Shown here: positions 1-64,000 of the stretch, piece after piece | Position numbering within the stretch: the first letter of the stretch is position 1 | How the letters are laid out: each line of letters begins with the position of its first letter | Virus record (IMG/VR): IMGVR_UViG_3300042691_012617 | Span: 104,427 to 168,426 of that record | DNA: 64,000 nt | Reading direction: 5' to 3' (one strand) | Source: a virus | Position numbers and translations under genes: made by a program | The notes under the pieces: generated by a model | What the model saw: only the letters and a program-made list of their open reading frames with translations | Databases searched by the model: none | What the model was told of the DNA's origin: nothing

Positions 1-978
1 TCTTATGATGTCATGTTGGATGTTTGTCCTGCCGTTCCCTGCAAGAACCATGTCATTGATATCCTTCAACCCACGGAATCTCTCAGACCAAACACATACC
101 TTATGACCGTCCTCCAAAAGACGCTCCATCGCTTCGGCAACTTGCTTGTTGCGAGGCTCATTGTCCAATGCATAGATTAGGTCTGAATCCTTCAGTTCAT
201 CGGGAATATTCGTGGCATCCGACAATCCGACCATGGCTACGCAGTTGTCCAAGAACAGACTGTCCAATGGACCTTCGACTACGATGACTTGCTTCTTGGG
301 ATCGCATCTGTCCAAGCCATACCATGTCTTTCCCGCGTCCTTGTCTGCCTTGACTGTCAGATATCGAATGGTGCTTCGATCAGGCTTACCATTCCCAATG
401 ATACGACCCTGTGCGCCAACCACCTTGCCATCTGTATCCAAGATCGGAATGACGATTCGTTCATCATCCCCTGCCTGTACATCGGGGTCAATGTTCTTAG
501 CCCACTCGCCATAATCCTCTGAGTAATAGAGCCGACTCAGACTTTCCTTTGGCAAGCGTCTCTTGTGTGCCCACTTGACGGCGGGGTGATCGTCAGGCAG
601 GGAATCCAATCGGGGAAGAAGGGCGAGGATCTTATCCTCTCTACGCACGGGCGCGTGTGGGAGCGCGTCCGCGTGTGTGCGCGTGTGCCCGTGCGAGACC
701 CCCGTTTCCTTGAGTACTTCGAAGATGTACTGCTTGTATAGATTGGGATCTAGCATCTTCAACAGCCAACCTATGCTTGCGCTATAGTCGCAGTTGTGAC
801 ACTTGCAGGAAAAGGATCCCTTCTTCTCGTACAGATAGAACCGAGCCTTGCTCTTGCTCTTCTGACTGTCACCACACATGGGACATCGACACACCGCAAG
901 ACTCTGCTTCTTCCATTGAAAGCGGTCTAGGCGTGGTGATAGCAAGTTGATGTACTTCGTGTCGATGTGGATCGGCAT
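1..978 (-). CDS. 61: DNA primase, gp61-like (C-terminus cut by window edge)
   Basis: T4-like primase that makes RNA primers on the lagging strand together with helicase gp41. An open frame of 326 codons runs from ATG at 978 to base 1, so the C-terminus is missing. The N-terminus carries a zinc finger (C-R-C-P-M-C-G-D at about residues 30-37, then C-K-C-H-N-C around 57-62). A Toprim-like block follows, with VVVEGPLDSL and later IYALDNEPRN. Family identity rests on the zinc finger plus Toprim order and on the other T4 replication genes nearby. A His/Ala/Thr-rich insert (GVSHGHTRTHADALPHAP) lies between the two domains and is encoded by a GC-rich alternating tract. A sigma70-like promoter ends about 13 bases before the ATG and I see no Shine-Dalgarno site. 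Confidence 0.9.
   Translation of the reverse strand, partial: MPIHIDTKYINLLSPRLDRFQWKKQSLAVCRCPMCGDSQKSKSKARFYLYEKKGSFSCKCHNCDYSASIGWLLKMLDPNLYKQYIFEVLKETGVSHGHTRTHADALPHAPVRREDKILALLPRLDSLPDDHPAVKWAHKRRLPKESLSRLYYSEDYGEWAKNIDPDVQAGDDERIVIPILDTDGKVVGAQGRIIGNGKPDRSTIRYLTVKADKDAGKTWYGLDRCDPKKQVIVVEGPLDSLFLDNCVAMVGLSDATNIPDELKDSDLIYALDNEPRNKQVAEAMERLLEDGHKVCVWSERFRGLKDINDMVLAGNGRTNIQHDIIR
647..705. repeat. GC-rich alternating purine-pyrimidine tract with inverted repeat (copy 1)
   Basis: A run of GCGTGTG/GTGTGCGC type sequence bounded by the inverted pair GCACGGGC and GCCCGTGC. It lies in frame inside the primase gene and encodes a His/Ala/Thr/Arg linker. Similar tracts sharing CACGGGCG occur near 9163, 22209, 34568, 41949 and 48388. 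Confidence 0.6.
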
Positions 979-990
979 TAGATTTGGAAT

Positions 991-1019
991 ACTGTACCCC
1001 ACGATCTGTGGGGTGTCAA
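991..1019 (-). promoter_or_regulatory. Sigma70-like promoter of primase with palindromic spacer
   Basis: Minus strand -35 TTGACA (1014-1019), a 17-base spacer and -10 TACAGT (991-996). The spacer is itself a palindrome, CCCCACAGATCGTGGGG, which could be an operator or an attenuator-like hairpin. The primase ATG follows 12 bases after the -10 box. Confidence 0.7.
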
Positions 1020-1149
1020 GTAAAATCGCCCATGATGAGCAAAGTTATAGGATGTTATGACTTGACGATTTTGGAAATCGACAAATACAAAATCTTATCA
1101 ATCTACTTAAAAGTCAGCAGATTCTTATTGACATGCTTATAGATAGCCG

Positions 1150-1749
1150 TCAAAGTTTGCGCTTCAACTTCTTGTTAAGGTCTTTGGTCTTCTTCAGGTT
1201 ACGAGCGAAGTACATGCCACGCTTGCCTGGTGGTTCTTGTCCTGGAGACACACCCGCGATGTTCCCACCCCCGACATTGTTGACGGGAGCATCTTCGCGC
1301 TGAACAGATTCGATGGTGAAGACTTTTCCTTCATGCTTGTAGATCGGATGTCCCAAGAACTCATCCGATGGAAGAAGTTCTTCCTCTAGCACGATGGACA
1401 TTGCGATTCCATGGATAGAAATCGTTCCCGCAGGAATCGCAACTGGCTCTGCATTTTCCATGATCGTGCGGTGAGTCAATCCACGCTTGGTCAGTTCCTC
1501 AAGCATTAGTCTTTCGATTGCGCTTTCGGGCATGTCATCGCTGCAATACTCTTGGATCTTATATCCATACTCTGCGACTGCATGTGGGGTGTACGGCTGC
1601 GACCAAATGGTAAACGGTTCACCCGCCTCCATGACTTGGCGCAGTTTATAGATGTACGATTCAAACCTATTCTTGCGCTCAGGGAAGTCCCTCCAAGGGC
1701 AATTCATGAGATGCTTGAAACGCTCTGTGATCAGGTGTTGAATGTCCAT
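1150..1749 (-). CDS. Hypothetical protein with basic C-terminus
   Basis: 199 residues, no recognised enzyme domain. A Gly/Asn-rich stretch (VNNVGGGNIAGV, near residue 157) resembles a short motif I have seen in other marine phage proteins, and the C-terminus is strongly basic (KKTKDLNKKLKRKL). The ATG overlaps the stop of the upstream gene (ATGA), so the two are probably translationally coupled. The N-terminus MDIQHLITER looks slightly like a capsid-targeting leader but lacks the aromatic residue at position 4, so I do not count it in that set. Confidence 0.7.
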   Translation of the reverse strand: MDIQHLITERFKHLMNCPWRDFPERKNRFESYIYKLRQVMEAGEPFTIWSQPYTPHAVAEYGYKIQEYCSDDMPESAIERLMLEELTKRGLTHRTIMENAEPVAIPAGTISIHGIAMSIVLEEELLPSDEFLGHPIYKHEGKVFTIESVQREDAPVNNVGGGNIAGVSPGQEPPGKRGMYFARNLKKTKDLNKKLKRKL

Positions 1750-2141
1750 CAGATGCTCCGCAGTTTCTTTATGATGTCCTTGTCCATTGGAATCTTGACG
1801 AGGTCAATGCTCAGGTGAAACCGAGTCGGTTGGCTGTCGGGCAAGTACTCCAAGAAGACCAAGAATGTCTTCAGTATGTAGTGCAAATCCTCGTCTATCT
1901 TGAAGAACAGGAGTTGCGTCCCTGCCTCCACCCCGAAGACATTGCAGAATGTGATTATGTGATTGAGGATCAGACGATCCCGAAGGACACCCGACTTCTT
2001 GTAGCGTCGAAAGAGACGCTTCAGGTAGACGATACGGGCAAGATCTTCTTCGAACTCTTTGACCCCCATGCATTGGGGATTGTCGTAGTTCCGCATCGCG
2101 TATCGGACATAGTTTTCATCGGTCAGGCTGTCGCCTTTCAT
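1749..2141 (-). CDS. Conserved phage hypothetical (YVRYAMRNYDNPQ family)
   Basis: 130 residues. The N-terminal segment YVRYAMRNYDNPQC and the later RLILNHIITFCNVFG resemble a small conserved protein I recall from many marine T4-like phages. Its function is not known to me. It looks alpha-helical with no membrane segment. It starts 18 bases after the upstream gene ends and its stop overlaps the next start, so it sits in an operon with the genes around it. Confidence 0.75.
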   Translation of the reverse strand: MKGDSLTDENYVRYAMRNYDNPQCMGVKEFEEDLARIVYLKRLFRRYKKSGVLRDRLILNHIITFCNVFGVEAGTQLLFFKIDEDLHYILKTFLVFLEYLPDSQPTRFHLSIDLVKIPMDKDIIKKLRSI

Positions 2142-2159
2142 TACGAAGAGCCATGGCTA

Positions 2160-2651
2160 TTAGCCGTTGGGCACGATCATCGCATGGACTTGAGTCAATC
2201 CATTTGGCAACTTGTTGGTCTCAACACGGAGTGCGAGACCATGACCGAGCATGGGGGTGATTCCGTCATCGTGATTTGTTCCGTAGGTCGTGCCGTCAGA
2301 ACCAAACACGCCACCGAAACGAACAAGAGGAAGAAGTTCCTCTGTCTGTGTTGAGAGACGCATGGCACAGTCACGATCCATATGGAAATCTAGACCGACC
2401 ATCTGAAGCCGACCCTGTGCCTGTTTTAGGGCAGACACAGGGTCGATGTATGGCTTCGCAGATAGCGCACCGAGATAGGTGTTGATACGAGCAATCGCTG
2501 CATTCGAAAGAGAGGACAGGTTGATGTCGGTGCCATCAAGTGCGTTGTCGCCATCCTGTGGACCTACCCGACCACGAATGCCCACCATGTCATATGCGGC
2601 ATGGGCAGCGGTTTCGTTGATTGTCTTTCTCAGTTCTTTGAACGATCTCAT
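2160..2651 (-). CDS. Capsid-targeted protein of unknown function
   Basis: 163 residues starting MRSFKELRKTINE, a capsid-targeting-like leader with the I-N-E cut motif at 11-13. I chose the ATG at 2651 because GGAG sits 5 bases upstream (GGAGTTAAC ATG). The rest is Asp/Gly-rich, with a segment VSALKQAQGRLQMVG and a later FGGVFGSDGTTYGTN. No enzyme motif is visible. It lies between a virion-type protein and a conserved small protein, which fits a head-associated role. The packaging role is inferred from the leader only. Confidence 0.75.
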   Translation of the reverse strand: MRSFKELRKTINETAAHAAYDMVGIRGRVGPQDGDNALDGTDINLSSLSNAAIARINTYLGALSAKPYIDPVSALKQAQGRLQMVGLDFHMDRDCAMRLSTQTEELLPLVRFGGVFGSDGTTYGTNHDDGITPMLGHGLALRVETNKLPNGLTQVHAMIVPNG

Positions 2652-2662
2652 GTTAACTCCTA

Positions 2663-3448
2663 TCAAGCGGTTGTACCAAAGGACACATAGAAGGTAGTGG
2701 CAGCAGTCAGTCCACCCGCACCATTATCGGTGACAAGAAGAGTTACTGTGCGAGGTCCGCTGTTTGCAGTTGCACCAACCTTGTTGATCTTGAACACGGC
2801 GATGTTGTTGTTGATGTCCGAAGTGGGGCCAAAGAAGGTTTCATAGATCGCGGAGGGAACACCAGTTAGGAGAGTGCTTCCTGAGATGATGTTACCCGCT
2901 GCGCCGAACTGATCGGTTACTTCAGAGAAAGAAAGATTCTGCGTGAAGTTAGCGTCATTTGCAACAACCTTGATGTAAGCGGTCTGACCACCACCAAACT
3001 GCAAGGTAGAGACTCCGTAACCATTTACGGCATAACTTCCATAATTGGCACCACTTCCAGTAGCAGAGTTGGCGAAAGAGAGACCAAGCCCATCAACACC
3101 ACCCGCAGTTGCGCTGTCGCCGCTGAACGGACATGTAAAGTACGGACGAGTGTTTGCCGCTTCTCCCGATGCAGCCGCGCCACCCGTAGCCGAAATGCGA
3201 CCCGCATAGGATGAACTCGTAACGCCCGTGATCGATGGATCGATTGGCATTGCAACGAGAAGTTCCATAAACGGAGTACTGAATGTCAGGGAGGTCGCAC
3301 CTCGGACACCCATCAACTGACCGCCAAGCGAAGTGCCGTCAAGTGGAAGTTCCCAACCCGCAACTGTGCGGATGCAGCGAATCTTTTGCGATGCGTTGAG
3401 CCATGTAGGCTTAGATTCCTCGCGGTCGTTTGCGTTCCAGTAAGACAT
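2663..3448 (-). CDS. Virion structural protein (SYWNANDREESKP family)
   Basis: 261 residues. The start SYWNANDREESKPTW and the following CIRTVAGWELPLDGT resemble a structural protein I recall from T4-like cyanophages. The middle is Gly/Ala/Ser-rich and the C-terminal half looks like a beta-rich, Ig-like fold (alternating hydrophobic strands ending FYVSFGTT). Good Shine-Dalgarno (AGAGGAGA) and a late promoter upstream at 3474-3482 agree with late expression. The exact virion location is unknown. Confidence 0.75.
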   Translation of the reverse strand: MSYWNANDREESKPTWLNASQKIRCIRTVAGWELPLDGTSLGGQLMGVRGATSLTFSTPFMELLVAMPIDPSITGVTSSSYAGRISATGGAAASGEAANTRPYFTCPFSGDSATAGGVDGLGLSFANSATGSGANYGSYAVNGYGVSTLQFGGGQTAYIKVVANDANFTQNLSFSEVTDQFGAAGNIISGSTLLTGVPSAIYETFFGPTSDINNNIAVFKINKVGATANSGPRTVTLLVTDNGAGGLTAATTFYVSFGTTA

Positions 3449-3473
3449 TTTTGTGGTTCTCCTCTGTGCTTTC

Positions 3474-3482
3474 TATTTATCC
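3474..3482 (-). promoter_or_regulatory. T4-type late promoter
   Basis: Minus strand GGATAAATA, close to the T4 late consensus TATAAATA, about 25 bases before the structural gene ending at 2663. Confidence 0.6.
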
Positions 3483-3914
3483 GCCGATTTTCGGTGGGTT
3501 CTTGCCCTTGCCTGCTAGACCGTCATTGGTACCGAGACTCGACTTGGAAGTCGGCTTGGCAGTCTTGCTAGCAACAGAGGCGGGGGTTTCTAGTTCATTT
3601 GCCTTATGCGAAGGGTTCGAAACCTTTCCTGCGGGAACGACTGCTGTCTTTCCCTCAAGGTGCAGTTGAACTGCCTTGGCAAAGTCATTGGCTTCCTTGG
3701 TGGTACCACGGCAACCACAATCCTTCACAGCCTCATTGAAGAGATTGACAAGGGTGTTGCGACGATCCTCAAGGACGGTCTTTTCTGCAACGATCTTGGC
3801 GGCTTCAGCAGCCTTCTCTCCCAAGCAAGGGAGGATGTCTACATCGTTGCGATGTTCGTTTAGGAACTTGGTGATGTCAGCGACCACCTTAGAGTTGAAT
3901 GGATTGTGGAACAT
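3477..3914 (-). CDS. Hypothetical protein, late-expressed
   Basis: 145 residues starting MFHNPFNSKVVADITKFLNE. Residues 40-80 look helical with a Cys pair (DCGCRG), and the C-terminal 50 residues are Lys/Ser/Pro/Gly-rich and probably disordered. The first 20 residues resemble those of the protein at 34630-35034 (DPFNNPLVNDIRNMLNE), which suggests a shared N-terminal signal ending in L-N-E. A consensus late promoter and CAGGAG Shine-Dalgarno lie upstream. Function unknown. Confidence 0.75.
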   Translation of the reverse strand: MFHNPFNSKVVADITKFLNEHRNDVDILPCLGEKAAEAAKIVAEKTVLEDRRNTLVNLFNEAVKDCGCRGTTKEANDFAKAVQLHLEGKTAVVPAGKVSNPSHKANELETPASVASKTAKPTSKSSLGTNDGLAGKGKNPPKIGG

Positions 3915-3936
3915 GGTGTCTCCTGTTGATACTGGT

Positions 3937-3944
3937 TATTTATA
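3937..3944 (-). promoter_or_regulatory. T4-type late promoter, perfect consensus
   Basis: TATAAATA on the minus strand, 22 bases before the ATG at 3914, followed by CAGGAG as Shine-Dalgarno. Confidence 0.75.
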
Positions 3945-3952
3945 GATGCGCG

Positions 3953-4213
3953 TTATCCGCCCTTTGCTTTCTTCCAAAGATCGGCATCAGCAGTCTTGCG
4001 GGTCTTGCCACCCACAATGAAAGAGTTCACACGGGCGAATGCCCATTGATGGCTTGTAGCACCAGGACGGTGTCCCCCCTTCCATGCAGCCATGCCCCTG
4101 TCATACACTTTCTTGAGGATGCCGTATGAAATGCCGCTAGCCTTTGCTTTTTTTTCCAAAGCGGCGATGCGAGCCTCTGTAATGTCTTGTTTCAGGGACT
4201 TGTAGTTTTTCAT
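3953..4213 (-). CDS. Small capsid-targeted basic protein
   Basis: 86 residues starting MKNYKSLKQDITEARIAAL, a clear capsid-targeting leader with I-T-E then A. The remainder (KASGISYGILKKVYDRGMAA, then W-K-x-G-H-R-P-G and WAFARVNSFI) matches a small basic module that I recall recurring in large phages and algal viruses. The ATG at 4213 overlaps the TGA of the upstream 1201-residue gene, so the two are coupled. Function unknown; the net charge suggests nucleic acid contact. Confidence 0.75.
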   Translation of the reverse strand: MKNYKSLKQDITEARIAALEKKAKASGISYGILKKVYDRGMAAWKGGHRPGATSHQWAFARVNSFIVGGKTRKTADADLWKKAKGG

Positions 4214-7200
4214 GACTTCTTCTCGGGGTTGTAGCCCCATACCTTGAGTGCGAGCAACTTGCGTGTTGGGCGACCCTTCTCGTCACGCATGCCGCCCTTG
4301 GCACCCTTCATGCGGTTGATGAAGTTAACTTGCTTACCCGCCCATTTCCAATCGTTTGGTGTCCACTTTTCCTTGGGGGTGTCAAGCATGCGGATGATGG
4401 CACGGGCAGAGTCACGACCACTTGTGATCTTCTTGCCTCCTGCTCCTGCCTTTCCTGCCTCCTTGCGAGACAGACCCGCTTCCTTGCCCTCGTCAGAATC
4501 AAGGAACGACTGAATCTCCTTGCCCGACATGTTTACGAGTTTCTGCCACTCCTTGTAGAGAGCCGACTTTTCCTCTTCCGACTTCTCTTCGCCAAGCCGC
4601 TCACGCTCTCCTGGAGTGTCCTTCTTATATGTCTTGACGATCTCGTCGCTGCCGACCAACAGCGGGCCTCTCTTGCCCATTGCAGTCCATTGCAGGACAG
4701 CATTGATCTTCTTCGATTCGTTCAGCCAGTTCTCTGTGGTATCGGTTTCCTCGCCGTGCATCTTCCACGCAGTAGCATAGAAGACTTCCTTCCAACGCTT
4801 GCCATATCGCTTTTGGAACTCCTTCTTGATCTTCTCTTTCTTGGAGAAGCGACGAGCAGGGCCGCTTGGAGGACTGACTTCGACCAAGAGGTAGTCAAAG
4901 TCTTCGTTGATGTCGGTCTTGGGCAATTCGCTGCCCATCTCGCTATCGCGGATTTCCTTCAGCAAATCAATGTATGAACGAGTCAATTGGGCAGCCTCCT
5001 GCATGTTACGAGTCAAGCAACGCTCCTCGTAGGCAATTGCCATACGAAGTTTGATTGCGTTTCTTTCATCAGATTCATCGATCTTGGACAGACGCTCCAT
5101 TGCATCGTCGTGTTCGTAGCCATTCTTGAGAGCCTTCAACTTACCCTTCTTGGCGAGTTTCTTGTACAGGGTGCTGTACTTCGATGGCTTGGTCTTGATG
5201 TCTTTCTCATCGGGATTGACAAACTCCCATGTCTGTGGATCGTCATCAGACATTGTCTTGCGCTTTTCAAGACGCTTCTTGCGAAGTTCGGCTTCTTTCT
5301 TGCTCAGACCCGCGACATACTTCTTGGGTAGACCCGAACCCTTGTCCTTTGGGCTTTCCTTTGTTTTACCTGTCTTGGTCTTGAACTCCTTGCCCTTCGT
5401 GACATCTGCTTCAATAAGGGGATTGCCTTCCATCTCATCGCCCATACCGAGCATGCTGAGGAAACTCATGGCACCCGACACCAACTTAGTGGCGTAGACA
5501 CCAATATCAATACCACCCGATTCCATGAACTTGTGGAATAGTTTGGCAATGATCTTGCCAATCTTGTTGTCTTGGGCAAACATTGAAAGGGTAACCCCTG
5601 CGCCCGAAGCCTTGTATGCCTGAAGCATGACTTCATCGCGGACACGCATGACTTCTCGCTTGAAATCTGCGGGTGGAATCTTGCCTTTCTTGTTCACCAA
5701 AGTGAAGACCTTTGCGCTGACTGCGGGAGTCTTCATGATCTCCGCAACAGCCTTCGCAGCATCTTTGACTGCGGTCTTTTCAACAAGTTCTTCCTCTTCT
5801 TCCTCGTCGCCCTTGCGCTTGGAGTTGATATCGGGCTGTGGGTAGATCGCTTCTGCGGGATCGACAACCATGCCTGTCTTACTGAGGAACTGCAATCCAA
5901 TCAGCACCTTTGTGGACATGTGACTGCGGTCGCCAAGGCTGAACTTGATGTTGGGATATTTCTTGCCATGGAACTCAATGTCCATGAGAACCACAAGACG
6001 CTTCTTCTCACCGATACCGCTCTTGACGGTGATGCGACTGACGATCTTTTTAGTGACCTTCTTGCCATTGGGCAACTTGAAGGTGACTGTGTGATCGCCG
6101 TTGTCCTTGATGTCCTCGGCATGGATCATGTTGTAGCCGCTGTTGCCCGTGTCGATCTTGGCGGTGTACTCCGCACCATCGATCTTCACTTCTTCACGCA
6201 CGGCTAGGTTGGAGAACAACTTCCAATGTGCCTTGTTGAGGATGTAATCGACCAAGTCCTCTACAAGTTCCTCCCCCTTGACATTGTTCTTGCCCTTGCC
6301 ATCCTCGTAGTAGCGGTAGTAAATGTTTCCGCTACCTGGGCTTGCATTCATCTCAATGATGTATGGCTTGCCCTGATTGATGACATGGTCGATACCGACA
6401 TAGTAGCACTTGCTTACCCTTGCAGCCCGCTCCACCAACTTTATTTCCTCGTCAGAAAGTTGGAAAGACCCGCCCTTTGAACCACGGGCGATATTCGTGC
6501 GGAAGTCCTTGGGTGCCTTGTCTCTCTTGGCACACGCAAAGATCTTTCCGTTCAGCACGATGCTGCGGACATCGTTCTTGAAGTCAGGTAGGAACTCCTG
6601 AATGATGACTTCTGCCTTGTACTTCCATAGCGTCTGAAGCACCGACTTCAGGCTCTCCATGCTTTCGATCTTGGAGACACCGATGCCTTCCGCGCCCGTG
6701 AGAGTCTTCACAATGATCGGGAACTTGCCACCGACTTCCTTGACCGCAGTTTCAATGTTCTCCTCGTTGGCAACGAATGCCGTGCGGGGGTGGGGCAACT
6801 CATGCTTCTTCAGGGCGATTGCCGTCTCCAACTTGTTGGCGCACAGTTCCATGCCACCACGCTCGTTGACCATGAACACGCCATTGTTCTGTAGGATGGT
6901 CATGATTGCGACTCCGATGTCGCTATTCATCACGCCACCGCGAACAATAGCAACCGTGTCGCTTGGATTGATGGTGCAGTCCTTGCCTTCACCGTCATAG
7001 TTCTTGATGACGATCTTCTTCGATGCAACGCTAGAAATGTCAACCTGAGCCTTGCTCGTCTTCACGGCATAGAACTCAATCTTTCGTCGCTTGCAGATCG
7101 CTTCCATCTTCTCAATGGTGTCGCTCAGATCCTTCTCCGACGATGTGAGGGCTAGGATGGTTACCTTGTCCTCTCCATCCTTGGCTTCGAAGATGTACTC

Positions 7201-7815
7201 TTCCTTGAGGTTCAATCCTTTTCGGACATCGTTGTACATCTTCTTCTTGAGAGCCATGTCGGTTCCCGCGACACCTGTGGCAAACTTCTTGAAGTCGCCA
7301 TCAAATGCTGCTGCTCTCATCTTGGAGGCAGACATGCCCTGAACGCCCTGTGCATCATCGTCACGGGCTTCCCCTGCCTGTACGACTTCGAAGTTGTCGA
7401 ATGAGTACTTGCGCTTCTTTGGATCGCGCTCGGCGGTTCTGCCCTTGTACTTTGCGATGTTCTTGAAATTCTCGACCTGATCGCTGCCTGCAATCATCAC
7501 GATGTTCTTGTAGCCCAAGTCACAGACATGCAGAACCGCAGAGTATGGATCTCCCGCCTTGTTCAGAGGGAACTTCGCCTTGGGGAAGAACTTCTTCAAG
7601 TACTCCACCTTCTGCTTATGTGTCAGGGGATTCTTTTTGGGATCCTGTGAGGTAGAGGCAAAGATGAAGTGATCGGCATTCCGCTTGGATGCCTCGGAGA
7701 GAACTTTGTCAACAAGCACACCGTGACCGATTGTCGGTGGGTTCATGCGACCGAATGCAATGACTACCGTGTCTTTCTTCGGTGCTTCCGTGAGGTGCTG
7801 TGCAAAGTTCTTCAC
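4210..7815 (-). CDS. Capsid-targeted multi-enzyme protein: nucleotidyltransferase, RimK-like ATP-grasp, RimB-like protease
   Basis: 1201 residues from GTG at 7815, overlapping the upstream stop (GTGA). Residues 1-10 form a leader, MKNFAQHLTE then A. Residues 14-205 look like a cytidylyltransferase-fold enzyme (GRMNPPTIGHG, with MSASKMR as the ISSTK-like motif). Residues 213-530 look like a RimK/LysX ATP-grasp ligase (PIIVKTLTGAEGIGV at about 366-380 and IIEMNASPGSG at 486-496). Residues 535-655 resemble the RimB-type retropepsin-like protease, with the KIDTGNSGYN active-site loop near D555. The remainder is Lys/Glu-rich with a hydrophobic patch at 770-790 and a conserved tail (SGRDSARAIIRML, GRPTRKLLALKVWGYNP). 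Cut-site-like motifs lie at domain borders: YIFE-A (207-211), LIE-A (801-804), INE-D (969-972), LNE-S (1031-1034). I infer a polyprotein matured in the prohead. Domain calls rest on motifs. Confidence 0.8.
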   Translation of the reverse strand: MKNFAQHLTEAPKKDTVVIAFGRMNPPTIGHGVLVDKVLSEASKRNADHFIFASTSQDPKKNPLTHKQKVEYLKKFFPKAKFPLNKAGDPYSAVLHVCDLGYKNIVMIAGSDQVENFKNIAKYKGRTAERDPKKRKYSFDNFEVVQAGEARDDDAQGVQGMSASKMRAAAFDGDFKKFATGVAGTDMALKKKMYNDVRKGLNLKEEYIFEAKDGEDKVTILALTSSEKDLSDTIEKMEAICKRRKIEFYAVKTSKAQVDISSVASKKIVIKNYDGEGKDCTINPSDTVAIVRGGVMNSDIGVAIMTILQNNGVFMVNERGGMELCANKLETAIALKKHELPHPRTAFVANEENIETAVKEVGGKFPIIVKTLTGAEGIGVSKIESMESLKSVLQTLWKYKAEVIIQEFLPDFKNDVRSIVLNGKIFACAKRDKAPKDFRTNIARGSKGGSFQLSDEEIKLVERAARVSKCYYVGIDHVINQGKPYIIEMNASPGSGNIYYRYYEDGKGKNNVKGEELVEDLVDYILNKAHWKLFSNLAVREEVKIDGAEYTAKIDTGNSGYNMIHAEDIKDNGDHTVTFKLPNGKKVTKKIVSRITVKSGIGEKKRLVVLMDIEFHGKKYPNIKFSLGDRSHMSTKVLIGLQFLSKTGMVVDPAEAIYPQPDINSKRKGDEEEEEELVEKTAVKDAAKAVAEIMKTPAVSAKVFTLVNKKGKIPPADFKREVMRVRDEVMLQAYKASGAGVTLSMFAQDNKIGKIIAKLFHKFMESGGIDIGVYATKLVSGAMSFLSMLGMGDEMEGNPLIEADVTKGKEFKTKTGKTKESPKDKGSGLPKKYVAGLSKKEAELRKKRLEKRKTMSDDDPQTWEFVNPDEKDIKTKPSKYSTLYKKLAKKGKLKALKNGYEHDDAMERLSKIDESDERNAIKLRMAIAYEERCLTRNMQEAAQLTRSYIDLLKEIRDSEMGSELPKTDINEDFDYLLVEVSPPSGPARRFSKKEKIKKEFQKRYGKRWKEVFYATAWKMHGEETDTTENWLNESKKINAVLQWTAMGKRGPLLVGSDEIVKTYKKDTPGERERLGEEKSEEEKSALYKEWQKLVNMSGKEIQSFLDSDEGKEAGLSRKEAGKAGAGGKKITSGRDSARAIIRMLDTPKEKWTPNDWKWAGKQVNFINRMKGAKGGMRDEKGRPTRKLLALKVWGYNPEKKS

Positions 7816-9014
7816 GACTCGTTTACCTTTCTATTCTGTCTGCTGAACCGCAGACGATTGACCAACTTGACCGCCGTACCCGTTCTGACGATCACGATTC
7901 CTTCGGGGTCGGTGGGACGAATACCATCAGCATCCATGAAGAAGTGACCAAGGGCAGAGACCGCATACAACTTTCCAAGGATCATCTCCTTGACCTTTGC
8001 GATCTTGTTATGCAGTTCAAACATAGCATTGAACTGATCCTCGTAAGCATCGATGAAAGCGAGGATGTCGTTCATGGCGGTTTCCTTCGCCTGTCTCCCC
8101 TTCTCGGTCTTCAACTTATTTAGTTCCTTTTCCAACTTAGTCTTTACATACAGTTTCAGACCACTTGCGCTGAAACTGGTCAGACCGCCGTTGATCGTGC
8201 TGTTGATGTAGGGGAGCATCAGCGGCATGAGGTCTTTACGGGCAAGCAGGGGCTTCAGGAAAGGCTTTACCTTCTTGGCTAGCGTCTCGCACTCGGTGAT
8301 GCCCCGAAGCGCGGTATCGCCTTCCCCGCCCTTCAGGAGGGCAGGGGTGAGGTCGTAGATGTTCGGATCGGTGAACCAAACATCAGGATGCTGCTTGAGT
8401 TTGCTAGCGTTGAAGTTGAAGGTGGTTGCCTTCAAATCGGCAAGGGTCTTGCCTGAATACTCGGTGTGGAATGTAATTCCAATCTTTGCGGCTGCAATCC
8501 GCTTGCCGATTTCGCTGTCAGACGGGACGGTGTATAGAATCGTATTTGGTTGGAATCCAATATGTGGCTTTCCGCCAATCGTCAGACTCTTCTTACCATC
8601 AGCGGTGAACATCAGGTCGCCCTGAAGCACACCCTTGATTCCTACCTTTGGCAAATACTTCAGGCATTGAACCAACTTGTCTGCCAAGTCCTTGATGTCA
8701 AATCCCTTGCGAATCTCTTCTTCGGTATGAAACACCTTCTGCACTTGCTTGCCGAAGACACCCTTGATAGCGACGAAAAACTTCTTGTTCTCGGGATTGA
8801 TGCCGCAGATAACAGCAGGCTTTCCATCCCATTTTGTGGACATTCCTAGCGATGTGTTGCCCGTCTTGAGACTCTGAACGATGTCCTTCATGAAGGCAAT
8901 CGCATTGTCCAAGCCACTCCCACCCTTGAGGAGCATGAGATCTTCGATGTGATCTAGGTGCTTGTTCTGCTCAGTTTGCTCCATGAGAGGGAGCATTTGC
9001 TTAAATGACAGCAT
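7812..9014 (-). CDS. Capsid-targeted ligase-superfamily nucleotidyltransferase-like protein
   Basis: 400 residues starting MLSFKQMLPLMEQ, a leader with L-M-E at 10-12. The body resembles a protein family I recall from marine phages without known function. It carries the ordered motifs of the DNA/RNA ligase superfamily: motif I as K61-W-D-G, a motif III-like GVLQGDLMF near residues 125-135, motif IV-like E371-G-I-V-I-V and motif V-like V-K383-L-V-N-R. I infer a covalent nucleotidyltransferase or polynucleotide ligase that may act on injected DNA. A late promoter (9034-9040) lies upstream. The ligase assignment is my inference; the open frame is certain. Confidence 0.8.
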   Translation of the reverse strand: MLSFKQMLPLMEQTEQNKHLDHIEDLMLLKGGSGLDNAIAFMKDIVQSLKTGNTSLGMSTKWDGKPAVICGINPENKKFFVAIKGVFGKQVQKVFHTEEEIRKGFDIKDLADKLVQCLKYLPKVGIKGVLQGDLMFTADGKKSLTIGGKPHIGFQPNTILYTVPSDSEIGKRIAAAKIGITFHTEYSGKTLADLKATTFNFNASKLKQHPDVWFTDPNIYDLTPALLKGGEGDTALRGITECETLAKKVKPFLKPLLARKDLMPLMLPYINSTINGGLTSFSASGLKLYVKTKLEKELNKLKTEKGRQAKETAMNDILAFIDAYEDQFNAMFELHNKIAKVKEMILGKLYAVSALGHFFMDADGIRPTDPEGIVIVRTGTAVKLVNRLRFSRQNRKVNES

Positions 9015-9033
9015 AGGGTGTCTCCTGTGCGGT

Positions 9034-9040
9034 TATTTAG
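9034..9040 (-). promoter_or_regulatory. Late promoter (CTAAATA)
   Basis: CTAAATA on the minus strand, 19 bases before the ATG at 9014, with an AGGAG Shine-Dalgarno in between. Confidence 0.6.
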
Positions 9041-9052
9041 GCTCATATGAAA

Positions 9053-9127
9053 TAGGCGGGGCGGGAGTCGAACCCGCATGAGGGCGATTATAAGTCACCA
9101 CCTTTTACCACTATCAGGCACCCGCCC
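9053..9127 (-). tRNA. tRNA-Ile (anticodon TAT)
   Basis: Cloverleaf of 75 nt: 7-bp acceptor (GGGCGGG with CCCGCCT), T-arm GCGGG-TTCGACT-CCCGC and anticodon arm GGTGA-CTTATAA-TCGCC. TAT reads the rare isoleucine codon ATA. It lies alone between gp41 and the ligase-like gene. CCA is not encoded. Confidence 0.85.
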
Positions 9128-9132
9128 GTAGT

Positions 9133-10566
9133 TTAAGACCAACCCTTTATGGTTGGCTTCTCGCGCCCGTACCCGCCCGTGCGCCTGTGTGCGCCCCCGC
9201 CCCCGTGCGCGTGAGGGGCATCGTCTTCGTCTTGGTCATCGGCACCGTTGCCTTGAATCAACTGCTGTTGCGATTCGTCCACATCAAACAACTTCATCTT
9301 GGCACGGTCGATCCCGATCACGAACTTGCGATTCGTGGCGACATCGTTGTAGCGGTTCTTCAACTGCTTGACCATGACCTGTCCCAACTCGTCCAACTGT
9401 TCCGTGGCGATGAGGGCGAACATGAAGTCTGCGGTGGCGGGTAGACCAAAAGATTCCGATGTGTCAGTCAGTTCCACATCGGTATTGCCGAAGCCCGAAC
9501 GATTGGTCTGTGTTGCGGTGAAGATCGGCACCCCAACCTCCACAGCCAAGCCGCGAAGTTCCTCTGCAATTGCCTTGACATAGGTGTACGAATTGACATT
9601 TCCGTTCGCCTTGAAGCGAGACGATGCACAAATGTTCAGGTAATCGATGAAGATAACATCGGGCTTGAAGTTCTTCTTCAGGCGCAGTTCATCCAACAAG
9701 TGACGGAAGTGATTGGCATTCGCAGATGCCGTGGGGTACTCCTTGATCAGAAGTTTGCCTGTGATGCCCATGGTCACCTTGGCAAGCCGCTTGGCATAGA
9801 TCTCCATTGGCAACTTCTTGAGATCGTCTAATGTGATATCCATAAGGTTAGCATCGATTCGCTCTGCAATCCGCTCCTCTGCCATCTCACAGGTGATGTA
9901 CAGGACATTCTTGCTCTGTGACAAGCAGTTAGCGGCATGGTGGCACATGAACAGGGACTTGCCCACGCCTGTACCCGCGAGGATGACATTCAGAGTCTTG
10001 TCGGGCACACCGCCGTTGGTGATCTTATTGAAGTAGTCTAGGTCGAATGGTGTCTTCTTTTCTACGCGGTGGTAGAAGTCGTACCGCTTCTCGGCATCCT
10101 CAATGAAATCGTGACCGATGTGTTCATCGAACGACACGCTGAGTGCCTTGGTCAGGATCTCGGGGATGGCGTTCTTCGACCGACCCTTCGCCTTCTTCTC
10201 GTCAAGGAGTTCGATGGACTCCATCAGGGCGTTGTAGACCGCCTTGTCCTTGCAGAACTTCTCGGTCTGATCAACAAGCCACTCCTCATCAGGCTCCTCG
10301 GTGCCTTTGTCCATCGTCTCTACCAACTTGACACACTCATCAAACTCACCCTGAGATAGACCGTCCTGTTGATTCAGGATGATCTTCAGGGCTTCGCGGG
10401 TGGGAGCGGTGGAGTACTTTTCGATGAACTCAGACACCGTGTTGAACAGCCGCTTCTCACAGGAGTCGTGAAAGTACTCCTGCTTGAGAAATGGTTGGAC
10501 GCGGCGTGTGAACTCGGGTCTGTGAAGAAGACTGCGTAGGATGATGAGTTCAATCTTGTCGCTCAT
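9133..10566 (-). CDS. 41: Replicative DNA helicase gp41 (DnaB-like)
   Basis: 477 residues. Hexameric 5'-3' helicase that partners with primase gp61 at the fork. The RecA-type core carries Walker A AGTGVGKSLFMCH near residue 198, Walker B-like PDVIFIDYLNI near 303, and the arginine-containing block near FTATQTNRSGFG. The N-terminal 150 residues form the helical primase-interaction domain of the family. The C-terminal tail (DDAPHAHGGGGAHRRTGGYG) is a low-complexity His/Gly insert encoded by a GC-rich tract shared with other genes here. The leader is short and has no Shine-Dalgarno. Confidence 0.93.
   Translation of the reverse strand: MSDKIELIILRSLLHRPEFTRRVQPFLKQEYFHDSCEKRLFNTVSEFIEKYSTAPTREALKIILNQQDGLSQGEFDECVKLVETMDKGTEEPDEEWLVDQTEKFCKDKAVYNALMESIELLDEKKAKGRSKNAIPEILTKALSVSFDEHIGHDFIEDAEKRYDFYHRVEKKTPFDLDYFNKITNGGVPDKTLNVILAGTGVGKSLFMCHHAANCLSQSKNVLYITCEMAEERIAERIDANLMDITLDDLKKLPMEIYAKRLAKVTMGITGKLLIKEYPTASANANHFRHLLDELRLKKNFKPDVIFIDYLNICASSRFKANGNVNSYTYVKAIAEELRGLAVEVGVPIFTATQTNRSGFGNTDVELTDTSESFGLPATADFMFALIATEQLDELGQVMVKQLKNRYNDVATNRKFVIGIDRAKMKLFDVDESQQQLIQGNGADDQDEDDAPHAHGGGGAHRRTGGYGREKPTIKGWS
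9163..9218. repeat. GC-rich tract (copy 2) in gp41
   Basis: Alternating and C-rich run containing GTGCGCCTGTGTGCGC; the reverse strand has CACGGGCGGG and ACGGGCGCG, matching the core of the dispersed repeat. It encodes the His/Gly-rich tail of gp41. Confidence 0.5.
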
Positions 10567-10578
10567 ATGTTAATGCAG

Positions 10579-10606
10579 ATCATAACATACCTTCTTCAGA
10601 AGGCAA
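10579..10606 (-). promoter_or_regulatory. Sigma70-like promoter of gp41
   Basis: TTGCCT (10601-10606), 16-base spacer, TATGAT (10579-10584). The start codon follows 12 bases later, giving a leader of about five nucleotides. Confidence 0.5.
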
Positions 10607-10612
10607 TAGAAA

Positions 10613-11242
10613 TCATTTCTGAAGAACAAAGATTCCACACCCATTCCACCAACCACTTGAATCGTCTGAGCCGTAAAACTCTTGCTTATGAAGCGTTTTA
10701 AGTTTTAGTTCGTTTATGGCACGATATGTTCCATTTTGAACTTTAGACCATGACCAATCATCAACCATGAAGATGAAGGTTTCTGCCATCGAATCGTAGT
10801 AATGTTGAAGTGCGCGGTACTGATTGATCTCTTGATGCTCACCATCGTAGAAGTAAACATCAATATTTGAGATGCCTCTTTCTATTGGATTGAATGAGAA
10901 GCAATCCTGATCGATCAAGTTTGGCTCTCCTCCGATCAATCGCTTCCAATTATCAACAAACTCTTGACGAGGTCCACCAAATTCAGAGAAGTCATCGATA
11001 ACTGTGTAGTTGAGTCTGCTGTGGTTTCCACGGAGGGCTGCAATTGCAGTAGATCCCTTCCACACCCCAATCTCCAAGTAGTTCTTTACGATTTCCTTAG
11101 AAAGCAGTCTGTTTGCAAACCTCTTGTATTTCGCTCCCGAAAATCCCTGAATAGAAAGGATATCGTCAGTTACATTTGACGGCTGCGTGTCATCTAGAGA
11201 CTCTTGTAGGGAAGTAATGAGTTGTTCTACTCTGTTTGTCAT
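10613..11242 (-). CDS. Class I SAM-dependent methyltransferase-like protein
   Basis: 209 residues. The segment NYLEIGVWKGSTAIAAL is the glycine-rich SAM-binding motif I of class I methyltransferases, followed by an acidic strand end (YTVIDDFSEFG) and a later D-V-Y-F-Y-D-G. These features match the small methyltransferase type found in glycan clusters. It is the last gene of the sugar cassette and its start overlaps the stop of the epimerase gene by 4 bases. It may methylate a sugar; the substrate cannot be seen. Confidence 0.7.
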   Translation of the reverse strand: MTNRVEQLITSLQESLDDTQPSNVTDDILSIQGFSGAKYKRFANRLLSKEIVKNYLEIGVWKGSTAIAALRGNHSRLNYTVIDDFSEFGGPRQEFVDNWKRLIGGEPNLIDQDCFSFNPIERGISNIDVYFYDGEHQEINQYRALQHYYDSMAETFIFMVDDWSWSKVQNGTYRAINELKLKTLHKQEFYGSDDSSGWWNGCGIFVLQK

Positions 11243-12168
11243 TGTGTTGCCTCTGTTGTACGAATGTTCTCACCTAGCCATGCCATGAGTTTTACCTTTG
11301 GTGTCCAATCAAGAAGTTCCCGTGCTTTTGTATTGTTGCAAAGAGTATGTCGGGCTTCACCTTGTCTAGGAGGAAGGAATTTGATCGTACCATCCTCTCC
11401 TGCAATGGTTCTAGCGATATGAATTACAGAATGAGATTGTCCTGTTCCGATGTTGATGATTCCACCATTGAAGAATTTGGTAGAGGTTCCTGCTAGTATG
11501 TTTGCTGACACAATATCGGACACATGTATGTAATCCCGTGTTTGCATCCCATCTCCAACAACTGTAAGAGGCTTACCCTCTTCCTTCTGCCGCTTGAAGA
11601 CAGCGACCACGGGACAGTACTGCCCCTTGTTTGACTGCCCCTCCCCGTACACATTGAAGTATCGAAGACAAACAGTATCCATGAACCGTGGCTCGGCATA
11701 CAGTTTGCACAGTTGCTCACACATCAACTTGCTTGTTGCGTAGATGTTCAGACAATCGACAGGCTCGTTTTCGTCCTGTCCACCGCCATAGCCACCCTTA
11801 CCGCCGTTACCATAAATTGCGGATGTGGAAGAGAAGACAAATCGATTGACTCCACCCTTCTTTGCACAGTCCAAGATATTGAATGTCCCTGTGACATTCG
11901 ATGCAAATGTCTTGGCGGGATCAGCAATGCAACGCTGAATGCTAACCTCCGCTGCCATGTGAAACACAGTATCAACTCCCTCAAAATCCGAAGGGACTAG
12001 GTCATTGATGTCTGAATTGATGTTGATGGCACGATCATTCCACTTGAAAGATTCATGCCCTTCCGAACTTTCGTTGTCCACACAGATGACTGTGTGTCCT
12101 TGTTCGATGAGTGTGTTGACTAGGTGTGAGCCGATGAAGCCCGCACCGCCAGTAACCATGTATTTCAT
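11239..12168 (-). CDS. NAD-dependent nucleotide-sugar epimerase (extended SDR)
   Basis: 309 residues, full length for a GalE-type short-chain dehydrogenase. The Rossmann motif MVTGGAGFIGSHL is at 4-16, the SSTSAIYGNG region holds the catalytic Ser, and Y-A-T-S-K gives the Tyr/Lys pair. It interconverts an NDP-sugar, probably at C4. The Shine-Dalgarno GAGG sits before the ATG in the string ATGAGGTATGCACA. It belongs to the sugar cassette between gp41 and uvsX. Confidence 0.85.
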   Translation of the reverse strand: MKYMVTGGAGFIGSHLVNTLIEQGHTVICVDNESSEGHESFKWNDRAININSDINDLVPSDFEGVDTVFHMAAEVSIQRCIADPAKTFASNVTGTFNILDCAKKGGVNRFVFSSTSAIYGNGGKGGYGGGQDENEPVDCLNIYATSKLMCEQLCKLYAEPRFMDTVCLRYFNVYGEGQSNKGQYCPVVAVFKRQKEEGKPLTVVGDGMQTRDYIHVSDIVSANILAGTSTKFFNGGIINIGTGQSHSVIHIARTIAGEDGTIKFLPPRQGEARHTLCNNTKARELLDWTPKVKLMAWLGENIRTTEATQ

Positions 12169-12178
12169 TGTGCATACC

Positions 12179-13096
12179 TCATGATGTAAATTTCTTCAAT
12201 TGCTTGCTGTGGATATGTAGGCTGAGAATTTTGGCTCTATCTCCCGTTCTGCGATCTACCACGGAGAAATACCGTTTTCCTTGCTTGTCCCGCATCTCCT
12301 CGAATCCCCACTTTTTCGTTGCCAACATTCTTCCAATGTAATGATGACCAAAGATAGTGCCAGGTGGATTTCCATTGTTACATCCACCAAAGAACTGACC
12401 GATGCTGATCGGATCAAAGATGCCTCCGATGAAAGACCAAAACTTTGAGAAGTCGCCTTCGACCCAAACGGGAAGAGTATTCACATACACATCTCCCAAC
12501 TCTCTCTGAACACGCTTCCACAAGTACATGTCATACGCTGCTTGTGGATTGTCCTTCTCGTTCATCATCTCCCAAAACTTGTCATTGATGTCCATCAAAG
12601 ACCTGTAATCCTTGATGTACACCATTCCAAAGATCAGGGCATTTTCATGCTCGGCAGTCATGGCGGTTCTGTTGTACAGACGCTTCACTTTTTCGGCTAC
12701 CTCATCCATATTACAATAGATCATGACATCGTTGTCGAACGAGAATGTGTTCTTCAAGTTGTGCTTTTTCATGACCTCTTCAATATAGAAGGGGCGCATC
12801 AAGCAAGCCTTCCAAAGAGGATCCCGATCTCCTGCCCAATGCCCCGTCGAGTCAACATCATACCTAGGCTTCAGATCAGAGATTTTTTCCCACTTGACAT
12901 TCAGCCGTTCGAAGTTTTCTTTGTTGGAAACATTCTCATCGTCCAAGATAACGACGATATCGCTGTTAGGCGACCACTTTCTCGCTTGCTCTAGAGATGT
13001 CCAAATGTGGTTTTCCCACGGATCGTAGTGGGTGTTCGTCTTGGGATCGTATGACTTGTTTCCCATTTGAAAAATGACAATAGATGATTCTGACAT
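12179..13096 (-). CDS. Putative glycosyltransferase, DxD-type
   Basis: 305 residues. The mid-protein FSFDNDVMIYCN looks like the D-x-D metal site of GT-A enzymes, preceded by ARKWSPNSDIVVILDDENV, a typical first beta-alpha unit. WVEGDFSKFWSFIGGIFDP follows. No membrane segment. Its place among NDP-sugar enzymes and other glycosyltransferases supports the role. Shine-Dalgarno AAAGG precedes the ATG. Donor and acceptor are unknown. Confidence 0.65.
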   Translation of the reverse strand: MSESSIVIFQMGNKSYDPKTNTHYDPWENHIWTSLEQARKWSPNSDIVVILDDENVSNKENFERLNVKWEKISDLKPRYDVDSTGHWAGDRDPLWKACLMRPFYIEEVMKKHNLKNTFSFDNDVMIYCNMDEVAEKVKRLYNRTAMTAEHENALIFGMVYIKDYRSLMDINDKFWEMMNEKDNPQAAYDMYLWKRVQRELGDVYVNTLPVWVEGDFSKFWSFIGGIFDPISIGQFFGGCNNGNPPGTIFGHHYIGRMLATKKWGFEEMRDKQGKRYFSVVDRRTGDRAKILSLHIHSKQLKKFTS

Positions 13097-13108
13097 GATG
13101 ATTACCTT

Positions 13109-13819
13109 TCAGGATGGATTTCTTGTGTGAATGATGCAGGGGTCTACTGGATTGCTGTATTGAGTTATGTCCTTTTCCGAGTAGACAAATGTGTTGTGCT
13201 TCCATGAGAGCAGGCTCATGATGCTTTGGTCGTGTCTGTGATCCTTGAACTCTTCGTAGTTGGGCAACCGCTGTGTGTTGGGCAAGTCTGTGAGAATCCT
13301 AGGATCTTTCGCGTACTCCAACCACTCCTTGACAAAGGACATGCTGCCCTCCGTCTTCTTGCATACGAAGATGCTAGCCATTCGCTGATCTGCTCTTCGC
13401 ATTTCCTCTGTGTCCATGCCCATCAGGACAAAGCAGTCTCGTTTTGTGAACATGCCGTTGGTCCCACACCAACCGAATGTGAGGATGCCCATGCTGCCGA
13501 TGCGATCTTCTATAGCATCTATGTCAAGCCATTTCCATGGATTACTTTGGAAGTACATTCCTGCGTCCGTGTACATGAGCCAATCGTTGGTGTTCATTTG
13601 CTCCAAGTGACGGAGAATCAGGTATGGCTTCCAAAGCCAGTATCCCGCACCTCTTGTCTGAGAAAGCGTATACGCATTCTCTTCTCTGAAGCGATCATCC
13701 AAGTCTTCAAGACCATATCCGATGCTCTTGTCGAATCCACCGTGAGATAGTGCGGTATCGCAACACAGTTTCTGTGATGCTTTGTATCTACCGTGGGCGT
13801 AGTTGATGTGAATTTTCAT
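13109..13819 (-). CDS. Putative glycosyltransferase (capsular type)
   Basis: 236 residues. The pattern GAGYWLWKPYLIL followed by WLMYTDAGMYF (D-x-G site) is characteristic of a glycosyltransferase family found in capsule and LPS clusters. Asp94 and neighbours would bind the metal-nucleotide. It overlaps the aminotransferase-like gene by 4 bases (ATGA), so it is translated from the same mRNA. Substrate not visible. Confidence 0.65.
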   Translation of the reverse strand: MKIHINYAHGRYKASQKLCCDTALSHGGFDKSIGYGLEDLDDRFREENAYTLSQTRGAGYWLWKPYLILRHLEQMNTNDWLMYTDAGMYFQSNPWKWLDIDAIEDRIGSMGILTFGWCGTNGMFTKRDCFVLMGMDTEEMRRADQRMASIFVCKKTEGSMSFVKEWLEYAKDPRILTDLPNTQRLPNYEEFKDHRHDQSIMSLLSWKHNTFVYSEKDITQYSNPVDPCIIHTRNPS

Positions 13820-15165
13820 GCAGTTGCAGAAAGATTATTAAAGAACTGATCCACAATCTTGGAGATGTATGAAATCTGTTCCTCTGTGATAACGGGGCTT
13901 GTCCCCAAGAAGAAGGTGTCTTTGGTCACCTTGGTTGCCACGGGGAAGTCATTCTTGGCATCCATATCAACTGCTAGATGCTCATATCCAGGCTGTAGCA
14001 GAATGTTGCCACCGAAATAGTTCCTTGTTTGAATCTTGTTGTCTTCCAAGAACATCGTGAGATCGGTTCTCTTGAAGGGTGCCCCATCTCTGATTGTAAG
14101 TGGAAATGCAAACCAAGCAGGATCGGCCTTTGGTGTGGGGATCGGCAAGTGGAAGTACTGCCCGTACTTGGAGAACACATTCAAGAGCAGGGAGTAGTTT
14201 CGCTTTCTGATGTCGATGATGTTGTCCAACCGATCAAGTTGAACAAGTCCCATCGCTGCTTGCAGATCAAGAGGCTTTAGGTTGTAGCCAATCTCCTCAT
14301 AGACATACTTGTGATCGAAGATCTCATCAGGCATGCTTGGAAGCCAGTTGCTGAACCGCTTCTTGCACATACCGTTCTTAAGACAGGACGCAGCCTTGCC
14401 CGAGCAATAACAGCCTCGCCCCCACTCCCTCAGACTCTTGATCAGCATTTCCTGCTCTTTAGTTCTAGTGGCAATGAAACCACCTTCGCCCATCGTTATG
14501 TGGTGGGCAGGATAGAATGAACAACTAGCCATCTCACCGAACGAGCCTAGCATCTTGCCATCGTAGGTGCTTCCCAAGGCATCGCAGCAGTCCTCAATCA
14601 AGATGAGGTCATACTTTTTCACGATGTCCATCACGGCATCCATGTTGGGAGGATTGCCTAGGACATGTGCAAACATCAATGCCCGTGCCCCGTTCTTGGC
14701 GGCTTCCTCCAACTTGACCACATCCAAATTCAGAGTATCGACTTCAATGTCGATGAATACTGGCGTGAATCCGTTCTGAATGATGGGGTTCACAGTAGTC
14801 GGAAATCCTGCAACAGGGGTGATGATCTTGGACCCCTTCGGAAGATTCCAAATCTTCCGCGATGTGAGAGCAGACACCATCAGGAGGTTTGCGCTAGAAC
14901 CGCTGTTTGTGAGACAGCCGTGATCCTTTCCAAGCCGCTTGGGGAACTTGTTTTCAAACCTAGTACCGTTCTCTCCTAGGCAGAGCCAACCACCCAAGAG
15001 GCATTCAATGACTGCGATGTACTCCTTCTCGTCCATGAACGAGCCTGAATACTGCACCCAATCAGTTCCTTCCTGCCAAGTCTTTTTCTTGGAAGAAACA
15101 ATTTCGGTGACCAGTTTGTTGATCAACTGCTGCTTGTCTTCAAGACGAATGTTTAGTTCCACCAC
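13816..15165 (-). CDS. rfbH: RfbH-type NDP-4-keto-6-deoxyhexose 3-dehydrase (PMP, Fe-S)
   Basis: About 449 residues from the proposed GTG at 15165, with GAGG upstream (GAGGTATCTACAA GTG). A longer frame reaches 15198 but only through a TTG. DegT/DnrJ/EryC1 fold. Instead of the usual PLP lysine there is His in YPAHHITMGEGG, and four cysteines cluster in CYCSGKAASCLKNGMCKKR; both are hallmarks of the E1 dehydrase that uses PMP and a 2Fe-2S cluster to remove the C3 hydroxyl. It makes 3,6-dideoxysugars such as abequose or tyvelose precursors. The enzyme normally needs a ferredoxin-type reductase (E3), which I do not see in this window, so the host may supply it. Confidence 0.85.
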   Translation of the reverse strand: MVELNIRLEDKQQLINKLVTEIVSSKKKTWQEGTDWVQYSGSFMDEKEYIAVIECLLGGWLCLGENGTRFENKFPKRLGKDHGCLTNSGSSANLLMVSALTSRKIWNLPKGSKIITPVAGFPTTVNPIIQNGFTPVFIDIEVDTLNLDVVKLEEAAKNGARALMFAHVLGNPPNMDAVMDIVKKYDLILIEDCCDALGSTYDGKMLGSFGEMASCSFYPAHHITMGEGGFIATRTKEQEMLIKSLREWGRGCYCSGKAASCLKNGMCKKRFSNWLPSMPDEIFDHKYVYEEIGYNLKPLDLQAAMGLVQLDRLDNIIDIRKRNYSLLLNVFSKYGQYFHLPIPTPKADPAWFAFPLTIRDGAPFKRTDLTMFLEDNKIQTRNYFGGNILLQPGYEHLAVDMDAKNDFPVATKVTKDTFFLGTSPVITEEQISYISKIVDQFFNNLSATA

Positions 15166-16046
15166 TTGTAGATACCTCTTGCTTGCTTTGGTGTCCAACC
15201 TATGTTGCGAATTTTACTGGTGTTCAGCGAGTAGCGCAAGTCTTGTCCCCACCGATTCGGAACAAATTGTATCTCGTCTCTTGTTTTTCCAAAGACATTC
15301 AAAAGCGTTTCAACCACCTCAAGATTGGTCATGTGGTTGTCTGCACCGATATTGAAGGTATCGTTCTTGACACCGTTCGCAATCAGGGTGTAGATTCCAT
15401 CTGCATTGTCCTTCACATAAATCCAATCTCGCACATAGGAACCGTCTCCGTGGAGAGGAATCTTCTTTCCAGTTTCAAGGCAGCGAATCGACTTGGGGAT
15501 CAACTTTTCATAATATTGCCGCTGACCATAGTTGTTCGAACTGCGGGTAATCAGGTAGTTGATTCCGTAGGTGCGATGATAGGAAAGAACAAGCATTTCC
15601 GCTGCTGCCTTGGACGCGGAATACGGGTTGCTAGGAGTCAGTTTGTCAGACTCGCTGAAAGACCCATTTGGTCTATCTCCATAAACCTCATCTGTGCTGA
15701 TCTGTACAAATAGAGGTCTCTCATGTGGTGGCTTGCCACGGATGATCTCAAGTAGATTGTGAACCCCAATGATGTTGCTTCTGATGAAGGGGTTTGTATC
15801 GTTGATTGAGTTGTCAACATGAGTTTCGGCAGCAAAGTTGACAAGAACATCACAAGAAGGGAGATGCTTTATCTCGCAGATATCTGCCTTGTGGTGCTTG
15901 TAGTTTGGATTGCCATCGAAAGGCAGTTCCTCATTTGAGCAGTAGGTCATGCAGTCGAAATCAACGACCTTATGCCCCTCTGCAAGAGCCTTTTCGACAA
16001 AGTGACTACCAATAAAGCCACGCCCGCCTGTCACAACTAGTTCCAT
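15153..16046 (-). CDS. NDP-glucose 4,6-dehydratase (RmlB-like)
   Basis: 297 residues from ATG 16046, which follows GAAAGG. Extended SDR with VVTGGRGFIGSHF at the N-terminus, the ISTDEVYGD motif (Thr-Asp-Glu triad of 4,6-dehydratases), Y-S-A-S-K as the catalytic Tyr/Lys and SSNNYGQRQ. It forms NDP-4-keto-6-deoxyhexose, the substrate for the RfbH-type enzyme next to it. The TDEVYG form is more like RmlB (dTDP) than RfbG (CDP), so the nucleotide may be dTDP or UDP. It overlaps the next gene slightly. Confidence 0.87.
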   Translation of the reverse strand: MELVVTGGRGFIGSHFVEKALAEGHKVVDFDCMTYCSNEELPFDGNPNYKHHKADICEIKHLPSCDVLVNFAAETHVDNSINDTNPFIRSNIIGVHNLLEIIRGKPPHERPLFVQISTDEVYGDRPNGSFSESDKLTPSNPYSASKAAAEMLVLSYHRTYGINYLITRSSNNYGQRQYYEKLIPKSIRCLETGKKIPLHGDGSYVRDWIYVKDNADGIYTLIANGVKNDTFNIGADNHMTNLEVVETLLNVFGKTRDEIQFVPNRWGQDLRYSLNTSKIRNIGWTPKQARGIYKWWN

Positions 16047-16063
16047 GATAAACCTTTCAGATG

Positions 16064-16891
16064 TCAAATGCCTAGAATTTTGTCAACCGCTTGCATCGTA
16101 TTTATGGATGGTCTGTATCCATAGGATCGAAGTTTGTCGTTGTTGAGACAAACATCTTTCACCTGTACAACCCGATGAAAATGCGGAGTTTCAATCGACA
16201 CCAACTCCGATGATGAGTTCAGTTTGTCCTTGCTATATCGTATGATGTCGCCAATCTTGCTTGGCTCAGAGTTGCTTATGTTTATGATCTCGCCCACGGG
16301 GGCGCGAGTCACGGATGTGTTGATAGCCCTACATGCATCTTCAACATCCATGAAATCTCTGATGTTGGAACCCCCGTCATAGAGTTTAACTGGCTCGTCT
16401 GCTCTCAAGAGGTTGATCATGTTTTGCAGAGCGTTCTTCTTGGGGGAAACACCCCTATCACCGCTGCCAATGATGTTGGTTAAGCGAAGTATTCGGTACT
16501 TCATCCCCATCGTTTCACAGTAGCAAATCAGCATCTGCTCTGCCGCTCTTTTTGTGATGGAATAGAATCCTCTAGGATCGCAGGGATCAGATTCCTTTGT
16601 GTCTAGAGTGCAGTTCATCCCATATACAAACCAAGAACTCACAAAATTGAAAGTGGCAGTTGGATACTTCTTTCGTGAAGATTCCAACACATCAATCAAC
16701 TTGCTGAGATTGGTGTCGATGTCCTTGTGCGGTTCTGTAAAGATGTGATAGTTGTGAGTCGTACTGATGAAGTACAAAATGCTGTCGGACAGCGGCTCGT
16801 CTTGATCCCGAGGAACCAACACAGTATCACCGCCATACATCTTCGCGTATGTTCCACCAACAAATCCTGTGCCACCATATACAGAGATCAT
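16064..16891 (-). CDS. NAD-dependent sugar epimerase/reductase (SDR, RfbJ-like role)
   Basis: 275 residues from ATG 16891. The Rossmann motif VYGGTGFVGGTYAKM is at the N-terminus, then FVSSWFVYGMN and FYSITKRAAEQML for the catalytic Ser, Tyr and Lys. It could reduce or epimerise the 4-keto intermediate after RfbH action, the role of abequose or paratose synthase, but it could also be an epimerase. The call rests on fold and neighbours. The upstream stop lies close to the start; the Shine-Dalgarno is weak. Confidence 0.75.
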   Translation of the reverse strand: MISVYGGTGFVGGTYAKMYGGDTVLVPRDQDEPLSDSILYFISTTHNYHIFTEPHKDIDTNLSKLIDVLESSRKKYPTATFNFVSSWFVYGMNCTLDTKESDPCDPRGFYSITKRAAEQMLICYCETMGMKYRILRLTNIIGSGDRGVSPKKNALQNMINLLRADEPVKLYDGGSNIRDFMDVEDACRAINTSVTRAPVGEIINISNSEPSKIGDIIRYSKDKLNSSSELVSIETPHFHRVVQVKDVCLNNDKLRSYGYRPSINTMQAVDKILGI

Positions 16892-16895
16892 GATG

Positions 16896-17780
16896 TTAGG
16901 CCCCAATCTTCATCTGTTCAATCCACCAAGAAGACTTCAACATATTCATATTCCATGTTGTCTTACTGAACTCTTCGTATGTCTTGTTTAGAAGGTCTTC
17001 AGTCACATCTTGGTACGAATTTACGAACAGAATCGGTAGATTTCTCTCTAGCGAGGAGTGAACATGATTCCTCTGAACAATAGGAATCACACCACAATAA
17101 AGAGACTCCCACATTCGATGTGTATCAACTCCATTACCACGCGGGCAAAGCATGAACTTGTGATCAAGAAGTTCTTCTTTGTATGACCCCAATTGACCAC
17201 CCTCTACGGGCTGACGAACAGTAGCCCACGGCTTGTCCGAGAACATTGGATACAGAGGCTCACGAACATCAGGTCGAGTCCATGTACGATGGTTCACATA
17301 AAGAAGACGGTTGCCTTTTGTTTTGGCAGCATCAAGCCCCCTCTTAGCGGTTAGACCCAACACACAGAAGTCATCCGCGATTCCTAGGGGGACACCGTGT
17401 GCCCTACTGCACTCATTATTACATCCCCACCATGTGACTGAAAGTTTTGACTGCATCGCGTCAAAGATAGAGTCGGTGATTGCGTAATCACTTTGTCCCG
17501 TCAGTAGAATGAAAGGAGTGCTACATCTGTTGTTGTTCAGGTACGCAACTAGATGTCGCAAGTAGTCGAACTTACAGTAGACTACGGATTTTGGAGTTAG
17601 GGCAGCAAAGTTAAACAGATTGATATAATCGCCGTGATGATTGCTTCTACGGGCAACTTGCTGTGCTGTTGGGGGAATTCGATATGCGCCATCCAATGCA
17701 GATATGGCAAACCAAAAATCACATTTGGATATTAGGTTTTGAGAACTTAGTACCTCTGTTGGCTCAATTTGCAGATTCAT
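16896..17780 (-). CDS. Exostosin-like glycosyltransferase
   Basis: 294 residues from ATG 17780, whose ATGA overlaps the stop of the preceding gene. The signature is KFMLCPRGNGVDTHRMWE followed by LYCGVIPIV, which is typical of the nucleotide-binding half of exostosin/GT47-like enzymes. There is no signal peptide. The first third is variable and holds four to five cysteines. It belongs to the phage glycan cassette; linkage and sugar cannot be told. Confidence 0.7.
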   Translation of the reverse strand: MNLQIEPTEVLSSQNLISKCDFWFAISALDGAYRIPPTAQQVARRSNHHGDYINLFNFAALTPKSVVYCKFDYLRHLVAYLNNNRCSTPFILLTGQSDYAITDSIFDAMQSKLSVTWWGCNNECSRAHGVPLGIADDFCVLGLTAKRGLDAAKTKGNRLLYVNHRTWTRPDVREPLYPMFSDKPWATVRQPVEGGQLGSYKEELLDHKFMLCPRGNGVDTHRMWESLYCGVIPIVQRNHVHSSLERNLPILFVNSYQDVTEDLLNKTYEEFSKTTWNMNMLKSSWWIEQMKIGA

Positions 17781-18568
17781 AGTTCGTGTCGATTCTCCCT
17801 GAACCATGTCTCCCCTGGGTACATGTGAGGAGTTTCCATGCCCGTTCTAGTCTTGAAGGGCGTAGCCATGCAGCCACATGCTTTGTTAGTTCCTGTCGGA
17901 TCCTCTTCCATCTTCATCCCAAACATGAAGTGAGTATTGTAAGCGGTGTACTTACTGTTTGGCTTGGTCTTGGTGTTCTTTCCAGGCAAGCACTTTTCGT
18001 CGCAGTTGTAGAGCAGATTTGGTGTGAGATAGTTTCGCATGTGGCGACCAAAACGATTCTCAAATCGCCACATCCAATCGCCATCCTCCTCACCAAAGCC
18101 AATCAGTCTCTCGTCAAAGTATCCAACTCTTGATGGATCCGTCATGTCCTTTCGATACACACAGAAATGACCCCAATGGTAGTTGATTCGGAAGGACTCG
18201 TCGCTCTGAGTCCGATTTTCAACAAGCATCTTCTCAAAGTCATCGAAGAACCCATCCTTGAAAATGGTGTCATCGCTGAGGATCAGGGTGTAGTCATGGC
18301 TTGTGAAGTTCACGGAGGTGTTCCACATGAAAGAACAACCACGCATAAATGGCGACATCACAAGGTAGGTGTTTGGGAAGTTGGAGGCATAGTTAAGCAT
18401 GCCCCTTCGATAGTCTTCACTAAACGGCTCGTTGTTTTGACCGTTAACAAAGATCACCTTCTCAACGCTCGGTCTCTGACGGTGAAGGTTCGCAAGAAGA
18501 ACCTTGAAGTACGAATCGAATCTATAGACATATGTCTGAACTGCGATGCTGTAAGTTGGTTTTTCCAT
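17777..18568 (-). CDS. Glycosyltransferase family 2-like
   Basis: 263 residues from ATG 18568 (GAAAG upstream). N-terminal SIAVQTYVYRFDSYFKVL and TLILSDDTIFKDGFFDDF give the GT-A start and the acidic D-D metal site. The E-E-D-G-D-W-M-W segment near residue 160 looks like the acceptor-side acidic site seen in GT2 enzymes (usually E/D-E/D-x-D). Several cysteines lie near the C-terminus (CDEKC, CGC). Overlaps the next gene by four bases. Confidence 0.7.
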   Translation of the reverse strand: MEKPTYSIAVQTYVYRFDSYFKVLLANLHRQRPSVEKVIFVNGQNNEPFSEDYRRGMLNYASNFPNTYLVMSPFMRGCSFMWNTSVNFTSHDYTLILSDDTIFKDGFFDDFEKMLVENRTQSDESFRINYHWGHFCVYRKDMTDPSRVGYFDERLIGFGEEDGDWMWRFENRFGRHMRNYLTPNLLYNCDEKCLPGKNTKTKPNSKYTAYNTHFMFGMKMEEDPTGTNKACGCMATPFKTRTGMETPHMYPGETWFRENRHEL

Positions 18569-18579
18569 GTTGTAGTCTT

Positions 18580-19227
18580 TCAAATCTTAACTCGTTGAAT
18601 TTGATCGTGTGGGATCGGCTGAAATGGTGCTTGCGAAACAGTCGAAGACCATTGATACTTGCACATCACCTTGTCGATTACCAATTCTGTCTTCGCTTTT
18701 GAGATTGCGTCCATGACAAAGATGGTGTCCTCTTGAGTGTTTGAATCGCCAAAAGGAATGTTTCTTGCAAACGCAGTCTTCCATGCACACCAATGCCAAG
18801 GCGGTCGATTACAAGGAATGGGATTGCCGCGATCATCTGTGGCTAGTTGATCGAAAGGAAACTTACAGTTGTGCTTGAGACTTGTGCGGATAGTCCACGA
18901 CTTGCCATCGATGTTTGCATCTTGGTTATAGCAAATGACATCCACATCCAAATCGTTGATAATAGCCTTCCGCATGGTTTCAACGAAGTCAGGGGTCACA
19001 TCGTCATCATCATCAATGATGCATGTGTACTTGCCTTGAGCGATGTGAAACAGGCACGACCTCTTTCTGCCAATGCTCATGACCCTGTTGTCCATGATAG
19101 TCAGCACTTCAATGTCCTTCTGATCACCGATCTGTGACAGAAGCCTAGCATAAAGAGGCTCCAAATGCATTCGTGTTCTGTTCGGAAGGCTCGGAATACC
19201 GATTGTAAGTTTGATGTTCTTGTTCAT
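18580..19227 (-). CDS. Glycosyltransferase family 2
   Basis: 215 residues from ATG 19227, with CAGGTGG upstream. KLTIGIPSLPNRTRM begins the fold, IMDNRVMSIGRKRS follows and YTCIIDDDDDVTPDFVETM holds the acidic metal-binding run. N-T-Q-E-D-T near residue 170 fits the catalytic-base region. It resembles its neighbour at 19224-19805 closely (MSIGxKRxxLL, DDDDxVxPDxxE), so the pair probably arose by duplication. Confidence 0.78.
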   Translation of the reverse strand: MNKNIKLTIGIPSLPNRTRMHLEPLYARLLSQIGDQKDIEVLTIMDNRVMSIGRKRSCLFHIAQGKYTCIIDDDDDVTPDFVETMRKAIINDLDVDVICYNQDANIDGKSWTIRTSLKHNCKFPFDQLATDDRGNPIPCNRPPWHWCAWKTAFARNIPFGDSNTQEDTIFVMDAISKAKTELVIDKVMCKYQWSSTVSQAPFQPIPHDQIQRVKI

Positions 19228-19805
19228 CGTGCCACCTGATGGTTGTGCGTCTCTTCGAAAGTCTTGCTGCACTTGTAGTTGTAGATCACTCCCTCAATCC
19301 ACTCCTCTTTCTTGAGGTAATGGCGAATACCCATGCTGAACGAACGGTCCTCCCCGCTGTTCCATGGTGGAAACCCAACCTGTACAGCAATTGCCCTACG
19401 AACAGCATTGAGGTGGTTCGGGGGTCGATAGTACACCTTGCCCTCATGATCATCAATCCATTGAGTATAGCGAAGCGAGTGAATGAACGGTCGGCTATAA
19501 CCATCTGAGAAGACGATCTCGCCCGTGAGGGACGAGCAGTCGGGGTTCTTCGTCAGAGCATTCAGAACCTTTTCGATATAGTCGGGGCTGACCGTGTCAT
19601 CGTCATCAACAAAGGCAACATACTCGCCTGTTGATTGGGTGAGCAGCATGTTGCGCTTCTGCCCGATGCTCATCTGCCTGTTGTCAGACAGGGACAGCAC
19701 TTCGACATTTCGCTTGCCGATCTGATTTGCCAGTTCGGCTTTCAGTTGCTCAAGTTTGGGCTTCCGCTCCTCTAGGCTAGGAATCAGAATAGAAAGTTTA
19801 TGCAT
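19224..19805 (-). CDS. Glycosyltransferase family 2 (paralogue of neighbour)
   Basis: 193 residues from ATG 19805. KLSILIPSLEERKPKLEQL, SLSDNRQMSIGQKRNMLL and YVAFVDDDDTVSPDYIEKVL define a GT2 catalytic domain; N-S-G-E-D-R-S near residue 160 fits the catalytic site. It overlaps the downstream gene by four bases and the upstream gene by eight. The similarity in motif order to 18580-19227 suggests tandem duplication. Confidence 0.78.
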   Translation of the reverse strand: MHKLSILIPSLEERKPKLEQLKAELANQIGKRNVEVLSLSDNRQMSIGQKRNMLLTQSTGEYVAFVDDDDTVSPDYIEKVLNALTKNPDCSSLTGEIVFSDGYSRPFIHSLRYTQWIDDHEGKVYYRPPNHLNAVRRAIAVQVGFPPWNSGEDRSFSMGIRHYLKKEEWIEGVIYNYKCSKTFEETHNHQVAR

Positions 19806-20526
19806 TGGTCGCCAAGACATTCTTGATCTCCTCGGGCTTTAGGTCAAAGTTTCTTGCAAGACGCTCCTCAAAAAGCGGCTTGTCGTGTGCATACATTTCG
19901 GGAGACTCGTTCCGCGCATGGAGTGCATCGGGAGTCGTAGCCCCAACCCATTGGTGCTGAATGATGACATGATCAATGAACACGACCTTGCCAAGCATCT
20001 TCGCAACTTCCGTGAACTCATTGTCGCAGAATACGGACTTATACCCAGGGTAGTAAAGGTACCCAAAGCGTTCGAAATACTTGCGCCCCAAGATGGATAG
20101 TGTGATCAACTTGTTGCCTCCTGAGAATCCATCGTTAAACCACAGGACACCATCCGTGTCGGGGAAGAACTTCGCCATCGCCCGTGCAATGACATCGTCG
20201 TAACCTCCGTGGATAGGAATCATATCATCGGATGCAAGCAGGATGACATCGGGATTCAGGCGACGAACCACATCCAAGTCAGCGTTGATGGCAGAGATCT
20301 TGCCCGTGGACTTGCCACATACGGGATGGATACGCCCCTCAAGTTGTGAATTCAAACGACTGAACAGCGACCACATGTTGTCATTGTTCATGCTCGGATC
20401 GTCGTGATCAAACGAAACAACGAAATGTACCTCATGCATCCCCGAAAGGAAGTTGATGTACTTGTTCAATACTCCCACAAACTTTTCAGGTCGCCCCCGC
20501 GTGGGGAACTTAATCACCATTCTCAT
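19798..20526 (-). CDS. Glycosyltransferase-like protein (GT-A fold)
   Basis: 242 residues from ATG 20526 with GGGAG seven bases upstream. MVIKFPTRGRPEKFVGVLNK starts a GT-A unit and VILLASDDMIPIHGGYDDVI carries the Asp pair. VLWFNDGFSGGNKLITLSIL and FCDNEFTEVAKMLGK follow as acceptor-side elements. It overlaps the acidic protein gene upstream by about 17 bases. It is the first gene of the glycan cassette after uvsX and its small neighbour. Substrate unknown. Confidence 0.7.
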   Translation of the reverse strand: MRMVIKFPTRGRPEKFVGVLNKYINFLSGMHEVHFVVSFDHDDPSMNNDNMWSLFSRLNSQLEGRIHPVCGKSTGKISAINADLDVVRRLNPDVILLASDDMIPIHGGYDDVIARAMAKFFPDTDGVLWFNDGFSGGNKLITLSILGRKYFERFGYLYYPGYKSVFCDNEFTEVAKMLGKVVFIDHVIIQHQWVGATTPDALHARNESPEMYAHDKPLFEERLARNFDLKPEEIKNVLATNA

Positions 20527-21022
20527 CGGTCTCTCCCTTGTCATCATCGATGAACTCTACGACAGCATTCCCCGAATAATCGGCGGCATACTGCTTGGCT
20601 CGGCTGTAAAGAGATGAATCAACCTCACGGACATACTTGATGAAGTTGAGTGCGAAGTTCTGAATCGCATCATCAACCATCTGCTGCTCCTCTTCAGTCA
20701 TCTCCTCGTCTTCCTCAGGATGCTCGTCGCCGTAGTCGCGGTCATCGTTTGGTAGATTGATGCCACACTCCTCGGCAAGTTCCCGCATAGAGCAACCGAA
20801 GACCATGGCGGGTGTTCCCTCTCCAAGCCAACCGCCCAAGCAGTTGTGTTCAATCCATTCAACTGCCTCGTCTTCCTCCATGTTGTCTCGCTTGATCAGA
20901 ATGTCAATACAGCGACCATAGTCATAGACCGCGATTGCGCTCTTCTGACCGAATCGGCGCAGGACACCGATGAATGCGGGTTCAAAGCCGTCCCATAGGA
21001 GCGGCGGTGTATCATTCGACAT
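20510..21022 (-). CDS. Acidic conserved phage protein
   Basis: 170 residues from ATG 21022. The segment ILIKRDNMEEDEAVEWIEHN followed by LGGWLGEGTPAMVFG resembles a small phage protein family of unknown function. The middle is extremely acidic (NDDRDYGDEHPEEDEEMTEE). It overlaps the 3' end of uvsX by 11 bases, so it is expressed with the recombinase. A role in recombination or as a DNA mimic could be imagined, but nothing in the sequence shows it. Confidence 0.75.
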   Translation of the reverse strand: MSNDTPPLLWDGFEPAFIGVLRRFGQKSAIAVYDYGRCIDILIKRDNMEEDEAVEWIEHNCLGGWLGEGTPAMVFGCSMRELAEECGINLPNDDRDYGDEHPEEDEEMTEEEQQMVDDAIQNFALNFIKYVREVDSSLYSRAKQYAADYSGNAVVEFIDDDKGETDENGD

Positions 21023-22058
21023 CCTTGACCTCCTCCATGTCCTCATCCTGTCCGTACTTGAACTCCTTGGCAGCAGCCTCATCAAGAGCCTTGATCACAT
21101 CCTCTGTGAACCACTTCTCAGGATTCTTGATGATCTTGGATTCAAAGTCAGACTTGCCATCAGGGAATTGAACCTTGTTTGCAACCTTCTTGAAGATTGC
21201 ATGCTTGATGCCTAGATCGATCAGACCGTAATACCGATCAAGACCGCTATCGAAGTTCAGGAGGACATCAACCACGCGGTTCTCCTTGGTGAGGCGGCTC
21301 TTGTAAGCCTTGCAATGAATGATGTTGCCGATGATCTGTCCGTCACCGTCCTTGTGCTTCTTCTTGGACAGGTAGATGATCGTAGTTGCGGCGTACTTGA
21401 GACCGCTGCCGCCACCCATCTCCTTGGTCGGGACATATGCACCCACAACATCGTAGGTGTGGTTCGTCACAATCATGGGAATGTTATGCTTGCCCAACTT
21501 GAGGGTCACGGTGCGGAAGACAGACTTGATGACCTGACTGCGGGTCATGTCGCGGACTTCCTTGCCTTCTGTGCTGTCGTTCATCTCCTTGGAAGTCGAA
21601 AGCATTCCAAGAGAGTCAAGCACGATCATCATCGGCTTTCGCTCTGCCTTGTCCAACTTGCCGTAGTTCTCAAGGATCTGAAGCACCTGATGACGGAACT
21701 GCTCCACGGTGGAGACAGGGAACACGGCAACGCGAGTCTTGTCAAGACCACGCTCGGCAATCATCGTGCTTGTCACAGCCTGTTCGGAATCGAAGTACAG
21801 GATCGCCCCGTCCTTGTTGTCCTTGAGGAACTGCGCTGCGATGCCTAGGGCAAAGTATGTCTTGCCCGTGGCAGACTCACCCGCGATTCCTAGGATCTTG
21901 TTGTCGGGGATTCCCCCCTTCAGACTGCCCGATACGAGGGCATTGAAGGCGTAGGAGCCTGTATCGATGAAGCCACCGACATCGGCTTCCAAACCATCGT
22001 TTGCGATAGAGGCGTATTCGTTACCGCTGTTCTTGACGAGTGTCTTCAGAAAGTTCAT
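21012..22058 (-). CDS. uvsX: UvsX RecA-like recombinase
   Basis: 348 residues, usual T4 UvsX length. Walker A GIAGESATGKTYFALG near residue 60, Walker B-like MMIVLDSLGML near 150, and the DNA-binding loop region around MTRSQVIKSVFR and MGGGSGLKYAATTI. It carries out strand exchange for recombination-dependent replication. The C-terminus is acidic, as in the family. The Shine-Dalgarno GAGG lies before the ATG (GTGAGGTATACACA ATG). No good promoter is visible between it and the upstream gene. Confidence 0.93.
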   Translation of the reverse strand: MNFLKTLVKNSGNEYASIANDGLEADVGGFIDTGSYAFNALVSGSLKGGIPDNKILGIAGESATGKTYFALGIAAQFLKDNKDGAILYFDSEQAVTSTMIAERGLDKTRVAVFPVSTVEQFRHQVLQILENYGKLDKAERKPMMIVLDSLGMLSTSKEMNDSTEGKEVRDMTRSQVIKSVFRTVTLKLGKHNIPMIVTNHTYDVVGAYVPTKEMGGGSGLKYAATTIIYLSKKKHKDGDGQIIGNIIHCKAYKSRLTKENRVVDVLLNFDSGLDRYYGLIDLGIKHAIFKKVANKVQFPDGKSDFESKIIKNPEKWFTEDVIKALDEAAAKEFKYGQDEDMEEVKDVE

Positions 22059-22091
22059 TGTGTATACCTCACTAGGTTGATTTAGTTAATC

Positions 22092-22865
22092 TTACACCAA
22101 GCCATCGGGCTTGTCAAAGGGATCCGAGCCATATTTACAAACCTTCTCAAAAGTTTCGTATGTGTAGCCAACTTCATTCAGAGTCTTTAGGACTTGCTCC
22201 AACTCCTCCCGCGTGATGTGCGCGTCCGCGTGTGTGCCCGTGTGTGCGTCCGCGCCCGTGGGGCGAATGTCATGGAAGATGATGCTGATGCCCTTCTGAG
22301 CCTCTGCGGTCTCCCGTAGCCCCTCTAGGACGCGCTCCATGGCTCCGCTGCGGATCAGGGCTTCCCGTGGCTCCTCTTCCTTACCGAGTCTGTTCGGACT
22401 GAAAAACATGCGTTGTCCTGAGTAGAAGTGCGACTCGTTCCCAGGTCTTACATAGCAAAAGAATGGACTCACGGCTGAGTAAAGAGTCTCATCAAAGTGA
22501 GAGTATGGAAATGCGAAGTGGGTCGGCTTGAATCCCGCTCCTGCCATGTCTTCCATTGCGGGAAGCACCTCGTCATCGATGTAGCGGTCGATGTCATAAC
22601 GGCGACTGTACACCAATGCATCCTTATGACTCTTGCTATGACAGCCAATCACATGACCATCCTCGCGCAGTTCCTTGAGCATCTGAAGTTCGCTGACTTC
22701 CAACATGTGGAACGAATCGACATAGAACGCAACCTTTGCGTTGTACTTGTTGAACAGGTCACGGCATGCATACCAGTTCGACACCGAATGGTCATCGAAC
22801 GAAAGGTGTACATGTGGGTACTTGACCTTTTCCTCGCTGAGAAATGATCGGAATGCCTGAGCCAT
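22092..22865 (-). CDS. NodB-type polysaccharide deacetylase-like, with capsid-targeting leader
   Basis: 257 residues. LSFDDHSVSNW gives the D24-D25 catalytic and metal pair and GHVIGCHSKSHKD gives the H76-x3-H80 zinc site of the NodB/CE4 family; FAFPYSHFDETL is the third motif. The first 12 residues MAQAFRSFLSEE look like a capsid-targeting leader (F-L-S-E). A late promoter lies only six bases before the ATG, so the transcript would be leaderless. An insert DAHTGTHADAHIT comes from a GC-rich tract. I infer a packaged enzyme acting on cell-wall or capsule glycans, but a cytoplasmic role is not excluded. Confidence 0.8.
   Translation of the reverse strand: MAQAFRSFLSEEKVKYPHVHLSFDDHSVSNWYACRDLFNKYNAKVAFYVDSFHMLEVSELQMLKELREDGHVIGCHSKSHKDALVYSRRYDIDRYIDDEVLPAMEDMAGAGFKPTHFAFPYSHFDETLYSAVSPFFCYVRPGNESHFYSGQRMFFSPNRLGKEEEPREALIRSGAMERVLEGLRETAEAQKGISIIFHDIRPTGADAHTGTHADAHITREELEQVLKTLNEVGYTYETFEKVCKYGSDPFDKPDGLV
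22209..22263. repeat. GC-rich tract (copy 3)
   Basis: GTGCGCGTCCGCGTGTGTGC and related units, ending CGCGCCCGTGGGGCG. It encodes a His/Thr/Ala insert in the deacetylase-like gene and shares its core with the other tracts. Confidence 0.55.
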
Positions 22866-22871
22866 ACGCTC

Positions 22872-22878
22872 TATTTAG
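22872..22878 (-). promoter_or_regulatory. Late promoter, leaderless configuration
   Basis: CTAAATA on the minus strand with only six bases (GAGCGT) before the ATG at 22865. No Shine-Dalgarno fits in the gap. Confidence 0.65.
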
Positions 22879-22879
22879 G

Positions 22880-25423
22880 TCAGGCGAACAGACCTTCCAA
22901 CGAGCCTTGCTCCTTGACCTTCCACCCGATGCAGTTGAGAATGTTCGATAGTGGTTCGATGAAAGCCTTCTCAAACTGAGTCTCACGGTCAATGAAGCCA
23001 TCAAGCGCAAACTCCTCGGGGAATGTAGCGGGGAACGAAAGCACTTTCTCCTTCAGCGGATTGGGAACCTTGAGTTCAACATACTTGATCTTCTCGCTGT
23101 TACGGATCAGGGGATACTTCTTTGACAGCCCCATCTTCTTGATCCAATAGTTGTAGACAAGCGACCCCTTGACATGCATGGGTGTGCCCTTCTTGTAGAT
23201 GCTTGCAGCATCAGCGTAGTCATCCATGCCGTTGCACCCACGCGGGAACGCAATGTCATAGATCGGAAGAGTCACGAACTCGTCATGAAACTTCTCCACG
23301 AAAGAATGCAATGCGCCTTCGTCAGCGGTCAGGATCAACTTGATCGCTTCCTTGAGTCGTGTGCGGACGATCTGCGGGGTGGACGAACGGGCGGTTTCGA
23401 TACCCATGATCTTGAGATCGGGATCGTCCATGTAAACATTGTCTTCGCCAAGGTGAACCGCAAGCATGTAACGCTTCTTGGCGGTGAACACACCCTTTGC
23501 AGCGATGGCTTCTCGCTTCATCGACATCCGATTGGCGTAGGCATTCATTCGACCCGACAACTGCTCATACCACTTGTTGATCTTCGGGGAGATCACATCG
23601 TTGCAGAACTTGTCAACCATCTCGGTGGTCTTCTTTTTGTCCTTCTTGGGGAAAGCCTTGGCAACAAGCGGACCAAGCCTGAGGTACACCGAATCTGTGT
23701 CCACGGCAATCACATAGTCCTCGCCCTCCGTGCTGCAAGCCTTGTTGAGGAAACGGTTGAGATTGTCCTCTGCCCAACGAATCGACAACTGCCCCGACAC
23801 GGTGATCGCTTCTGCCATACTGAGGTTGTAGTAACGGCAGTACTGATTGCCCAAAGCACCGAATGCGCTGTTCAACTGCACCTTACGCACCAACTGGAAG
23901 TTATGAAACTTGGACACTTCCTTCTTCTTGGCGGCAACAGTAGCGGGATCAGCCTTGGTTCCCTCGGTCTTGATCCATCCCTTCGCGTCAAGCATGCGCC
24001 TCTTGTATTCCTTGCGTTGGGCATACATGGTGTCCATGAGTTCGGGGAGGAAGCCTCGGACATCCCTGCGGTACATCGTGCCGTTCGCAGCCACGCAGAT
24101 GTTCTTCTGCTTTGCCATGGAGAGGAAGCCCTCCAAAGAGGGATCCTTACCCTCGGTCAGCAACGAGTCCACGGACACGGCAGGAACCCTGTCGCTCATG
24201 ATGGTCTCGGGGCTGAGGTTGTACTGCATGATCAGGTGAGGATACAGCGAGTCCAAGTCGAAAGAGACCACCCACTCATGTTCACCCACGATGGGAGTCT
24301 TGACATATGCACCTTCGAACTGGTTGTCCTTGTCGTTGCCTGTCTTGGGCGGGATGGCGATCTTCTTGGTGCGGAGGTGGTTGTAGATGATGCTGTCCCA
24401 CATGCGTACCTGTGAGAAGACATCCCCGAAGTTGCTTCTTGCGCTGTACGCAAGTGCCTGTGCGAGTTCGATCAGCCGCAACTTGTCTTCCAACTTGGAA
24501 ACAAGCACCGTATCCTTGATGTTGTACTCCATGAACCGCTGAAAGTCCTTGCGGTACAGGTCCGTCAGGGTACCGACATCTGAGTAGTCCATCTTCGTCT
24601 CGCCCAACTCAACGGACGCGATGTGCTGCAACTTGTATGACTCGGGGGTAATGAAGGTGAACTTCTTGTACAAGTCCATGTAGTCAAGGATGGTGATCCC
24701 TGAGAACTCGTACACCATGTTCTTGCGCTCCATGACATAGACCTCGCGGGAGCGGTACTCGCCCCACGGGGACAGTCTCTTGGCAGACTTGGTTCCTAGA
24801 ACCCGTTCGATGCGGCGGCAAAGATAGGGCATGTCGAACATGTTGACATTCCACCCCGTGACGATGTCACAATCCAACGATTCCCAAACATCCAAGAAGC
24901 CGTGGAGCAACTGTGACTCTTCGGAGTAGCGATGGGCAACCACTCCCTCGGGAGCCTTGAAATCGCCCAAGCCAAATGCATGGATCTCCTTGCCCTGCAT
25001 GATCGTAATTGCATTGACCTTTTCGGATGCCTCCTCGGGGGTGGCAAATCCGTTTTCGCTCTCAACTTCGATGTCGATGTAGGAGATGCGGATCAGGGTT
25101 GGGTCGTATTCAAGTTCACCCTCGCTGCCATAGTTCTCAGCGATGAACTGATACTGTGATTCGATATCGCCGTAGACTGTGAAGCCCTCCACATCGGAGT
25201 ACTTCTTGATGAACTCCCGTGCTTCGAACATGTTTTCAAAGTCAACGGGATCGACCCTGTTCCCGTCGATGGTGTGCCATGAATCAGGCTTTACCTTCTT
25301 CGTGGGTACGAACAGGGTTGGTCGAAAGGTAAGGGATTCATGCACACGCTTGCCATGCTTGTCATAGCCGCGATGCAGGAGTCTGCCGCCCTTGGTAACA
25401 ACATTAGTGTAGAATGGATTCAC
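22880..25423 (-). CDS. 43: DNA polymerase gp43 (family B)
   Basis: 847 residues, close to T4 gp43. The 3'-5' exonuclease has YIDIEVES (D117, E119) and DIVTGWNVNMFDMPYLCRR. The polymerase domain has SFDLDSLYPHLIMQYN (motif A) near residue 390, FQLVRKVQLNSAFGALGNQY (motif B region) and VDTDSVYLRLG (motif C) near 574. Translation starts at GTG 25423, overlapping the upstream stop (GTGA), with AAGGAATCTGA before it. It replicates the phage genome with clamp gp45. Confidence 0.95.
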   Translation of the reverse strand: MNPFYTNVVTKGGRLLHRGYDKHGKRVHESLTFRPTLFVPTKKVKPDSWHTIDGNRVDPVDFENMFEAREFIKKYSDVEGFTVYGDIESQYQFIAENYGSEGELEYDPTLIRISYIDIEVESENGFATPEEASEKVNAITIMQGKEIHAFGLGDFKAPEGVVAHRYSEESQLLHGFLDVWESLDCDIVTGWNVNMFDMPYLCRRIERVLGTKSAKRLSPWGEYRSREVYVMERKNMVYEFSGITILDYMDLYKKFTFITPESYKLQHIASVELGETKMDYSDVGTLTDLYRKDFQRFMEYNIKDTVLVSKLEDKLRLIELAQALAYSARSNFGDVFSQVRMWDSIIYNHLRTKKIAIPPKTGNDKDNQFEGAYVKTPIVGEHEWVVSFDLDSLYPHLIMQYNLSPETIMSDRVPAVSVDSLLTEGKDPSLEGFLSMAKQKNICVAANGTMYRRDVRGFLPELMDTMYAQRKEYKRRMLDAKGWIKTEGTKADPATVAAKKKEVSKFHNFQLVRKVQLNSAFGALGNQYCRYYNLSMAEAITVSGQLSIRWAEDNLNRFLNKACSTEGEDYVIAVDTDSVYLRLGPLVAKAFPKKDKKKTTEMVDKFCNDVISPKINKWYEQLSGRMNAYANRMSMKREAIAAKGVFTAKKRYMLAVHLGEDNVYMDDPDLKIMGIETARSSTPQIVRTRLKEAIKLILTADEGALHSFVEKFHDEFVTLPIYDIAFPRGCNGMDDYADAASIYKKGTPMHVKGSLVYNYWIKKMGLSKKYPLIRNSEKIKYVELKVPNPLKEKVLSFPATFPEEFALDGFIDRETQFEKAFIEPLSNILNCIGWKVKEQGSLEGLFA

Positions 25424-25698
25424 TCAGATTCCTTGCGGTCAACGGCGAGAATGATGTCTTGGTGAATGATATCACAAGACTCATGACCGCGACCTCTTCC
25501 TTTGGTGATGTCCCAAAGAACCTTATCACCAACACGAATGTCCTCGGTGACCTTATCGCCCACCGAAACAACTACGCTCCAAATGTTTGGATTCGTGATC
25601 TTCTCTGTATAGATGATCCCTGCGTCAGTCTTCTTTTGCTGACCAAGACCTTCTGTTCGTACAGAAACCCACTTGCCGATTGTCTTCAGTTTACTCAT
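25420..25698 (-). CDS. GroES-like co-chaperonin (gp31/CocO-type)
   Basis: 92 residues, length of a Cpn10. KWVSVRTEGLGQQKKTDAGIIYTEK matches the GroES strand plus mobile loop; the G-I-I-Y tip would contact GroEL as G-I-V-L does in GroES. VVVSVGDKV, RVGDKVLWD and CDIIHQDIILAVD follow the GroES beta-barrel order. T4 gp31 replaces GroES to fold capsid protein gp23, so this gene probably helps fold the major head protein. It is placed between polymerase and the Mom-like gene. The assignment is from motif order. Confidence 0.75.
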   Translation of the reverse strand: MSKLKTIGKWVSVRTEGLGQQKKTDAGIIYTEKITNPNIWSVVVSVGDKVTEDIRVGDKVLWDITKGRGRGHESCDIIHQDIILAVDRKESE

Positions 25699-26618
25699 GT
25701 GCCCCTCTGTTTAGGATATGGTAGTGTCTTGTTACGGGCTTCGAACTCTCTGCGGAGTTTCTTCGTCTCTGCCTTGGTTGTGGCAAGTACATAAGCATAC
25801 TTGTGCTTCGATGGCATGTCAATCGAAACCGATTCAGATTGCTTCAACTTGCTATGGGATCTCAGCGCAGCCTCAACCAACGGGGGCACATTTGCCCAAA
25901 GCATTCCGCTGTTGTCGCACCATGACTTGTCCCATTGGATTCCCAACTCTTTGGCATACTTCTTGTATGCACTTCGTTGGCGAAAGAAACGATCAGATAC
26001 GATTCGACCTGTGTATGGGTTGATGTATCTCGTAGTCGTTCCCGATTCATTGCCCAAATAATAGAAGTTGCATGCCTGATAGATGGTACCAATTTCTTTT
26101 GCTGTGGGATCGGAATACGCGGTGAACAGCCTGTACTGCGTGTTCTTTACCATCCACCCTATGCTTGACATGAGGAACGATGATGCAAGATTCTTTGGAC
26201 TCCATGAAATACATGCACCCCTGCTGATCAGGCGTTCGATGTTTTTTGTATCTTCGCCAAGCAACTTGCTGAATGCATTTGGTAGGTTCATGAGAGTCAC
26301 CCCTGCGAGGATGTCCTTGCCCATAAGACCTTGATCGGGATCGTGATAGTATGCACCAAACCAATGTGTGGTGTACTGTGAGAGATTGCCTAGCCACTCA
26401 TGCCGTTCGATGAACGCGGTGGCATCCTGACGATCACGCTCCGTGGTCAGCGGTCGGAAATGAAAGTCTGCGGCGGTAAGAGTCTTGATGCGCTCAGGAT
26501 CGATGCCACTCTCTTGAATGTCCTGTTCAAGATTGTTTACGCGGATATCGTACTGCCAACAATGGTTCTTGTCGTAGTTCTTGGCGCGTTCGATGATGTC
26601 TACCGCAGATCGTTTCAT
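25695..26618 (-). CDS. GNAT-fold protein related to the Mom DNA-modification family (tentative)
   Basis: 307 residues. The centre, LISRGACISWSPKNLASSFL then LFTAYSDPTAKEIGTIYQAC and NFYYLG, has the arrangement I associate with Mom-like acyltransferases (A-D-P..G-T-I-Y-Q-A-x-N..Y-L-G). In phage Mu, Mom modifies adenine to protect DNA. It overlaps the ABC-GNAT fusion gene upstream and the co-chaperonin downstream by four bases each. I infer a base modification or acetylation role together with the fusion. It could also be a different GNAT enzyme. Confidence 0.6.
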   Translation of the reverse strand: MKRSAVDIIERAKNYDKNHCWQYDIRVNNLEQDIQESGIDPERIKTLTAADFHFRPLTTERDRQDATAFIERHEWLGNLSQYTTHWFGAYYHDPDQGLMGKDILAGVTLMNLPNAFSKLLGEDTKNIERLISRGACISWSPKNLASSFLMSSIGWMVKNTQYRLFTAYSDPTAKEIGTIYQACNFYYLGNESGTTTRYINPYTGRIVSDRFFRQRSAYKKYAKELGIQWDKSWCDNSGMLWANVPPLVEAALRSHSKLKQSESVSIDMPSKHKYAYVLATTKAETKKLRREFEARNKTLPYPKQRGT

Positions 26619-27697
26619 TTCTTGCCGATGTATTCATGTGAGTAGCAGAGGCGATGGGCATGCTTCATCTTGTAGCCCTCTTCGTATGTGCTTCTGCCCT
26701 TGCTGTAGTCCTCGCGTGTGCGCTCGTTCTTGCTCGTCGGCTTCCACAGGGGAGACCGATTCCTGTACTCGCCCATGCGCGGGTGTGCGGTCTTGGAGAA
26801 GTACCGACAGCCCTGACGGACGAAGAGTTCAGCCGTGGCATCAGAGATTCGTACCCCTAGCCCCAAGCCTTGGTAGTCAGGAAGCACCACCGTCCTATGA
26901 CCACGCCAAGCATTCTTCAGGTTTCCATTGGGGAACGAAAGGGCAGCGGAGAATCCGACAGGAGTTCCGTCCCAAGCAACGATCCAACATCGTGCGCCTT
27001 TATTGATGTTTCCGTCGAGATAGTGATGGTGGCGGAACATTGCCCACGCTTCGGGTGAGCAAGGAAGCATCTCCAAAACGATTTCGGGTTGCCTTTCATA
27101 CCCCCTTGCGGTCAACTTACCGCTGCTCGTATCAAACACCCAATCGGGACGCAGCCATTCGATGATGTCGTAGTGACATGACGCGAACACCAAGCCCTTG
27201 ATGTTCTTCTGATCGGCATAGCGGCGAATCGAATGGGCACATGACTTGGCGACATTCCTATCTACCACAGATGTGAACTCATCGATCACGGCACCGTCTT
27301 GCAGCCGTCTAGCCAAGTCGGCACGGAACTTCTCTCCTGTGGACAGGACATGATATGGACGCATCCATGCGGGAATGGAGTTGAAGCCTACCGCTGACAG
27401 CCGCTCACGGGCATCCACGGCGTTGTTGAAGTGCGAACAGACCGCTAGAGAAGGATCCCAATCGATTCGCTGCTCTTCACCAAACTGACGGAGGATGGTT
27501 GACTTGCCTGTTCCCGATGGACCTACGATCAACCCGATCCCATACTCCGATGGGAGTGGTGGGAGAGCGGGGGGTGTGAAGGTGCTTGTCCCCGTGAACG
27601 GATAGTCAAATGCCGATGACAGTTCCTTGACGGTATCATCGACCTTTACATGACTGATCAGTTCTGTTGATTTGGTAGGCTCATCGAAAAGACTCAT
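26615..27697 (-). CDS. ABC-type ATPase fused to a GNAT acetyltransferase
   Basis: 360 residues. Residues 55-205 form an ABC ATPase: Walker A GPSGTGKSTIL near 61, signature-like LSTGEKFRADLARRL near 119, Walker B-like GAVIDEFTSVVD near 138 and the H-loop SCHYDII. Residues 220-330 form a GNAT domain with VVLPDYQGLGLGVRIS as the acetyl-CoA binding loop. There are no membrane segments, so it is not a transporter. Overlap with the Mom-like gene suggests that the two proteins act together, perhaps in DNA or RNA acetylation. Confidence 0.75.
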   Translation of the reverse strand: MSLFDEPTKSTELISHVKVDDTVKELSSAFDYPFTGTSTFTPPALPPLPSEYGIGLIVGPSGTGKSTILRQFGEEQRIDWDPSLAVCSHFNNAVDARERLSAVGFNSIPAWMRPYHVLSTGEKFRADLARRLQDGAVIDEFTSVVDRNVAKSCAHSIRRYADQKNIKGLVFASCHYDIIEWLRPDWVFDTSSGKLTARGYERQPEIVLEMLPCSPEAWAMFRHHHYLDGNINKGARCWIVAWDGTPVGFSAALSFPNGNLKNAWRGHRTVVLPDYQGLGLGVRISDATAELFVRQGCRYFSKTAHPRMGEYRNRSPLWKPTSKNERTREDYSKGRSTYEEGYKMKHAHRLCYSHEYIGKK

Positions 27698-28125
27698 GTT
27701 TCATGCCACTTCTTAAGGATCCAACTGGAGGAATTCTTCTTGTCCTCGCCGCCGACACCAAACACAAACGATAGGTTGCTGTCTTCAATATCCATCTCGG
27801 GGATGTTTTCCTTGGTCCGATCACCCCCGTTTGCAAACACGATGTGTGCATCAGGGTACAACTTTCGCAGGGTGATGATAGCCTGTTTCGCGCTGTTATC
27901 ATCGTCATTGAAGGCAATGATATCATCAACCATCCACAAAGACGAGACAATAGTTGCCCGTTCGTGAAGAGGCATGAATGGCTTTCCCTTCTTTCGGGTC
28001 AGCCATTCATCAGAGTTGAGACCTACAACAAGGCGGTCGCCAAACCCTCGCGCCGCCTTGAAGTATGCGATATGTCCGCTGTGAAGGGGGTCGAACCCCC
28101 CTGTCATCAAAACGACCTTCTCCAT
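27694..28125 (-). CDS. Cytidylyltransferase-fold nucleotidyltransferase (HldE-C/TagD-like)
   Basis: 143 residues, the length of a single-domain enzyme. MTGGFDPLHSGHIAYFKAA carries the H-x-G-H motif; DRLVVGLNSDEW and P-L-H-E-R-A-T-I follow, and GGDRTKENIPEMD matches the second nucleotide-binding loop of ADP-heptose synthase type enzymes. It activates a phosphorylated sugar or alcohol with NTP and may feed the glycan cassette. The start is ATG 28125 or the GTG just before it; GGAG is upstream. Confidence 0.8.
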   Translation of the reverse strand: MEKVVLMTGGFDPLHSGHIAYFKAARGFGDRLVVGLNSDEWLTRKKGKPFMPLHERATIVSSLWMVDDIIAFNDDDNSAKQAIITLRKLYPDAHIVFANGGDRTKENIPEMDIEDSNLSFVFGVGGEDKKNSSSWILKKWHET

Positions 28126-28580
28126 CACAACTCCTTCTTAATCTTATTCCAGTACTTCGTGGTGTTGTCCCACGCCTTCTTTTCCTTTGCCTTCTTGCTG
28201 TGCTGCTTCTTCAGGATGTTGCACCCGCCGTTGTGAATTCGGGCAAGTTGCTCAACAGTCGCATCAACGGGCGCGTATCGCTTGAGATAGGCTCGGACAA
28301 CCCGCTCGGCGTACTCAGGATTGAAGCAGTCCTTGTACGATCCTCCAAGCGACTTGTCGAAGTCAACTGCATCCTGCCAGTATCCTTGGTGGATCTGATA
28401 GATTCCAATCGCAGCACCTCCGTCCCCAACAGCCTTCGGATCGTTCCGCGACTCCACCCGTGCCAACGCAGGAAGCAGTCGGTCGATGTTGTCTGTGAGA
28501 TCTGCATTAGCAAGTCTGCACGGAAGGAGAAGGCTCGTAAAGAGGATGACCACCAAGAGGATTCGACGGGACATGTTCAT
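28125..28580 (-). CDS. Secreted lysozyme/transglycosylase-like protein
   Basis: 151 residues. The N-terminal basic start (MSRR) followed by ILLVVILFTSLLL and a cleavage site near RLANA form a signal peptide. The core ALARVESRNDPKAVGD then GAAIGIYQIHQGYW has the catalytic Glu (E in VESRN) and the G-x-x-Q-I-x segment of SLT-type lytic transglycosylases. Two cysteines in the C-terminal half may pair. It probably degrades peptidoglycan from the periplasm during lysis. GAAGGAG lies before the ATG. Confidence 0.75.
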   Translation of the reverse strand: MNMSRRILLVVILFTSLLLPCRLANADLTDNIDRLLPALARVESRNDPKAVGDGGAAIGIYQIHQGYWQDAVDFDKSLGGSYKDCFNPEYAERVVRAYLKRYAPVDATVEQLARIHNGGCNILKKQHSKKAKEKKAWDNTTKYWNKIKKEL

Positions 28581-28902
28581 GCTTCTGCTCCTTCTTTGAC
28601 TGAAGGTATGAATAGAAGAGGACTGAGTAGTTGATCAGGTCAAGACAAGTGTCCTCTACAGACTCGTCCTTCACCTCTAGGGTGCCCGATTCAACAAACG
28701 ATGAGAGGCGGGACATCTTGTCGGTCATGCGGACAAGCATACCCGCTTCGGTACGGCAGATGCCCATGGCTTCACAGCGAGTGAAGTTGGCGAACGGCTC
28801 GTCGCCGCCCTTTCCTGCATAGTCGGCGTTCTTCTTCTGCATCAGGGAGAAAGCCTTGTTGCAGAGGGTCTTGTGGTGGGCAAGCAGTTCATCACGATCC
28901 AT
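28507..28902 (-). CDS. Nmad1/DUF1599-like nucleotide modification-associated protein
   Basis: 131 residues. LMQKKNADYAGKGGDEPFAN then EAGMLVRMTDKMSRLSSFV and VEDTCLDLINYSVLFYSYL give the helical pattern of the nucleotide-modification-associated family, related to MazG-type pyrophosphohydrolases. The E-D-T-x-x-D-L segment would bind metal. It may hydrolyse or sense a modified dNTP, which agrees with dUTPase and the Mom-like pair nearby. The 3' end overlaps the lysozyme-like gene by about 74 bases; the last 25 residues may be non-structured. Confidence 0.65.
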   Translation of the reverse strand: MDRDELLAHHKTLCNKAFSLMQKKNADYAGKGGDEPFANFTRCEAMGICRTEAGMLVRMTDKMSRLSSFVESGTLEVKDESVEDTCLDLINYSVLFYSYLQSKKEQKHEHVPSNPLGGHPLYEPSPSVQTC

Positions 28903-28904
28903 TA

Positions 28905-29465
28905 TTAAGCCTTTCCTGTTGAGCCGAAGCCGCCGCTACGGTCGGTCTTACCCTTAACTTCATCGGCAATCTGCACGATGTTCGTGTAGATTTTCTCGAC
29001 AATTTCCCCTTGGCAGATGCGGTCTCCATGGGTTATGCGGACATTCACGGTGCTAGTGTTGGTTACTGGCACCATGAGTTGGTGGGTGTAGTCGGAGTCG
29101 ATAACACCCTCACAGTTCGAAAGCATCAGACCTCCCTTGAGCGCGAGACCTGAGCGCATGTGTAGGCGCACGGAGTAGCCCTCGGGAATGTCTAGGACAA
29201 GTTGAGTCGGGAGCAGGGCGCGTTCGTTCGGTCTGATAACGATGGCGGCATCCTTGCTGCCTTGCACATCGTCCACGAACGCGAGAGCCTTGTAGTTGAC
29301 GCTGTTGGCTCCCCACATGTCAACCTCGCGCTTACCCGCAGGGAGGCACACGCGCACATCGAAACATGCTGAATGTTGGGTTGCGTAAGCGGGAAGGAAT
29401 GCATCGGGGTGCAACTTGTGGCACCCAAGGGTCACTTGCTTCATGGTGTAGATTTCACTTTGCAT
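28905..29465 (-). CDS. dut: dUTP diphosphatase
   Basis: Trimeric-type dUTPase, 186 residues from ATG 29465. LHMRSGLALKGGLMLSN (motif II) then GVIDSDYTHQLMVPV (motif III) and the C-terminal RSGGFGSTG (motif V) are intact. An insert at residues 45-75 (DMWGANSVNYKALAFVDD) lengthens the N-terminal domain. It removes dUTP and supplies dUMP. I prefer ATG 29465 because the -10 box TACAAT ends seven bases before it, giving a leaderless mRNA; the ATG at 29444 (MKQVTLG) is the alternative. Confidence 0.9.
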   Translation of the reverse strand: MQSEIYTMKQVTLGCHKLHPDAFLPAYATQHSACFDVRVCLPAGKREVDMWGANSVNYKALAFVDDVQGSKDAAIVIRPNERALLPTQLVLDIPEGYSVRLHMRSGLALKGGLMLSNCEGVIDSDYTHQLMVPVTNTSTVNVRITHGDRICQGEIVEKIYTNIVQIADEVKGKTDRSGGFGSTGKA

Positions 29466-29472
29466 TACGAAG

Positions 29473-29501
29473 ATTGTACTACGGGTTTGGCTTCTCGTCA
29501 A
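29473..29501 (-). promoter_or_regulatory. Sigma70-like promoter of dut
   Basis: TTGACG (29496-29501), 17-base spacer, TACAAT (29473-29478). The ATG at 29465 is seven bases after the -10 box. Confidence 0.7.
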
Positions 29502-29910
29502 GGGGTTTCTTGCGAACACCAATCCGATACTTGGGAATCAGTTCCCAATCTTTCTTCTCACCAAATGGAAGGATCTTAAAGTGGGAGATCGGGCATACAG
29601 GATCTTTTGTTCCCTCAGGGTTCACGATCTTTACAAGTCCCCATTGCTCCAAGAGATTGACGATTGTGTTGCGCCGAGCCTTGTCAGAGTCGCTGAAGTC
29701 ATTCGCCAAGCCATCAAGCATAAAGAGTTCTTTGAAGTGGACAATGTAGTACTTGCCCCTCTTATGCAAGATGTGGCAAGACTGATACAGTTTGCGTTCA
29801 GTCTTGGACGAGATGCCAATACGAGTAAGCGTCTCTTTCACCTTCAGAAAGTTGTCTGCCGAAGGAAGGGTTACTTCGACTAAGTTGTTCACTATATCTT
29901 CTGTGTTCAC
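29479..29910 (-). CDS. regA: RegA translational repressor
   Basis: 143 residues. Strong match in order to T4 RegA: DNFLKVKETLTRIGI, LYQSCHILHKRGKYYIVHFK and LLEQWGLVKIV, ending WELIPKYRIG. RegA binds the initiation regions of early mRNAs and represses their translation. The frame opens at GTG 29910 with GGAAAG upstream. It follows gp62 by 32 bases, the T4 gene order 45-44-62-regA, although an extra gene separates 44 and 62 here. Its last codons overlap the dut promoter. Confidence 0.93.
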   Translation of the reverse strand: MNTEDIVNNLVEVTLPSADNFLKVKETLTRIGISSKTERKLYQSCHILHKRGKYYIVHFKELFMLDGLANDFSDSDKARRNTIVNLLEQWGLVKIVNPEGTKDPVCPISHFKILPFGEKKDWELIPKYRIGVRKKPLDEKPNP

Positions 29911-29942
29911 GGTTCATGCTTTCCATGATTGTTAGTCATGGA

Positions 29943-30338
29943 TTATTTAGCATTAGAACCGCCTTTGCTCTTCAGGAGAGCATCTAATCGCTCCTTAGGC
30001 AGTAAACGAATGTATTCAATCGCCCGCTTGCGTCCAACCTTGTAGGCAAGCATAACAGCCTCAAGCAGAGCCTCGCTCTCTTCCTCAGGCTTGATCCACT
30101 TGTCGAATCGCTTGCGCTTGCGGATGGAGTTGTAGAGATAGTCATACTGCATACGCTTCTCAGTCAGCGGCATGCAGTTCATCTCGTTGGCATACAGGAT
30201 CGTATCGGGGCTGAAGGACAGACCGCGATTGACCACGAAAGGAACATAGTCCCGTTCTGCATCGGGACTCATGTCCATCATGTTTCCTGTCTTTTCGTTG
30301 ATGCTTTTGATGTAGTCGAAAGGGCTGAGTTTGCTCAT
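29943..30338 (-). CDS. 62: Clamp loader small subunit gp62
   Basis: 131 residues. SPFDYIKSINEKTGN, FVVNRGLSFSPDTILYANEM and YLYNSIRKRKRFDKWIKPEE follow the gp62 pattern of marine T4-like phages. It forms the clamp loader with four gp44 subunits. The ATG overlaps the stop of the upstream gene (ATGA). It is slightly shorter than T4 gp62, as in related marine phages. Confidence 0.87.
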   Translation of the reverse strand: MSKLSPFDYIKSINEKTGNMMDMSPDAERDYVPFVVNRGLSFSPDTILYANEMNCMPLTEKRMQYDYLYNSIRKRKRFDKWIKPEEESEALLEAVMLAYKVGRKRAIEYIRLLPKERLDALLKSKGGSNAK

Positions 30339-31063
30339 GTCATTTCCAAGCCTTCAATATCGATATCATCAGACTTCACATTGACGATCAGGCGCATAGG
30401 GAGATAGATCCACTTGCGCTTCTTGATGTCATACACGCTGTGAAGATAGAACTGATCATAGGCGTTTGACCCATGATACCTGTCGATCAGGGGTGCTTCA
30501 ATGTAATCCTTGCCGACAACGCAGATTCGGTGCGAAACCTTTGTCTTGACTCGCTTGCCGTTCATGTCCTCATATTCGATATCCAAGTGATTCGGATAGA
30601 TCTTTTCAAGCAGAGAATCCAACCATTCGGCAAGCATGACATCGGTCATGCCCGTGATGTCGAAGTAGGTTCCCAAGCCACCGTTGCCGCTTTCATCGCT
30701 GTGCTTCTTCGCCACCTTCATGGAGAAGTAGGATTTGCGCTCCCGAAGAAAAGCCTGACGGGCACTTTCACATTCCTTTACGAAATCGGTATATGAATAC
30801 TTAAGATCAAGCCGCTTGTTGATCTTGGAGACCTTCTCCAGTTCATCGTCCGTGATGACGCTAGACAGGAGCATGATCTTCTCCAAAGGATTCACAACCT
30901 CGCTTGCTGTTGTAGATCGAAGACCGTCAAACTCATCCCAAAACTTAGAGTTAACTTCAGAAGTCATAGATGACTTGAACTCATCGATGTAGTCCTGAAT
31001 GTTGTACCTCTTGCCGATCTCATGGATCGTGATAGACAAGTCGTTGAGGCTGTTTACAACCAT
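30335..31063 (-). CDS. Unknown protein inserted between gp44 and gp62
   Basis: 242 residues from ATG 31063, chosen because GGGAGG precedes it and a CTAAATA box lies 23 bases upstream. The body is helical in the first 130 residues (FVKECESARQAFLRERKSYF) and mixed later, with DITGMTDVMLAEWLDSLLEK and VKTKVSHRICVVGKDYIEAP. I recognise no family. Its place inside the clamp-loader operon, overlapping gp62 by four bases, suggests a replication-linked job. Confidence 0.75.
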   Translation of the reverse strand: MVVNSLNDLSITIHEIGKRYNIQDYIDEFKSSMTSEVNSKFWDEFDGLRSTTASEVVNPLEKIMLLSSVITDDELEKVSKINKRLDLKYSYTDFVKECESARQAFLRERKSYFSMKVAKKHSDESGNGGLGTYFDITGMTDVMLAEWLDSLLEKIYPNHLDIEYEDMNGKRVKTKVSHRICVVGKDYIEAPLIDRYHGSNAYDQFYLHSVYDIKKRKWIYLPMRLIVNVKSDDIDIEGLEMT

Positions 31064-31086
31064 CCCGTGCCTCCCTTCGCTACCTG

Positions 31087-31093
31087 TATTTAG
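31087..31093 (-). promoter_or_regulatory. Late-type promoter (CTAAATA) inside the gp44 stop region
   Basis: CTAAATA on the minus strand spanning the gp44 stop codon, 23 bases before the ATG at 31063, with a GGGAGG Shine-Dalgarno between. Confidence 0.5.
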
Positions 31094-32022
31094 GCTTTGA
31101 AGGTGCATTCGGATGCCAAGGCAACGCAACAAGCGGCTAGGTTGATCTCTTGATCGGCGGCAAAGGCTGCACGGTGCTGATACTCCGAAAGGGTGAGAAC
31201 AGCCTGTGGAATCGCTGATGTTTGCAACTCATCCAACAGGGTCTCATAGATCTTGCGGAACACATGTGCCGTATCCCTGTCTGAATTGTCAACCACCCAC
31301 TTTCGGATCTCTCCAAAGTTCTTGGTCTTGAGAGCCTTGACAAGAGTCTCGGTGCTGATATCGGACGCGACAAGGATGCCTGTGTCGATAGAGCCTGAGA
31401 CAGCGTATCGCTGAATCTCGTTCAGCACCCTGCGAAAATCGGGGAAGTGCTGAATGATGAGTTCCGCTAACACACGCTCGTCATATTCGATCTTCTCTGT
31501 ATCCAAGATCATTTTTGTGCGCGAGAGGAACTGCTTCGCCATCTTCGGCTTCTCCTTCGCGGGGATCTTGAAGTCGATGCATGTGCAGCGGCTGTGCAGC
31601 GGCTCAATGATCCGATGCTTGAAGTTGCATGTGAGTATGAAGCGACAGTTCTTGGCGAACTCTTCGATGAAGCCACGAAGAGCGGGTTGCGTTGACTGTG
31701 GATTCAGATAGTCAGCCTCATCTAGAATGACTACCTTGATACCACCGCCCAAAGAAACAGCGGATGCGAACTGCCGAATGCGAGTCCGAAGCGTGTCGAT
31801 GCCACCGTCTTCGGATGCATTGATGAACAGCACATCGCGTCCCAACTCATCGCAGAGGGCGCGGGCTACGGTTGTCTTTCCACAACCCGCGCCCCCTGAC
31901 AGGATCATGTTGGGAATGTCGCCCAACTTCACGATGTCCGTGAAGGTGTCGGCAAGTGCCTCGGGTAATACACATTCCGCGACCGTCTTTGGACGGTACT
32001 TCTCTACTAGTAGGTCGTTCAT
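31090..32022 (-). CDS. 44: Clamp loader large subunit gp44 (AAA+)
   Basis: 310 residues. Walker A SGGAGCGKTTVARAL near residue 42, Walker B VVILDEADYLNPQSTQPALR near 105, the sensor-1 region ILTCNF and the arginine finger S-R-C (LHSRCTCIDF), all as in gp44/RFC proteins. The N-terminal VEKYRPKTVAECVLP is the RFC box I/II analogue. It loads clamp gp45 using ATP. The ATG follows the gp45 stop by three bases. Confidence 0.94.
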   Translation of the reverse strand: MNDLLVEKYRPKTVAECVLPEALADTFTDIVKLGDIPNMILSGGAGCGKTTVARALCDELGRDVLFINASEDGGIDTLRTRIRQFASAVSLGGGIKVVILDEADYLNPQSTQPALRGFIEEFAKNCRFILTCNFKHRIIEPLHSRCTCIDFKIPAKEKPKMAKQFLSRTKMILDTEKIEYDERVLAELIIQHFPDFRRVLNEIQRYAVSGSIDTGILVASDISTETLVKALKTKNFGEIRKWVVDNSDRDTAHVFRKIYETLLDELQTSAIPQAVLTLSEYQHRAAFAADQEINLAACCVALASECTFKA

Positions 32023-32025
32023 GTA

Positions 32026-32724
32026 TTATCCCTTGGAGGTGGTGCTGTCGGATTCCATCGCTACCCAATAGTTGACAGGTACCGTTGCTCCGCTGAACTT
32101 CGCAACACGCTTCTCCGCGAGATATACGGTGTAGTCACCATGAATCATCTTCAGGTTCTCCACCTTGAACCAAAACTTGAACGAGAGGTCGTTGGGATTC
32201 TCGCCCACAGTCAGACTCCAACTGTGTGCCGTGGGATCCTTCTTGTCACAGACGCGGATGCAGATGCCATCGTCACAAGACTCCACGCACATGTCGGGTG
32301 CCTGAAGAACCGAAGCCGCCTTGAGAATGGATACCAAGTCGGCACCACTCAGGTCAAACGAGACGAACTCCTTTGGCATGTTGATCTTCTTGTCAGCCTT
32401 GGTCAGCAACTGAGGGTCGCTGTAGAAGTACTTGACCGAAGCCTTCGAACCCGTCGAACTCACCGTGACGAAGTTCTCGTTGAACTCAAACTCGGCATCC
32501 TTGAACAGGCTCACCGTAGACAGGAACTTTGCCATGTCCCAAATGCCGAACTCCGTATCGAACTCCTCGGCAACCGTTGCCTCAGCAAGGATGGTCATGG
32601 ACGGCGAGACGGTAGTGATTGTCTTGCCCTGCTTCACATGCAGATTGCTGTTGATGGAAGCGAAGTTCTTGAGAATGTTGATGGTGTCGGAAGAGATCTT
32701 GATCTTGTTCATAGTCGCGCTCAT
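32026..32724 (-). CDS. 45: Sliding clamp gp45
   Basis: 232 residues, usual length for the T4 trimeric clamp. KISSDTINILKNFASINSNL, IWDMAKFLSTVSLF and the C-terminal DYTVYLAEKRVAKF then VNYWVAMESDS are the gp45 pattern. It gives processivity to gp43 and in T4 also activates late transcription with gp33 and gp55, so it links to the late promoters seen here. AAGGAGG lies ten bases before the ATG; a sigma70-like promoter is upstream. Confidence 0.93.
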   Translation of the reverse strand: MSATMNKIKISSDTINILKNFASINSNLHVKQGKTITTVSPSMTILAEATVAEEFDTEFGIWDMAKFLSTVSLFKDAEFEFNENFVTVSSTGSKASVKYFYSDPQLLTKADKKINMPKEFVSFDLSGADLVSILKAASVLQAPDMCVESCDDGICIRVCDKKDPTAHSWSLTVGENPNDLSFKFWFKVENLKMIHGDYTVYLAEKRVAKFSGATVPVNYWVAMESDSTTSKG

Positions 32725-32760
32725 TGTGTAGAAGCCTCCTTGGCTCAGGTCGTTTGGGTA

Positions 32761-32788
32761 ATCATACTGTGTGTATGGTCGAAGTCAA
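32761..32788 (-). promoter_or_regulatory. Sigma70-like promoter of gp45-44-62 operon
   Basis: TTGACT (32783-32788), 16-base spacer, TATGAT (32761-32766), about 37 bases before the gp45 ATG. Confidence 0.65.
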
Positions 32789-33492
32789 GTGGGGAAGAGA
32801 GATAGTTGTCCCGATTCTTTGAGATCGTTGATGATCGTTTGGACAGGCACGATGTACAGAAGGTTTGCCATCCGATTGAGACGAACAACGATGCCAATAC
32901 ATTTACCAGTATGAATGTCGTAAACACCACCGCCACTCAGACCACCTGTTCCGTTGTTCGTGATGACAAAATGCTTGTCCTTGTTCCACGGAACGGCTCT
33001 ATTTCGGTGTGCTACGATTCCTTCAGTCACCGTGTTGTCCTCGCCCATCGGTGAACCCGCTGCATATACCCCGTCTCCAACCCGTGGGGGCAAGGGCATG
33101 AAGGTAGTTCCACCCCTGATGCACCGAGTGTCCCCCACGGGCCGAAGGATCGCCCAATCAGATTCGGTTTCGTATGCAACGACATCAGCGGTGAATATCT
33201 CTTTTACATCATCATTATCAGGGTCAGTCTGAGAGACAAGATAGAGTCCCTTTCCATCGCCAATCACATGCGCTGCTGTCAGGATGAAGAGTTGTCCATC
33301 CTTCGTATACGCAACACCCGATCCAACTGAAATTGTTCCGTCCACACAGGCATGTATCTCAACGGTACTACGAAGCACCTGTTCAGCGATAGTCTCTTTT
33401 GTATCCTGTGTTGATGATATTGAGGGCGAATTGATGGCGACTCCCATCAGAAGAATCGCGGCAACTGCGAAACCGAACAGCCTGTTTCCCAT
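32785..33492 (-). CDS. Secreted trypsin-like serine protease
   Basis: 235 residues with an N-terminal signal peptide (MGNRLFGFAVAAILLMGVAI). The chymotrypsin-fold triad is visible: LTAAHVIGDG (H75), ETESDWAILR (D112) and GTGGLSGGGV (S186). It is probably exported to the periplasm or beyond. A late-type promoter and GAGGAGG Shine-Dalgarno lie upstream. A second, unrelated trypsin-like gene occurs at 48703. Possible roles include cleavage of host envelope proteins during lysis or exclusion of other phages; the sequence does not decide. Confidence 0.85.
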   Translation of the reverse strand: MGNRLFGFAVAAILLMGVAINSPSISSTQDTKETIAEQVLRSTVEIHACVDGTISVGSGVAYTKDGQLFILTAAHVIGDGKGLYLVSQTDPDNDDVKEIFTADVVAYETESDWAILRPVGDTRCIRGGTTFMPLPPRVGDGVYAAGSPMGEDNTVTEGIVAHRNRAVPWNKDKHFVITNNGTGGLSGGGVYDIHTGKCIGIVVRLNRMANLLYIVPVQTIINDLKESGQLSLFPT

Positions 33493-33528
33493 AGCACACC
33501 TCCTCAGAGGGGTGACTCGCCCAAAGGT

Positions 33529-33536
33529 TATTTATC
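33529..33536 (-). promoter_or_regulatory. Late promoter (GATAAATA)
   Basis: GATAAATA on the minus strand, 36 bases before the protease ATG at 33492. Confidence 0.6.
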
Positions 33537-33573
33537 ATTATGTAATGTCATCGCGGACAAGAAATCTCGGAAA

Positions 33574-33647
33574 TGACCCTAAGGGGATTCGAACCCCTGT
33601 TATCTCCGTGAAAGGGAGGTGTCCTAGACCAACTAGACGATAGGGCC
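33574..33647 (-). tRNA. tRNA-Glu (anticodon TTC)
   Basis: Acceptor GGCCCTA pairs with TAGGGTC, the anticodon loop is CTTTCAC, and the T-loop is TTCGAAT. Complete cloverleaf; CCA not encoded. Confidence 0.92.
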
Positions 33648-33683
33648 AAAGAAAGGGGGGAGGGGACTACGCCCACTCCCCCC
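33648..33683 (-). terminator. Rho-independent terminator
   Basis: On the minus strand a GC-rich stem (GGGGGGAGTGGG with CCCCTCCCCCC) is followed by TTTCTTTGG. It lies just after the membrane protein gene ending at 33709 and before tRNA-Glu. A second hairpin built on AAGCAAAGG and CCTTTGCGCTT sits at 33685-33710. Confidence 0.75.
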
Positions 33684-33708
33684 AAAGCGCAAAGGTGTTT
33701 CCCTTTGC

Positions 33709-34134
33709 TTAACGCTTAGAGGAGGACTTTTCCTTGAGTTCGTAGAAGTCTTCCTTCATCTCGCTGAGGTCACGCCACACGGCGGCAAGATCCTTTTCAG
33801 AATCATTCTTGCGCTTCTCTTCAAGCGTGTCGATGTGCGTGTACAGATCCTCAAGTTGACGCTGATTGCTTGCGCGGCGTTCCTCTTCTTCTGCCTCCTT
33901 GAGAACCTTCTTCACACGATCATTCGCATCCATGATGCACATTCCTGCCTGATTCACGATGAGACCCATCGCAATCCACAGCAGGGCATTTGCGCCACCC
34001 TGATACGCCTGATACGCACCGAAGCCGACAGCGACAAGACCCGTAAGAACAAACAGCCCACCGAAGTCAACCTGTTCGAACCACGACTTGCTCGTACTGC
34101 CGCTGTAATACCGATTCATTCTCACAATGCTCAT
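33709..34134 (-). CDS. Membrane protein with C-terminal coiled coil
   Basis: 141 residues from ATG 34134, which has AAGGAG eight bases upstream and its own sigma70-like promoter. Two hydrophobic helices (FGGLFVLTGLVAVGFGAYQA and NALLWIAMGLIVNQAGMCIM) are followed by a charged coiled coil of about 75 residues. It could be an inner-membrane holin- or spanin-like protein, but the topology is not diagnostic. A longer frame begins at ATG 34233, overlapping the upstream stop (ATGA), and would add 33 residues. Confidence 0.7.
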   Translation of the reverse strand: MSIVRMNRYYSGSTSKSWFEQVDFGGLFVLTGLVAVGFGAYQAYQGGANALLWIAMGLIVNQAGMCIMDANDRVKKVLKEAEEEERRASNQRQLEDLYTHIDTLEEKRKNDSEKDLAAVWRDLSEMKEDFYELKEKSSSKR

Positions 34135-34186
34135 ATCAAATCTCCTTGGTGTCTGTGACACCTTCTTGGGTTCAAGATCATGGGAG

Positions 34187-34214
34187 ATGCTAACAGGTCT
34201 CCCATTCATGTCAA
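34187..34214 (-). promoter_or_regulatory. Sigma70-like promoter before membrane protein
   Basis: TTGACA (34209-34214), 16-base spacer, TAGCAT (34187-34192). The leader holds a hairpin (GGTGTC-ACA-GACACC) directly before the Shine-Dalgarno AAGGAG, which could regulate translation. Confidence 0.65.
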
Positions 34215-34229
34215 GCAAAATCAAAGGCT

Positions 34230-34637
34230 TCATATGACTGTCAGAGAGCAATATGCTCTGTTTGGAGTTCCACGGTAGTAGCCGAAGATAAGAAGGTGTC
34301 TCTTGTTCTGCTTGCCGCCGCGAACGATTGTTCCGTACTTTATGATTCGCTGACCCATCGTCCGCTGCCAACTGTTGCTAGCAGCAAAGGCTGTGATTGC
34401 GCTTCTCATAGATGTATCGATGGTTCCCTTGAAGAAGTACCCCTTGGTGGAGCCGCCCCATACATTCGACTCCTTCATGAGTTCTACAAGTTGAAGAATT
34501 TCCTTGTAGCCTTTGCTATCAGCCTTGCCGTTCTTCCCCAACTTGGTCGCAAGCAACGCCTTCATCTCGCCCGTGGGGGCGCATGTGCGTGTGCGACACG
34601 CAGTCACACGGGCGTTGTTGCGAAGTGATTTAGCCAC
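34230..34637 (-). CDS. Hypothetical protein
   Basis: 135 residues from GTG 34637 that overlaps the upstream stop. The N-terminal part ARVTACRTRTCAPTGEM is encoded by a GC-rich tract. The rest (LQLVELMKESNVWGGST then TSMRSAITAFAASNSWQRTM and HLLIFGYYRG) looks like a compact alpha/beta domain. I do not recognise it. Confidence 0.65.
   Translation of the reverse strand: MAKSLRNNARVTACRTRTCAPTGEMKALLATKLGKNGKADSKGYKEILQLVELMKESNVWGGSTKGYFFKGTIDTSMRSAITAFAASNSWQRTMGQRIIKYGTIVRGGKQNKRHLLIFGYYRGTPNRAYCSLTVI
34568..34614. repeat. GC-rich tract with inverted repeat (copy 4)
   Basis: CGCCCGTGGGGGCGCATG followed by GTGCGTGTGCGACACGCAG and CACACGGGCG. The ends CGCCCGTG and CACACGGGCG are inverted copies; the core matches the other tracts. 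Confidence 0.55.
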
Positions 34638-35034
34638 CGCTCTTCTTCTTCTTGATCAGCGTGATCTTTCTCTTGACATCAGGACGCTTCATGAACTCCT
34701 CAACATCAGCAAGTGCCTGTAGTTTGAAGGCAATGTACATGTTGGAGGAGAACTTGCCCTTTACATCACCAAGCATCGCTACCAGTTTTACCGATTCAAC
34801 TACTCCAATGTACTCGGCAAGACGCATCGCATCCCGCTGAATGTCCCTCTTCAGGGTGGACACCTTCATGGTTCCATACCCGATCAAGTGAACCACAGGA
34901 TCATTTACATCATCGCTGAAATCCAAACTCTTGGCATTGATACCATTTATGGGCAGGAAATAAGAAGGAGTGTCCTGCTCGTTAAGCATGTTGCGAATGT
35001 CGTTCACAAGTGGATTGTTGAATGGGTCTTTCAT
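34630..35034 (-). CDS. Hypothetical late protein, leaderless start
   Basis: 134 residues from ATG 35034. The beginning MKDPFNNPLVNDIRNMLNE resembles that of the protein at 3477-3914. VKLVAMLGDVKGKFSSNMYI is a possible helical core and the C-terminus is very basic (RKITLIKKKKSGG). A CTAAATA box lies six bases before the ATG with no room for a Shine-Dalgarno site. The L-N-E near residue 19 could be a prohead protease site, which I regard as a guess. Confidence 0.72.
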   Translation of the reverse strand: MKDPFNNPLVNDIRNMLNEQDTPSYFLPINGINAKSLDFSDDVNDPVVHLIGYGTMKVSTLKRDIQRDAMRLAEYIGVVESVKLVAMLGDVKGKFSSNMYIAFKLQALADVEEFMKRPDVKRKITLIKKKKSGG

Positions 35035-35040
35035 ATCCAC

Positions 35041-35047
35041 TATTTAG
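35041..35047 (-). promoter_or_regulatory. Late promoter, leaderless configuration
   Basis: CTAAATA with six bases (GTGGAT) before the ATG at 35034. Confidence 0.65.
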
Positions 35048-35649
35048 TCCCAACTGCTATCAGGATTCTGCTCGGAAAGAATCTCATACTCCATGCGGGT
35101 CGCACAGTCTTCGCAGAGAGTCTTGATCCAAGAGCCGTTCTTGCGCTTGCAGAGGGTTCCAAGGGTGCCGCAGATCTCACACACGCTGCCCGACAGGTTC
35201 TCTGTCATGTCTACGAGACCGCGAATCCTATCGTTTCCACCCCCATAGTAGAAGCGGAGAGTGCCGAACTTCTCCTTCATCTGAAGGATCTGAAATGGAG
35301 TGTCCCCCTGCGCGAGGGAGGGATCGCGTTCGATCTCGCGGTCGATGGCTGCGGCTAGGTTCTCAATCAGACCATCCCATCCGTACCCGAACTCCCAATA
35401 AACAGTTCCGACAGATCGTTGTGGATCATCGACTTTGGTGCCGCTCCCGAAGACTCGGGGGTAACGGGCTTCGATGTCTTCTCTTCGCTTTTCCTGCGTG
35501 TATACGAGGTCTCCGCAAAGTTTGTTGACGGCTTCAACGACTCGGGAGTCTGAAGAGCCGTTTCGACTTCCTCCCCCTCCTCCTGCTTGAACCTCACCGC
35601 CCTGTAGTTGGTCTTCGACGCGCTCTTCTTGTGTATCTCGTTCAGCCAT
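35044..35649 (-). CDS. Zinc-ribbon conserved phage protein
   Basis: 201 residues from ATG 35649. The C-terminal half has MKEKFGTLRFYYGG followed by a treble-clef or ribbon-like CEICGTLGTLCKR and TLCEDC. This combination recurs in phage and bacterial proteins of unknown function; YGWDGLIENLAAAIDREIER precedes it. The first 45 residues are Glu/Gln/Gly-rich and doubtful. The gene overlaps the next one (35367-35774) by about 280 bases in another frame, which is unusual and may reflect a frameshift fusion. Confidence 0.7.
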   Translation of the reverse strand: MAERDTQEERVEDQLQGGEVQAGGGGGSRNGSSDSRVVEAVNKLCGDLVYTQEKRREDIEARYPRVFGSGTKVDDPQRSVGTVYWEFGYGWDGLIENLAAAIDREIERDPSLAQGDTPFQILQMKEKFGTLRFYYGGGNDRIRGLVDMTENLSGSVCEICGTLGTLCKRKNGSWIKTLCEDCATRMEYEILSEQNPDSSWD

Positions 35650-35774
35650 TTTGTATCCTTTTCTGCATCTGATTCGCTTGCGTAAACACAGACAACACAA
35701 CCATGGTCTATTAGATAGCCATGATCGTCATTTCCATGAAAGACCCTTACTGCCCATTGCTTTGCTTTTGCCAC
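35367..35774 (-). CDS. Hypothetical protein overlapping the zinc-ribbon gene
   Basis: 135 residues from GTG 35774, overlapping the stop of the upstream gene. Residues 1-55 (WAVRVFHGNDDHGYLIDHG then DAEKDTKWLNEIHKK) look like a real small domain. From about residue 60 the sequence is low complexity and runs over the zinc-ribbon gene in another frame, so that part may be a shadow. A -1 or +1 shift near 35600 would join this N-terminus to the zinc-ribbon protein; I cannot prove it. Confidence 0.5.
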   Translation of the reverse strand: MAKAKQWAVRVFHGNDDHGYLIDHGCVVCVYASESDAEKDTKWLNEIHKKSASKTNYRAVRFKQEEGEEVETALQTPESLKPSTNFAETSYTRRKSEEKTSKPVTPESSGAAPKSMIHNDLSELFIGSSGTDGMV

Positions 35775-36079
35775 TTCTTCACCTCTTTGTATGCCTTCTC
35801 GTTGTATTCTACGGAGATCAGCACGGCAGCGTAACCATCATGCCCTGAATCGATTGGCTGAATGGCAGCGATTGTACCAAGGTGATAGAACTGCTCACCA
35901 ATCATGAGGAAAGGCCCACCTTCGAAGTCATACATGTCATGACCCCCGCGAGTAAAGCATGCCTTGCCCATCACCTTGTAGACACCGCGCTCGACATCGG
36001 TCGGCTTGATAGTGCGAATGTCCCCGTAGCGACTTCGGACATCGAATTCAAAGTGCTGCCAATTTGATTTGGTGTTCAT
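35747..36079 (-). CDS. Hypothetical early protein, leaderless start
   Basis: 110 residues. Beta-rich appearance (GVYKVMGKACFTRGGHDMYD then FLMIGEQFYHLGTIAAI). No known motif. The -10 box TATACT ends seven bases before the ATG, so a leaderless early transcript is likely. The C-terminal KKWQKQSNGQ overlaps the next gene start. Confidence 0.7.
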   Translation of the reverse strand: MNTKSNWQHFEFDVRSRYGDIRTIKPTDVERGVYKVMGKACFTRGGHDMYDFEGGPFLMIGEQFYHLGTIAAIQPIDSGHDGYAAVLISVEYNEKAYKEVKKWQKQSNGQ

Positions 36080-36086
36080 AGCGTTT

Positions 36087-36115
36087 AGTATACCTCAGGA
36101 AAAGAGGCGTGTCAA
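36087..36115 (-). promoter_or_regulatory. Sigma70-like promoter, near-consensus, leaderless
   Basis: TTGACA (36110-36115), 17-base spacer, TATACT (36087-36092); ATG seven bases later at 36079. It also reads away from the tRNA-Tyr gene, so it restarts transcription after the tRNA cluster. Confidence 0.75.
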
Positions 36116-36116
36116 G

Positions 36117-36198
<82 letters not shown>

Positions 36199-36201
36199 GA
36201 A

Positions 36202-36273
36202 AGCCACCTATCGGATTTGAACCGATGACCTGTTCATTACAAGTGAACTGCACTACCGCTGTGCTAAGGTGGC
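36202..36273 (-). tRNA. tRNA-Thr (anticodon TGT)
   Basis: Acceptor GCCACCT/AGGTGGC, anticodon arm GTTCA-CTTGTAA-TGAAC, T-arm ATCGG-TTCAAAT-CCGAT. Confidence 0.92.
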
Positions 36274-36276
36274 GTA

Positions 36277-36347
36277 TTCCCTCGTATGGATTCGAACCAT
36301 AACTAGAAGAATCAAAATCTCCTGTGCTACCGTTACACAACAAGGGA
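36277..36347 (-). tRNA. tRNA-Gln (anticodon TTG)
   Basis: Acceptor TCCCTTG/CGAGGGA, anticodon arm GGAGA-TTTTGAT-TCTTC, T-loop TTCGAAT. Confidence 0.9.
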
Positions 36348-36348
36348 A

Positions 36349-36420
36349 CTGGTTCGGAAGGATTCGAACCTTCAACCGTCCCGTTAACAGCGGGATGCAC
36401 TACCGTTGTGCTACGAACCA
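36349..36420 (-). tRNA. tRNA-Asn (anticodon GTT)
   Basis: Acceptor TGGTTCG/CGAACCA, anticodon arm TCCCG-CTGTTAA-CGGGA, T-arm GAAGG-TTCGAAT-CCTTC. Confidence 0.92.
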
Positions 36421-36425
36421 TCAAG

Positions 36426-36499
36426 GGTGTCTGACGGGACTTGAACCCGCAACGGGGAGAATCACAATCTCCTGCACTACCAATTGTGCTACAGTCACC
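36426..36499 (-). tRNA. tRNA-His (anticodon GTG) with encoded G-1
   Basis: Anticodon arm GGAGA-TTGTGAT-TCTCC. An extra 5' G opposite discriminator C73 is encoded, the identity element for HisRS. One A-A mismatch lies in the acceptor stem. Confidence 0.88.
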
Positions 36500-36502
36500 G
36501 TA

Positions 36503-36582
36503 AGCGTAGTGAGGGTCTTGAACCCCTTCTCAATCGCTGCTTGCAAGTCAACGATCCTATCCAACCTAGTGTCGGGCTACGC
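36503..36582 (-). tRNA. Divergent tRNA-like gene, possibly tRNA-Cys (GCA)
   Basis: The acceptor GCGTAGC pairs over 7 bp with ACTACGC and the T-loop is TTCAAGA, but the D-arm is irregular and the anticodon stem CGTTG/CAGCG leaves a nine-base loop, ACTTGCAAG. Read with U33 before it, GCA is the anticodon and discriminator U73 suits Cys; TGC (Ala) is the other reading. It may be degenerate. Confidence 0.4.
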
Positions 36583-36586
36583 GAAA

Positions 36587-36658
36587 AGCGAACGATGGGA
36601 TTCGAACCCACGACCATCGGTTTGGAAAACCGAGACTCTACCGCTGAGTTACATTCGC
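36587..36658 (-). tRNA. tRNA-Gly (anticodon TCC)
   Basis: Acceptor GCGAATG/CGTTCGC, anticodon arm TCGGT-TTTCCAA-ACCGA, T-loop TTCGAAT. Confidence 0.92.
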
Positions 36659-36663
36659 GTGAA

Positions 36664-37006
36664 TGGAGTCGGGGGGAATCGAACCCCCGTGTTGACATGC
36701 TTTCCGTGGTGCCTACTACGCCAATAGCCTTCACTTGTTCAGATCCGCCGCTGAAGGCGACTTAGCGGATCAGAGTGGGACTCTTTGTTCTCGGCTTCCT
36801 TCGGCGTTCCCGTTCCCGAAAGCCCAACCGCTGATTTGCTCCTTACACCCTAGCGGTGTCGTAGTGCTTGGAGGTCACGCTGCGAGAGCGTAACGGCGAG
36901 TCTGCTTGTTGGCAGTTTTGGTTTCCATACGCTTTTAAGAGCCTAGCATGGTTCCTCTTGGCGCATCACTCATCAGTCTTCATGCAATCGATGCCTGATC
37001 GACCCC
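36664..37006 (-). ncRNA. ssrA: Phage tmRNA (ssrA), one-piece
   Basis: 343 nt. The 5' GGGGTCG pairs with 3' CGACTCC plus discriminator A, and the T-arm is GGGGG-TTCGATT-CCCCC. The acceptor has G3:U70, the alanine identity element. Between the ends is a short reading frame at 36875-36913: GCC AAC AAG ... TAC GCT CTC GCA GCG TGA, giving tag peptide ANKQTRRYALAA, with the usual Y-A-L-A-A degradation signal. An ATG-started frame in the same register begins at 36928, but in tmRNA the resume codon is normally an Ala codon, so GCC is my choice. tmRNA rescues stalled ribosomes. A sigma70-like promoter lies just upstream and the tRNA cluster follows, so both are probably one transcript. Confidence 0.9.
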
Positions 37007-37028
37007 TTATGAACTTGTCAAGACATGT

Positions 37029-37057
37029 AGTCTAGCACACATCTTGGTTCTTGTCAA
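37029..37057 (-). promoter_or_regulatory. Sigma70-like promoter of tmRNA and tRNA cluster
   Basis: TTGACA (37052-37057), 17-base spacer, TAGACT (37029-37034), about 16 bases before the mature tmRNA 5' end after allowing for the start site. Confidence 0.75.
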
Positions 37058-37059
37058 CC

Positions 37060-37425
37060 TCACTTTAGGCGAAGTAGATACTTTGTTTTGTTCAGGTCGC
37101 CTACCATCTCGTCGCGGATGTTGAGAAGATCCGTGTCCTCGGGCTTGAGCATGGCAGGAACATCCTTGGTCATGTACGCAATAGTTTTGTCGATGAATTC
37201 GACACAACCCGCGTTGTCCTTGTAGTTGACCACGGTCAGTTTGTAATCGTTCTTGGCAGTAGGAACGCCATAACGCCCTGAGAAAGTCTCAACGAACTCA
37301 TCGATGTTGCTACCCAGGGAATCATAGAGACCTCCCAAAGCCTGATGTTCGGCGTAAGACTTGGTTTGCCAATGGAAGACTCGGATTTGAGCCTGAAGGG
37401 TGAGTAGGGTGGTGATGAGTGTCAT
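37060..37425 (-). CDS. Dps/ferritin-like small protein (tentative)
   Basis: 121 residues, all helical. LLTLQAQIRVFHWQTKSYAE then HQALGGLYDSLGSNIDEFVE has the W-H/H-W and E/D spacing of Dps-like four-helix proteins. A small phage family with this pattern exists. It may bind iron or DNA, which I infer only from the fold-like pattern. A CTAAATA late box lies five bases before the ATG, leaving no space for a Shine-Dalgarno site. Confidence 0.7.
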   Translation of the reverse strand: MTLITTLLTLQAQIRVFHWQTKSYAEHQALGGLYDSLGSNIDEFVETFSGRYGVPTAKNDYKLTVVNYKDNAGCVEFIDKTIAYMTKDVPAMLKPEDTDLLNIRDEMVGDLNKTKYLLRLK

Positions 37426-37430
37426 ACCGC

Positions 37431-37437
37431 TATTTAG
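37431..37437 (-). promoter_or_regulatory. Late promoter, leaderless configuration
   Basis: CTAAATA, five bases (GCGGT) before the ATG at 37425. It overlaps the stop region of the next gene. Confidence 0.65.
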
Positions 37438-37673
37438 CCTTCCTCTGTGAGGTACTGGCTGATGTCCTTTTTCATCTCCTCAATACTTCTTTTTGCATCC
37501 TCAAGGATCTTGCGCGAAGCCTCGGCATAACCAATCCGATACTCCTCCCAATAGACAGTCTTATCACTAGTTGCGCTGCCCCATCCCATAGGGGAGGCGT
37601 TTGGCTTCCCCGCTTGGCGGTCGTTCCAACCATCCTTGTACCCCTGACCAGGGGAATAGATCACATCACTCAT
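37434..37673 (-). CDS. Small hypothetical protein
   Basis: 79 residues. The N-terminal half is Gly/Trp-rich (QGYKDGWNDRQAGKPNAS), a pattern found in small phage proteins with G-Y-x-D-G-W-x-D; the C-terminal 35 residues are helical and charged. Starts at an ATG that overlaps the upstream stop. Function unknown. Confidence 0.65.
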   Translation of the reverse strand: MSDVIYSPGQGYKDGWNDRQAGKPNASPMGWGSATSDKTVYWEEYRIGYAEASRKILEDAKRSIEEMKKDISQYLTEEG

Positions 37674-38011
37674 GACTTCTTTCCCTTTCCAACCTTGCGG
37701 GTGACGAGGATCTTGCCATCGCGGACGCGGATGTCAAGAGGAGTCCCCACCCGAATCTTCATCTTGCGACAGACCTCAGGTGGGATGCGAATATAGCACT
37801 TCTTCTCACTTGTCTCCTGACCCGTCTTGGGGTCTAGGTCAAGGAAAAGAGATTCTTCGATGGGAACGATCCATGAAGTGGGTGGCTTCTCCGAACGCTT
37901 CTGTTTTGGCTTGGACTTTTCACCAAAGATCGCGTCATAGTTCCTGTCGAACTCGGACTTGTTGATTGGGCGATACGAGTCGCCCTTTCCTGCACCGTGA
38001 ATACCTTCCAT
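37670..38011 (-). CDS. AbrB-like small protein
   Basis: 113 residues from ATG 38011 (GGAGTTGTT upstream). The N-terminal GAGKGDSYRPINKSEFDRNY then I-F-G is a short conserved phage motif. The C-terminal CYIRIPPEVCRKMKIRVGTP then LDIRVRDGKILV has the strand-loop-strand pattern of SpoVT/AbrB DNA-binding domains. It could be a small transcriptional regulator. Domain call by pattern only. Confidence 0.65.
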   Translation of the reverse strand: MEGIHGAGKGDSYRPINKSEFDRNYDAIFGEKSKPKQKRSEKPPTSWIVPIEESLFLDLDPKTGQETSEKKCYIRIPPEVCRKMKIRVGTPLDIRVRDGKILVTRKVGKGKKS

Positions 38012-38033
38012 AACAACTCCTTTCAATCACTAG

Positions 38034-38106
38034 TAGCGCGAGTGGGATTCGAACCCACACTATGTTGATTTTGAGTCAACTGACTCTGCCGTTGGTCTAC
38101 CGCGCC
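38034..38106 (-). tRNA. tRNA with anticodon CAA (Leu), short variable arm
   Basis: Acceptor GGCGCGG/TCGCGCT, anticodon arm GTTGA-CTCAAAA-TCAAC and T-arm GTGGG-TTCGAAT-CCCAC. The anticodon CAA predicts leucine (TTG), but the variable loop is only five bases, whereas normal tRNA-Leu is class II with a long arm. The amino acid identity is therefore uncertain. Confidence 0.75.
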
Positions 38107-38112
38107 ATGAAA

Positions 38113-38715
38113 TCATTGTACAGATCTGAACCATGCAGTCATAAAGGAATCCGCTTCCTGATATGACTCAAACACGAATGGCTTGCCCTTCATCTTGCTG
38201 TAGAACTGGCTCACCTTCATCGGCTTGAAGTCTCCGACAGAGACCTCTTTCCCCATGCCTGGAAACTCTACTGCATTTCCATCCTCATCCTTGCCTTGTG
38301 TGCCGATCAGCATGCCCTTGCCATCGAACGACTTGTACAACACGGAGTCTTGGTTGTACTTCGATCCCAACTTCTTTAGCATGCCCTTCAACTTACCGCT
38401 GTCATCGCCTTTGTCTCCAATGACGAGAAACGCCTGTTCCTTCACATCCTTGGATACCTCGGAGCCGTACCCTTCGATGTAATGTCCTTCGACCTTGTAG
38501 AAGCCAAACCCCGCAGAACGAATCTCTGCTTGGAGTTGTGCATTCCGCTTCTTGTTCTCGGACACAGGATAGCGACCGCGATAGGCGGTGATGATCCCGA
38601 TGTTGCGCTCCTGCGTGTGCTGCCACAGGCGAACGAGCGATGCCTCGTCAAGGATCTGCATGCTGCTTACTTCATTTGCAGTCTCTGTGAGATTCTTTAG
38701 GGTGTCCTTGTCCAT
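38113..38715 (-). CDS. Conserved phage protein (DUF3293-like pattern)
   Basis: 200 residues. IGIITAYRGRYPVSENKKRN then EIRSAGFGFYKVEGHYIEGY and EQAFLVIGDKGDDSGKLKGM follow the order of a family with the I-x-A-x-R...N-x-x-x-N...E-x-x-F-x-V motif, of unknown function. GKPFVFESYQEADSFMTAWF closes it. AAAGG lies before the ATG. No leader of the capsid-targeting type. Confidence 0.7.
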   Translation of the reverse strand: MDKDTLKNLTETANEVSSMQILDEASLVRLWQHTQERNIGIITAYRGRYPVSENKKRNAQLQAEIRSAGFGFYKVEGHYIEGYGSEVSKDVKEQAFLVIGDKGDDSGKLKGMLKKLGSKYNQDSVLYKSFDGKGMLIGTQGKDEDGNAVEFPGMGKEVSVGDFKPMKVSQFYSKMKGKPFVFESYQEADSFMTAWFRSVQ

Positions 38716-38725
38716 GCTGCGCCTT

Positions 38726-39253
38726 TCAGTAACCCAACTTCTTTAGCGCAGCAATTGTCTCTGCCGCACTCTTGTGCTTGATCCCGATGCCACCACGGGC
38801 TTCCCATTCCTTGATGTTCTTTCCCCAATCATCGATGAGGATGTTGGGAACTCCCTTGGTGACAGCGTAGTCCTTCTTCTGATCCCGCAGGAGAACATGG
38901 CTCTTGGCGGGAAGGGGGCGAAGGTTCTTTTCGATCCACTTCATCTTGTCCTGCTTGGATTTTGACTGCCACGATGTCGTGTGAGCGGACAGGATGTTGG
39001 GATCGTGCTTGGAGATGTATGCCCACAACTGCTTGCCGTCCTTCATCCAAGGAAGTTCCGCAAACAGGTGCGGGTGTTCCTTGTCGATGCGAGGCTTGAG
39101 TGGATTGACATACGAGTCAAAGTTCTTGTTGTTCAGGTCTTTGATACCATAAAGGTTGGCGATGCCGCCGATGATGTCCACCAAGACACCGTCCATGTCG
39201 CAGTAGATCTCGCCCTTGACGGCTTCGTTGATGTGGTGGAGGAATGACTTCAT
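38726..39253 (-). CDS. Capsid-targeted HAD-family phosphatase
   Basis: 175 residues from ATG 39253. The leader MKSFLHHINEA is a clear capsid-targeting sequence with I-N-E then A. The enzyme part has IYCDMDGVLVD (D19, D21 nucleophile and acid), ILSAHTTSW for motif II, a Lys in the KGVPNILIDDW region and D-D as motif IV, so it is a small HAD hydrolase close to 5'-nucleotidases. I infer an injected nucleotidase. A CTAAATA late box lies seven bases before the ATG. Confidence 0.82.
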   Translation of the reverse strand: MKSFLHHINEAVKGEIYCDMDGVLVDIIGGIANLYGIKDLNNKNFDSYVNPLKPRIDKEHPHLFAELPWMKDGKQLWAYISKHDPNILSAHTTSWQSKSKQDKMKWIEKNLRPLPAKSHVLLRDQKKDYAVTKGVPNILIDDWGKNIKEWEARGGIGIKHKSAAETIAALKKLGY

Positions 39254-39260
39254 GACCTGA

Positions 39261-39267
39261 TATTTAG
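39261..39267 (-). promoter_or_regulatory. Late promoter, leaderless configuration
   Basis: CTAAATA, seven bases (TCAGGTC) before the ATG at 39253. Confidence 0.6.
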
Positions 39268-39273
39268 TCGAAA

Positions 39274-39346
39274 TGCTCTCGGTGGGGTTCGAACCCACGA
39301 CTCTCAGATTAAAAGTCTGATACTCTACCAACTGAGTTACGAGAGC
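39274..39346 (-). tRNA. tRNA-Lys (anticodon TTT)
   Basis: Acceptor GCTCTCG/CGAGAGC, anticodon arm TCAGA-CTTTTAA-TCTGA, T-arm GTGGG-TTCGAAC-CCCAC. Confidence 0.93.
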
Positions 39347-39349
39347 GTA

Positions 39350-39423
39350 CATCCCCGACAGGATTCGAACCTGTAACCAACGGATTAGAAATCCGTTGCG
39401 CTATCCTATTGCGCCACGGGGAC
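39350..39423 (-). tRNA. tRNA-Arg (anticodon TCT)
   Basis: Acceptor GTCCCCG/CGGGGAT, anticodon arm ACGGA-TTTCTAA-TCCGT, T-arm ACAGG-TTCGAAT-CCTGT. Confidence 0.93.
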
Positions 39424-39431
39424 AGGTTGAC

Positions 39432-39773
39432 TCAGTACTCTCGTTTCCACTTGATCACGGTGCCGATGTTGAAGGAACGCCATGCTTCCTTCTCCAAGTC
39501 CCAAATGGAAATATTGCTTTGGGGCTTGGGCTTCCGCTGCGGAGGGGCAGACGGATCGGTCGGCGGTACAGCGTCAGGATTGGCGGTGTCCACCTTGACG
39601 GATTCCTGCACGGGCAGAAGACTCTGCGCGAGGGTGCATCGCATCGTCCGTTCGGTTCCATCCGTCTTGGTGAAGATCACCGTGCAGATGCCGCCTCGGA
39701 GACCGTCAAGGATCTCACGGCGGTAGGTTTCTTGTGCGGGGGTGAGGGCGATAGGTGCTTGGGTGTTGCTCAT
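39432..39773 (-). CDS. SH3-like small phage protein (DUF2693-type pattern)
   Basis: 113 residues. GGICTVIFTKTDGTERTMRC then T-L-A-Q-S-L-L-P, a Pro-rich linker and ISIWDLEKEAWRSFNIGTVI form the known pattern of a small beta-barrel phage protein that may bind nucleic acid or protein. The -10 box TAAGAT lies seven bases before the ATG, so the early transcript would be leaderless. Confidence 0.75.
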   Translation of the reverse strand: MSNTQAPIALTPAQETYRREILDGLRGGICTVIFTKTDGTERTMRCTLAQSLLPVQESVKVDTANPDAVPPTDPSAPPQRKPKPQSNISIWDLEKEAWRSFNIGTVIKWKREY

Positions 39774-39780
39774 ATCGAAA

Positions 39781-39808
39781 ATCTTACCACATTACTCAGA
39801 CTTGTCAA
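39781..39808 (-). promoter_or_regulatory. Sigma70-like promoter, leaderless
   Basis: TTGACA (39803-39808), 16-base spacer, TAAGAT (39781-39786); ATG seven bases later. Confidence 0.7.
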
Positions 39809-40310
39809 GACCCAAATCGCCAAACGGATCAGAATCGTTCTCGTTGGGTGGGGGAGCGTCCTGCCACTCTCCTTCTAGGTCGCCGCCGAAGTTATTCGGA
39901 CTGATCGGGAACTTGATCTCCCCATCCTGCGGCGGGGGGAACTTCATGTTCATCAAATCATTGATCATCTTATTGAAGAAATCGTGCATCTCTTCAGGAG
40001 AACCATGAAAGAACCCGTGCATGATGTTCTGATCAGCCTCAGCCAACTTTCCCAAGTCCTTCTTGGTTGGGCTTCGCAGGGTTCCCATCTTTTCGAAGTT
40101 GCGAATGTCGTTCGCAGAGATCACCTTACGCATGTCCATGCAGAGGGCATGGAGTTCCTTGAGGTCAACGACCCCCGAGTCTTTGCCTTCCTTGGTGAGG
40201 ACACGCAGCGTCATTTCGACTACCCGTAGGTACTCCATGAGTTGCTGCTTCTCGCGCAGGAGGGCGGCGTTCTGAGTGATGAGCGACTTGACTAGGCGTG
40301 GTTTGAGCAT
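39792..40310 (-). CDS. Hypothetical early protein with acidic tail
   Basis: 172 residues from ATG 40310. The first 60 residues are helical (AALLREKQQLMEYLRVVEMT) and likely coiled coil; ADQNIMHGFFHGSPEEMHDF follows, and the C-terminus is Pro/Asp-rich. No family recognised. The -10 box TAGTAT ends six bases before the ATG. The 3' end overlaps the promoter of the next gene. Confidence 0.7.
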   Translation of the reverse strand: MLKPRLVKSLITQNAALLREKQQLMEYLRVVEMTLRVLTKEGKDSGVVDLKELHALCMDMRKVISANDIRNFEKMGTLRSPTKKDLGKLAEADQNIMHGFFHGSPEEMHDFFNKMINDLMNMKFPPPQDGEIKFPISPNNFGGDLEGEWQDAPPPNENDSDPFGDLGLDKSE

Positions 40311-40316
40311 TCCCAA

Positions 40317-40345
40317 ATACTACCTCATGTTAGATGACTTGTCAA
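40317..40345 (-). promoter_or_regulatory. Sigma70-like promoter, leaderless
   Basis: TTGACA (40340-40345), 17-base spacer, TAGTAT (40317-40322); ATG six bases later at 40310. Confidence 0.7.
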
Positions 40346-41403
40346 CCCCGAACGCCCAAAGCCTTCAAAGTTGTTGGGTGAACTTGCGTCCCGCCGCCCG
40401 ATGCAATCGCAGAAAGGGCAGCGGTCTGCGCCTTTTCAGGAGTAATGTCGGGAGTGGGAGCATACTTCTTAATGTAGTCCATAATAGCAACCAAAGACTC
40501 GCGGTTGATCTCGCGGCTTCCTGCCTTCTTGACACGGAAGTACTTGAAGTCCATGATTGCAACGCCTTTGAGATCGTGATTCAAGGCAATCGTCTTACCA
40601 CGGTTTGTGCCCGACTGATAAGTGTACTCACCGCCCTTCTTGATTTCAATGGTGTTCGCCTTGCCGCCGAGAATGACAGCGATATCGCCATTGATACCGA
40701 GAGAAGGATAGGTGCGGAACATGATGTCCTGCATGGTTCCTGCTGCACCACGATGTGTCTTAAAGAGAATGTCGGTGGGCACAACGCGACCACGGGTGAG
40801 GTTCTGCTGAAGGGCGATCTGATAGTCCGTGAGAATCCATACGATATGGATGTTCTCAGGCTGATAGCCACCCTGCTTGAGGAACTGGAGGACACCCTGC
40901 TCCCCGCCCATTTCTCCGACAAGCGCACCCATGTCCTTTAGAGTCATGTCGAACATGACATTCGGAAGTTGTGACCGAGTCTTATCCGCAAAGAATGTCA
41001 TAAGTTGCTTCTGATCCAAACCAAGACCCTTGACCGCCATGTGCAATTTGCCTGTGTCGTTCGGATCCTTGAGATCAAGTGTACGAAGCAGAGGGATGAC
41101 ATCCTTGATCGACTGTGCCTTTGGAAGATCCATCTTGGCGGATGCAATCGCATCGCGCATCTTGAGGAGCGCGTCCTTGATGTCATCGGGATTGAAGATC
41201 TTGAACTTATCTCCCTGCATGAGATTCATTGCAGCGAACGACTTGCCCGATCCTGCTCCACCCGCAAGGATGACTGCATTGCCATAGTTGCCGCCCTTGC
41301 CAAGGATCAGCAACTTCTCCTCTAGGTACTTCTGAATCTCTTCGTAGAGGGGGGCGTTCTCTTCCTGAATGTGTTCGTCGCGCAGTTGGAAAAAGGTCTT
41401 CAT
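40342..41403 (-). CDS. Capsid-targeted zeta-toxin-like P-loop kinase
   Basis: 353 residues. The leader MKTFFQLRDEHIQE has an I-Q-E site. Walker A AVILAGGAGSGKSFAAMNLM is at 43-62, and D-D-I-K and VMFDMTLKDM follow as in zeta-toxin or AAA_33 kinases. HIVWILTDYQIALQQNLTRG contains the Arg-rich lid region. Zeta kinases phosphorylate UDP-GlcNAc or other substrates. I infer an injected kinase. A late box lies nine bases before the ATG with AGGAAA between. Confidence 0.78.
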   Translation of the reverse strand: MKTFFQLRDEHIQEENAPLYEEIQKYLEEKLLILGKGGNYGNAVILAGGAGSGKSFAAMNLMQGDKFKIFNPDDIKDALLKMRDAIASAKMDLPKAQSIKDVIPLLRTLDLKDPNDTGKLHMAVKGLGLDQKQLMTFFADKTRSQLPNVMFDMTLKDMGALVGEMGGEQGVLQFLKQGGYQPENIHIVWILTDYQIALQQNLTRGRVVPTDILFKTHRGAAGTMQDIMFRTYPSLGINGDIAVILGGKANTIEIKKGGEYTYQSGTNRGKTIALNHDLKGVAIMDFKYFRVKKAGSREINRESLVAIMDYIKKYAPTPDITPEKAQTAALSAIASGGGTQVHPTTLKALGVRG

Positions 41404-41412
41404 GGCATTTCC

Positions 41413-41419
41413 TATTTAT
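41413..41419 (-). promoter_or_regulatory. Late promoter (ATAAATA)
   Basis: ATAAATA, nine bases before the ATG at 41403. Confidence 0.55.
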
Positions 41420-41598
41420 GGTCTCGTACTAATGGTTGTCTTCTGTGCCGAGTGGGGTGCCATCACCGTATTGTTCGGGATCGCATTGCTCTTGGGCTTC
41501 CCGCCCTTCTTCAAGGACTTCTGTTGCATGATGTAATCGTCCATTCCCTTGCGGAACTGAAACCAATCCTTGCCGCGTTGAATGATGTCTTCTTTCAT
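41416..41598 (-). CDS. Small basic hypothetical protein
   Basis: 60 residues. It begins with an ATGA overlap to the upstream stop, which supports real translation. The N-terminal 30 residues are helical (DWFQFRKGMDDYIMQQKS) and the rest is basic and disordered. Function unknown. Confidence 0.6.
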   Translation of the reverse strand: MKEDIIQRGKDWFQFRKGMDDYIMQQKSLKKGGKPKSNAIPNNTVMAPHSAQKTTISTRP

Positions 41599-42524
41599 AC
41601 GGGCAACTTTGGATCAGGACTCATGAAATTGTTCTTCTTCATGGCGGTCATCATCACCATCTTCTTCATCTTGCCATCCCAATCAAGAGTGAACGGCATG
41701 TTGAGACTCTTACTCACATCAAGAATGATCGCCTTCCAATCGACGGGGTGATCCTTGATCTTCTGTGCATGCTTCTCATATGTCTTGCGGAAGGCATCCT
41801 GAATCTCAGGAATCGTGACCGTGCCACCATAGCCACGACTGCCGTTGATGCGTTCCCAAAAGTGTCGGGTGAAGGCGATGTCCAACTTTGCCGATGCGAA
41901 CATGGCATCAAGGACAGACTCAAGTCGCTTCAGGTCATTCCATGCCACGGGCGTGTGCGCCTGCGGCTGCACATACGAGTGCCCCCGCGCATACCCGTGA
42001 CCCGTGGTCGGGCGACCCGTGACGATGCCTTCGCTGACATCCTCTGTGAAGAACGACATGAGTTTGGGGGAGACGCGAACCTTGCGCTTCCCGATCTTGC
42101 GGGTGCTGCTGATGAAGGTGGTCTCTTCCAATTTCTCGTCCAAGTCCCACGGACCATAGTGTCCCGTGCTTCTCAACTTGCGAGTCATCTCAATGTAGGT
42201 GTATGTCTTGTATGCACCCTTCTCGTTCGGTTTGATCTTTCCGATTGCGTAGTAGACACGCTTGTCAATTCGGATGTCATTGCCATTCGATTGATCGATC
42301 ACCATGTCACCGTCCTCCACCCATGCGTGGGGAAATCGTAGCCCTGCCACAGATCCCTGCCCATACACCAAGGCATGGACGAGGACGGGCTTGCCTGAGG
42401 TGGACTTGATCGGTTTGCCGAAGAAGGCTGAGTTGAAGCGCATCATGAGATTTACTGCGGCTGTCATACAGTCGCCATCTCCATCGTGTCGCTCCGTTAG
42501 ATATTGATTGAAAGACTTGGTCAT
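41595..42524 (-). CDS. Capsid-targeted cysteine-protease-like protein
   Basis: 309 residues. The leader MTKSFNQYLTE has the L-T-E site, then R. The next 70 residues carry GDGDCMTAAVNLMMRFNS (C19), GLRFPHAWVEDGD (H66) and MVIDQSNGNDI (D77), the C-H-D order of papain-like or transglutaminase-like enzymes. The second half has FTEDVSEGIVTGRP followed by a GC-tract-encoded insert and a helical domain. GAGGAATAG precedes the ATG. Protease activity is inferred from spacing only. Confidence 0.7.
   Translation of the reverse strand: MTKSFNQYLTERHDGDGDCMTAAVNLMMRFNSAFFGKPIKSTSGKPVLVHALVYGQGSVAGLRFPHAWVEDGDMVIDQSNGNDIRIDKRVYYAIGKIKPNEKGAYKTYTYIEMTRKLRSTGHYGPWDLDEKLEETTFISSTRKIGKRKVRVSPKLMSFFTEDVSEGIVTGRPTTGHGYARGHSYVQPQAHTPVAWNDLKRLESVLDAMFASAKLDIAFTRHFWERINGSRGYGGTVTIPEIQDAFRKTYEKHAQKIKDHPVDWKAIILDVSKSLNMPFTLDWDGKMKKMVMMTAMKKNNFMSPDPKLPV
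41949..42014. repeat. GC-rich tract (copy 5)
   Basis: CCACGGGCGTGTGCGCCTGC and following GTGCCCCCGCGCATACCCGTG, encoding a Gly/His/Ala/Arg insert in the cysteine-protease-like gene. It shares CACGGGCGYGTG with copy 1. Confidence 0.5.
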
Positions 42525-42823
42525 CTATTCCTCGACTGCCAATCAGGAGTGATTGGAATACTCTTATCGCTCACGGCTCTCTTGCTCTGCGCTCCTGCCG
42601 CCTTGAGCCATTGCAGGACATGTGTTCTTCGCGTGGTCGCTTCGACTGCATTGGTGACTTCCCAAGGCCCCATTTGATCCTTGTCATCTGCCCAAGTTTC
42701 AACATCGAAATCTGTGGGAACTTGGTCAACTGCAAAGTTTGCACCGTCATAGCCTACTGCCCTTGTGTAGACCATGTTGGCGGTGCTATTGCTCTCATGG
42801 ATGTACTGCTTGAAGGACTTCAT
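42521..42823 (-). CDS. Small capsid-targeted protein
   Basis: 100 residues starting MKSFKQYIHES, a strong capsid-targeting leader (I-H-E then S). The mature part (YTRAVGYDGANFAVDQVPTD then VETWADDKDQMGPWEVTN) is acidic, with a C-terminal RRTHVLQWLKAAG helix. No enzyme motif. A CTAAATA box lies six bases before the ATG. Confidence 0.75.
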   Translation of the reverse strand: MKSFKQYIHESNSTANMVYTRAVGYDGANFAVDQVPTDFDVETWADDKDQMGPWEVTNAVEATTRRTHVLQWLKAAGAQSKRAVSDKSIPITPDWQSRNR

Positions 42824-42829
42824 GTCCTT

Positions 42830-42836
42830 TATTTAG
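42830..42836 (-). promoter_or_regulatory. Late promoter, close to start
   Basis: CTAAATA, six bases (AAGGAC) before the ATG at 42823. Confidence 0.6.
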
Positions 42837-42837
42837 C

Positions 42838-42870
42838 CGTAAAAGAAAGAGGGAGACCCGAAGGTCTCCC
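42838..42870 (-). terminator. Rho-independent terminator with UUCG loop
   Basis: GGGAGACC-TTCG-GGTCTCCC followed on the minus strand by TCTTTCTTTT. It ends transcription from the small membrane protein gene at 42901-43059. Confidence 0.88.
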
Positions 42871-42900
42871 CCTATCCAATGTATGAAATGTTTTACCGAC

Positions 42901-43059
42901 TCACTTGGTCAGCGTGGTGACGGCGGCTTGCACCGTCTCCCAAGCCACCACAAGACCCTTCAGGGCGAAGGGGAGGATGGCAAGGAACAGAACCGCATGA
43001 ATCGGGTTCTTCCAGCAGAAACCACAGCCAGTAACGGGGCACTTGTTGTTAGCACTCAT
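42901..43059 (-). CDS. Small membrane protein with Cys-rich N-terminus
   Basis: 52 residues from ATG 43059 (AAGGAGAAAACGAAA before it). MSANNKCPVTGCGFCWKNPI holds three cysteines, and one transmembrane helix (HAVLFLAILPFALKGLVVAW) follows. It sits between the outer-membrane barrel gene and a strong terminator. It could be a small membrane effector; function unknown. Confidence 0.75.
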   Translation of the reverse strand: MSANNKCPVTGCGFCWKNPIHAVLFLAILPFALKGLVVAWETVQAAVTTLTK

Positions 43060-43103
43060 TTTCGTTTTCTCCTTTGTAGAAATTGGAAAGTACATTACAA
43101 ACC

Positions 43104-43886
43104 TCAGAACTTGATGCCGACTCCGAAGGTGACGATTGCGTCAGCCTCAGGGGTGGCGACATCCTGCGACACAGGGACAAGCACCCCTGCATTCAGATCA
43201 ATGTTCGACGCGACATGCCAGTTGGCGACAGGACCAAGGAACAGTTGGTTCTCACCGCTGTTCACATAGTAGACCTGATCGAACTGTACGCCAAGGTCGA
43301 ACGAATTCCACTTGTAGGAAAGGTCGGTGCCGAGCGTAACGACATCGGAGTCTGTCTTGGCACCGAGCCAAGTGATATACGACTCCCCGCCGTCGAAACG
43401 ATATTCGGCAGTCTGCTTGAAGTCGAAGACCCACAACTTGCAGTCGAACGCCGCGTTGATGTACGGGTTGACATTCGCGTTACGGAAATACTCCGAACCC
43501 ACAGGCAGATACACACCGCCGCCAAGAGCCAAATCCCACTTACCGATGACATCGTTGTTTCCTCCGATGAAGTCCCACGAACCGCCGAGGCTGATGTTGC
43601 TCACGGTTGTGTTGTCATCCTGCGAGTACACAGGAATGTTGAGATCAAGGCTGATGTCCTTGGTGAGGTCAACGCCGAGAGTCGAGTTGAAGGCGAACAG
43701 AGTGCTGCCCGAACCCTTGAAGGTGTGGATGTCAACGGATTCGCTGAGGTACCACTTCAGGTCAGACACCGCGCTGATTGCGGGTTCTGCCTGAGGAGCC
43801 GCCGTCTGTGCCTGAGCAACAGCAGCGGTGGAGATGAGAGCAGCAGCAGCCACACTCGTTCCGATCTTACTAGTCATGTTTGTCAT
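43104..43886 (-). CDS. Phage-encoded outer-membrane beta-barrel protein
   Basis: 260 residues from ATG 43886 with AGGAG upstream. The N-terminus MTNMTSKIGTSVAAAALIST with cleavage near AVAQAQ is a Sec signal peptide. The mature part is a run of alternating strands (LKWYLSESVDIHTFKG, DISLDLNIPVYSQD, WDLALGGGVYLPVG, DLGVQFDQVYYV) and ends in GVGIKF; the C-terminal Phe is the outer-membrane barrel signal. It would be assembled in the outer membrane of the infected cell and could exclude other phages or alter permeability, as Lom or phage porins do. The function is inferred. Confidence 0.82.
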   Translation of the reverse strand: MTNMTSKIGTSVAAAALISTAAVAQAQTAAPQAEPAISAVSDLKWYLSESVDIHTFKGSGSTLFAFNSTLGVDLTKDISLDLNIPVYSQDDNTTVSNISLGGSWDFIGGNNDVIGKWDLALGGGVYLPVGSEYFRNANVNPYINAAFDCKLWVFDFKQTAEYRFDGGESYITWLGAKTDSDVVTLGTDLSYKWNSFDLGVQFDQVYYVNSGENQLFLGPVANWHVASNIDLNAGVLVPVSQDVATPEADAIVTFGVGIKF

Positions 43887-43988
43887 TCCTATCTTTCTCC
43901 TTTGCACCGCCCGTTCATTCGGGAGGTGCGGATACTTATACCTGATGATGGTGAACCTGAGCGCAATCTTAACCAACTCCAATCAAGT
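43887..43988 (-). promoter_or_regulatory. Leader region of the barrel gene with hairpin and weak late box
   Basis: TATAAGTA (43933-43940) resembles the late consensus with one change. Between it and the Shine-Dalgarno is an inverted repeat, GCACCTCCCG and CGGGCGGTGC, directly before AAAGGAGAAAG, which could control translation. Confidence 0.45.
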
Positions 43989-44025
43989 GAAAAGAGAAAC
44001 CCCCACCACAGAGCGGCAGGGGCTT
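43989..44025 (-). terminator. Rho-independent terminator
   Basis: On the minus strand AAGCCCCTGCC pairs imperfectly with TGGGGGTTT, then TCTCTTTTC. It lies 35 bases after the stop of the 1067-residue gene. Confidence 0.75.
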
Positions 44026-44060
44026 ATCTTTCTTTCGGACTTGACCGCTTTCTTTTCTGC

Positions 44061-47000
44061 TTAGGTCAGAACTCTGTCCTTGATCAATGCTTCGATGGTG
44101 GTCGCATCGACATTTCTGACAGCCGTTCTGTACCCGATGGCTTGGTGAACGAGATCCACTTTGCCCTTCGCGTTGGTGGCTACCTTATAGTTCTCACCCT
44201 TCACCACGCTGCCGCTCATCATACTCTTGCTCTGAAGCGCACGGAGTCTTTGACCGACATAGACCATCTTCGATCCTTGTACCGCGACACGATCCTGCTC
44301 TTCGATCACTTCACCATCGATCTCTGTGATCTCAGATACGGTTCCCTTATCTACTAGTTTCTTCCAAATCTCCCATGCCTTCCCCTGCTGCGTTTTGGCT
44401 CTTGTGTACATGCTCTTCAAGTTTTTATAGGATGGAACTGCTCCTTCAAACGGAGGAACCGCTCCTGTTGCCTTGTACCAAGTCCTCAGATCATTCTCAC
44501 TTGGAACACCCTTCGCCTCTGTGACATCGATTTCTACACTCTCTGCCTTCACATACTTGACATGGTTGCGGATCGCCCACTTCTCCATCACGGGCTTGCC
44601 GTCCGCACCTTCATCAACGGCGATGTAGCAGACGGTTCCCTTGACATTGGCTGATCTCCATTGCTCCTTGCGGTCCCCACCATAGGAGACGCAGACTTCG
44701 TGCGGGAGACCATGGCTCTTGCCCCATGAGTCGGTTGAGTTGCGGTACTCAAACCGCTTCTTATAAGTTGCCTCCGTGAAGGCACCGACGATTCCCTTCG
44801 TGTCCAAGGGAGCGTATGCTTCTGTGAATGATTCGAACACAGCCTTGATCTTAGAGTTGTTGCGATCCTCAGGCTTGAGGAATTCACGAACTCCCTTAAG
44901 AACATGTGCAACCATGTTCTTCGGTTCTCCACGCAGGAAGTCGGTTAGCCCGTCGATCATTTCCCACACAGGGCCTGAGTCACCGTTCGGAACTTTCATA
45001 GTTCCATTGAGACCACCCTTCTTATATGCCTTCTCTAGGTCATCGATCAAACCATCGGCATCCGTCTTGGTCAGGGAGTCTGTTCCCTTCCACCACACCT
45101 CGCTGATGTCGAATGATTCGACCATCGACATGCCGTGCTTGTCCATCCACATGGCGACAGCCTTGAGCAACTGACGAGGAGCGAAACGCATTTCCTTGTC
45201 ACCGACGAAGCGTGTCGTGCTGTCGGGGAAGGCAGTCAGAACCAACTTTGGATTACCCTGCTGCTTCGTGTTGAAGAAGACCTTATGTGGTGCAATCGAT
45301 GTGCGGGTGTTCTTCTTGGCGGGTTCTTCGATGAAGCCTACCTCGCCCTTGTTTTGAACGCTGATGAGCCAACCCTTGAGACTGCCCTCCACGAACGAAG
45401 TGAAGCGATACTTGCCGATGACCTGTTGGGCTTCGGTCAGTTCCTCGCCGTCCTCTTCGACGCTCTCGCCCCAACTCTTGTTGACGAAGGCAGCGGCTTC
45501 TCTCTCGCTATTCATATCCTTGACCCACTTGCCGCTCATCGTATAGATTCCGATGATTCTCTTGGAGTCACGCTTGCCAGGACCCGTGAGATATTTTACC
45601 TTTGCCTCTTCGATATCTACTTCTTCCTTCTGCACCTTCTGCTTGGGAACGAGTACGCTTGCAGGCTCACCGACATCGACCACATAGCCACCGCCATGCT
45701 GCCGTGCCTTGTCCGTGCCGCCGTCATCGTAACGGACGATCTTGCCGCTGACCATCTTGCCCTTATGCGGAACCTTGACCTTGTCGCCCGCCTTGAACTG
45801 TTCAGCGACTTCGACTTCTTCCTTGATGGCGACCACGGTGACCTCGCCGCCCGACCAACTTCCCTTGGAGCCGACCTTGGCTTCAGGCTTCTTGGTGAGT
45901 CCCTTGGTGAGAGAAGCGAAGTCGCTAGGAGCATACACCTTGATCGACATGCTCTCGGGACTCTTCTCCTTGGTGACAACCAACACGCTGCCCGTGGGCT
46001 TGCCCTCAAGAGACTTCTTGGCAGCACGAAGAGAACTGACCATGGAGGATCCGCCGATAGGATCGTCCTTGACCATCTTCTCGGCACCCGCCATCATGCG
46101 GACACCTTCTTCAACATTTTCAACTTCTTCCTTCACTCCTGCGTTTCTCTTCGCAGCGGCGATGGCTTCGTCCCTAGTGGCATATCTGCCGATCACCGTT
46201 CCCTTGCGACCATCGGGGAAGCGGACACTACCTTGGCTGTAACTTAGTTGGTACAACACGAACTTGCCGCTATCTCGGTCGAGGCGAAACCCATAGGTGC
46301 CGATGTTCAAGTTCTCCTCGTTGACCTCGACCTCTTCCTTAGTTCCAAGATATTTGACTTCGTTCTTGTGCTTGGCGATGTCATATCTCGGATTGCTACC
46401 GACATTCACCATCAGAGCGTCTGAGCCAACCTTGACCACGACTCCACGACGAGGCTTGCCGTTGACCATGGTCTGCACGGCATCACCAACACGGAACTGA
46501 TGTGTATCGGTTGCCTCTGCAACCTCGACGCTCTCACCGTGGAATGTGTTGAACATCATCTCTAGTGCAGCGATGTCCGACTCCCGTGACTTGTCGCCCA
46601 TGGCAGGAGCGACCTTGTTCTTGTCTAGGAGTTGCTTGAGTTCCTTGCGAACGGGATCGGTCTTGGACAATCCCTTCATCTCTGCTGCCTTGAGTTTGGC
46701 ACCGTACTTGCGACTGATCTCCGCAACCACAGCCTTGGGCAGACCTTCGACCCAATCCTCCATGGCTGCTTTGACTGCGCCCTCTGTGATGTACTCTTCG
46801 TGAAGCGATTCAAGCATGAGGAACAGATGCGACTCTTTGTCCAAGCCCTCTGTCTTGAGCATGCTGAAGTCAACGGTGACGATGGCATTGGTTCCCGCAG
46901 GAGCCTTGACCTTGTCGAACGATGTGTTGATCGACGCGGGTGAACCCGTGGCTTGACGCTTGGTCAGACCGTTGAAGGTGATGATGAAGTCCCGTGCCTT

Positions 47001-47264
47001 CGCAGCGTTAGCGAAGTACAGCATCATCTTCTTGTCGCTGACTTCCATCTTGTTGATGCCCTTTTCGAAACCCATCTTTTGGATGAGTTGACGCATCTTG
47101 GCTTCGAACTGCTGCTTGCTGTAGCCGAACATCGCGCCGCCCCCGCCTGTGGCGAACAGGGGTGCTTCGTTGATCGCCTTCGCCATCTGCTCGTTCTTAG
47201 AGGTGGCGGCACCGCCGAACTTGGCGGCTTCTGCGAGGATTCGTCTTTGGAATTCGTTCATCAT
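44061..47264 (-). CDS. Capsid-targeted polyprotein-like gene with SH3-like modules
   Basis: 1067 residues from ATG 47264 (CAGGAG ten bases upstream). The leader MMNEFQRRILAEA has the L-A-E site at 10-12. I see no catalytic motif. The chain is a string of small modules, several beginning like SH3/KOW barrels (HQFRVGDAVQTMVNGKPRRG, EQFKAGDKVKVPHKGKMVSG, LNIGTYGFRLDRDSGKFVLY). Modules are separated by acidic links ending in x-E-A, x-E-E or x-E-Q: YITE-G (about 158-161), VEVAE-A (246-250), VEVNE-E (312-316), VEVAE-Q (484-488), VDIEE-A (549-553), ELTE-A (607-611), ISE-V (720-722), FTE-A (813-815 and 829-831), VTE-A (914-916). These are T4 gp21-type cut sites in form. I infer processing into a set of internal head proteins. 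Confidence 0.8.
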   Translation of the reverse strand: MMNEFQRRILAEAAKFGGAATSKNEQMAKAINEAPLFATGGGGAMFGYSKQQFEAKMRQLIQKMGFEKGINKMEVSDKKMMLYFANAAKARDFIITFNGLTKRQATGSPASINTSFDKVKAPAGTNAIVTVDFSMLKTEGLDKESHLFLMLESLHEEYITEGAVKAAMEDWVEGLPKAVVAEISRKYGAKLKAAEMKGLSKTDPVRKELKQLLDKNKVAPAMGDKSRESDIAALEMMFNTFHGESVEVAEATDTHQFRVGDAVQTMVNGKPRRGVVVKVGSDALMVNVGSNPRYDIAKHKNEVKYLGTKEEVEVNEENLNIGTYGFRLDRDSGKFVLYQLSYSQGSVRFPDGRKGTVIGRYATRDEAIAAAKRNAGVKEEVENVEEGVRMMAGAEKMVKDDPIGGSSMVSSLRAAKKSLEGKPTGSVLVVTKEKSPESMSIKVYAPSDFASLTKGLTKKPEAKVGSKGSWSGGEVTVVAIKEEVEVAEQFKAGDKVKVPHKGKMVSGKIVRYDDGGTDKARQHGGGYVVDVGEPASVLVPKQKVQKEEVDIEEAKVKYLTGPGKRDSKRIIGIYTMSGKWVKDMNSEREAAAFVNKSWGESVEEDGEELTEAQQVIGKYRFTSFVEGSLKGWLISVQNKGEVGFIEEPAKKNTRTSIAPHKVFFNTKQQGNPKLVLTAFPDSTTRFVGDKEMRFAPRQLLKAVAMWMDKHGMSMVESFDISEVWWKGTDSLTKTDADGLIDDLEKAYKKGGLNGTMKVPNGDSGPVWEMIDGLTDFLRGEPKNMVAHVLKGVREFLKPEDRNNSKIKAVFESFTEAYAPLDTKGIVGAFTEATYKKRFEYRNSTDSWGKSHGLPHEVCVSYGGDRKEQWRSANVKGTVCYIAVDEGADGKPVMEKWAIRNHVKYVKAESVEIDVTEAKGVPSENDLRTWYKATGAVPPFEGAVPSYKNLKSMYTRAKTQQGKAWEIWKKLVDKGTVSEITEIDGEVIEEQDRVAVQGSKMVYVGQRLRALQSKSMMSGSVVKGENYKVATNAKGKVDLVHQAIGYRTAVRNVDATTIEALIKDRVLT

Positions 47265-47288
47265 AGGGTTAATGCTCCTGAGTAAGGA

Positions 47289-47295
47289 GTATTTA
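47289..47295 (-). promoter_or_regulatory. Late promoter (CTAAATA)
   Basis: CTAAATA, 24 bases before the ATG at 47264 with CAGGAG between. Confidence 0.6.
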
Positions 47296-47310
47296 GCCTT
47301 TGACAAACGG

Positions 47311-47347
47311 GGAAAGAGAAAGAGTGGGGAACCTGTTCAACCACCCA
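47311..47347 (-). terminator. Terminator of a small RNA
   Basis: GTGGG and CCCAC pair across a 15-base loop, followed on the minus strand by TCTTTCTCTTTCC. Confidence 0.6.
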
Positions 47348-47421
47348 CGGCTGCTAATCGTGCAACCTTGCTCCTGTCTTAGTACCCCCGCTAGTGGGGC
47401 GCAGGACGGCTTTACTAGACG
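47323..47421 (-). ncRNA. Candidate small structured RNA of about 100 nt
   Basis: A near-consensus promoter (47428-47455) and a terminator (47311-47347) frame a stretch with no protein-coding frame. Nested stems are visible: GTCCTG pairs with CAGGA around CCCC-ACTAGC-GGGG, then a second part around GTTGCACGATTAGCAGCCG. It is not a standard tRNA: no T-loop TTCRA and no acceptor pair. Function unknown. Confidence 0.55.
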
Positions 47422-47427
47422 GATGTA

Positions 47428-47455
47428 ACTATACAGCGACGAAAGTTGCTGTCAA
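47428..47455 (-). promoter_or_regulatory. Sigma70-like promoter of the small RNA
   Basis: TTGACA (47450-47455), 16-base spacer, TATAGT (47428-47433). Confidence 0.72.
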
Positions 47456-47476
47456 GAACCTTGTCGAAAGATTCTT

Positions 47477-47806
47477 TTACTTGGCTCTACCGCCAAGGAA
47501 CTTCGTGTGGATAGGATCGCCCTTCAGATGAATGCCGACGATCTCATATCCGTTTGTTTTGAGTCCCGCAACATACGCATTTAAGTGTCGATTAAATTCG
47601 TACTTGTTGTCGGTCGTCTTCAGTTGCACGGGTGGGAACACCGCATTGACCGTGGTCTTCTCGCCCGTCTTTGGAAGAACGATTCGATAACGAACGACAG
47701 CCCTGATGTCATACTCATCATCAGGTTCGTATGCGTTCGATTTGTACTTGAAAACCTTGAACGAGTCGAATGTCGATTCGCTGATGTAGTCCTTGTATGA
47801 CTTCAT
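47477..47806 (-). CDS. Small capsid-targeted protein
   Basis: 109 residues starting MKSYKDYISES, a clear capsid-targeting leader (I-S-E then S). The mature part looks like a small alpha/beta fold (DEYDIRAVVRYRIVLPKTGE, YEFNRHLNAYVAGLKTNGYE). No enzyme motif is seen. It is the third gene in a run with the SpeD-like gene. Confidence 0.75.
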   Translation of the reverse strand: MKSYKDYISESTFDSFKVFKYKSNAYEPDDEYDIRAVVRYRIVLPKTGEKTTVNAVFPPVQLKTTDNKYEFNRHLNAYVAGLKTNGYEIVGIHLKGDPIHTKFLGGRAK

Positions 47807-47808
47807 GG

Positions 47809-48198
47809 TCAGCCGTATGCCTTCCCGCGAACGAAGAAGTGATCCTCATGCTCCTTGAATCCGAAGCACTCCCGAGCGTAGTCAAGGATCACCTGTTTGT
47901 CAAACTCCTTGCATGAGTAGACATCAAGGGTGATGAAGTGAGTCGGTTCGATGGAGTGAATCTGAATGCCGCTTTCGATCAGGGGCACCCACCCACTCAC
48001 TCCTGCCTTCTCAGGATATAACTCGCGTCCGTGGTCAGTCGGGCCGTGGATCACTACGGGCTGCGACATGCGAGTCATGCCGATGCGATCCACTAGCCGC
48101 TCAAGGAACCGATAGGTCAGTTCCATGTCATCTGCTACTCCCTCGTTACATCCATACATGTCGAGAAAGTATGAGTATCCAAAAGCCTTGTTCTTCAC
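47809..48198 (-). CDS. SpeD-like S-adenosylmethionine decarboxylase homologue
   Basis: 129 residues from GTG 48198 (GTGA overlap with the upstream stop). VSGWVPLIESGIQIHSIEPT then FITLDVYSCKEFDKQVILDY follows the AdoMetDC pattern: the E-S pair with Ser as pyruvoyl precursor, I-H as the processing His and D-V-x-S-C as the catalytic Cys region. The usual His after E-S is Gly here. It would make decarboxylated SAM for polyamine synthesis, useful for DNA packing. Similar genes occur in T4-like cyanophages. Confidence 0.68.
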   Translation of the reverse strand: MKNKAFGYSYFLDMYGCNEGVADDMELTYRFLERLVDRIGMTRMSQPVVIHGPTDHGRELYPEKAGVSGWVPLIESGIQIHSIEPTHFITLDVYSCKEFDKQVILDYARECFGFKEHEDHFFVRGKAYG

Positions 48199-48539
48199 TT
48201 GATCACTACCTTTGCGTTACGAAGTGTCTCTTCCAATCGTTGCTCAATCAGGTTCATGTTTCCACCATTATCAGCCTCATGTCGCATCTCAATGATGGCA
48301 GCATGAAGGGCCGCATAACGAGCGAGTTCCTTGACCACCACCCGTTCAGCCTTGGTCAGGCGGCTTGCCGAGGGGGCAGCAGGACGGCTCACGGGCGCGG
48401 GGGCAGGGGGAGCCACCGCTACCGCCTCTCTCAGGGCGCGGGGCAGGAGGGGCTGCTTGGGGGCTTCCTGCGCGTCCTTCTTCTTGCCTCCCCCGAGGAT
48501 GCCCATGGCTTGGGCAATCACATCATGGTTATCAGCCAT
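48195..48539 (-). CDS. Hypothetical protein with Pro/Ala-rich middle
   Basis: 114 residues. The N-terminal 25 residues are Gly/Lys-rich, a Pro/Ala stretch (AVAVAPPAPAPVSRPAAPSA) follows, and the C-terminal 55 residues form helices (LTKAERVVVKELARYAALHA, MNLIEQRLEETLRNAKVV). The Pro/Ala part overlaps a GC-rich tract containing CACGGGCGCG. It starts inside the tail of the small basic gene upstream. Confidence 0.65.
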   Translation of the reverse strand: MADNHDVIAQAMGILGGGKKKDAQEAPKQPLLPRALREAVAVAPPAPAPVSRPAAPSASRLTKAERVVVKELARYAALHAAIIEMRHEADNGGNMNLIEQRLEETLRNAKVVIK

Positions 48540-48663
48540 TACGAGCCTCCCGCTTCTTGGAGGTTCCCTCTTGGTTGCGCTTGCGGTTCAGAGCCTTTAC
48601 GAAAGCGGCATGCTTCTGCGCTCTCTTGCTTGCGTTGCGAAAACCACCTTTGCTGCTTGCCAT
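48532..48663 (-). CDS. Very small basic protein (43 residues)
   Basis: ATG 48663, stop TGA at 48532-48534. The sequence starts MASSKGGFRNASKRAQKH and continues with more Lys/Arg, about a third basic. A GAGGAGG Shine-Dalgarno and a CTAAATA late promoter (48686-48692) lie upstream, so it is probably a true late gene. It may bind nucleic acid, like the basic internal proteins of T4. Confidence 0.7.
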   Translation of the reverse strand: MASSKGGFRNASKRAQKHAAFVKALNRKRNQEGTSKKREARNG

Positions 48664-48685
48664 GAAATGCCCTCCTCTTTGCTGA

Positions 48686-48692
48686 TATTTAG
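48686..48692 (-). promoter_or_regulatory. Late promoter (CTAAATA)
   Basis: CTAAATA, 22 bases before the ATG at 48663. Confidence 0.6.
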
Positions 48693-48702
48693 GGAAGCCG
48701 AT

Positions 48703-49770
48703 TCATACCCGTGGCTTGCCTGTCGGAGGATCTGTGTTGATTGTCCCCGAGGTAACAACGGCTTGTTGAAAAGTTGGAATATTGTATGACCCCCATGCTG
48801 CCAGTACGCGAGAGAGATCGATCCCATCAACCTTGCCGTCCCCATCCATGTCCTCAAAGATAGGTTTCGTCTGTCCCCACCGAGCAAGGATTTGGCTCAG
48901 GTCTGCCCCATCGACCACACCGTCCTGATTGATGTCTTCCTTCTTGGCAGACAACTTCACATGCTGCAACTCATATCCGAAGGGAGCAAGTGCTGCAACG
49001 AGGTTGGCAAAGGTAGCCTTGTTGATCGACTGACCACCATACTGCAATCCAACGAAGACGGTCTCTCCATATGCATCCCGTACCATCACGGGAGAACCCG
49101 AGTCGCCCACGAAGATCGCAATTGTTCCATTCGGATACGCACCATCATTGATGCCGTCCAAGGACGGTGTCAAGTTGTATCCACCTGTATCGTTCGTAGT
49201 TGTATTCAGATATGCATTCTTAAAGAGTGTCTTGTAGATCTTACCGTTGCTGTCCTTCGTCCACAGCGAAGTTCCCGTGGGGATGTAAAGCGGGTCAGCG
49301 ATCCTGTTGTAGATCTTTAGGTCTGCATTTGGGAACTCTCTGTCGAACTCAAGCAGGGTCAGGTCGGGACCGATGTTGAGATAAACACGGGTCACCTTGT
49401 TCTCATAGAACGCACCGCCCTTGCCGAGAAAACGAATGCCACCCGTATTGATATTTGGGTCTGCGTGTCCACCACGGAAGTGTTGACAGATCAATGCATG
49501 GCGGGGCGAGATCAGTACCGCACCGTAGGTGCATTGGTTCCAAAAGTTCACGCTGTTTCGATCATACGGAATCGTAAACATACCGCTGTTCGAAATGTTG
49601 TTGCAGAAGTATCGATGGAGGGCGCGTGTGCCCGACCAATCGATGTACTCATATGTTTGACATTCCGAATTGTAACCATCGGGCGCAATACCCCCGCTCG
49701 TTGGTGTGGCTTGTGTTGGGTAATGGTATACATCATGGATCGCGGGTGTGTAATAGCGCAGGACTGCCAT
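48703..49770 (-). CDS. Trypsin-like protease with C-terminal dockerin-type repeat
   Basis: 355 residues. LISPRHALICQHFRGG (H97), NIGPDLTLLEFD (D137) and FVGDSGSPVMV (S225) give a complete chymotrypsin-type triad. At the C-terminus two Ca-binding repeats, DINQDGVVDGADLSQILARW and DMDGDGKVDGIDLSRVLAAW, form a dockerin type I unit, a feature common in secreted proteins of Planctomycetota and cellulolytic bacteria. No signal peptide is visible, so it may be virion-borne or released at lysis. A late promoter (49797-49803) and AAGGAG precede it. Confidence 0.85.
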   Translation of the reverse strand: MAVLRYYTPAIHDVYHYPTQATPTSGGIAPDGYNSECQTYEYIDWSGTRALHRYFCNNISNSGMFTIPYDRNSVNFWNQCTYGAVLISPRHALICQHFRGGHADPNINTGGIRFLGKGGAFYENKVTRVYLNIGPDLTLLEFDREFPNADLKIYNRIADPLYIPTGTSLWTKDSNGKIYKTLFKNAYLNTTTNDTGGYNLTPSLDGINDGAYPNGTIAIFVGDSGSPVMVRDAYGETVFVGLQYGGQSINKATFANLVAALAPFGYELQHVKLSAKKEDINQDGVVDGADLSQILARWGQTKPIFEDMDGDGKVDGIDLSRVLAAWGSYNIPTFQQAVVTSGTINTDPPTGKPRV

Positions 49771-49796
49771 GTGACTCTCCTTGAAAGGGTTGCCAC

Positions 49797-49803
49797 TATT
49801 TAG
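49797..49803 (-). promoter_or_regulatory. Late promoter (CTAAATA)
   Basis: CTAAATA, 26 bases before the ATG at 49770. Confidence 0.6.
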
Positions 49804-49805
49804 CC

Positions 49806-49844
49806 CAAAATGAAAAGACCGCCCCCGTCTTTCGACGGAGGCGG
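49806..49844 (-). terminator. Rho-independent terminator
   Basis: CCGCCTCCGTC-GAAA-GACGGGGGCGG then TCTTTTCATTTT. Ends the transcript of the gene at 49887-50186. Confidence 0.88.
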
Positions 49845-49886
49845 CCCAAAGTTCAGGTCTTCAGTTGTCAGCGGGAACCGTTAGGT

Positions 49887-50186
49887 TCACGCCGTGGCGA
49901 ACTGCTCTTCAAGCACATCGAAGTAGTTCGGGTAGCCGTTGCGGCGCAGCGAGTTGCGGCGGTACGCATGACGGGCAGCGGTCTCAATGATGAGAGCCTT
50001 GCGACCCCAAGTGTACTTGCGCTTCATGCCGTTGCTGAAGGTGACGGTGACGATGCCGCCGTCCTCGTTGCGACGAACCTTCTCCACGAAGATGTTCGGC
50101 TCACCGTGCATGACGAACTCGTCGCCCTCCATGAGGTTCTGCGAAGCGACCCACGAACGATTCCCATTGCTGTTCTTGCTAGCCAT
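49887..50186 (-). CDS. Small hypothetical protein
   Basis: 99 residues from ATG 50186. LMEGDEFVMHGEPNIFVEKV then GGIVTVTFSNGMKRKYTWGR looks like a small beta barrel; the C-terminus has TAARHAYRRNSLRRNGYPNY. Function unknown. The leader is 107 bases long and structured (see next entry). Confidence 0.68.
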   Translation of the reverse strand: MASKNSNGNRSWVASQNLMEGDEFVMHGEPNIFVEKVRRNEDGGIVTVTFSNGMKRKYTWGRKALIIETAARHAYRRNSLRRNGYPNYFDVLEEQFATA

Positions 50187-50294
50187 AACTAAAACTCTAA
50201 CTCTTTCTGAGTGGAAGACTGTCCACTCGCAGTTGTGACTGCTCCACACGCAGTCTTTGGTGATGATCCTAACCTTCGGATACGACCGACAGGA
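50187..50294 (-). promoter_or_regulatory. Structured leader with two similar hairpins
   Basis: Two near-copies, ACTGCGTGTGGAGCAGT and ACTGCGAGTGGACAGT, each able to fold through ACTG...CAGT, stand in tandem before the gene ending at 49887. Upstream is another inverted pair, AATCCT and AGGAT. This may be a protein- or RNA-binding leader. No clear promoter. Confidence 0.4.
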
Positions 50295-50621
50295 TTAGGA
50301 GTTGTGGTTTGATTCCTCGCTGCCCGTGGCGGGAGTATCATCAACGGGGGTCGCAGAATTGCTCTGGCCCTTCCATGAGTTGTACTCCGTCCATGCTGCC
50401 GACATCAAGAATTGTCCCCTGCGGAGACTCTTGAATGGACGGTCAGCGGACTGATTGTAGGTCAGCCACGCAGGCCACCGTAGGGTAAACCCTAGCGGTC
50501 CCTTTGCCCCCTTGTGCTTCTCGACAAACTCAAGGAGCGTTTGCCGAGCCACATAGTCGGGCTGACCATGCTCTGCCTCAAAGGCAGCGAGGAAGTTGAA
50601 CTGACGGGGTCGTAGTGACAT
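50295..50621 (-). CDS. Small hypothetical protein
   Basis: 108 residues, AAGGAG before the ATG. RQFNFLAAFEAEHGQPDYVA then TLLEFVEKHKGAKGPLGFTL and LRWPAWLTYN; the C-terminal 30 residues are Ser/Thr/Asn-rich. I do not recognise it. It lies in a run of three small genes under two sigma70-like promoters. Confidence 0.68.
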   Translation of the reverse strand: MSLRPRQFNFLAAFEAEHGQPDYVARQTLLEFVEKHKGAKGPLGFTLRWPAWLTYNQSADRPFKSLRRGQFLMSAAWTEYNSWKGQSNSATPVDDTPATGSEESNHNS

Positions 50622-50639
50622 ACTGTAAAACTCCTTGAA

Positions 50640-50888
50640 TCAGGCGACCGCCGTCAGGTCGGGGGTGTTGGTGTTCACCGAGGTCGTGGATGCAGCGCGA
50701 ACGCCGCCGTTGCGACCAGGGACGAATTCGATCTTGTCACCGAAGTACTCGCTCAGGTACCGCTTGATCACGGGAGGGCAAGTGCCGTACTCAGCAGCGA
50801 GAACCTTCAACTTAAGAGTCTCGCCGCGAGTGATGGCGGCTTCGATGGCGGGGAAGTTCAGGGTGACGATCTTGCGAGGACGAGGCAT
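50640..50888 (-). CDS. Small protein with possible helix-turn-helix
   Basis: 82 residues from ATG 50888, AAGGAG upstream. FPAIEAAITRGETLKLKVLA then AAEYGTCPPVIKRYLSEYFG could form a helix-turn-helix (K-V-L-A-A-E-Y-G-x-x-x-x-V-I-K-R-Y), so it may be a small DNA-binding regulator. The call is tentative. Two early promoters lie upstream. Confidence 0.65.
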   Translation of the reverse strand: MPRPRKIVTLNFPAIEAAITRGETLKLKVLAAEYGTCPPVIKRYLSEYFGDKIEFVPGRNGGVRAASTTSVNTNTPDLTAVA

Positions 50889-50947
50889 TTTGTATTGCTC
50901 CTTGTTGAGTGTGTGGTGTGTGGCGAACTTGTTTTGTTCTTGCGTTA

Positions 50948-50975
50948 AGTATACCGTCTGTTTTGGTCTTGTCAA
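50948..50975 (-). promoter_or_regulatory. Sigma70-like promoter
   Basis: TTGACA (50970-50975), 16-base spacer, TATACT (50948-50953). Confidence 0.75.
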
Positions 50976-51048
50976 GCCCTTTTGGAACCTGACTCAAAGA
51001 TTTTTTACTGACTCACTTCTGCTTGCTGTTTCTGCGTTGATAGGGTGA

Positions 51049-51077
51049 AGTATACACTCCACCCTAGCCGTTGTCAA
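51049..51077 (-). promoter_or_regulatory. Sigma70-like promoter (tandem)
   Basis: TTGACA (51072-51077), 17-base spacer, TATACT (51049-51054). It stands about 100 bases upstream of a second promoter of the same quality; nothing coding is seen between them. Confidence 0.75.
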
Positions 51078-51084
51078 TCCTTTT

Positions 51085-51984
51085 TTAAGCGGTGGTCTTC
51101 AGGGCGACGAGGGCAACAGCCGAAGCATCATCGCGCCCGTTCGCATTCTTAACCATATCGGTGAGGACTTCAATCAGTCGCTCACGCACGGACGCGGCAT
51201 CGTAGCCCGTCTGCTTGAGCCATGCGGCGACCTGATCCTTGTACCACTTGGTAGCCGCCCGAGTACCGACACCGTCAGCGTCAGCACGGGCAGCAACATT
51301 GTCAGCGAGAGCCGCGCCCACCGTGGCGGTTGCTGCGCTATCGGGCACATACTCAAGGTTCTTGAGGGCGACAAAGACAACATCAAGGTTGCGACCACGG
51401 GGATCCTTGCGGTCAGAGGTGGAGAGACCCACACTCATACCCCAACCCTTATCGCCAAACCAAAACACCTTGCCCGTGGTGCCGAGCGGAACCTTGCGTC
51501 CGCGCACCACCTTATATGTCTGTCCTTTAGCAAGGGCAGGGGGCGCAGCCAACTGCTCACTCGCCTCGTCAAGTTCCTTGATGTACTGAGCCTTAGCGGA
51601 CTCGCCAACCTTCACAGCCTGAGACGGCAGAGAGATCGACAGGTACCACTTGTAGTACGCCGCCATGACATCGGGAGACGCATCGACATCCCACGCGGTG
51701 GCGCGACCGCCCGTGCCGTAGTACGCAACATCGGAGTCGAAGGTCGAAGCCTTGACTCCGTCGAAGACCGTCACGGTGCGGCGGTAGACATTGTCACCAT
51801 CGTCCCACCCGCGAGACTCGTAACGCTCGTTATCGGACACGGCAACCACCATGCCCAAGTACTGCTGCCGCTTGGCGCGGTACTCTTCATGCACCTTCAG
51901 CCCGTGCTGAGTGTCCCCGCGCTCACCGAGATGTTCGGGGGTCAGGGCGGCGAGGGTGACTGTCGGTAGTGGAGTCGTTGGCAT
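51085..51984 (-). CDS. Hypothetical early protein, Ala/Asp-rich
   Basis: 299 residues. The first 160 residues look globular (QQYLGMVVAVSDNERYESRG, VAYYGTGGRATAWDVDASPD). A strand region GKVFWFGDKGWGMSVGLSTS follows, and the last 90 residues are Ala/Asp-rich helices. No known motif. It has its own sigma70-like promoter and AGGAG. It may belong with the CobS-like ATPase as an early protein pair, which is only a guess. Confidence 0.7.
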   Translation of the reverse strand: MPTTPLPTVTLAALTPEHLGERGDTQHGLKVHEEYRAKRQQYLGMVVAVSDNERYESRGWDDGDNVYRRTVTVFDGVKASTFDSDVAYYGTGGRATAWDVDASPDVMAAYYKWYLSISLPSQAVKVGESAKAQYIKELDEASEQLAAPPALAKGQTYKVVRGRKVPLGTTGKVFWFGDKGWGMSVGLSTSDRKDPRGRNLDVVFVALKNLEYVPDSAATATVGAALADNVAARADADGVGTRAATKWYKDQVAAWLKQTGYDAASVRERLIEVLTDMVKNANGRDDASAVALVALKTTA

Positions 51985-52009
51985 GAGGGGTGTTCTCTCC
52001 TACACCCAA

Positions 52010-52038
52010 AAGATACACTATGTCGGGGTGGCTGTCAA
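52010..52038 (-). promoter_or_regulatory. Sigma70-like promoter
   Basis: TTGACA (52033-52038), 17-base spacer, TATCTT (52010-52015), 25 bases before the ATG at 51984. Confidence 0.7.
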
Positions 52039-52098
52039 GCCACTTAGACCATCAGAAAGAGATTTTCTGCAAGTCCTGATAACACAAGCAGTTATCGG

Positions 52099-53682
52099 TC
52101 ACAGGGGGCGAACGCCTAGCCATGTGATGTTACGGGACGGGTCTCCCGCAGACTGCTTGCCGCTGTCGAAGACCATGCCTCCGCTGTTCGCGCTTGCCTG
52201 ACTGACCGTGAAGACCGCCTTCCCGCTGCGAACGAACTCCATGTTGTTCAGGGTGACTTGCCATGAGATGGAAGGACGGAAGTCCGAAGTGTCATGGTTC
52301 AATCCATAAGTGATGGCATCACAGAATATGTCGGATATGTACTTGCAGAAGTCCTTCCATTGGAAGGGCTGAATGTACTTGGCAGCATTCTGATTCAGGG
52401 GTGCCCGAACGCCGATGCCCGTCAACGGAATGCCATTGCTGTTCTGCACGAACTTCTGTACGAGATGTACATCGCGCTCAAGATCCTTCATCTCCTGCGC
52501 GGTAAGTTTGCCCTGACGCTTGCCATGCAACTTGCAGATGTCGTTCCAAAACTTCACGGGATCTTGGATCTTGAGTTTCATGACTTCCTTGATCATGAAC
52601 GGGTAGATCGTCTGTGCGCCACGGCTAGATGTCTTAAAGTAGGGAAGCATCGCAACCAAGAACTTGTTGCTGAGTACCTGTAGGTTCGTGAGGTTCTTTC
52701 CCATGGAGTGCAACTTGGGAAGGATGCTTGATCGCGCTCCCTTGTTGCTGCCGCTAGACATTGCCTTCGAAGACACCTTGAGGTTACCGATCTCGCCTGT
52801 CTTCAGCGTACCTCTGAGATATGAGTCATAGGATGTATTCGTGTTGTCGGTTGGCACCGCGAAGAATGTCATCGTGCTGAAGTTCGGGAAGTTGCCGATG
52901 CTCTTGCCGCCCCAAATAAGAAACGGATATGACAACTCCGATATGAGATAGATGCCAAACTTCGCCTTGTCCTGTGGTGCCATGATCTCGCCAACCTCAG
53001 ACCAATCGAACTGTACTGCACCACCGTTGAAGAACTCCTCGGTCGCCTTCAGCACCGCAGGATCCTTGAGGATCGCATAGGAACTGCCCTTCATGTTTGT
53101 GAGGATACGACTCTTCAATTCCTCAAGGCCCTTGAAGATGTAGTGAGGCACATCGTTGTCGCTGATGCGGATCGCCTCTGTCCTATGCCCTTCAAGGAAG
53201 TGAGAAGCAGTCAGGGTCTGCAACTGGCTACCCGCCTTGGTGCGTCTCTTAAATCCCGCGTCCGAGAACTCGGAGTTGTTAATCTTCAGGGGATCGCTGT
53301 CCTTGGGCAAGTGTCGCCCGACGATGATCGTCTTGCTCTTCGAATCCTTCAGCGTGACAAGAATGATTCCCTTGCTCTTGGTCTTCGCTTCATTGGTGTC
53401 GATTGGTCCAATGAACAGATTGACATTGATCAGAGCCTTCAGGAACTCGGGGTTCTCACCCGCAGACAATCTTGCTTTCTCTTTTGAATGCAAGCCACCG
53501 CTAGAAAGATATCGGGGGACGAACACCCAATTCGTCGCAGCCCAAACGCCGCCTTCCTTGTCGCTGAACAGAATCTCTCCCGCAGCAACGCGGTCGGGCT
53601 GAACGCCCTTCGACTCCGCAAGCATGCGCTCGGTTGTCTCTCTGCGTGTCTCCTCGGTGACTCGTTCGATGAATTTCTTCAT
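52099..53682 (-). CDS. Capsid-targeted protein of unknown function, 527 residues
   Basis: Starts MKKFIERVTEE at ATG 53682, after GTGAGGATCCC. The leader has V-T-E then E; a second possible site is L-A-E-S at about 21-24. The body has no motif I know; recurring features are LFIGPIDTNEAK, KSKTIIVGRHLPKD, YLISELSYPFLIWGGKSIG and a helical C-terminal third. The length and position among leader-bearing genes suggest a major internal head component. Confidence 0.72.
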   Translation of the reverse strand: MKKFIERVTEETRRETTERMLAESKGVQPDRVAAGEILFSDKEGGVWAATNWVFVPRYLSSGGLHSKEKARLSAGENPEFLKALINVNLFIGPIDTNEAKTKSKGIILVTLKDSKSKTIIVGRHLPKDSDPLKINNSEFSDAGFKRRTKAGSQLQTLTASHFLEGHRTEAIRISDNDVPHYIFKGLEELKSRILTNMKGSSYAILKDPAVLKATEEFFNGGAVQFDWSEVGEIMAPQDKAKFGIYLISELSYPFLIWGGKSIGNFPNFSTMTFFAVPTDNTNTSYDSYLRGTLKTGEIGNLKVSSKAMSSGSNKGARSSILPKLHSMGKNLTNLQVLSNKFLVAMLPYFKTSSRGAQTIYPFMIKEVMKLKIQDPVKFWNDICKLHGKRQGKLTAQEMKDLERDVHLVQKFVQNSNGIPLTGIGVRAPLNQNAAKYIQPFQWKDFCKYISDIFCDAITYGLNHDTSDFRPSISWQVTLNNMEFVRSGKAVFTVSQASANSGGMVFDSGKQSAGDPSRNITWLGVRPL

Positions 53683-53972
53683 GGGATCCTCACGATCAGA
53701 TTGCCGTTCCAAATGCGAATGGTCGCATCGGGATACATTTCCTGCACCAGTTCGATGAGTCTCCGTTCACGCTCTTTCCTACTCTCTCGCTTTGCCTTGG
53801 TGGGATTACCAATCGGCATGCCGCCGTTCAGCGACTCGTTCAGGTTGAAGTCAGGTGCGTTGTCGAAGTTCGGGATCGTCATCAACAGATCGTGAATCGG
53901 AATAACGACCGTCTCCGCTGCCACCGCAGGAGTAGAAAGGAGAAGAGACAGGGAGACGATCATCGATTTCAT
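53679..53972 (-). CDS. Small exported protein
   Basis: 97 residues. MKSMIVSLSLLLSTPAVAAE is a signal peptide with cleavage after AVA or VAA. The mature part has a basic helix (KRESRKERERRLIELVQEMY) and a short strand end TIRIWNGNLIVRIP. Though it starts M-K-S, it lacks the capsid-targeting pattern. Overlaps genes on both sides by four bases. A late box at 54007-54013 lies in the upstream gene. Possibly a lysis or envelope protein. Confidence 0.7.
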   Translation of the reverse strand: MKSMIVSLSLLLSTPAVAAETVVIPIHDLLMTIPNFDNAPDFNLNESLNGGMPIGNPTKAKRESRKERERRLIELVQEMYPDATIRIWNGNLIVRIP

Positions 53973-54664
53973 ACGATTCCCTTTAGCAGACTATGGTCTT
54001 CGATGATATTTAGGGCAGACTCCGCAAGCATCTTTCCTGCCCTCAGGTCGGATGGGAAGTGTACCCCTGCGACCACCCGCGAGTGACTGATCCCATCGGC
54101 AATCGTATAAAACTTCCTTTCATGGACAGGATGTCTCTTTGATAGAACGAAAGCGAACATCCATGCGTCCATGGAGTGACCCGATGGATATGAGGCTGTC
54201 CTTGGGTCGGGGATGATCTTGTCCACGCGCTTGCCCATCAAGGGTGCCAACTGGTACGGACGAGGACGGTCGTACTTCATCTTCATGTAGTTGAGGTAGC
54301 CGTCGATGCAGTCAGAGATCTTGAAGAAGAAGTCATAATCATATTTCTGTCCCGCGATTCGGCTTACTTCCTGCGCCCACATCTCGTAGTGGTTCTTCAG
54401 GATGTCCATGCTCACGGCATACTCACGCTCCTGCTCGGTTGAACTCGTCTGCACATCGATCATATAGTTCAGTTCGATGATGGTATCTGCTCCTCCGTTC
54501 GGTGGGGGTGGAGGCAGGGGGCAAGGACGAGTCGGCATGGAGAGGTACACGCCCAACACGGTGGACATGTCCCTGCTCTGAGCGTTCACCTTGTCGATGT
54601 GCTTCTGAGCGGTGTTGCCATAATTGAGTGCGTCCACTTTGGTGTGCCCCCTGAAAGTATGCAT
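53969..54664 (-). CDS. PAP2-family phosphatase/haloperoxidase-like
   Basis: 231 residues. The three motifs are K-x5-R-P-R-P-Y (KMKYDRPRPYQL), YPSGHSMDAW and SRVVAGVHFPSDLRAG, the phosphate-binding and catalytic residues of acid phosphatases of the PAP2/vanadium haloperoxidase superfamily. There is a Pro-rich segment (RPCPLPPPPPNGG) near residue 50 and no clear membrane helices, so it looks soluble. It may act on phospholipid or nucleotide phosphates. Confidence 0.83.
   Translation of the reverse strand: MHTFRGHTKVDALNYGNTAQKHIDKVNAQSRDMSTVLGVYLSMPTRPCPLPPPPPNGGADTIIELNYMIDVQTSSTEQEREYAVSMDILKNHYEMWAQEVSRIAGQKYDYDFFFKISDCIDGYLNYMKMKYDRPRPYQLAPLMGKRVDKIIPDPRTASYPSGHSMDAWMFAFVLSKRHPVHERKFYTIADGISHSRVVAGVHFPSDLRAGKMLAESALNIIEDHSLLKGIV
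54007..54013 (-). promoter_or_regulatory. Late promoter (CTAAATA) within PAP2 gene end
   Basis: CTAAATA, 34 bases before the ATG at 53972. Confidence 0.5.
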
Positions 54665-54666
54665 GG

Positions 54667-55200
54667 TCAGAACTCCAATGGCTTTCGTGTGACCGCCGTG
54701 ATCTTTGCGATCTGCTTGTTCACCATCTCGGTTCTGTTAGACCACTTGATGTATTCTTTGTCGGGGTTCTTCAGGAGGTTGTAGAGAAGCGGGAGGATCA
54801 ATGCCTCCACTTCCTTCATCCCTGCGTTGTACGCATCAACAACCACCTTCTTGCGCTCATCCACCTCATCGATGATGGCGCGGATGTTTCCCTCGGTACC
54901 CTCAAGGCTTGTCGCAAGTTCCTTGATCTCCATCGACAGCACCTTGTCGATCTTCTCCTCCACTCGGGCGATTTCTGCCTTACGGGCTAGGTCGGATGGA
55001 ATCGTGACGGTGGGTGCTGTCGTGGGAATGCGCGAGATGCGAGTAAGGATCTCGTTCAACTTCCCTTCGACGCTTGACATATCGACCACGGGTGCAGCCG
55101 TGGTGACAGGTGCAGCCGCTGTCTGCTCGGGGGCATCAACGATCTCAAACCCGAAGTCCTGTTCGGCAAATGGATTGTTTGGGTCGAAGGTATCTGACAT
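54667..55200 (-). CDS. Coiled-coil phage protein
   Basis: 177 residues. The first 50 residues are Ala/Pro/Thr-rich and probably disordered, the middle is a long coiled coil (VEGKLNEILTRISRI, ARVEEKIDKVLSMEIKELAT), and the end (LPLLYNLLKNPDKEYIKWSN then VNKQIAKITAVTRKPLEF) resembles a conserved C-terminus I recall from T4-like marine phages. Late promoter (55221-55227) and AGGAG upstream. Probably structural; role not known. Confidence 0.75.
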   Translation of the reverse strand: MSDTFDPNNPFAEQDFGFEIVDAPEQTAAAPVTTAAPVVDMSSVEGKLNEILTRISRIPTTAPTVTIPSDLARKAEIARVEEKIDKVLSMEIKELATSLEGTEGNIRAIIDEVDERKKVVVDAYNAGMKEVEALILPLLYNLLKNPDKEYIKWSNRTEMVNKQIAKITAVTRKPLEF

Positions 55201-55220
55201 TCCGCAACTCCTGTGTGGAG

Positions 55221-55227
55221 TATTTAG
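55221..55227 (-). promoter_or_regulatory. Late promoter (CTAAATA)
   Basis: CTAAATA, 20 bases before the ATG at 55200. Confidence 0.6.
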
Positions 55228-55712
55228 GGAATGCGCTCGTAAGTCCGTTCGAACTCTGCCTTGGCAATACGATAGTAACCATTGCCGTCAGCCTCGCGGA
55301 CGATGTAGTCGCCCTGCTTGACAATCATGTCCTCGCCCCATTGTGCCTTGAAGGTGATCGACTTGGAGTCCGTATAACGGGCAACCATGCGGGGGGTCTG
55401 CTCGGGATTGACGGTGCTGCCAATGCTCCCCGTGTACAACTTGGAGAACTTCGCAGCCTTCACCACATACTTCTCTCGGCTCACGCCCGACATGATAATG
55501 TCACCCTTCATTGCAATGTTTTCCGTTTCCTTGCCATCGGGCAGGACGGTCATGACCTTGACATTGTTCTCGGGGTTCACTCCGTAGGACAGGGCAGGCA
55601 TCGCGTTCATGTCCCGCTTGTTCAGGTCGAAGAAGACATACGGCAACTGCTTCTTGCGGACGGGACGGTACGAAAGCGATGAGAGAACCGAATGGGTGGA
55701 GAAGGTTTGCAT
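55224..55712 (-). CDS. Hypothetical early protein, leaderless start
   Basis: 162 residues from ATG 55712. Beta-rich; MKGDIIMSGVSREKYVVKAA and IVKQGDYIVREADGNGYYRI suggest repeated small barrel units. The -10 box TATACT ends seven bases before the ATG, so the transcript would be leaderless. Function unknown. Confidence 0.7.
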   Translation of the reverse strand: MQTFSTHSVLSSLSYRPVRKKQLPYVFFDLNKRDMNAMPALSYGVNPENNVKVMTVLPDGKETENIAMKGDIIMSGVSREKYVVKAAKFSKLYTGSIGSTVNPEQTPRMVARYTDSKSITFKAQWGEDMIVKQGDYIVREADGNGYYRIAKAEFERTYERIP

Positions 55713-55719
55713 GACGATT

Positions 55720-55748
55720 AGTATATCACGCTTTTGCGTAGTTTGCAA
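55720..55748 (-). promoter_or_regulatory. Sigma70-like promoter, leaderless
   Basis: TTGCAA (55743-55748), 17-base spacer, TATACT (55720-55725), ATG seven bases later. Confidence 0.68.
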
Positions 55749-56493
55749 GGGGATCGAATTGCTTTGTTTTGTCGAGCCAAATCATGTTCGCATGCTTCAT
55801 GTTGTCGCGGGGAGAGTATGGGATGGTGATGACTTCTCCTGCGTTACGCTTCGCCATGCCGACATAGATCCGACCCCGCGCATCCTTCGCCGTGGACTTG
55901 GTACCGATAAGGATGCCCTTGGGCTTGTGCTTCGAAACGAATGCCTTGCTGATGTCAAGTACGGTAGCCAACACCATCGCTGCATCCGCTCCACTCATGA
56001 TGCCCAAGTCCTCGTCGCCGCCATTTATGCTGCGGTCATAGTCCCAATACCAACGAGACCTCGGACCTCCACTCATGACGGGGCGTGGGCGAGTTGAATA
56101 CTTCAGGATGGAATCCATTCTCTGAAAGTAGAGTTCATAGACCTTGCCCATGTCGGAGTCGTTGAGGTTCGACTTTTCCTTGAGCGGTGCGTACAGACTG
56201 CTTTGATATGAGAGAGTATGAAACCCGACCTCGTACACCACACCAGGCAACGGAGTCGCATCCTTCTTGTTGTTCAAGAGCGGTCTGTCTTGTTCGTCCT
56301 TGCCCGTGATCTTGAGACCGTTTTCCTCATAGAACTTTTCGATTCCGTTTCCGTCCATGGGACATGGGAGCATCTTGCCACCGCGCACCTTTCCGAAAGC
56401 GAATCGATAGATGTCTAGACCACCACCCGTGGAGAACTCGTTCCATGGGTGAGCCTTGTCAAACAGTTCCGCGAGATATGCGTTGAACTCCAT
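55726..56493 (-). CDS. Capsid-targeted protein of unknown function
   Basis: 255 residues from ATG 56493 (an in-frame ATG also lies at 56499). The leader MEFNAYLAEL fits the capsid-targeting form with L-A-E. Later segments DIYRFAFGKVRGGKMLPCPM, VYEVGFHTLSYQSSLYAPLK and SRWYWDYDRSINGGDEDLGI suggest a globular enzyme, and KPKGILIGTKSTAKDARGRI a C-terminal alpha/beta unit, but I recognise no active site. Its start overlaps the metalloprotease stop. Confidence 0.72.
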   Translation of the reverse strand: MEFNAYLAELFDKAHPWNEFSTGGGLDIYRFAFGKVRGGKMLPCPMDGNGIEKFYEENGLKITGKDEQDRPLLNNKKDATPLPGVVYEVGFHTLSYQSSLYAPLKEKSNLNDSDMGKVYELYFQRMDSILKYSTRPRPVMSGGPRSRWYWDYDRSINGGDEDLGIMSGADAAMVLATVLDISKAFVSKHKPKGILIGTKSTAKDARGRIYVGMAKRNAGEVITIPYSPRDNMKHANMIWLDKTKQFDPLANYAKA

Positions 56494-57899
56494 CACCATT
56501 CCTGCACCTCTTCCTTTGGATCGAACACCTTCTTGCCGATCATGAGTCCGCTGTAGAGAAGGTTGTATGTGTACTTCGACTTCGTGGGATTGCCGCTAGG
56601 CTTGAACTTGTTCTTCGCCTTGTTGAACTCCTGCACGGACGGGATCTTGCCTTGGCTCATCGCGGTCTCATACTCTTTTATGATTCCATCGATGTCCTGA
56701 CGGAGCGACACGACACGATTGACCAACTTTGCCTTCCTCTTCGGATCCTCAATCAGGCTCATGCTTGTGCTGTACGCGCCCCATGTGAGCAACGCCATGA
56801 CAAGAGTTCCCATCTCGTCCATCTTCACCCCGCCAAGCCCGATCTTCTTCAGGTGATCGGGGATCCACGGTTCGGCAAGATTGTCCTTGACCTTTCGCTG
56901 AAGATCAGCGACAACGATCTCTGCGACAGCCTTGCACTTTGCGGTCTTGGTCAGGCTGTTGAAGGAAGCCTTGTCCCGCATCGCATTCAATGCAGCGCGT
57001 TCATTGGTCGCCGCGATCAGGAAGGAAGCGAACGCATCCTCAATCTCTGATGCCGCGCCTTGGAAGTATGCGTTCCATTCCGCATCGCTTGTGTAGTAAG
57101 CCTTGCGGGTCTCAGGTGTGCTGTTCGGATCCCATGATGCTTTGATGCCCTTCTCAATGTTCCCTGGTCTGTCGCTGCTCGACTTGTATCGGATGTCATC
57201 AAGGAAGTGGATGTACTCATGGATGAAGATGTCTCGGAGGAACATCAGTTCCTGCTCAAGTCCCTCAAGCCACTTGTTCATCGGACGAACCATTGCTTGC
57301 TTCGACTTGCCGCTGAACTTCGCCTTCATCGCATCGCGCAGGGCTTGGTGCAGCGGAGTGTCCTTGCCCAACGACAGGTGGCTGAGGTTGTAGAACTCAA
57401 GTGTGGGATTGACCTTGGTCTGCTTGCCTGAGATGTAGACTCCCTTGAAAGACATCGCCCCGCTTCCGCGTGGATAACCGCGAAGCGTGATCAGCATCTT
57501 CACCATGTTGCTGCTCGGTGTCATCTTGTCGAAGTCGCTAGGCTTGATGCTCGGTGGGAGGAAGACCTGTGCGGCATCCCTGATGGTGTATGCAAGAGTC
57601 ATCTGCCCCTGCGTCAGGACTGACATGAGCATCTTCTTGTCATCGAACTGCTTCCGCATCGAATCGGTGAGCGAGTTCGCCAAGTCATTGATGGCGAACT
57701 CATAAGATACGATGTCCTTGGTAGATGGATCTGTTCCCTTGCCACCCGATGTGTGCTTGTTGATGAAGTCATTGACACCTTTGGTCGCCATGACCATGAG
57801 GTTCTTCGTGAACCTGTCGAACGACTTGGCTGCGGCATCGCGCATCGAACGGTCAAGTTCGCGCTCAAGCAGCAGGGCAAGTTCGTGGTATGACTTCAC
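56493..57899 (-). CDS. Capsid-targeted zinc metalloprotease-like protein
   Basis: 468 residues from GTG 57899 (GTGA overlap). The leader MKSYHELALLLER has an L-L-E site. Near residue 227 is FIHEYIHFLDDIRY, an H-E-x-x-H zinc motif followed by an acidic pair, typical of metallopeptidases. EIEDAFASFLIAATNERAAL later may hold the third ligand. I infer a packaged protease that could act on host proteins after injection, or a head-maturation factor. Confidence 0.75.
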   Translation of the reverse strand: MKSYHELALLLERELDRSMRDAAAKSFDRFTKNLMVMATKGVNDFINKHTSGGKGTDPSTKDIVSYEFAINDLANSLTDSMRKQFDDKKMLMSVLTQGQMTLAYTIRDAAQVFLPPSIKPSDFDKMTPSSNMVKMLITLRGYPRGSGAMSFKGVYISGKQTKVNPTLEFYNLSHLSLGKDTPLHQALRDAMKAKFSGKSKQAMVRPMNKWLEGLEQELMFLRDIFIHEYIHFLDDIRYKSSSDRPGNIEKGIKASWDPNSTPETRKAYYTSDAEWNAYFQGAASEIEDAFASFLIAATNERAALNAMRDKASFNSLTKTAKCKAVAEIVVADLQRKVKDNLAEPWIPDHLKKIGLGGVKMDEMGTLVMALLTWGAYSTSMSLIEDPKRKAKLVNRVVSLRQDIDGIIKEYETAMSQGKIPSVQEFNKAKNKFKPSGNPTKSKYTYNLLYSGLMIGKKVFDPKEEVQEW

Positions 57900-58426
57900 A
57901 GTCCCGATCCCTTCGGCAGAAAGATGATGAGTGCCTTGGGTTCGATGCCATGTATGAACGCCATGTCCATGCGGGTGTTCCCTGCGAGGATGCGATCCCG
58001 ATAGCCCAATGCGATCTCCTTCATCTCCTTCTCGGCATGATAGTCGGAAGACTCCGCTGTGGGGCGAACGATGATCGGCATATCCATGGGCTTGCCTGAC
58101 AGCATGGCTTCCTTCATGGCGTTGAGGGTGTCCTCGTTGCGGTACTGCGGGTACGAGCGATAGGTCTTAATGAGGTTCAGCAGTTCCTTCATGTTCCTCG
58201 TATGAGACCTGTTGGCGATGTAGTAGTCGTGCCCCTTGGTGATCGTCCGCACGATGCCTTCCTTCGCCGCCTTGAGGAATGACTCCACGGTGGGGAACAC
58301 ATCCTTGTCCAACTCATGGACGAGGTGCTTCTTGTATTCGATCTCATACTCCTGCTTGAGCATGGCGACCTTGGGGCGAACCCAATTGCCCTTCGCTTCG
58401 GTGATGTGCTGTGAGAAAGACTTCAT
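57896..58426 (-). CDS. Capsid-targeted ParB-like protein
   Basis: 176 residues from ATG 58426. The leader MKSFSQHITEA is among the clearest, with I-T-E then A. The C-terminal MDMPIIVRPTAESSDY then ILAGNTRMDMAFIHGIEPKA follows the ParB/sulfiredoxin domain pattern (G-N-T-R motif). ParB-like enzymes can be nucleases or NTPases. The middle KGHDYYIANRSHTRNMKELL is helical. Its stop overlaps the GTG of the metalloprotease gene. Confidence 0.75.
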   Translation of the reverse strand: MKSFSQHITEAKGNWVRPKVAMLKQEYEIEYKKHLVHELDKDVFPTVESFLKAAKEGIVRTITKGHDYYIANRSHTRNMKELLNLIKTYRSYPQYRNEDTLNAMKEAMLSGKPMDMPIIVRPTAESSDYHAEKEMKEIALGYRDRILAGNTRMDMAFIHGIEPKALIIFLPKGSGL

Positions 58427-58716
58427 CTCTTCTTCCGTCCTTGGCAATGCGCCCGTTGTGAGAATCCCTTCGGGTTGTTGCAGTTGATCGACTTCTTGTA
58501 CTTCGCAGTCCAATCCTCACCGATCTTGTACTTCTTGAGGATGGCGTTGCGCTTGGCTTGCAGTTCCTTCTGCCGTGGAGAACTCGGCATCGTCTTCAGG
58601 ATGAGTATCGTCAGACGGTTCGCCTCCTTGCGATCCTCGGGCGACATGACAGCCCAAGGATCCTTGAAGTCCTTGAAGTCATGCGAACCTTCCATGAATT
58701 GCAGGAACGATTTCAT
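58423..58716 (-). CDS. Small capsid-targeted protein with Cys-containing basic tail
   Basis: 97 residues starting MKSFLQFMEGSH (F-M-E then G). The C-terminal KYKKSINCNNPKGFSQRAHC then Q-G-R-K-K-R is a short conserved module that I recall from several phage and algal-virus proteins. RKEANRLTILILKTMPSSPR is helical. Stop overlaps the next start (ATGA). Confidence 0.75.
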   Translation of the reverse strand: MKSFLQFMEGSHDFKDFKDPWAVMSPEDRKEANRLTILILKTMPSSPRQKELQAKRNAILKKYKIGEDWTAKYKKSINCNNPKGFSQRAHCQGRKKR

Positions 58717-59792
58717 GTGAAGTCCTTCACCAATTGCTTGAACACCTTCGTCTTGGCAAAGGCATCTGCGCCCTTCACACCAAGGCGGCTGATGGCGCGG
58801 TTATAGACATACATCCTTGCATTGTCACCCATGTTTCGTGTTGATGAGTTCAAGACAATGATGTCCTCTATGCTGCTCACCTTTACATAGACCGTGACAG
58901 GGAGCGGGGCATTGCCGACACGGATGACCTCTCGCTCAGGCTTCGCTCCCTTGCCGTATCCCGACACTTGCTTGACCACATCGGGACTCAGGAGAGTGTC
59001 GCTCCTCTTGAGGTTCACTTCGAACACCACGGCGATTGGATTCTCGACACTAGACATGTTGGTGTCGCTGAAGTCCTCTGCGGTGCGCCACTCGTCAGAC
59101 CATGACTGCGCCTCGTAGCGGCTCTTGTAGGTTCCCTTGGCGACAAGCCATTCGTTCTTGCCGATCTTCTTGACCTCTCCCGTGAAGTCATACTTGGAGA
59201 CCACGGCGGTGGTTCTTGACACGCCACGGTACGCCTTGCCGCTCCATGCCGCCCACGGGGCACGGCTCTTGCAAGCAACGATCTGAGCGAAGATGTTCGT
59301 CATCTTCATCTTGCGACCGCCCTGTGATTCGAACCACTCATCGAACGCTTCCTTGATCTCCTGCAACTTGGTGATCCACTTGGCAGACGCATCAGGGATC
59401 TCGCCCTTGATCAAATCGATGAACCTGTTGGGCTTGGGGTCGCTGAGGAGGTCGCAGATGGTGTAGGGATTGGCGAGTACCTTCTTCTCGTCGGCTTCCG
59501 CCTTGCGGTAGATCGCATCGGTCTTCAACTCCCGTTTGATCTCCTTGCCTATGTCCTTGAGGTGCGGGATGACCACCTTGAAGTTGGAGTTCTGATAGGA
59601 GGGAGAAGTGTAGTCGTTCAACGACAGCATCTTGATCCTGTGCTTCAGGTTCTTGATCGTCTGCTTGGAAAGATTGGGTGTCTTGATAGCCTTCTTCAGG
59701 GCTTCGATGGCATCCTTGCGAAGACGCTCTGCCTCAATGGCAGCGGGCTTCGGGCCCTTGGCTTCGGTGATGTGGGCAAGGAAGGATTGCAT
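58713..59792 (-). CDS. Capsid-targeted ADP-ribosyltransferase-like protein (Alt-like role)
   Basis: 359 residues. The leader MQSFLAHITEA is strong. The C-terminal half carries the R-S-E order of ADP-ribosyltransferases: AYRGVSR (R189), AQSWSDEW (S230-W-S232) and KPEREVIRV (E286-x-E288). T4 Alt is likewise packaged, injected and ADP-ribosylates host RNA polymerase. The N-terminal half is helical and Lys-rich. I infer an Alt-type early effector. The late CTAAATA box lies five bases before the ATG. Confidence 0.78.
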   Translation of the reverse strand: MQSFLAHITEAKGPKPAAIEAERLRKDAIEALKKAIKTPNLSKQTIKNLKHRIKMLSLNDYTSPSYQNSNFKVVIPHLKDIGKEIKRELKTDAIYRKAEADEKKVLANPYTICDLLSDPKPNRFIDLIKGEIPDASAKWITKLQEIKEAFDEWFESQGGRKMKMTNIFAQIVACKSRAPWAAWSGKAYRGVSRTTAVVSKYDFTGEVKKIGKNEWLVAKGTYKSRYEAQSWSDEWRTAEDFSDTNMSSVENPIAVVFEVNLKRSDTLLSPDVVKQVSGYGKGAKPEREVIRVGNAPLPVTVYVKVSSIEDIIVLNSSTRNMGDNARMYVYNRAISRLGVKGADAFAKTKVFKQLVKDFT

Positions 59793-59797
59793 CCCGA

Positions 59798-59804
59798 TAT
59801 TTAG
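59798..59804 (-). promoter_or_regulatory. Late promoter, leaderless configuration
   Basis: CTAAATA, five bases (TCGGG) before the ATG at 59792. Confidence 0.62.
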
Positions 59805-59811
59805 GATATGA

Positions 59812-60252
59812 TCACTTCATGACTTCGCCCGTGACGGGTTCGAACCGCCCACGCATCTTCTCAATGGCTTCGGGGGGAACGCCATGGATCGAACCATAGT
59901 TGCCCGTCATGCGGATCACCCGCACCGTCCAACCCAACTCTTTGGCGAGTTCGATGTACGGCTGCATCTCCCACTTCATGGTGAATGTATTGGAGACCGC
60001 GACTGCCTTGTGCTTGCCACTCGCCATCGCCCTGCGGGTACGGGCAAGGCAGTCACCATGGGCATCCTTCAACTTGGTCGGGTCGAAGTCATACTTGCCG
60101 CCCCTGTAGAAGTACTGGTCGGCTTCGAAGTGCGCCGATGCCTGAACGAGGGTCTTCGCATGGGTTGACTTCCCCGAACCAGGGAGTCCACGGACGAGGT
60201 ACAGAATGTTTCCAATCGATTCGTTCATGATGAAGTTCTTGAAGTCGCGCAT
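59812..60252 (-). CDS. Capsid-targeted P-loop polynucleotide-kinase-like protein
   Basis: 146 residues from ATG 60252. The leader MRDFKNFIMNES has the M-N-E site. YLVRGLPGSGKSTHAKTLVQ is Walker A (22-30), D-Q-Y-F-Y and VSNTFTMKWEMQPYIELAKE follow, ending GVPPEAIEKMRGRFEP; this is the AAA_33 kinase pattern, shared with the kinase half of T4 Pnk. A sigma70-like -10 box overlaps the start codon, and transcripts from it would begin translation at the second ATG (60228), without the leader. Confidence 0.8.
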   Translation of the reverse strand: MRDFKNFIMNESIGNILYLVRGLPGSGKSTHAKTLVQASAHFEADQYFYRGGKYDFDPTKLKDAHGDCLARTRRAMASGKHKAVAVSNTFTMKWEMQPYIELAKELGWTVRVIRMTGNYGSIHGVPPEAIEKMRGRFEPVTGEVMK

Positions 60253-60279
60253 TCTAATCTCCCAATCCGTACTTGTCAA
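60251..60279 (-). promoter_or_regulatory. Sigma70-like promoter overlapping a start codon
   Basis: TTGACA (60274-60279), 17-base spacer, TAGAAT (60251-60256). The ATG at 60252 lies within the -10 region, so this promoter cannot give the long form. Confidence 0.6.
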
Positions 60280-60368
60280 TAGCCCACCATTCGGTCATGT
60301 CCATGGAGGATGCCAATCCATCGATGCTCATCCCCCGTCCCTCCTTCTCACTAGGGACTGCCGCGCCC

Positions 60369-61067
60369 CTAGAGCGAGTTCCGCACCGTCTCCCATCGAT
60401 TCTCATCGACGGCAATTCGCTTCTCCGTATTCGGAGCATTCCCAACCTTCGTCAGTTCGAAAAAACTCGGCGGCTGTCCCTTGAACGACATCAGGATCTC
60501 GTCCATCGCCTTCTTCATGGAGTAGCCGCTCGTTCCTTCGATGGACAGCAACTGACCGCCGTAGACCTTGAGCCATCCCTTGGAGTATGCGACCATTTGG
60601 ACATGGTAGGCGAGATCCATGCTGCCGTTGCTCAGAGCCGAACGAACCGTTTGGACTTCCCTGTCGGTGATCGGAATGTTGAGATTCTTGAAGCGATGCT
60701 CCGCTTCCTTCCGAAGACCCGCATTGAGTTCATCCTCCGTGATGCCAAAGCGAGGAAACTGGTTCACGATCTTCGTGACATGGTAGTAGCCATCGAAAGT
60801 AAACCATTGCAACGAAGGGTGCCACCATCCCGTGAAGATGTCGCTCTTGTTCGCCCATGGGTAGGAAGCACGGGCGGGTGTCGCGGGGATCTGCGGAGTG
60901 GGTACGGGCTTGGAGACGAAGGTGCGACGAACAGGCTTCTTGACAGGTGCTGCCTTGACCTTGGACTTCGCCGCTGCCTTCGCGCTTGATGCCTTGGGCT
61001 TGGCGATCCTTGTCTTGGTCGCTGTCGCTTCCTGAATCGATTGCAATAGATCGAAGTAGGTCTTCAT
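60369..61067 (-). CDS. Capsid-targeted basic protein
   Basis: 232 residues. The leader MKTYFDLLQSIQEA ends in I-Q-E then A. Residues 16-70 are Lys/Ala/Pro-rich (KPKASSAKAAAKSKVKAAPV), like H1 histone tails and T4 internal proteins. A globular part follows (DIFTGWWHPSLQWFTFDGYY, LIS-type helices). It probably binds DNA in the capsid. Function of the globular part unknown. Confidence 0.78.
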   Translation of the reverse strand: MKTYFDLLQSIQEATATKTRIAKPKASSAKAAAKSKVKAAPVKKPVRRTFVSKPVPTPQIPATPARASYPWANKSDIFTGWWHPSLQWFTFDGYYHVTKIVNQFPRFGITEDELNAGLRKEAEHRFKNLNIPITDREVQTVRSALSNGSMDLAYHVQMVAYSKGWLKVYGGQLLSIEGTSGYSMKKAMDEILMSFKGQPPSFFELTKVGNAPNTEKRIAVDENRWETVRNSL

Positions 61068-61076
61068 GCCATCACA

Positions 61077-61865
61077 TCACTTCTGATACTTCTTCAGTTC
61101 TCTGATGACCGTCGAAAGGTCTTTCATGATCTCCATGTTGCCATGCTTCGAAGGACTCATTGTTTTCTTATGGACTGCCTCAAGGCTATAGATCAGACCC
61201 TGAAGGAAGTCACGCTGCTGTGCATGCTTCTGCCTGAGGGAACCCACGATCTGTAGAAGATAGGAATGAACATCGAACTTTCCCACCCATGCGACATTCG
61301 TCGTTGCCTTCTGAATGTTCGTCGCCATGTCATCAAGGTCAGTCCAATACCTTCCGAGATCCGCTGCCTCGCTTACAAGAGTCTCTTCCTTTCTGATGGA
61401 AGGAAACCCTAGAGAAGACAGTAGATCCGAAGCAGCCTTCTTGTTGGCTTCTTCTGCCGCCTTGAGAACTTCATTCTTGTCCAACGAGGCTACCTTGCCC
61501 ACGACACGAAGACCGCTCCCACCTCTTCCGACTGCATAGAGGGTGTATCCCTTGCCATCAATCGCCTTGCGTACTTGGAATGAAGAACCCTTCATCATGA
61601 ACTTCTTGTCGAGCGGAACATCGGACTCGTCCAGTTCAACCTCTTCCTTTTGCCACGGCTGTCCGATGTTCTTGGGGGTGAGGGTGACGAACACCTTGCC
61701 CATCTTGAGACCGCCATGCTCCTTTGCCTTCTTGAGGCATTGCTGCTTGCTGCCACGATAGATGATCTTGTTGTCCACGACGAGGGCATACCCGACCTTG
61801 GTGAGTTCTGCCTCGCTGAGGGTCTTGCGCTGAATGCCGTCCCAATTCTCGTTGAATGACTTCAT
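61077..61865 (-). CDS. Capsid-targeted two- or three-module protein
   Basis: 262 residues from ATG 61865, which has CAGGAG and a late promoter upstream. The leader MKSFNENWDGIQRKTLSEA gives L-S-E then A at 16-19. Further cut-site-like motifs separate modules: VELDE-S near 70 and LVSE-A near 148. Module 1 is small and beta-rich; module 3 (LGRYWTDLDDMATNIQKATT) is helical. I infer processing into small internal proteins. Longer frames upstream are not supported. Confidence 0.75.
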   Translation of the reverse strand: MKSFNENWDGIQRKTLSEAELTKVGYALVVDNKIIYRGSKQQCLKKAKEHGGLKMGKVFVTLTPKNIGQPWQKEEVELDESDVPLDKKFMMKGSSFQVRKAIDGKGYTLYAVGRGGSGLRVVGKVASLDKNEVLKAAEEANKKAASDLLSSLGFPSIRKEETLVSEAADLGRYWTDLDDMATNIQKATTNVAWVGKFDVHSYLLQIVGSLRQKHAQQRDFLQGLIYSLEAVHKKTMSPSKHGNMEIMKDLSTVIRELKKYQK

Positions 61866-61882
61866 GCTTCTCTCCTGTCCCG

Positions 61883-61889
61883 TATTTAG
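61883..61889 (-). promoter_or_regulatory. Late promoter (CTAAATA)
   Basis: CTAAATA, 17 bases before the ATG at 61865 with CAGGAG between. Confidence 0.6.
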
Positions 61890-61993
61890 ATATTTGGAGT
61901 TCGACCTGTAAAAAGGCTCGGGCCAGCGGGAAAATTTTTGGGGGGTGGGGGGTGTAATCAGAGAAGGGGGCGGCGTAGGGGGAGGGGGCCTCT

Positions 61994-62057
61994 TAAGTAT
62001 TTTGGGAGAGAGGGGAGAAACGGTAAGTGTTTTGGGATGGGCGTAAGTGTTTTGGGA
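61994..62057 (+). repeat. Three direct repeats TAAGTRTTTTGGGA
   Basis: 14-base repeats at 61994, 62024 and 62044 with 30 and 20 base spacing; the second and third are identical and the first differs at one position. Confidence 0.7.
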
Positions 62058-62421
62058 GAATGCCCAAGTCGTATGCGGGAATCGACACGGGGCGTAGAGT
62101 TGTGCATACGGGATGGGGATGGGGTGAATGGTGGAAATTGGAGTTTGTTGGAAAGCGACGAGGGTGTGGGGGTGCTTCGCCACCCCGAGGCTCCACGCCA
62201 CATCCCGCCAGTTTATAAAGTGGGCCGCGAGTTTTCATATCCCTTGCAATTTCTACGAAAGAGTTTCGGCACAACTTCATCGCGCCTGCGAGAGCCTGCG
62301 ACTCGCCCGCAACCAGTTGAAACCAGTTGCTCTCCCTCTCATACTCATACTCCCTCATGACTTCCCTCTCGCTCACTACGCTTTGCTAAACCCCGTTAGC
62401 GTAATCTCATTCCTACCATGT

Positions 62422-62449
62422 GAGAAAACCCCTATGTTTCTAGGGGTTT
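62422..62449 (-). terminator. Bidirectional terminator-like hairpin
   Basis: AAACCCCTA-GAAACA-TAGGGGTTT followed by TTCTC on the minus strand. Confidence 0.75.
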
Positions 62450-62612
62450 CGTGCAGGGCATTTGTGGCTAGTGGTTAGATAGTACCTAATCCCATCGAAG
62501 CCTCTCTGATGGGTAGCGTAGTCATAAGATTGGAATCAATCATGAGTATGTGTGGGGGCGACTTGTCGAGAGCCAGTTGAACTCTCTCGACACTTCGATC
62601 TCATCATGCATA

Positions 62613-62653
62613 CCAAAAAGAAAGAAACCCCCGCCCACTTCGGAGCAGGGGTT
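62613..62653 (-). terminator. Rho-independent terminator of the CobS-like gene
   Basis: AACCCCTGC pairs with GCGGGGGTT across TCCGAAGTGG, then TTCTTTCTTTTTGG. Confidence 0.85.
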
Positions 62654-62687
62654 CCTGTGAGAACCCGACGATTGTCTACCCGTTACA

Positions 62688-63935
62688 TCAGAACGGGCAC
62701 TTGTTGGAGTTGGTCGCGGTCGTGGGTGCCGCAGCAGTAGCCGAGGTCGGAGCCGCACCAAGGTTCTCCGAGTTGTCGCCCGAGACCGTGACATCCAACT
62801 TCTTGTACAGGTCGATGAAGGCGGCACGGGTCGCGGCATCGAACCGAGTCGTGACCTTATCGATTGCCTTCTCGCGGTCGCCGTAGATGGCGAGGGCGTT
62901 CGCTGCCTGAACGAGGCGGCGGGTCGTGATCACATCCTCAACCGCACCCTCAGCATAGGACTTGCGGATCGACTGCGCCCACTTGACGATGGTGACCGCG
63001 AAGTCATCCTGATCGGTCACGCCGAGGTAGTTCAGGACTCCCTTGACGATCTTGGTCTCCACAGCCTCAGACGGGTAGTCCTGTTCGACCGTCTCAGGGA
63101 CACGGTCAAGGAAGGCTTCGTTCATCGCGTTGGTGCCGACGAACTTGCCCGTATCGTCACCGCGACCCTTGGTGTTACCCGTCAGGAAGACATTGAACCC
63201 CTTCTCAGGCTTGACCCAAGTATTGGTCTTCTTGAGGAACACGGGCTTGCCTTCCAGTACGGGCTGCAAGCACATGATCTTGACGGTGCCGAGATCGACC
63301 TCGTCAAGCAGCAGGATGCCGCCGCGCTTCATGGAGACGATGACGGGACCATCGACCCATACCGTCTCGCCGTTGACGAGTCGGAACCCGCCGAGCAGAT
63401 CGTCCTCGCTCGTCTCAGGCGTGATGTTCACGCGGAAGAACTCGCGGTTGTTCTCAGCACAAGCCTGTTCCACCGTAGTGGTCTTGCCGTTGCCCGACAG
63501 ACCCGTGATGTACACAGGGTAGAACTTGCGGCTCTTCACGACAGCCGAGACATCGCGGTGCGCTCCGAAGGGCACATAGGTCGGCAGACGGTCGGGGACG
63601 AGAGATGCCCCGCCCATGAAGGCGAGGTTCAGGTCAGCGGTCGGCACAGCGGGTGCCACCTTGACAGCGGGAGCCGCAGCGACTGCCACAGGAGCAGGAG
63701 CAGCGACAGGAGCCGCCGCGACCGCGACAGCAGGAGCGTCAGCGGAGGTGACGGGCAGACGGTAGCGACCGCGACCCGCACGATAGGCGGTATCGTTGGT
63801 CAGCCATTGGGGGAGGTTCAGCCCCGCAGACTTGGCGACTGCCTCTACCTGAGGGCGCGTCAGCACGGAGGCGGTCGGGTACATCGCACGGGCGGCGCGA
63901 ACGAAGGCAGACTGTTTTGGCGTTAGGTTGGTCAT
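62688..63935 (-). CDS. cobS: CobS-like MoxR-type AAA+ ATPase
   Basis: 415 residues from ATG 63935, AAGGGA upstream. Residues 60-100 are Ala/Val/Pro-rich linker (VAVAAAPVAAPAPVAVAAAP). Walker A ITGLSGNGKTTTVEQ near 147, GGILLLDEVDLG as Walker B, and VFLTGNTKGRGDDTGKFVGT as the sensor-1 region match CobS/CbbQ ATPases. CobS is half of aerobic cobaltochelatase; T4-like cyanophages carry a related gene. No CobT partner is seen, so it may work as a general AAA+ remodeller. Confidence 0.87.
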   Translation of the reverse strand: MTNLTPKQSAFVRAARAMYPTASVLTRPQVEAVAKSAGLNLPQWLTNDTAYRAGRGRYRLPVTSADAPAVAVAAAPVAAPAPVAVAAAPAVKVAPAVPTADLNLAFMGGASLVPDRLPTYVPFGAHRDVSAVVKSRKFYPVYITGLSGNGKTTTVEQACAENNREFFRVNITPETSEDDLLGGFRLVNGETVWVDGPVIVSMKRGGILLLDEVDLGTVKIMCLQPVLEGKPVFLKKTNTWVKPEKGFNVFLTGNTKGRGDDTGKFVGTNAMNEAFLDRVPETVEQDYPSEAVETKIVKGVLNYLGVTDQDDFAVTIVKWAQSIRKSYAEGAVEDVITTRRLVQAANALAIYGDREKAIDKVTTRFDAATRAAFIDLYKKLDVTVSGDNSENLGAAPTSATAAAPTTATNSNKCPF

Positions 63936-63959
63936 GGTTTGTGTTCCCTTCACATCCAA

Positions 63960-63987
63960 AGAATACTCTATCCCCCATAGAAGTCAA
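63960..63987 (-). promoter_or_regulatory. Sigma70-like promoter of the CobS-like gene
   Basis: TTGACT (63982-63987), 16-base spacer, TATTCT (63960-63965), 24 bases before the ATG. Confidence 0.65.
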
Positions 63988-64000
63988 TGCCCTAGGACGA

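Follow-up and report, generated by a model that had tools for sequence, protein, structure and literature searches.

A conserved one-piece tmRNA gene with a basic tag in genomes of uncultured T4-like phages

Introduction

tmRNA frees stuck ribosomes and marks unfinished proteins for destruction. A 2014 list of phage tmRNAs covered ten phages (PMC4131195). A later survey detected tmRNA in 402 of 18,146 phage genomes (2.3%), T4-type phages whose tmRNA is two-piece being among them (PMC9004378). Genome reports on cluster C mycobacteriophages routinely list one tmRNA (e.g., PMC9583779), and the tmRNA of phage Wildcat is the most highly expressed lytic gene of that phage (PMC7474061). Huge phages carry tmRNA together with SmpB (PMC7162821).

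Several of these systems resemble the locus described here. The marine phages Melnitz (an OM43 phage), Mosig (a Pelagibacter phage) and their relatives likewise carry ssrA; in Melnitz, a T4-type myophage, it lies downstream of an early-type promoter (PMC9004378). The Melnitz tmRNA is, however, of the permuted two-piece form, whereas the present one is one-piece, and a glutamine riboswitch occurs in both Melnitz and Mosig (PMC9004378), whereas no riboswitch matched Rfam at gathering thresholds here. Cluster C mycobacteriophages (Bxz1, Cali, Catera etc.) and Wildcat have one tmRNA in a large lytic genome, and cluster C genomes also hold many tRNA genes, as does the genome studied here, but the hosts of these phages are actinobacterial and their lineage is unrelated (PMC4131195, PMC7474061). 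Enterococcus phage 113 (MZ147816; 156 kb) has an annotated tmRNA within a tRNA array, as here, but belongs to the Herelleviridae, and the DNA similarity is limited to 35 nt at the 3' end. Phage-encoded ribosome rescue is also shared with the huge phages, whose set includes SmpB genes (PMC7162821), whereas none was found in the record analyzed here.

The first-pass annotation of this DNA had regarded tmRNA genes as rare and confined to a few phages. The survey figure weakens this view, and a strict tmRNA pattern scan of IMG/VR matched at least 120 stretches, although many of these probably represent tmRNA genes of hosts that flank prophages. That a few percent of phages carry a tmRNA is thus already known; what is described here is the one-piece form in an uncultured T4-like clade.

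Results and Discussion

The phage genome

The window, that is the whole stretch of DNA analyzed, is the final 64 kb of a 168,426-base IMG/VR record. The record carries T4-type genes for a gp43-type DNA polymerase, a sliding clamp (gp45), a clamp loader (gp44), a DnaB-type helicase and UvsW, as well as T4-type structural genes (gp23 capsid, terminase, tail sheath, baseplate wedge and hub). By its gene content, it can be assigned to an uncultured, presumably lytic, myophage of the T4 superfamily. The closest catalogued polymerases are those of cyanophages and are only about 50% identical, so that the phage belongs to a separate branch of uncultured phages.

Some other genes of this record deserve mention. 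A dockerin type I domain occurs in one protein and a cohesin domain in a second, an unusual pair for one phage genome. Elsewhere, two long adjacent proteins are encoded at 4210-9014 (minus strand), one of which matches cytidylyltransferase and S6 glutaminyl transferase-like PHROGs, and sugar-nucleotide genes at 11239-16906 adjoin them.

48703-49770 (minus strand) and record positions 7106-8290 (plus strand; L109): dockerin type I / cohesin protein pair

Identity of the tmRNA gene

ARAGORN called a one-piece tmRNA in standard order, with tag ANKQTRRYALAA, on the minus strand of the window.

36664-37006, minus strand: one-piece tmRNA (ssrA) gene of 343 nt, without encoded CCA (ARAGORN, Rfam RF00023, alignment of relatives)
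37000-37006, minus strand: 5' strand of the acceptor stem, GGGGTCG, contributing G3 to the alanine identity pair G3:U70 (read from the sequence; no variation among the relatives)
36664-36671, minus strand: 3' strand of the acceptor stem, CGACTCC, with discriminator A (sequence)
36672-36688, minus strand: T-arm, GGGGG-TTCGATT-CCCCC (RF00023 match; stem invariant among relatives)

The first-pass annotation had proposed a complete tmRNA at this position, with a tRNA-like acceptor bearing G3:U70 and a perfect T-arm, and had suggested a covariance-model search as a check. Both structural elements are present in the DNA, and the search (Infernal/Rfam) gave a match of 83.9 bits (E = 4.4e-31) over model positions 1-374 of RF00023, almost twice the gathering score of 47. 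The gene is nonetheless diverged, its score being about half that of bacterial tmRNAs (approximately 145-200 bits among the Chloroflexota matches listed). The seven pairs between GGGGTCG and CGACTCC, including G3:U70, make up with the T-arm an alanine-type tRNA-like domain that is invariant in relatives. Since CCA is absent from the 3' end of the gene sequence, it would have to be added post-transcriptionally. A two-piece (permuted) form, in which the 3' domain comes first, was rejected, as ARAGORN reports the standard order and the covariance-model match is full-length and co-linear.

Conservation, fold and tag

Relatives, defined as IMG/VR contigs found via the polymerase and clamp genes, contain nine further tmRNA genes at the same location, 73-93% identical to that of the window. 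These nine and the window's tmRNA constitute the second alignment, in which the identities to the window's gene are 72-94% and to which one additional copy, identical to the window's (L046), is extra. The relatives share a locus with a DUF5856 gene or a tRNA-Leu on one side of the tmRNA and a tRNA array on the other, and in all nine genes the acceptor and T-arm are intact and the tags end in R[LY]ALAA. No tmRNA was found in the stretches examined of distant relatives with a clamp identity of about 51% or less, nor in several large contigs with a polymerase identity of 36-49%, so that the gene appears to be restricted to one clade, many of the relatives' records being fragments.

The predicted fold contains four pseudoknot regions.

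36925-36959, minus strand: pseudoknot 1, 5' of the tag, with AAGAG:CTCTT and CCATGC:GTATGG-type helices (2 pairs changed on both sides, 100% paired)
36827-36873, minus strand: pseudoknot 2 region, 3' of the tag, with CTCC:GGAG and CCGCT:AGCGG (4 double-changed pairs in the second helix; first helix read by eye)
36776-36824, minus strand: pseudoknot 3 region, with GGCTTTC:GGAAGCC and GGGA:TCCC (8 pairs changed on both sides)
36739-36771, minus strand: pseudoknot 4 region, with GATCCGC:GCGGATC and a weak second helix (covariation test)

Covariation was evaluated in the first alignment, comprising five distinct sequences, for the acceptor, the long P2 helix, the T-arm and the helices of the four pseudoknot regions. 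Standard pairs occupied 97.8% of the cells, and 21 of the 73 pairs were changed on both sides, a count that was equalled by none of 500 shuffles; these double changes argue strongly for a fold under selection. Pairing fell to 38-45% when the partner was slid by one to three columns, a control that is lenient because the structure was drawn from the same sequences. Pseudoknots 1 and 3 show covariation in at least one helix, while pseudoknots 2 and 4 each combine one covarying with one weaker helix, the weakest being the second of pseudoknot 4 and the first of pseudoknot 2.

Between pseudoknots 1 and 2 lies the tag.

36875-36913, minus strand: tag reading frame from resume codon GCC to stop TGA, ANKQTRRYALAA (ARAGORN; in LALAA, L044 and L045 differ at third positions, synonymously)

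As the first-pass annotation had read it, the internal frame ends in Y-A-L-A-A: from the resume codon onwards, GCC AAC AAG CAG ACT CGC CGT TAC GCT CTC GCA GCG TGA closes in the small hydrophobic degron ALAA. Five tag variants occur in the clade (ANKQTRRYALAA, AKFNKKQSRRLALAA, ARFNKKQSRRLALAA, AKFNVQPRQRLALAA and ANKQPYRLALAA), all with Ala first and R-[L/Y]-A-L-A-A last. L044 and L045 have an identical tag, the codons of which differ at three synonymous third positions only.

tmRNA genes are common as integration sites, and many matches of the IMG/VR pattern scan carry ANDENYALAA, the enterobacterial tag, as expected if they are host genes beside prophages. On these grounds, the locus could be an attachment site of a prophage, with the tmRNA belonging to host DNA, or the decaying remnant of a captured host ssrA. 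It lies, however, deep in a T4-type genome, flanked by conserved phage genes in several relatives; there is no integrase among the annotated genes and no close match among the bacterial tmRNAs sampled. The shared locus in relatives, the compensatory changes and the constrained R-[L/Y]-ALAA ends indicate a maintained gene, and rule out an attachment-site remnant to the point that this reading is close to refuted.

A further alternative, put forward for the domain-only tmRNA of phage DS6A, is a decoy that would block trans-translation in the host by titrating SmpB; the form consisting of the tRNA-like domain alone is present in DS6A, and such RNA inhibits tmRNA (PMC4131195, PMC11915505). Yet the present gene is full length, and a decoy would need neither its constrained tag nor its covarying pseudoknots, which makes this role very improbable. 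On sequence grounds, we instead read 36664-37006 as a complete, maintained and structured phage tmRNA gene with a constrained tag.

Charge of the tag

The contrast drawn by the first-pass annotation between a Lys/Arg-rich tag and common acidic bacterial tags is real in the sample examined. The net charge is +3 for the window's tag, and the clade members span +2 to +5. The 54 unique viral-contig tags (strict tmRNA pattern) include a single other +3 tag, an evident mis-call, and the 35 unique Chloroflexota tags reach at most +2 (e.g., ANNNTRVQPRLALAA); the highest credible net charge in this sample, which represents viral contigs and Chloroflexota rather than all bacteria, is thus +3. While the window's tag ranks as the most basic among the credible tags of the sample, bacterial tags of +2 do exist. 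Within this sample, a basic tag kept by a whole uncultured phage group is mildly unusual.

The first-pass annotation had proposed that tagging could thereby be steered toward or away from certain proteases. Such a tag, basic and devoid of acidic DE residues, might be tuned to redirect tagged proteins, either evading SspB-like adaptors or host proteases, or suiting another protease. Its top rank in the sample and the positive charge retained throughout the clade would fit this idea. On the other hand, the LAA end, which is read by ClpX-type proteases, is invariant. Moreover, a search for SspB recognized none in the record and matched only 2 of 14 control genomes, so that the host may have none to escape, and given the +2 tags of Chloroflexota, the phage tag may simply resemble that of its host. 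We consider redirection unlikely, and it is likewise doubtful that the strongly basic tag of the one-piece tmRNA in this T4-like clade is unlike the host's and gives proteins tagged during infection another fate than proteins bearing the host tag.

Promoter and genomic neighbourhood

The tmRNA gene is flanked by the following features.

37029-37057, minus strand: sigma70-like promoter, TTGACA-17-TAGACT (ends 22 nt before the tmRNA gene; TG precedes the -10 element)
37060-37425, minus strand: upstream gene, DUF5856 / PHROG 858 family (profile matches)
36116-36658, minus strand: downstream tRNA array, Gly(TCC), His(GTG), Asn(GTT), Gln(TTG), Thr(TGT), Tyr(GTA) (ARAGORN; none with encoded CCA)

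The gene heads a tRNA cluster, in agreement with the first-pass annotation, the first of the six same-strand tRNAs following after 5 nt (ARAGORN). Three further tRNAs (Leu, Lys and Arg) lie upstream of the tmRNA, and all twelve RNA genes are inside the window, with none in the other 104 kb of the record.

An own promoter had likewise been proposed. It is plausible, since the layout recurs in relatives of diverged sequence: in L043, L344 and L345, TTGACA-16-TACAAT is found, likewise 22 nt ahead of the tmRNA. Against this, about one promoter-type match is expected by chance in the region, and no such promoter precedes the tmRNA in L044, L045, L349, L350 and L353. In these five relatives, 5-7 nt separate the DUF5856 stop codon from the start of the tmRNA, which, lacking the promoter, is probably co-transcribed with the DUF5856 gene.

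Within the array, the gap between tRNA-His and tRNA-Gly (36499-36586, minus strand) resembles a decayed tRNA: its ends match, and it contains a T-arm-like motif. In the relative L342, this gap is filled by an intact tRNA-Ser(GGA), although its alignment with the window's gap is poor (55 of 101 columns identical). Near the tmRNA, 38113-38715 (minus strand) encodes an S-adenosylmethionine lyase family protein (PF23780) that is kept in relatives and is possibly a counter-defence gene, and 37670-38026 (minus strand) encodes a MazE/AbrB-type domain protein (PF04014), for which no obvious toxin partner was noted.

Proposed function and partner factors

Neither SmpB nor a CCA-adding enzyme was recognized in the record by searches that were positive in control genomes, suggesting that the tmRNA depends on host factors; it would require SmpB, alanyl-tRNA synthetase and CCA-adding enzyme of the host. 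The locus very probably encodes a functional one-piece tmRNA of a T4-superfamily phage, engaged in ordinary trans-translation with these factors. According to this model, the tmRNA and the tRNA array would be transcribed together, starting at the sigma70-like promoter of the tmRNA or reading through from the DUF5856 gene; the tmRNA would then be matured by RNase P and the host CCA-adding enzyme, and charged with alanine by alanyl-tRNA synthetase through G3:U70. Expression of a phage tmRNA has a precedent in Wildcat (PMC7474061). Broken mRNAs are expected during infection. Host SmpB and EF-Tu would bring the tmRNA to ribosomes stalled on them, which would be freed while A-ANKQTRRYALAA is added to the peptide, the LAA end of the tag marking the product for ClpXP-type proteases. 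The phage would benefit by keeping ribosomes free while host RNAs decay.

The benefit of phage tmRNAs to the phage has so far mostly been inferred, and the present genes add to this class a well-supported one-piece clade with natural tag variants. Five such variants, borne on a covarying scaffold, would lend themselves to experiments on how a phage profits from encoding a trans-translation RNA, and in particular on whether the tag matters or ribosome release only.

Candidate hosts

The pattern A-[KN]-x-N-...-R-L-A-L-A-A matched GTDB genomes in Chloroflexales and Rickettsia. A Chloroflexus-type bacterial tmRNA with tag ANNNTRVQPRLALAA matches the 15-residue phage tags in length and in its RLALAA end, but the two RNAs are not close outside the T-arm, leaving kinship unsupported. 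More generally, the phage tmRNA is not close to any of 49 Chloroflexota or 108 other tmRNAs, Chloroflexota tags vary widely, and of 301 Chloroflexota genomes only 1 yielded gp23, with an identity of 55-65%. A host assignment from the likeness of the tags was rejected for these reasons, and Chloroflexota are an unproven lead. The gp23 in question, of T4 type and in a Chloroflexota bin (L340; G131:C7:50000-69000), was matched in two pieces with an in-frame TAA; it is possibly interrupted by an insertion, or the contig may be a co-binned phage contig.

Follow-up and report, generated by a model that had tools for sequence, protein, structure and literature searches.

Some twenty genes of a T4-like phage begin with a leader resembling the T4 capsid-targeting sequence, marking an unusually large putative set of packaged proteins

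Introduction

Bacteriophage T4 packages three small internal proteins, IPI, IPII and IPIII, together with Alt, and all of these are delivered into the newly infected cell and act there (PMC9026906, PMC12373910). The internal proteins begin with a capsid-targeting sequence (CTS, MKTYQEFIAEA), of which residues 4 and 7 are needed for targeting and residues 8 and 10 for cleavage (PMC9026906). Salmonella phage SPN3US also packages and injects a large set of proteins, some of them processed by a T4-type prohead protease, but there cleavage occurs after AxE, the propeptides are mostly long and about 80% of the head proteins are uncut (PMC10052503); a short common leader is not reported in that paper. 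Phage P1, of a different lineage, has the head-associated anti-restriction proteins DarA and Hdf (PMC12810830, PMC9024508). Closer to the phage studied here, cytidylyltransferases were detected by mass spectrometry (MS) in virions of S-CREM2, S-SCSM1 and S-SZBM1 (PMC10665884, PMC9602691, PMC9146016), and these papers propose packaging and, in the text available, name no signal for it.

Here we describe a window of 64 kb, the final part of the 168-kb record of a T4-like phage whose nearest named relatives are Kyanoviridae; a megablast search of its 38–62 kb region against named phages gave no match. Twenty minus-strand genes of the window open with a leader resembling the T4 CTS, and their mature parts are unrelated and mostly enzyme-like (Table 1). 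A sequence-only reading had listed these genes, and all 20 were found on the minus strand, each with a leader of the claimed kind; the tagged set reaches outside the 38,726–61,865 interval assigned to it, extending also to 2160–9014 and 22092–22865.

Results

Form and significance of the leader

The leader follows the consensus M-K-[ST]-[FY]-x3-[ILM]-x-E-[AS], or more loosely M-x-x-[FY]-x3-[ILMV]-x-E, which is the form and spacing of the T4 CTS, and its positions agree with the T4 residues 4, 7, 8 and 10 required for targeting or cleavage. The x4 spacing initially proposed was wrong, and a scan using it literally gave a chance match only. Two lengths exist, one of about 10 residues and one of 13–18 residues in which inserted residues separate the aromatic position from [IL]xE; the strict form is present in six genes and the inserted spacer in about seven. 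Two genes start with GTG (w4210 and w56493), w61077 starts at 61865, and the start of w38726 was moved from 39352 to 39253 because the longer reading frame enters a tRNA-Lys gene.

At the called starts, the strict pattern occurred five times against 0.06 expected from shuffling (none of 2000 shuffles reached five), and the count rises to six with the corrected start of w38726. The looser pattern was seen 12 times against 0.29 expected, and at internal methionines it matched 1 of 893 positions. An ungapped profile trained solely on leaders of other phages placed 13 of the 20 listed genes at ranks 1–13 among the 180 genes ranked (BH <= 0.025), with no structural gene among them; such a search, suggested by the earlier reading for this and related genomes, recovered the tag in both. 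Seven listed genes fell under the profile threshold, and six of them (w2160, w7812, w40342, w56493, w60369 and w44061) are backed by leaders of the same kind on their homologs. The weakest members of the set are w61077, judged on its own sequence, and w22092, which scores well but whose one ortholog, in contig G002, has no leader. Loose regular expressions produced false matches in the comparators, for example regA of S-CREM2, and the case is therefore built on strict matches, the profile and the homologs.

Three other readings of the motif were considered and rejected. An artefact of start choice is contradicted by the shuffles, the internal-methionine control and the outside profile. A recent copy-paste of one leader is rejected because codons differ between genes, with TCA, TCC, TCT and TCG all used for Ser3; the leader DNA is 59% alike, compared with 26% just upstream. 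Finally, the leader is not a tag on every late gene, as structural late genes do not have it.

Table 1. Leader-bearing genes and predicted late promoters of the window
Feature	Coordinates	Strand	Leader	Remarks
w2160, cargo gene	2160..2651	-	MRSFKELRKTINET	conserved family, function not assigned
w3953, cargo gene	3953..4213	-	MKNYKSLKQDITEA	DUF5824, Pfam E 8e-19; profile rank 9
w4210, cargo gene	4210..7815	-	(GTG)MKNFAQHLTEA	1201 aa
w7812, cargo gene	7812..9014	-	MLSFKQMLPLMEQ	DUF6267, Pfam E 3e-94; motifs KxDG / EGxV
w22092, possible cargo gene	22092..22865	-	MAQAFRSFLSEE	polysaccharide deacetylase, Pfam E 5e-14; profile rank 4
w38726, cargo gene	38726..39253	-	MKSFLHHINEA	5'-3' deoxyribonucleotidase (HAD), PHROG 2643 E 4e-24
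w40342, cargo gene	40342..41403	-	MKTFFQLRDEHIQEE	P-loop kinase-like (PHROG 5268)
w41595, cargo gene	41595..42524	-	MTKSFNQYLTER	profile rank 6; N-terminus cysteine-protease-like by eye
w42521, cargo gene	42521..42823	-	MKSFKQYIHES	100 aa; strict CTS match
w44061, cargo gene	44061..47264	-	MMNEFQRRILAEA	1067 aa; no assigned function
w47477, cargo gene	47477..47806	-	MKSYKDYISES	109 aa; strict CTS match; profile rank 5
w52099, cargo gene	52099..53682	-	MKKFIERVTEE	527 aa; no assigned function; profile rank 10
w55726, cargo gene	55726..56499	-	MVMEFNAYLAEL	257 aa; profile rank 13
w56493, cargo gene	56493..57899	-	(GTG)MKSYHELALLLERE	HExxH motif IHEYIH by eye
w57896, cargo gene	57896..58426	-	MKSFSQHITEA	176 aa; strict CTS match; profile rank 1
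w58423, cargo gene	58423..58716	-	MKSFLQFMEGS	97 aa, basic; profile rank 11
w58713, cargo gene	58713..59792	-	MQSFLAHITEA	359 aa; strict CTS match; profile rank 3
w59812, cargo gene	59812..60252	-	MRDFKNFIMNES	P-loop kinase (AAA_33), Pfam E 1e-10; profile rank 12
w60369, cargo gene	60369..61067	-	MKTYFDLLQSIQEA	232 aa
w61077, possible cargo gene	61077..61865	-	MKSFNENWDGIQRKTLSEA	262 aa; own sequence only
w3477, candidate cargo	3477..3914	-	MFHNPFNSKVVADITKFLNE	second leader type
w34630, candidate cargo	34630..35034	-	MKDPFNNPLVNDIRNMLNE	second leader type
Predicted late promoter TAAATA	9034..9039	-		w7812-w4210-w3953 unit
Predicted late promoter TAAATA	22872..22877	-		w22092
Predicted late promoter TAAATA	39261..39266	-		w38726
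Predicted late promoter TAAATA	41413..41418	-		w40342
Predicted late promoter TAAATA	42830..42835	-		w42521-w41595 unit
Predicted late promoter TAAATA	47290..47295	-		w44061
Predicted late promoter TAAATA	59798..59803	-		w58713-w58423-w57896-w56493-w55726 unit
Predicted late promoter TAAATA	61883..61888	-		w61077-w60369-w59812 unit

Conservation of the leader and exchange of the cargo

The leader combines freely with unrelated cargo. In IMG/VR its DNA pattern was found in at least 119 stretches, lay at an ORF start in 86 of 86 matches examined and was joined to 33 unrelated cargo families, while a permuted control gave four matches; between related phages the cargo varies and the leader stays. 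For w2160, the alignment with the homologs of HTVC008M and Melnitz-2 does not start until residue ~36, yet these have leaders of their own (MKSFKDFQNVNEK and MKNFKNHIAEE), and its IMG/VR homologs begin with MKTFRQYIKEA and MKSFKQHIKEA. The leader of w3953 is retained in 14 related contigs, and the leader Glu of w7812 is nearly invariant in 36 homologs, with K replacing the cleavage Glu in two DUF6267 homologs (L128 and L229). Orthologs in G002 carry MKSFNEHIAEA (w41595), MKTFLQHIMET (w42521) and MMNHYQRKILAEA (w44061), and a homolog of w40342 has the canonical MKTFKQHLVEQ. Mature parts of w56493 and w60369 match leader-bearing proteins (MKSFVEYITEA and MKSFEQYISEA in IMG/VR for the former, MKSFNEYITEA of L130 for the latter), and a homolog of w58423, with leader MKSFIQYILEAS, is 66% identical in its mature part across 53 residues. 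Some homologs of w38726 have the leader (MKSFRTYLIEN, MKSFCTYLKED, MKTYNQILYEV) and several do not. Two further genes, w3477 and w34630, have a second type of leader, with 32 N-terminal residues in common (E 3e-4); homologs of the w34630 body (L147 and L168) begin with MKSFVEHMSES.

Predicted functions of the cargo

The enzyme activities originally proposed fared unevenly. The HAD phosphatase (w38726), the kinase (w59812) and the deacetylase (w22092, whose leader is doubtful) were borne out by profile matches. Of the ligase-like proteins, w4210 does contain a RimK-type glutamate ligase, along with a cytidylyltransferase/NMNAT-like domain and a RimB-type peptidase. In w7812 the residues of the ligase-type motifs are invariant or near-invariant across 36 DUF6267 homologs, and a fold search of the PDB reached ligases and capping enzymes at E about 1 only, which is not significant; an alignment of DUF6267 searched against PDB sequences returned nothing credible. 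The structure model of w7812 consists of a disordered leader followed by a folded domain (pLDDT 87). The zinc protease reading is revised for w4210, whose domain groups with RimB-type retropepsin-like aspartic peptidases; w56493 does show an HExxH motif by eye. The putative assignments of w58713 as an ADP-ribosyltransferase and of w41595 as a cysteine protease are read from motifs only. The former protein had no match in Pfam, PDB or NCBIfam and no relatives in a single-protein search, and its single-sequence structure model was too poor for use (pLDDT 39); it weakly resembles a leader-bearing protein whose ART-PolyVal match falls below the cut-off.

Late promoters and head assembly genes

All 20 leader genes belong to units with a predicted late promoter, (C)TAAATA, compared with 38 of the 59 other genes of the window (p = 0.0009), and in several of them the promoter lies 11–15 nt before the ATG. 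Structural late genes have the same promoters without the leader motif. The phage encodes a gp55-family late sigma factor, and the gp22 scaffold, S77 (gp21) protease, gp23 and gp55 families are all encoded outside the window, the protease and the gp22-type core being represented by PHROG 207 and 237. The gp21-type protease on which the sequence-only reading depended is thus present (S77, PF03420, E 1.3e-33), and S77 is likewise encoded in all four near-complete contigs found through the leader.

Leaders on virion proteins of relatives

The virion cytidylyltransferases of S-CREM2, S-SCSM1 and S-SZBM1 are homologs of w4210 and bear the same leader, and so do the SAM hydrolase and the kinase of S-CREM2 virions. 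The MS-detected, leader-bearing proteins include gp154 (MKNFSSFLTEA), gp14 (MKRFDAFLTEE), gp6 (MKDFDSFLEEF), gp136 (MQTFSMFFSED) and gp13 (MKDLHSFLTEQ) of S-CREM2 (PMC10665884), ORF91 of S-SCSM1 (MKSFLQFLKEA; PMC9602691) and S-SZBM1_140 (MRFRQFIIEA; PMC9146016). With a leader profile trained without S-CREM2, the top four S-CREM2 genes all encode MS-detected proteins; the S-CREM2 authors state that MS detection could include carry-over (PMC10665884). Detected proteins gp155, gp156, gp160, gp174 and gp176 of S-CREM2 have no leader, so that other packaging routes also appear to exist. In S-SCSM1 and S-SZBM1, the cytidylyltransferase gene lies near helicase/MazG and primase/nrdA genes. The phage described here tags many more proteins than these three.

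Discussion

It is well supported that the CTS-type leader marks an unusually large packaged set, and in these 20 genes the internal-protein system of T4 recurs in a much expanded form. As in T4, an S77/gp21 protease and a gp22 scaffold accompany late promoters and mature parts that are unrelated to each other, and the leaders have the sequence marks of a CTS, namely a short N-terminal propeptide, an aromatic residue at position 4 and an [IL]xE site, with w22092 and w61077 doubtful. Where T4 packages three small internal proteins and Alt, this phage has about 20 tagged proteins plus two with another leader; several are large enzymes, and the cargo has no recognisable homology to the T4 internal proteins. 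By far the best explanation, and one we hold with considerable confidence, is that the tagged proteins are packaged, cut, injected and active in the next host. Late in infection they would be expressed from (C)TAAATA promoters under gp55 control; their leader, with its aromatic residue at position 4 and [HYF] at position 7, would bind the gp22 core during prohead formation; the S77/gp21-type protease would cut after [ILM]-x-E, leaving the mature proteins free in the head; and these would exit with the DNA and act from the first moment. For this particular, uncultured phage, packaging, cleavage after Glu, injection and action on the host are inferred.

Packaging might concern the close matches only, some 6–13 genes, the long or degenerate leaders being look-alikes. 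The seven genes under the ungapped profile threshold and the leaderless ortholog of w22092 fit such a restriction, which we nevertheless consider unlikely, given the recognisable leaders on homologs of six of these seven genes; moreover, T4 propeptides span 10–19 residues (PMC9026906), and longer forms are therefore expected. It is less likely still that the leader is a core-binding tag on proteins that mostly serve head assembly, as scaffold or space filling. T4 IPIII does influence head assembly (PMC9026906), and small basic cargo such as w58423 would suit that role, but many cargo proteins are enzymes, the cargo differs among related phages under a constant leader, and T4 Ip2 and Ip3 inhibit defence nucleases (PMC12373910). 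As for a shared N-terminus unrelated to capsids, reflecting translation starts, late mRNAs or another cellular target, the short distance from promoter to ATG would allow for an RNA-level constraint on the start region. To this we give hardly any credence: it is the peptide that is conserved, with synonymous codons mixed, the motif is absent from structural late genes that share the promoters, and enzymes detected in virions of relatives bear the leader.

Beyond this phage, the leader is, on balance, likely to be a general and portable code for packaging among aquatic phages of the T4 type, by which any late protein acquiring it would be loaded and injected, some phages thereby delivering about 20 enzymes. 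Were this true, injected effectors could be read directly from metagenomic sequence, and the recurrent enzymes in cyanophage virions would be explained. A leader scan of viral contigs yields dozens more cargo families and so offers an easy sequence-based way to recognise injected effectors. The T4 tag was known from three small proteins and is found here on about 20 unrelated, mostly larger ones, which form a natural catalogue of what may be carried in T4-type heads, with cargo reaching 1,200 residues. Their tasks may tentatively be sought in countering defences early, in repairing RNA or nucleotides and in altering host translation and NAD metabolism. Packaged proteins are the means that a phage has before its own synthesis begins, at the time of attack by restriction and other fast-acting defences, and the tagged set thus offers candidate counter-defence and host-takeover proteins.

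Leader form and statistics

The window (G000:C1:104427-168426) is the terminal 64 kb of a 168,426-base IMG/VR virus record. The major capsid protein encoded there shares 60-64% identity with its counterparts in Methylophilales phage Melnitz, Pelagibacter phages Mosig and HTVC008M, and cyanophages (Kyanoviridae). With 185 genes called by a simple gene caller, we recovered all 20 genes to which the sequence-only reading had ascribed a leader like the T4 capsid-targeting sequence (CTS), each on the minus strand with the short leader at its N-terminus. The x4 spacing it had given was wrong: the correct form is M-x-x-[FY]-x3-[ILM]-x-E, with the x3 spacing of the T4 CTS, MKTYQEFIAEA. For w38726 (genes are named by their end coordinate in the window) the start was corrected, the earlier called one falling inside tRNA-Lys.

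The strict T4 pattern, M-K-[ST]-[FY]-x3-[ILM]-x-E-[AS], occurs at 5 called starts (6 with the corrected w38726) against 0.06 expected from shuffled N-termini, and the looser MK[ST][FY] pattern at 12 starts against 0.29; among 893 internal Met positions the looser pattern fits just one. A leader-profile search of this and related genomes had also been proposed; a ten-column profile trained on T4, Melnitz, Mosig, Syn9, S-CREM2 and S-SCSM1, without this phage, placed 13 listed genes at ranks 1-13 of 180, all with BH <= 0.025, a level reached by none of the others. Eleven genes at called starts (12 counting w38726) exceeded the profile's 99.9% level, compared with 4 in T4, 5 in KVP40, 3 in Melnitz-2, 2 in S-SM2 and 0-1 in HTVC008M, Mosig and DLP6, and strict-pattern counts in four further near-complete contigs were 5, 3, 1 and 1. 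Of the genomes and near-complete contigs compared in this way, a part of the T4-like genomes, none has as large a leader set as this phage. Recent copying of the leaders was rejected, since synonymous codons are mixed among them.

Leaders in homologs and in IMG/VR

Seven listed genes, with longer or looser leaders, fell under the profile threshold, and for six of these homologs support the putative leader. DUF6267 proteins (the w7812 family) carry leaders such as MKKFRQYITES, MKTLKNYIVEQ, MFAFSSYLTEQ and MIKFDQYLKEE before a start conserved as NxHLxHxED, and in an alignment of 36 sequences the column of the leader Glu is one of those that hardly vary; residues 1-18 of the predicted w7812 structure (pLDDT 87) are disordered, as would be expected of a detachable peptide. 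For w2160, alignment with the homologs from HTVC008M and Melnitz-2 begins only at residue 36, yet each of these has a leader of its own. Relatives of w56493, w60369 and w40342 begin MKSFVEYITEA, MKSFNEYITEA and MKTFKQHLVEQ. The sequence ..QR[RK]ILAEAAK of w44061 is kept in the related genome G002, where the w22092 ortholog has no leader; no homolog of w61077 was found. Since the deoxyribonucleotidase family (w38726) has members with and without leaders, the leader is probably an add-on.

Otherwise unrelated, w3477 and w34630 share the N-terminus NPFN..VV.DI...LNE (E 3e-4), tentatively a leader of a second type that likewise ends in [hydrophobic]-x-E. In two compared loci (L147 and L168) the w34630 body follows the canonical leader instead, in the form MKSFVEHMSES.

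A degenerate DNA pattern for MK[ST]F-x-[QE]-[HY]-I-x-E-A matched at least 119 stretches in IMG/VR, versus 4 for a control with the same codons reordered. Among the matches listed (80 loci), 86 of 86 stood at ORF starts, a median of 5 codons from the upstream stop; the mature parts behind them formed at least 33 families, among them RNA-ligase-like, cytidylyltransferase, HAD-like, DUF5824 and DUF6267 proteins, and some matched the mature parts of eight window cargo proteins. All four near-complete contigs found with this pattern encode S77, the gp21-type prohead protease.

Packaging machinery and predicted late promoters

The gp21-type protease expected outside the window is present in our record (S77, E 1.3e-33), together with a gp22-type scaffold (PHROG 237), a head maturation protease (PHROG 207), gp23 and a gp55-type late sigma factor. 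TAAATA occurs only 62 times in 168 kb, both strands counted, and lies at most 60 bases upstream of 40 called genes, capsid and scaffold genes among them. All 20 leader genes belong to units behind this predicted late promoter element (8 have their own); of the 59 other genes in the window, 38 do (p = 0.0009).

At window starts 22865, 35034, 37425, 39253, 41403, 42823 and 59792, TAAATA stands 11-15 nt before ATG; T4 spacing would put the transcription start at or beside the start codon, which suggests that these late mRNAs may be leaderless. The Dps-like gene has its own late promoter and lacks the leader. The phage also encodes a tmRNA (Rfam E 4e-31, tag ANKQTRRYALAA) within its tRNA gene cluster; such a gene is unusual for a phage.

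Features of the window and of compared phages
Feature	Coordinates	Strand	Assignment
w3477	3477-3914	-	NPFN-type N-terminus
w4210	end 4210	-	cytidylyltransferase/NMNAT-like; RimK-family glutamate ligase (above NCBIfam cut-off); RimB-type peptidase
w7812	end 7812	-	DUF6267, ligase-type motifs; fold search without significant match
w22092	end 22092	-	polysaccharide deacetylase
w34630	34630-35034	-	NPFN-type N-terminus
tmRNA	36661-37006	-	tmRNA
Dps-like	37060-37425	-	starvation-inducible family protein (PHROG 858)
w38726	38726-39253	-	deoxyribonucleotidase
w40342	end 40342	-	P-loop protein
w41595	end 41595	-	candidate cysteine protease
w56493	end 56493	-	HExxH motif, by eye
w58713	end 58713	-	candidate ADP-ribosyltransferase
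w59812	end 59812	-	P-loop kinase
S-CREM2 gp12	L116:7704-10313		Cas9-like nuclease
Phage GN1 protein	L115:5857-7278		annotated "structural"

Virion proteins of relatives

Published mass spectrometry of S-CREM2 virions detected a SAM hydrolase, a kinase and a cytidylyltransferase as well as hypothetical proteins, and its authors allow for carry-over in this detection (PMC10665884). Among these proteins, gp6 begins MKDFDSFLEEF, gp14 MKRFDAFLTEE, gp154 MKNFSSFLTEA, gp13 MKDLHSFLTEQ and gp136 MQTFSMFFSED. When the profile was retrained without S-CREM2 and its 154 genes were ranked, gp154, gp14, gp136 and gp6 led, 4 of 4 being virion-detected versus 51 of 154 overall (chance about 1%). S-SCSM1 ORF91 (MKSFLQFLKEA) and S-SZBM1_140 (MRFRQFIIEA) are also virion proteins; both are cytidylyltransferases, the family of the w4210 N-terminal part. 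The available parts of the papers on these three phages name no packaging signal. Some virion-detected proteins at the same loci have no leader, and the leader is therefore not the sole route into the particle.

The virion-detected S-CREM2 gp12 has a leader-like RFASFMAEA ~17 residues inside its annotated start, and its true start may be later. A protein that carries a structural annotation in Yersinia phages GN1 and YerA41 shares 28% identity with the RimK/RimB region of w4210.

Cargo and known systems

Of the enzyme identities proposed earlier, those of the HAD phosphatase (as a deoxyribonucleotidase), kinase, ligase and deacetylase are supported; the ADP-ribosyltransferase and cysteine protease are candidates resting on motifs. 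In the T4 CTS, residues 4 and 7 serve targeting and 8 and 10 cutting, and such leaders were already suggested to let T4-like phages package varied proteins (PMC9026906). In the 'capsid targeting' literature, with subscription papers thinly covered, no title or abstract carries the CTS over to Kyanoviridae or presents long lists of cargo. Phage SPN3US also ejects a large set of proteins, by a different signal (PMC10052503). Packaging of the leader-tagged proteins is well supported, and we infer the cutting of the leaders, injection and the function of the cargo. Set beside the published T4 CTS system, the leader set of this phage is a much expanded form of it.
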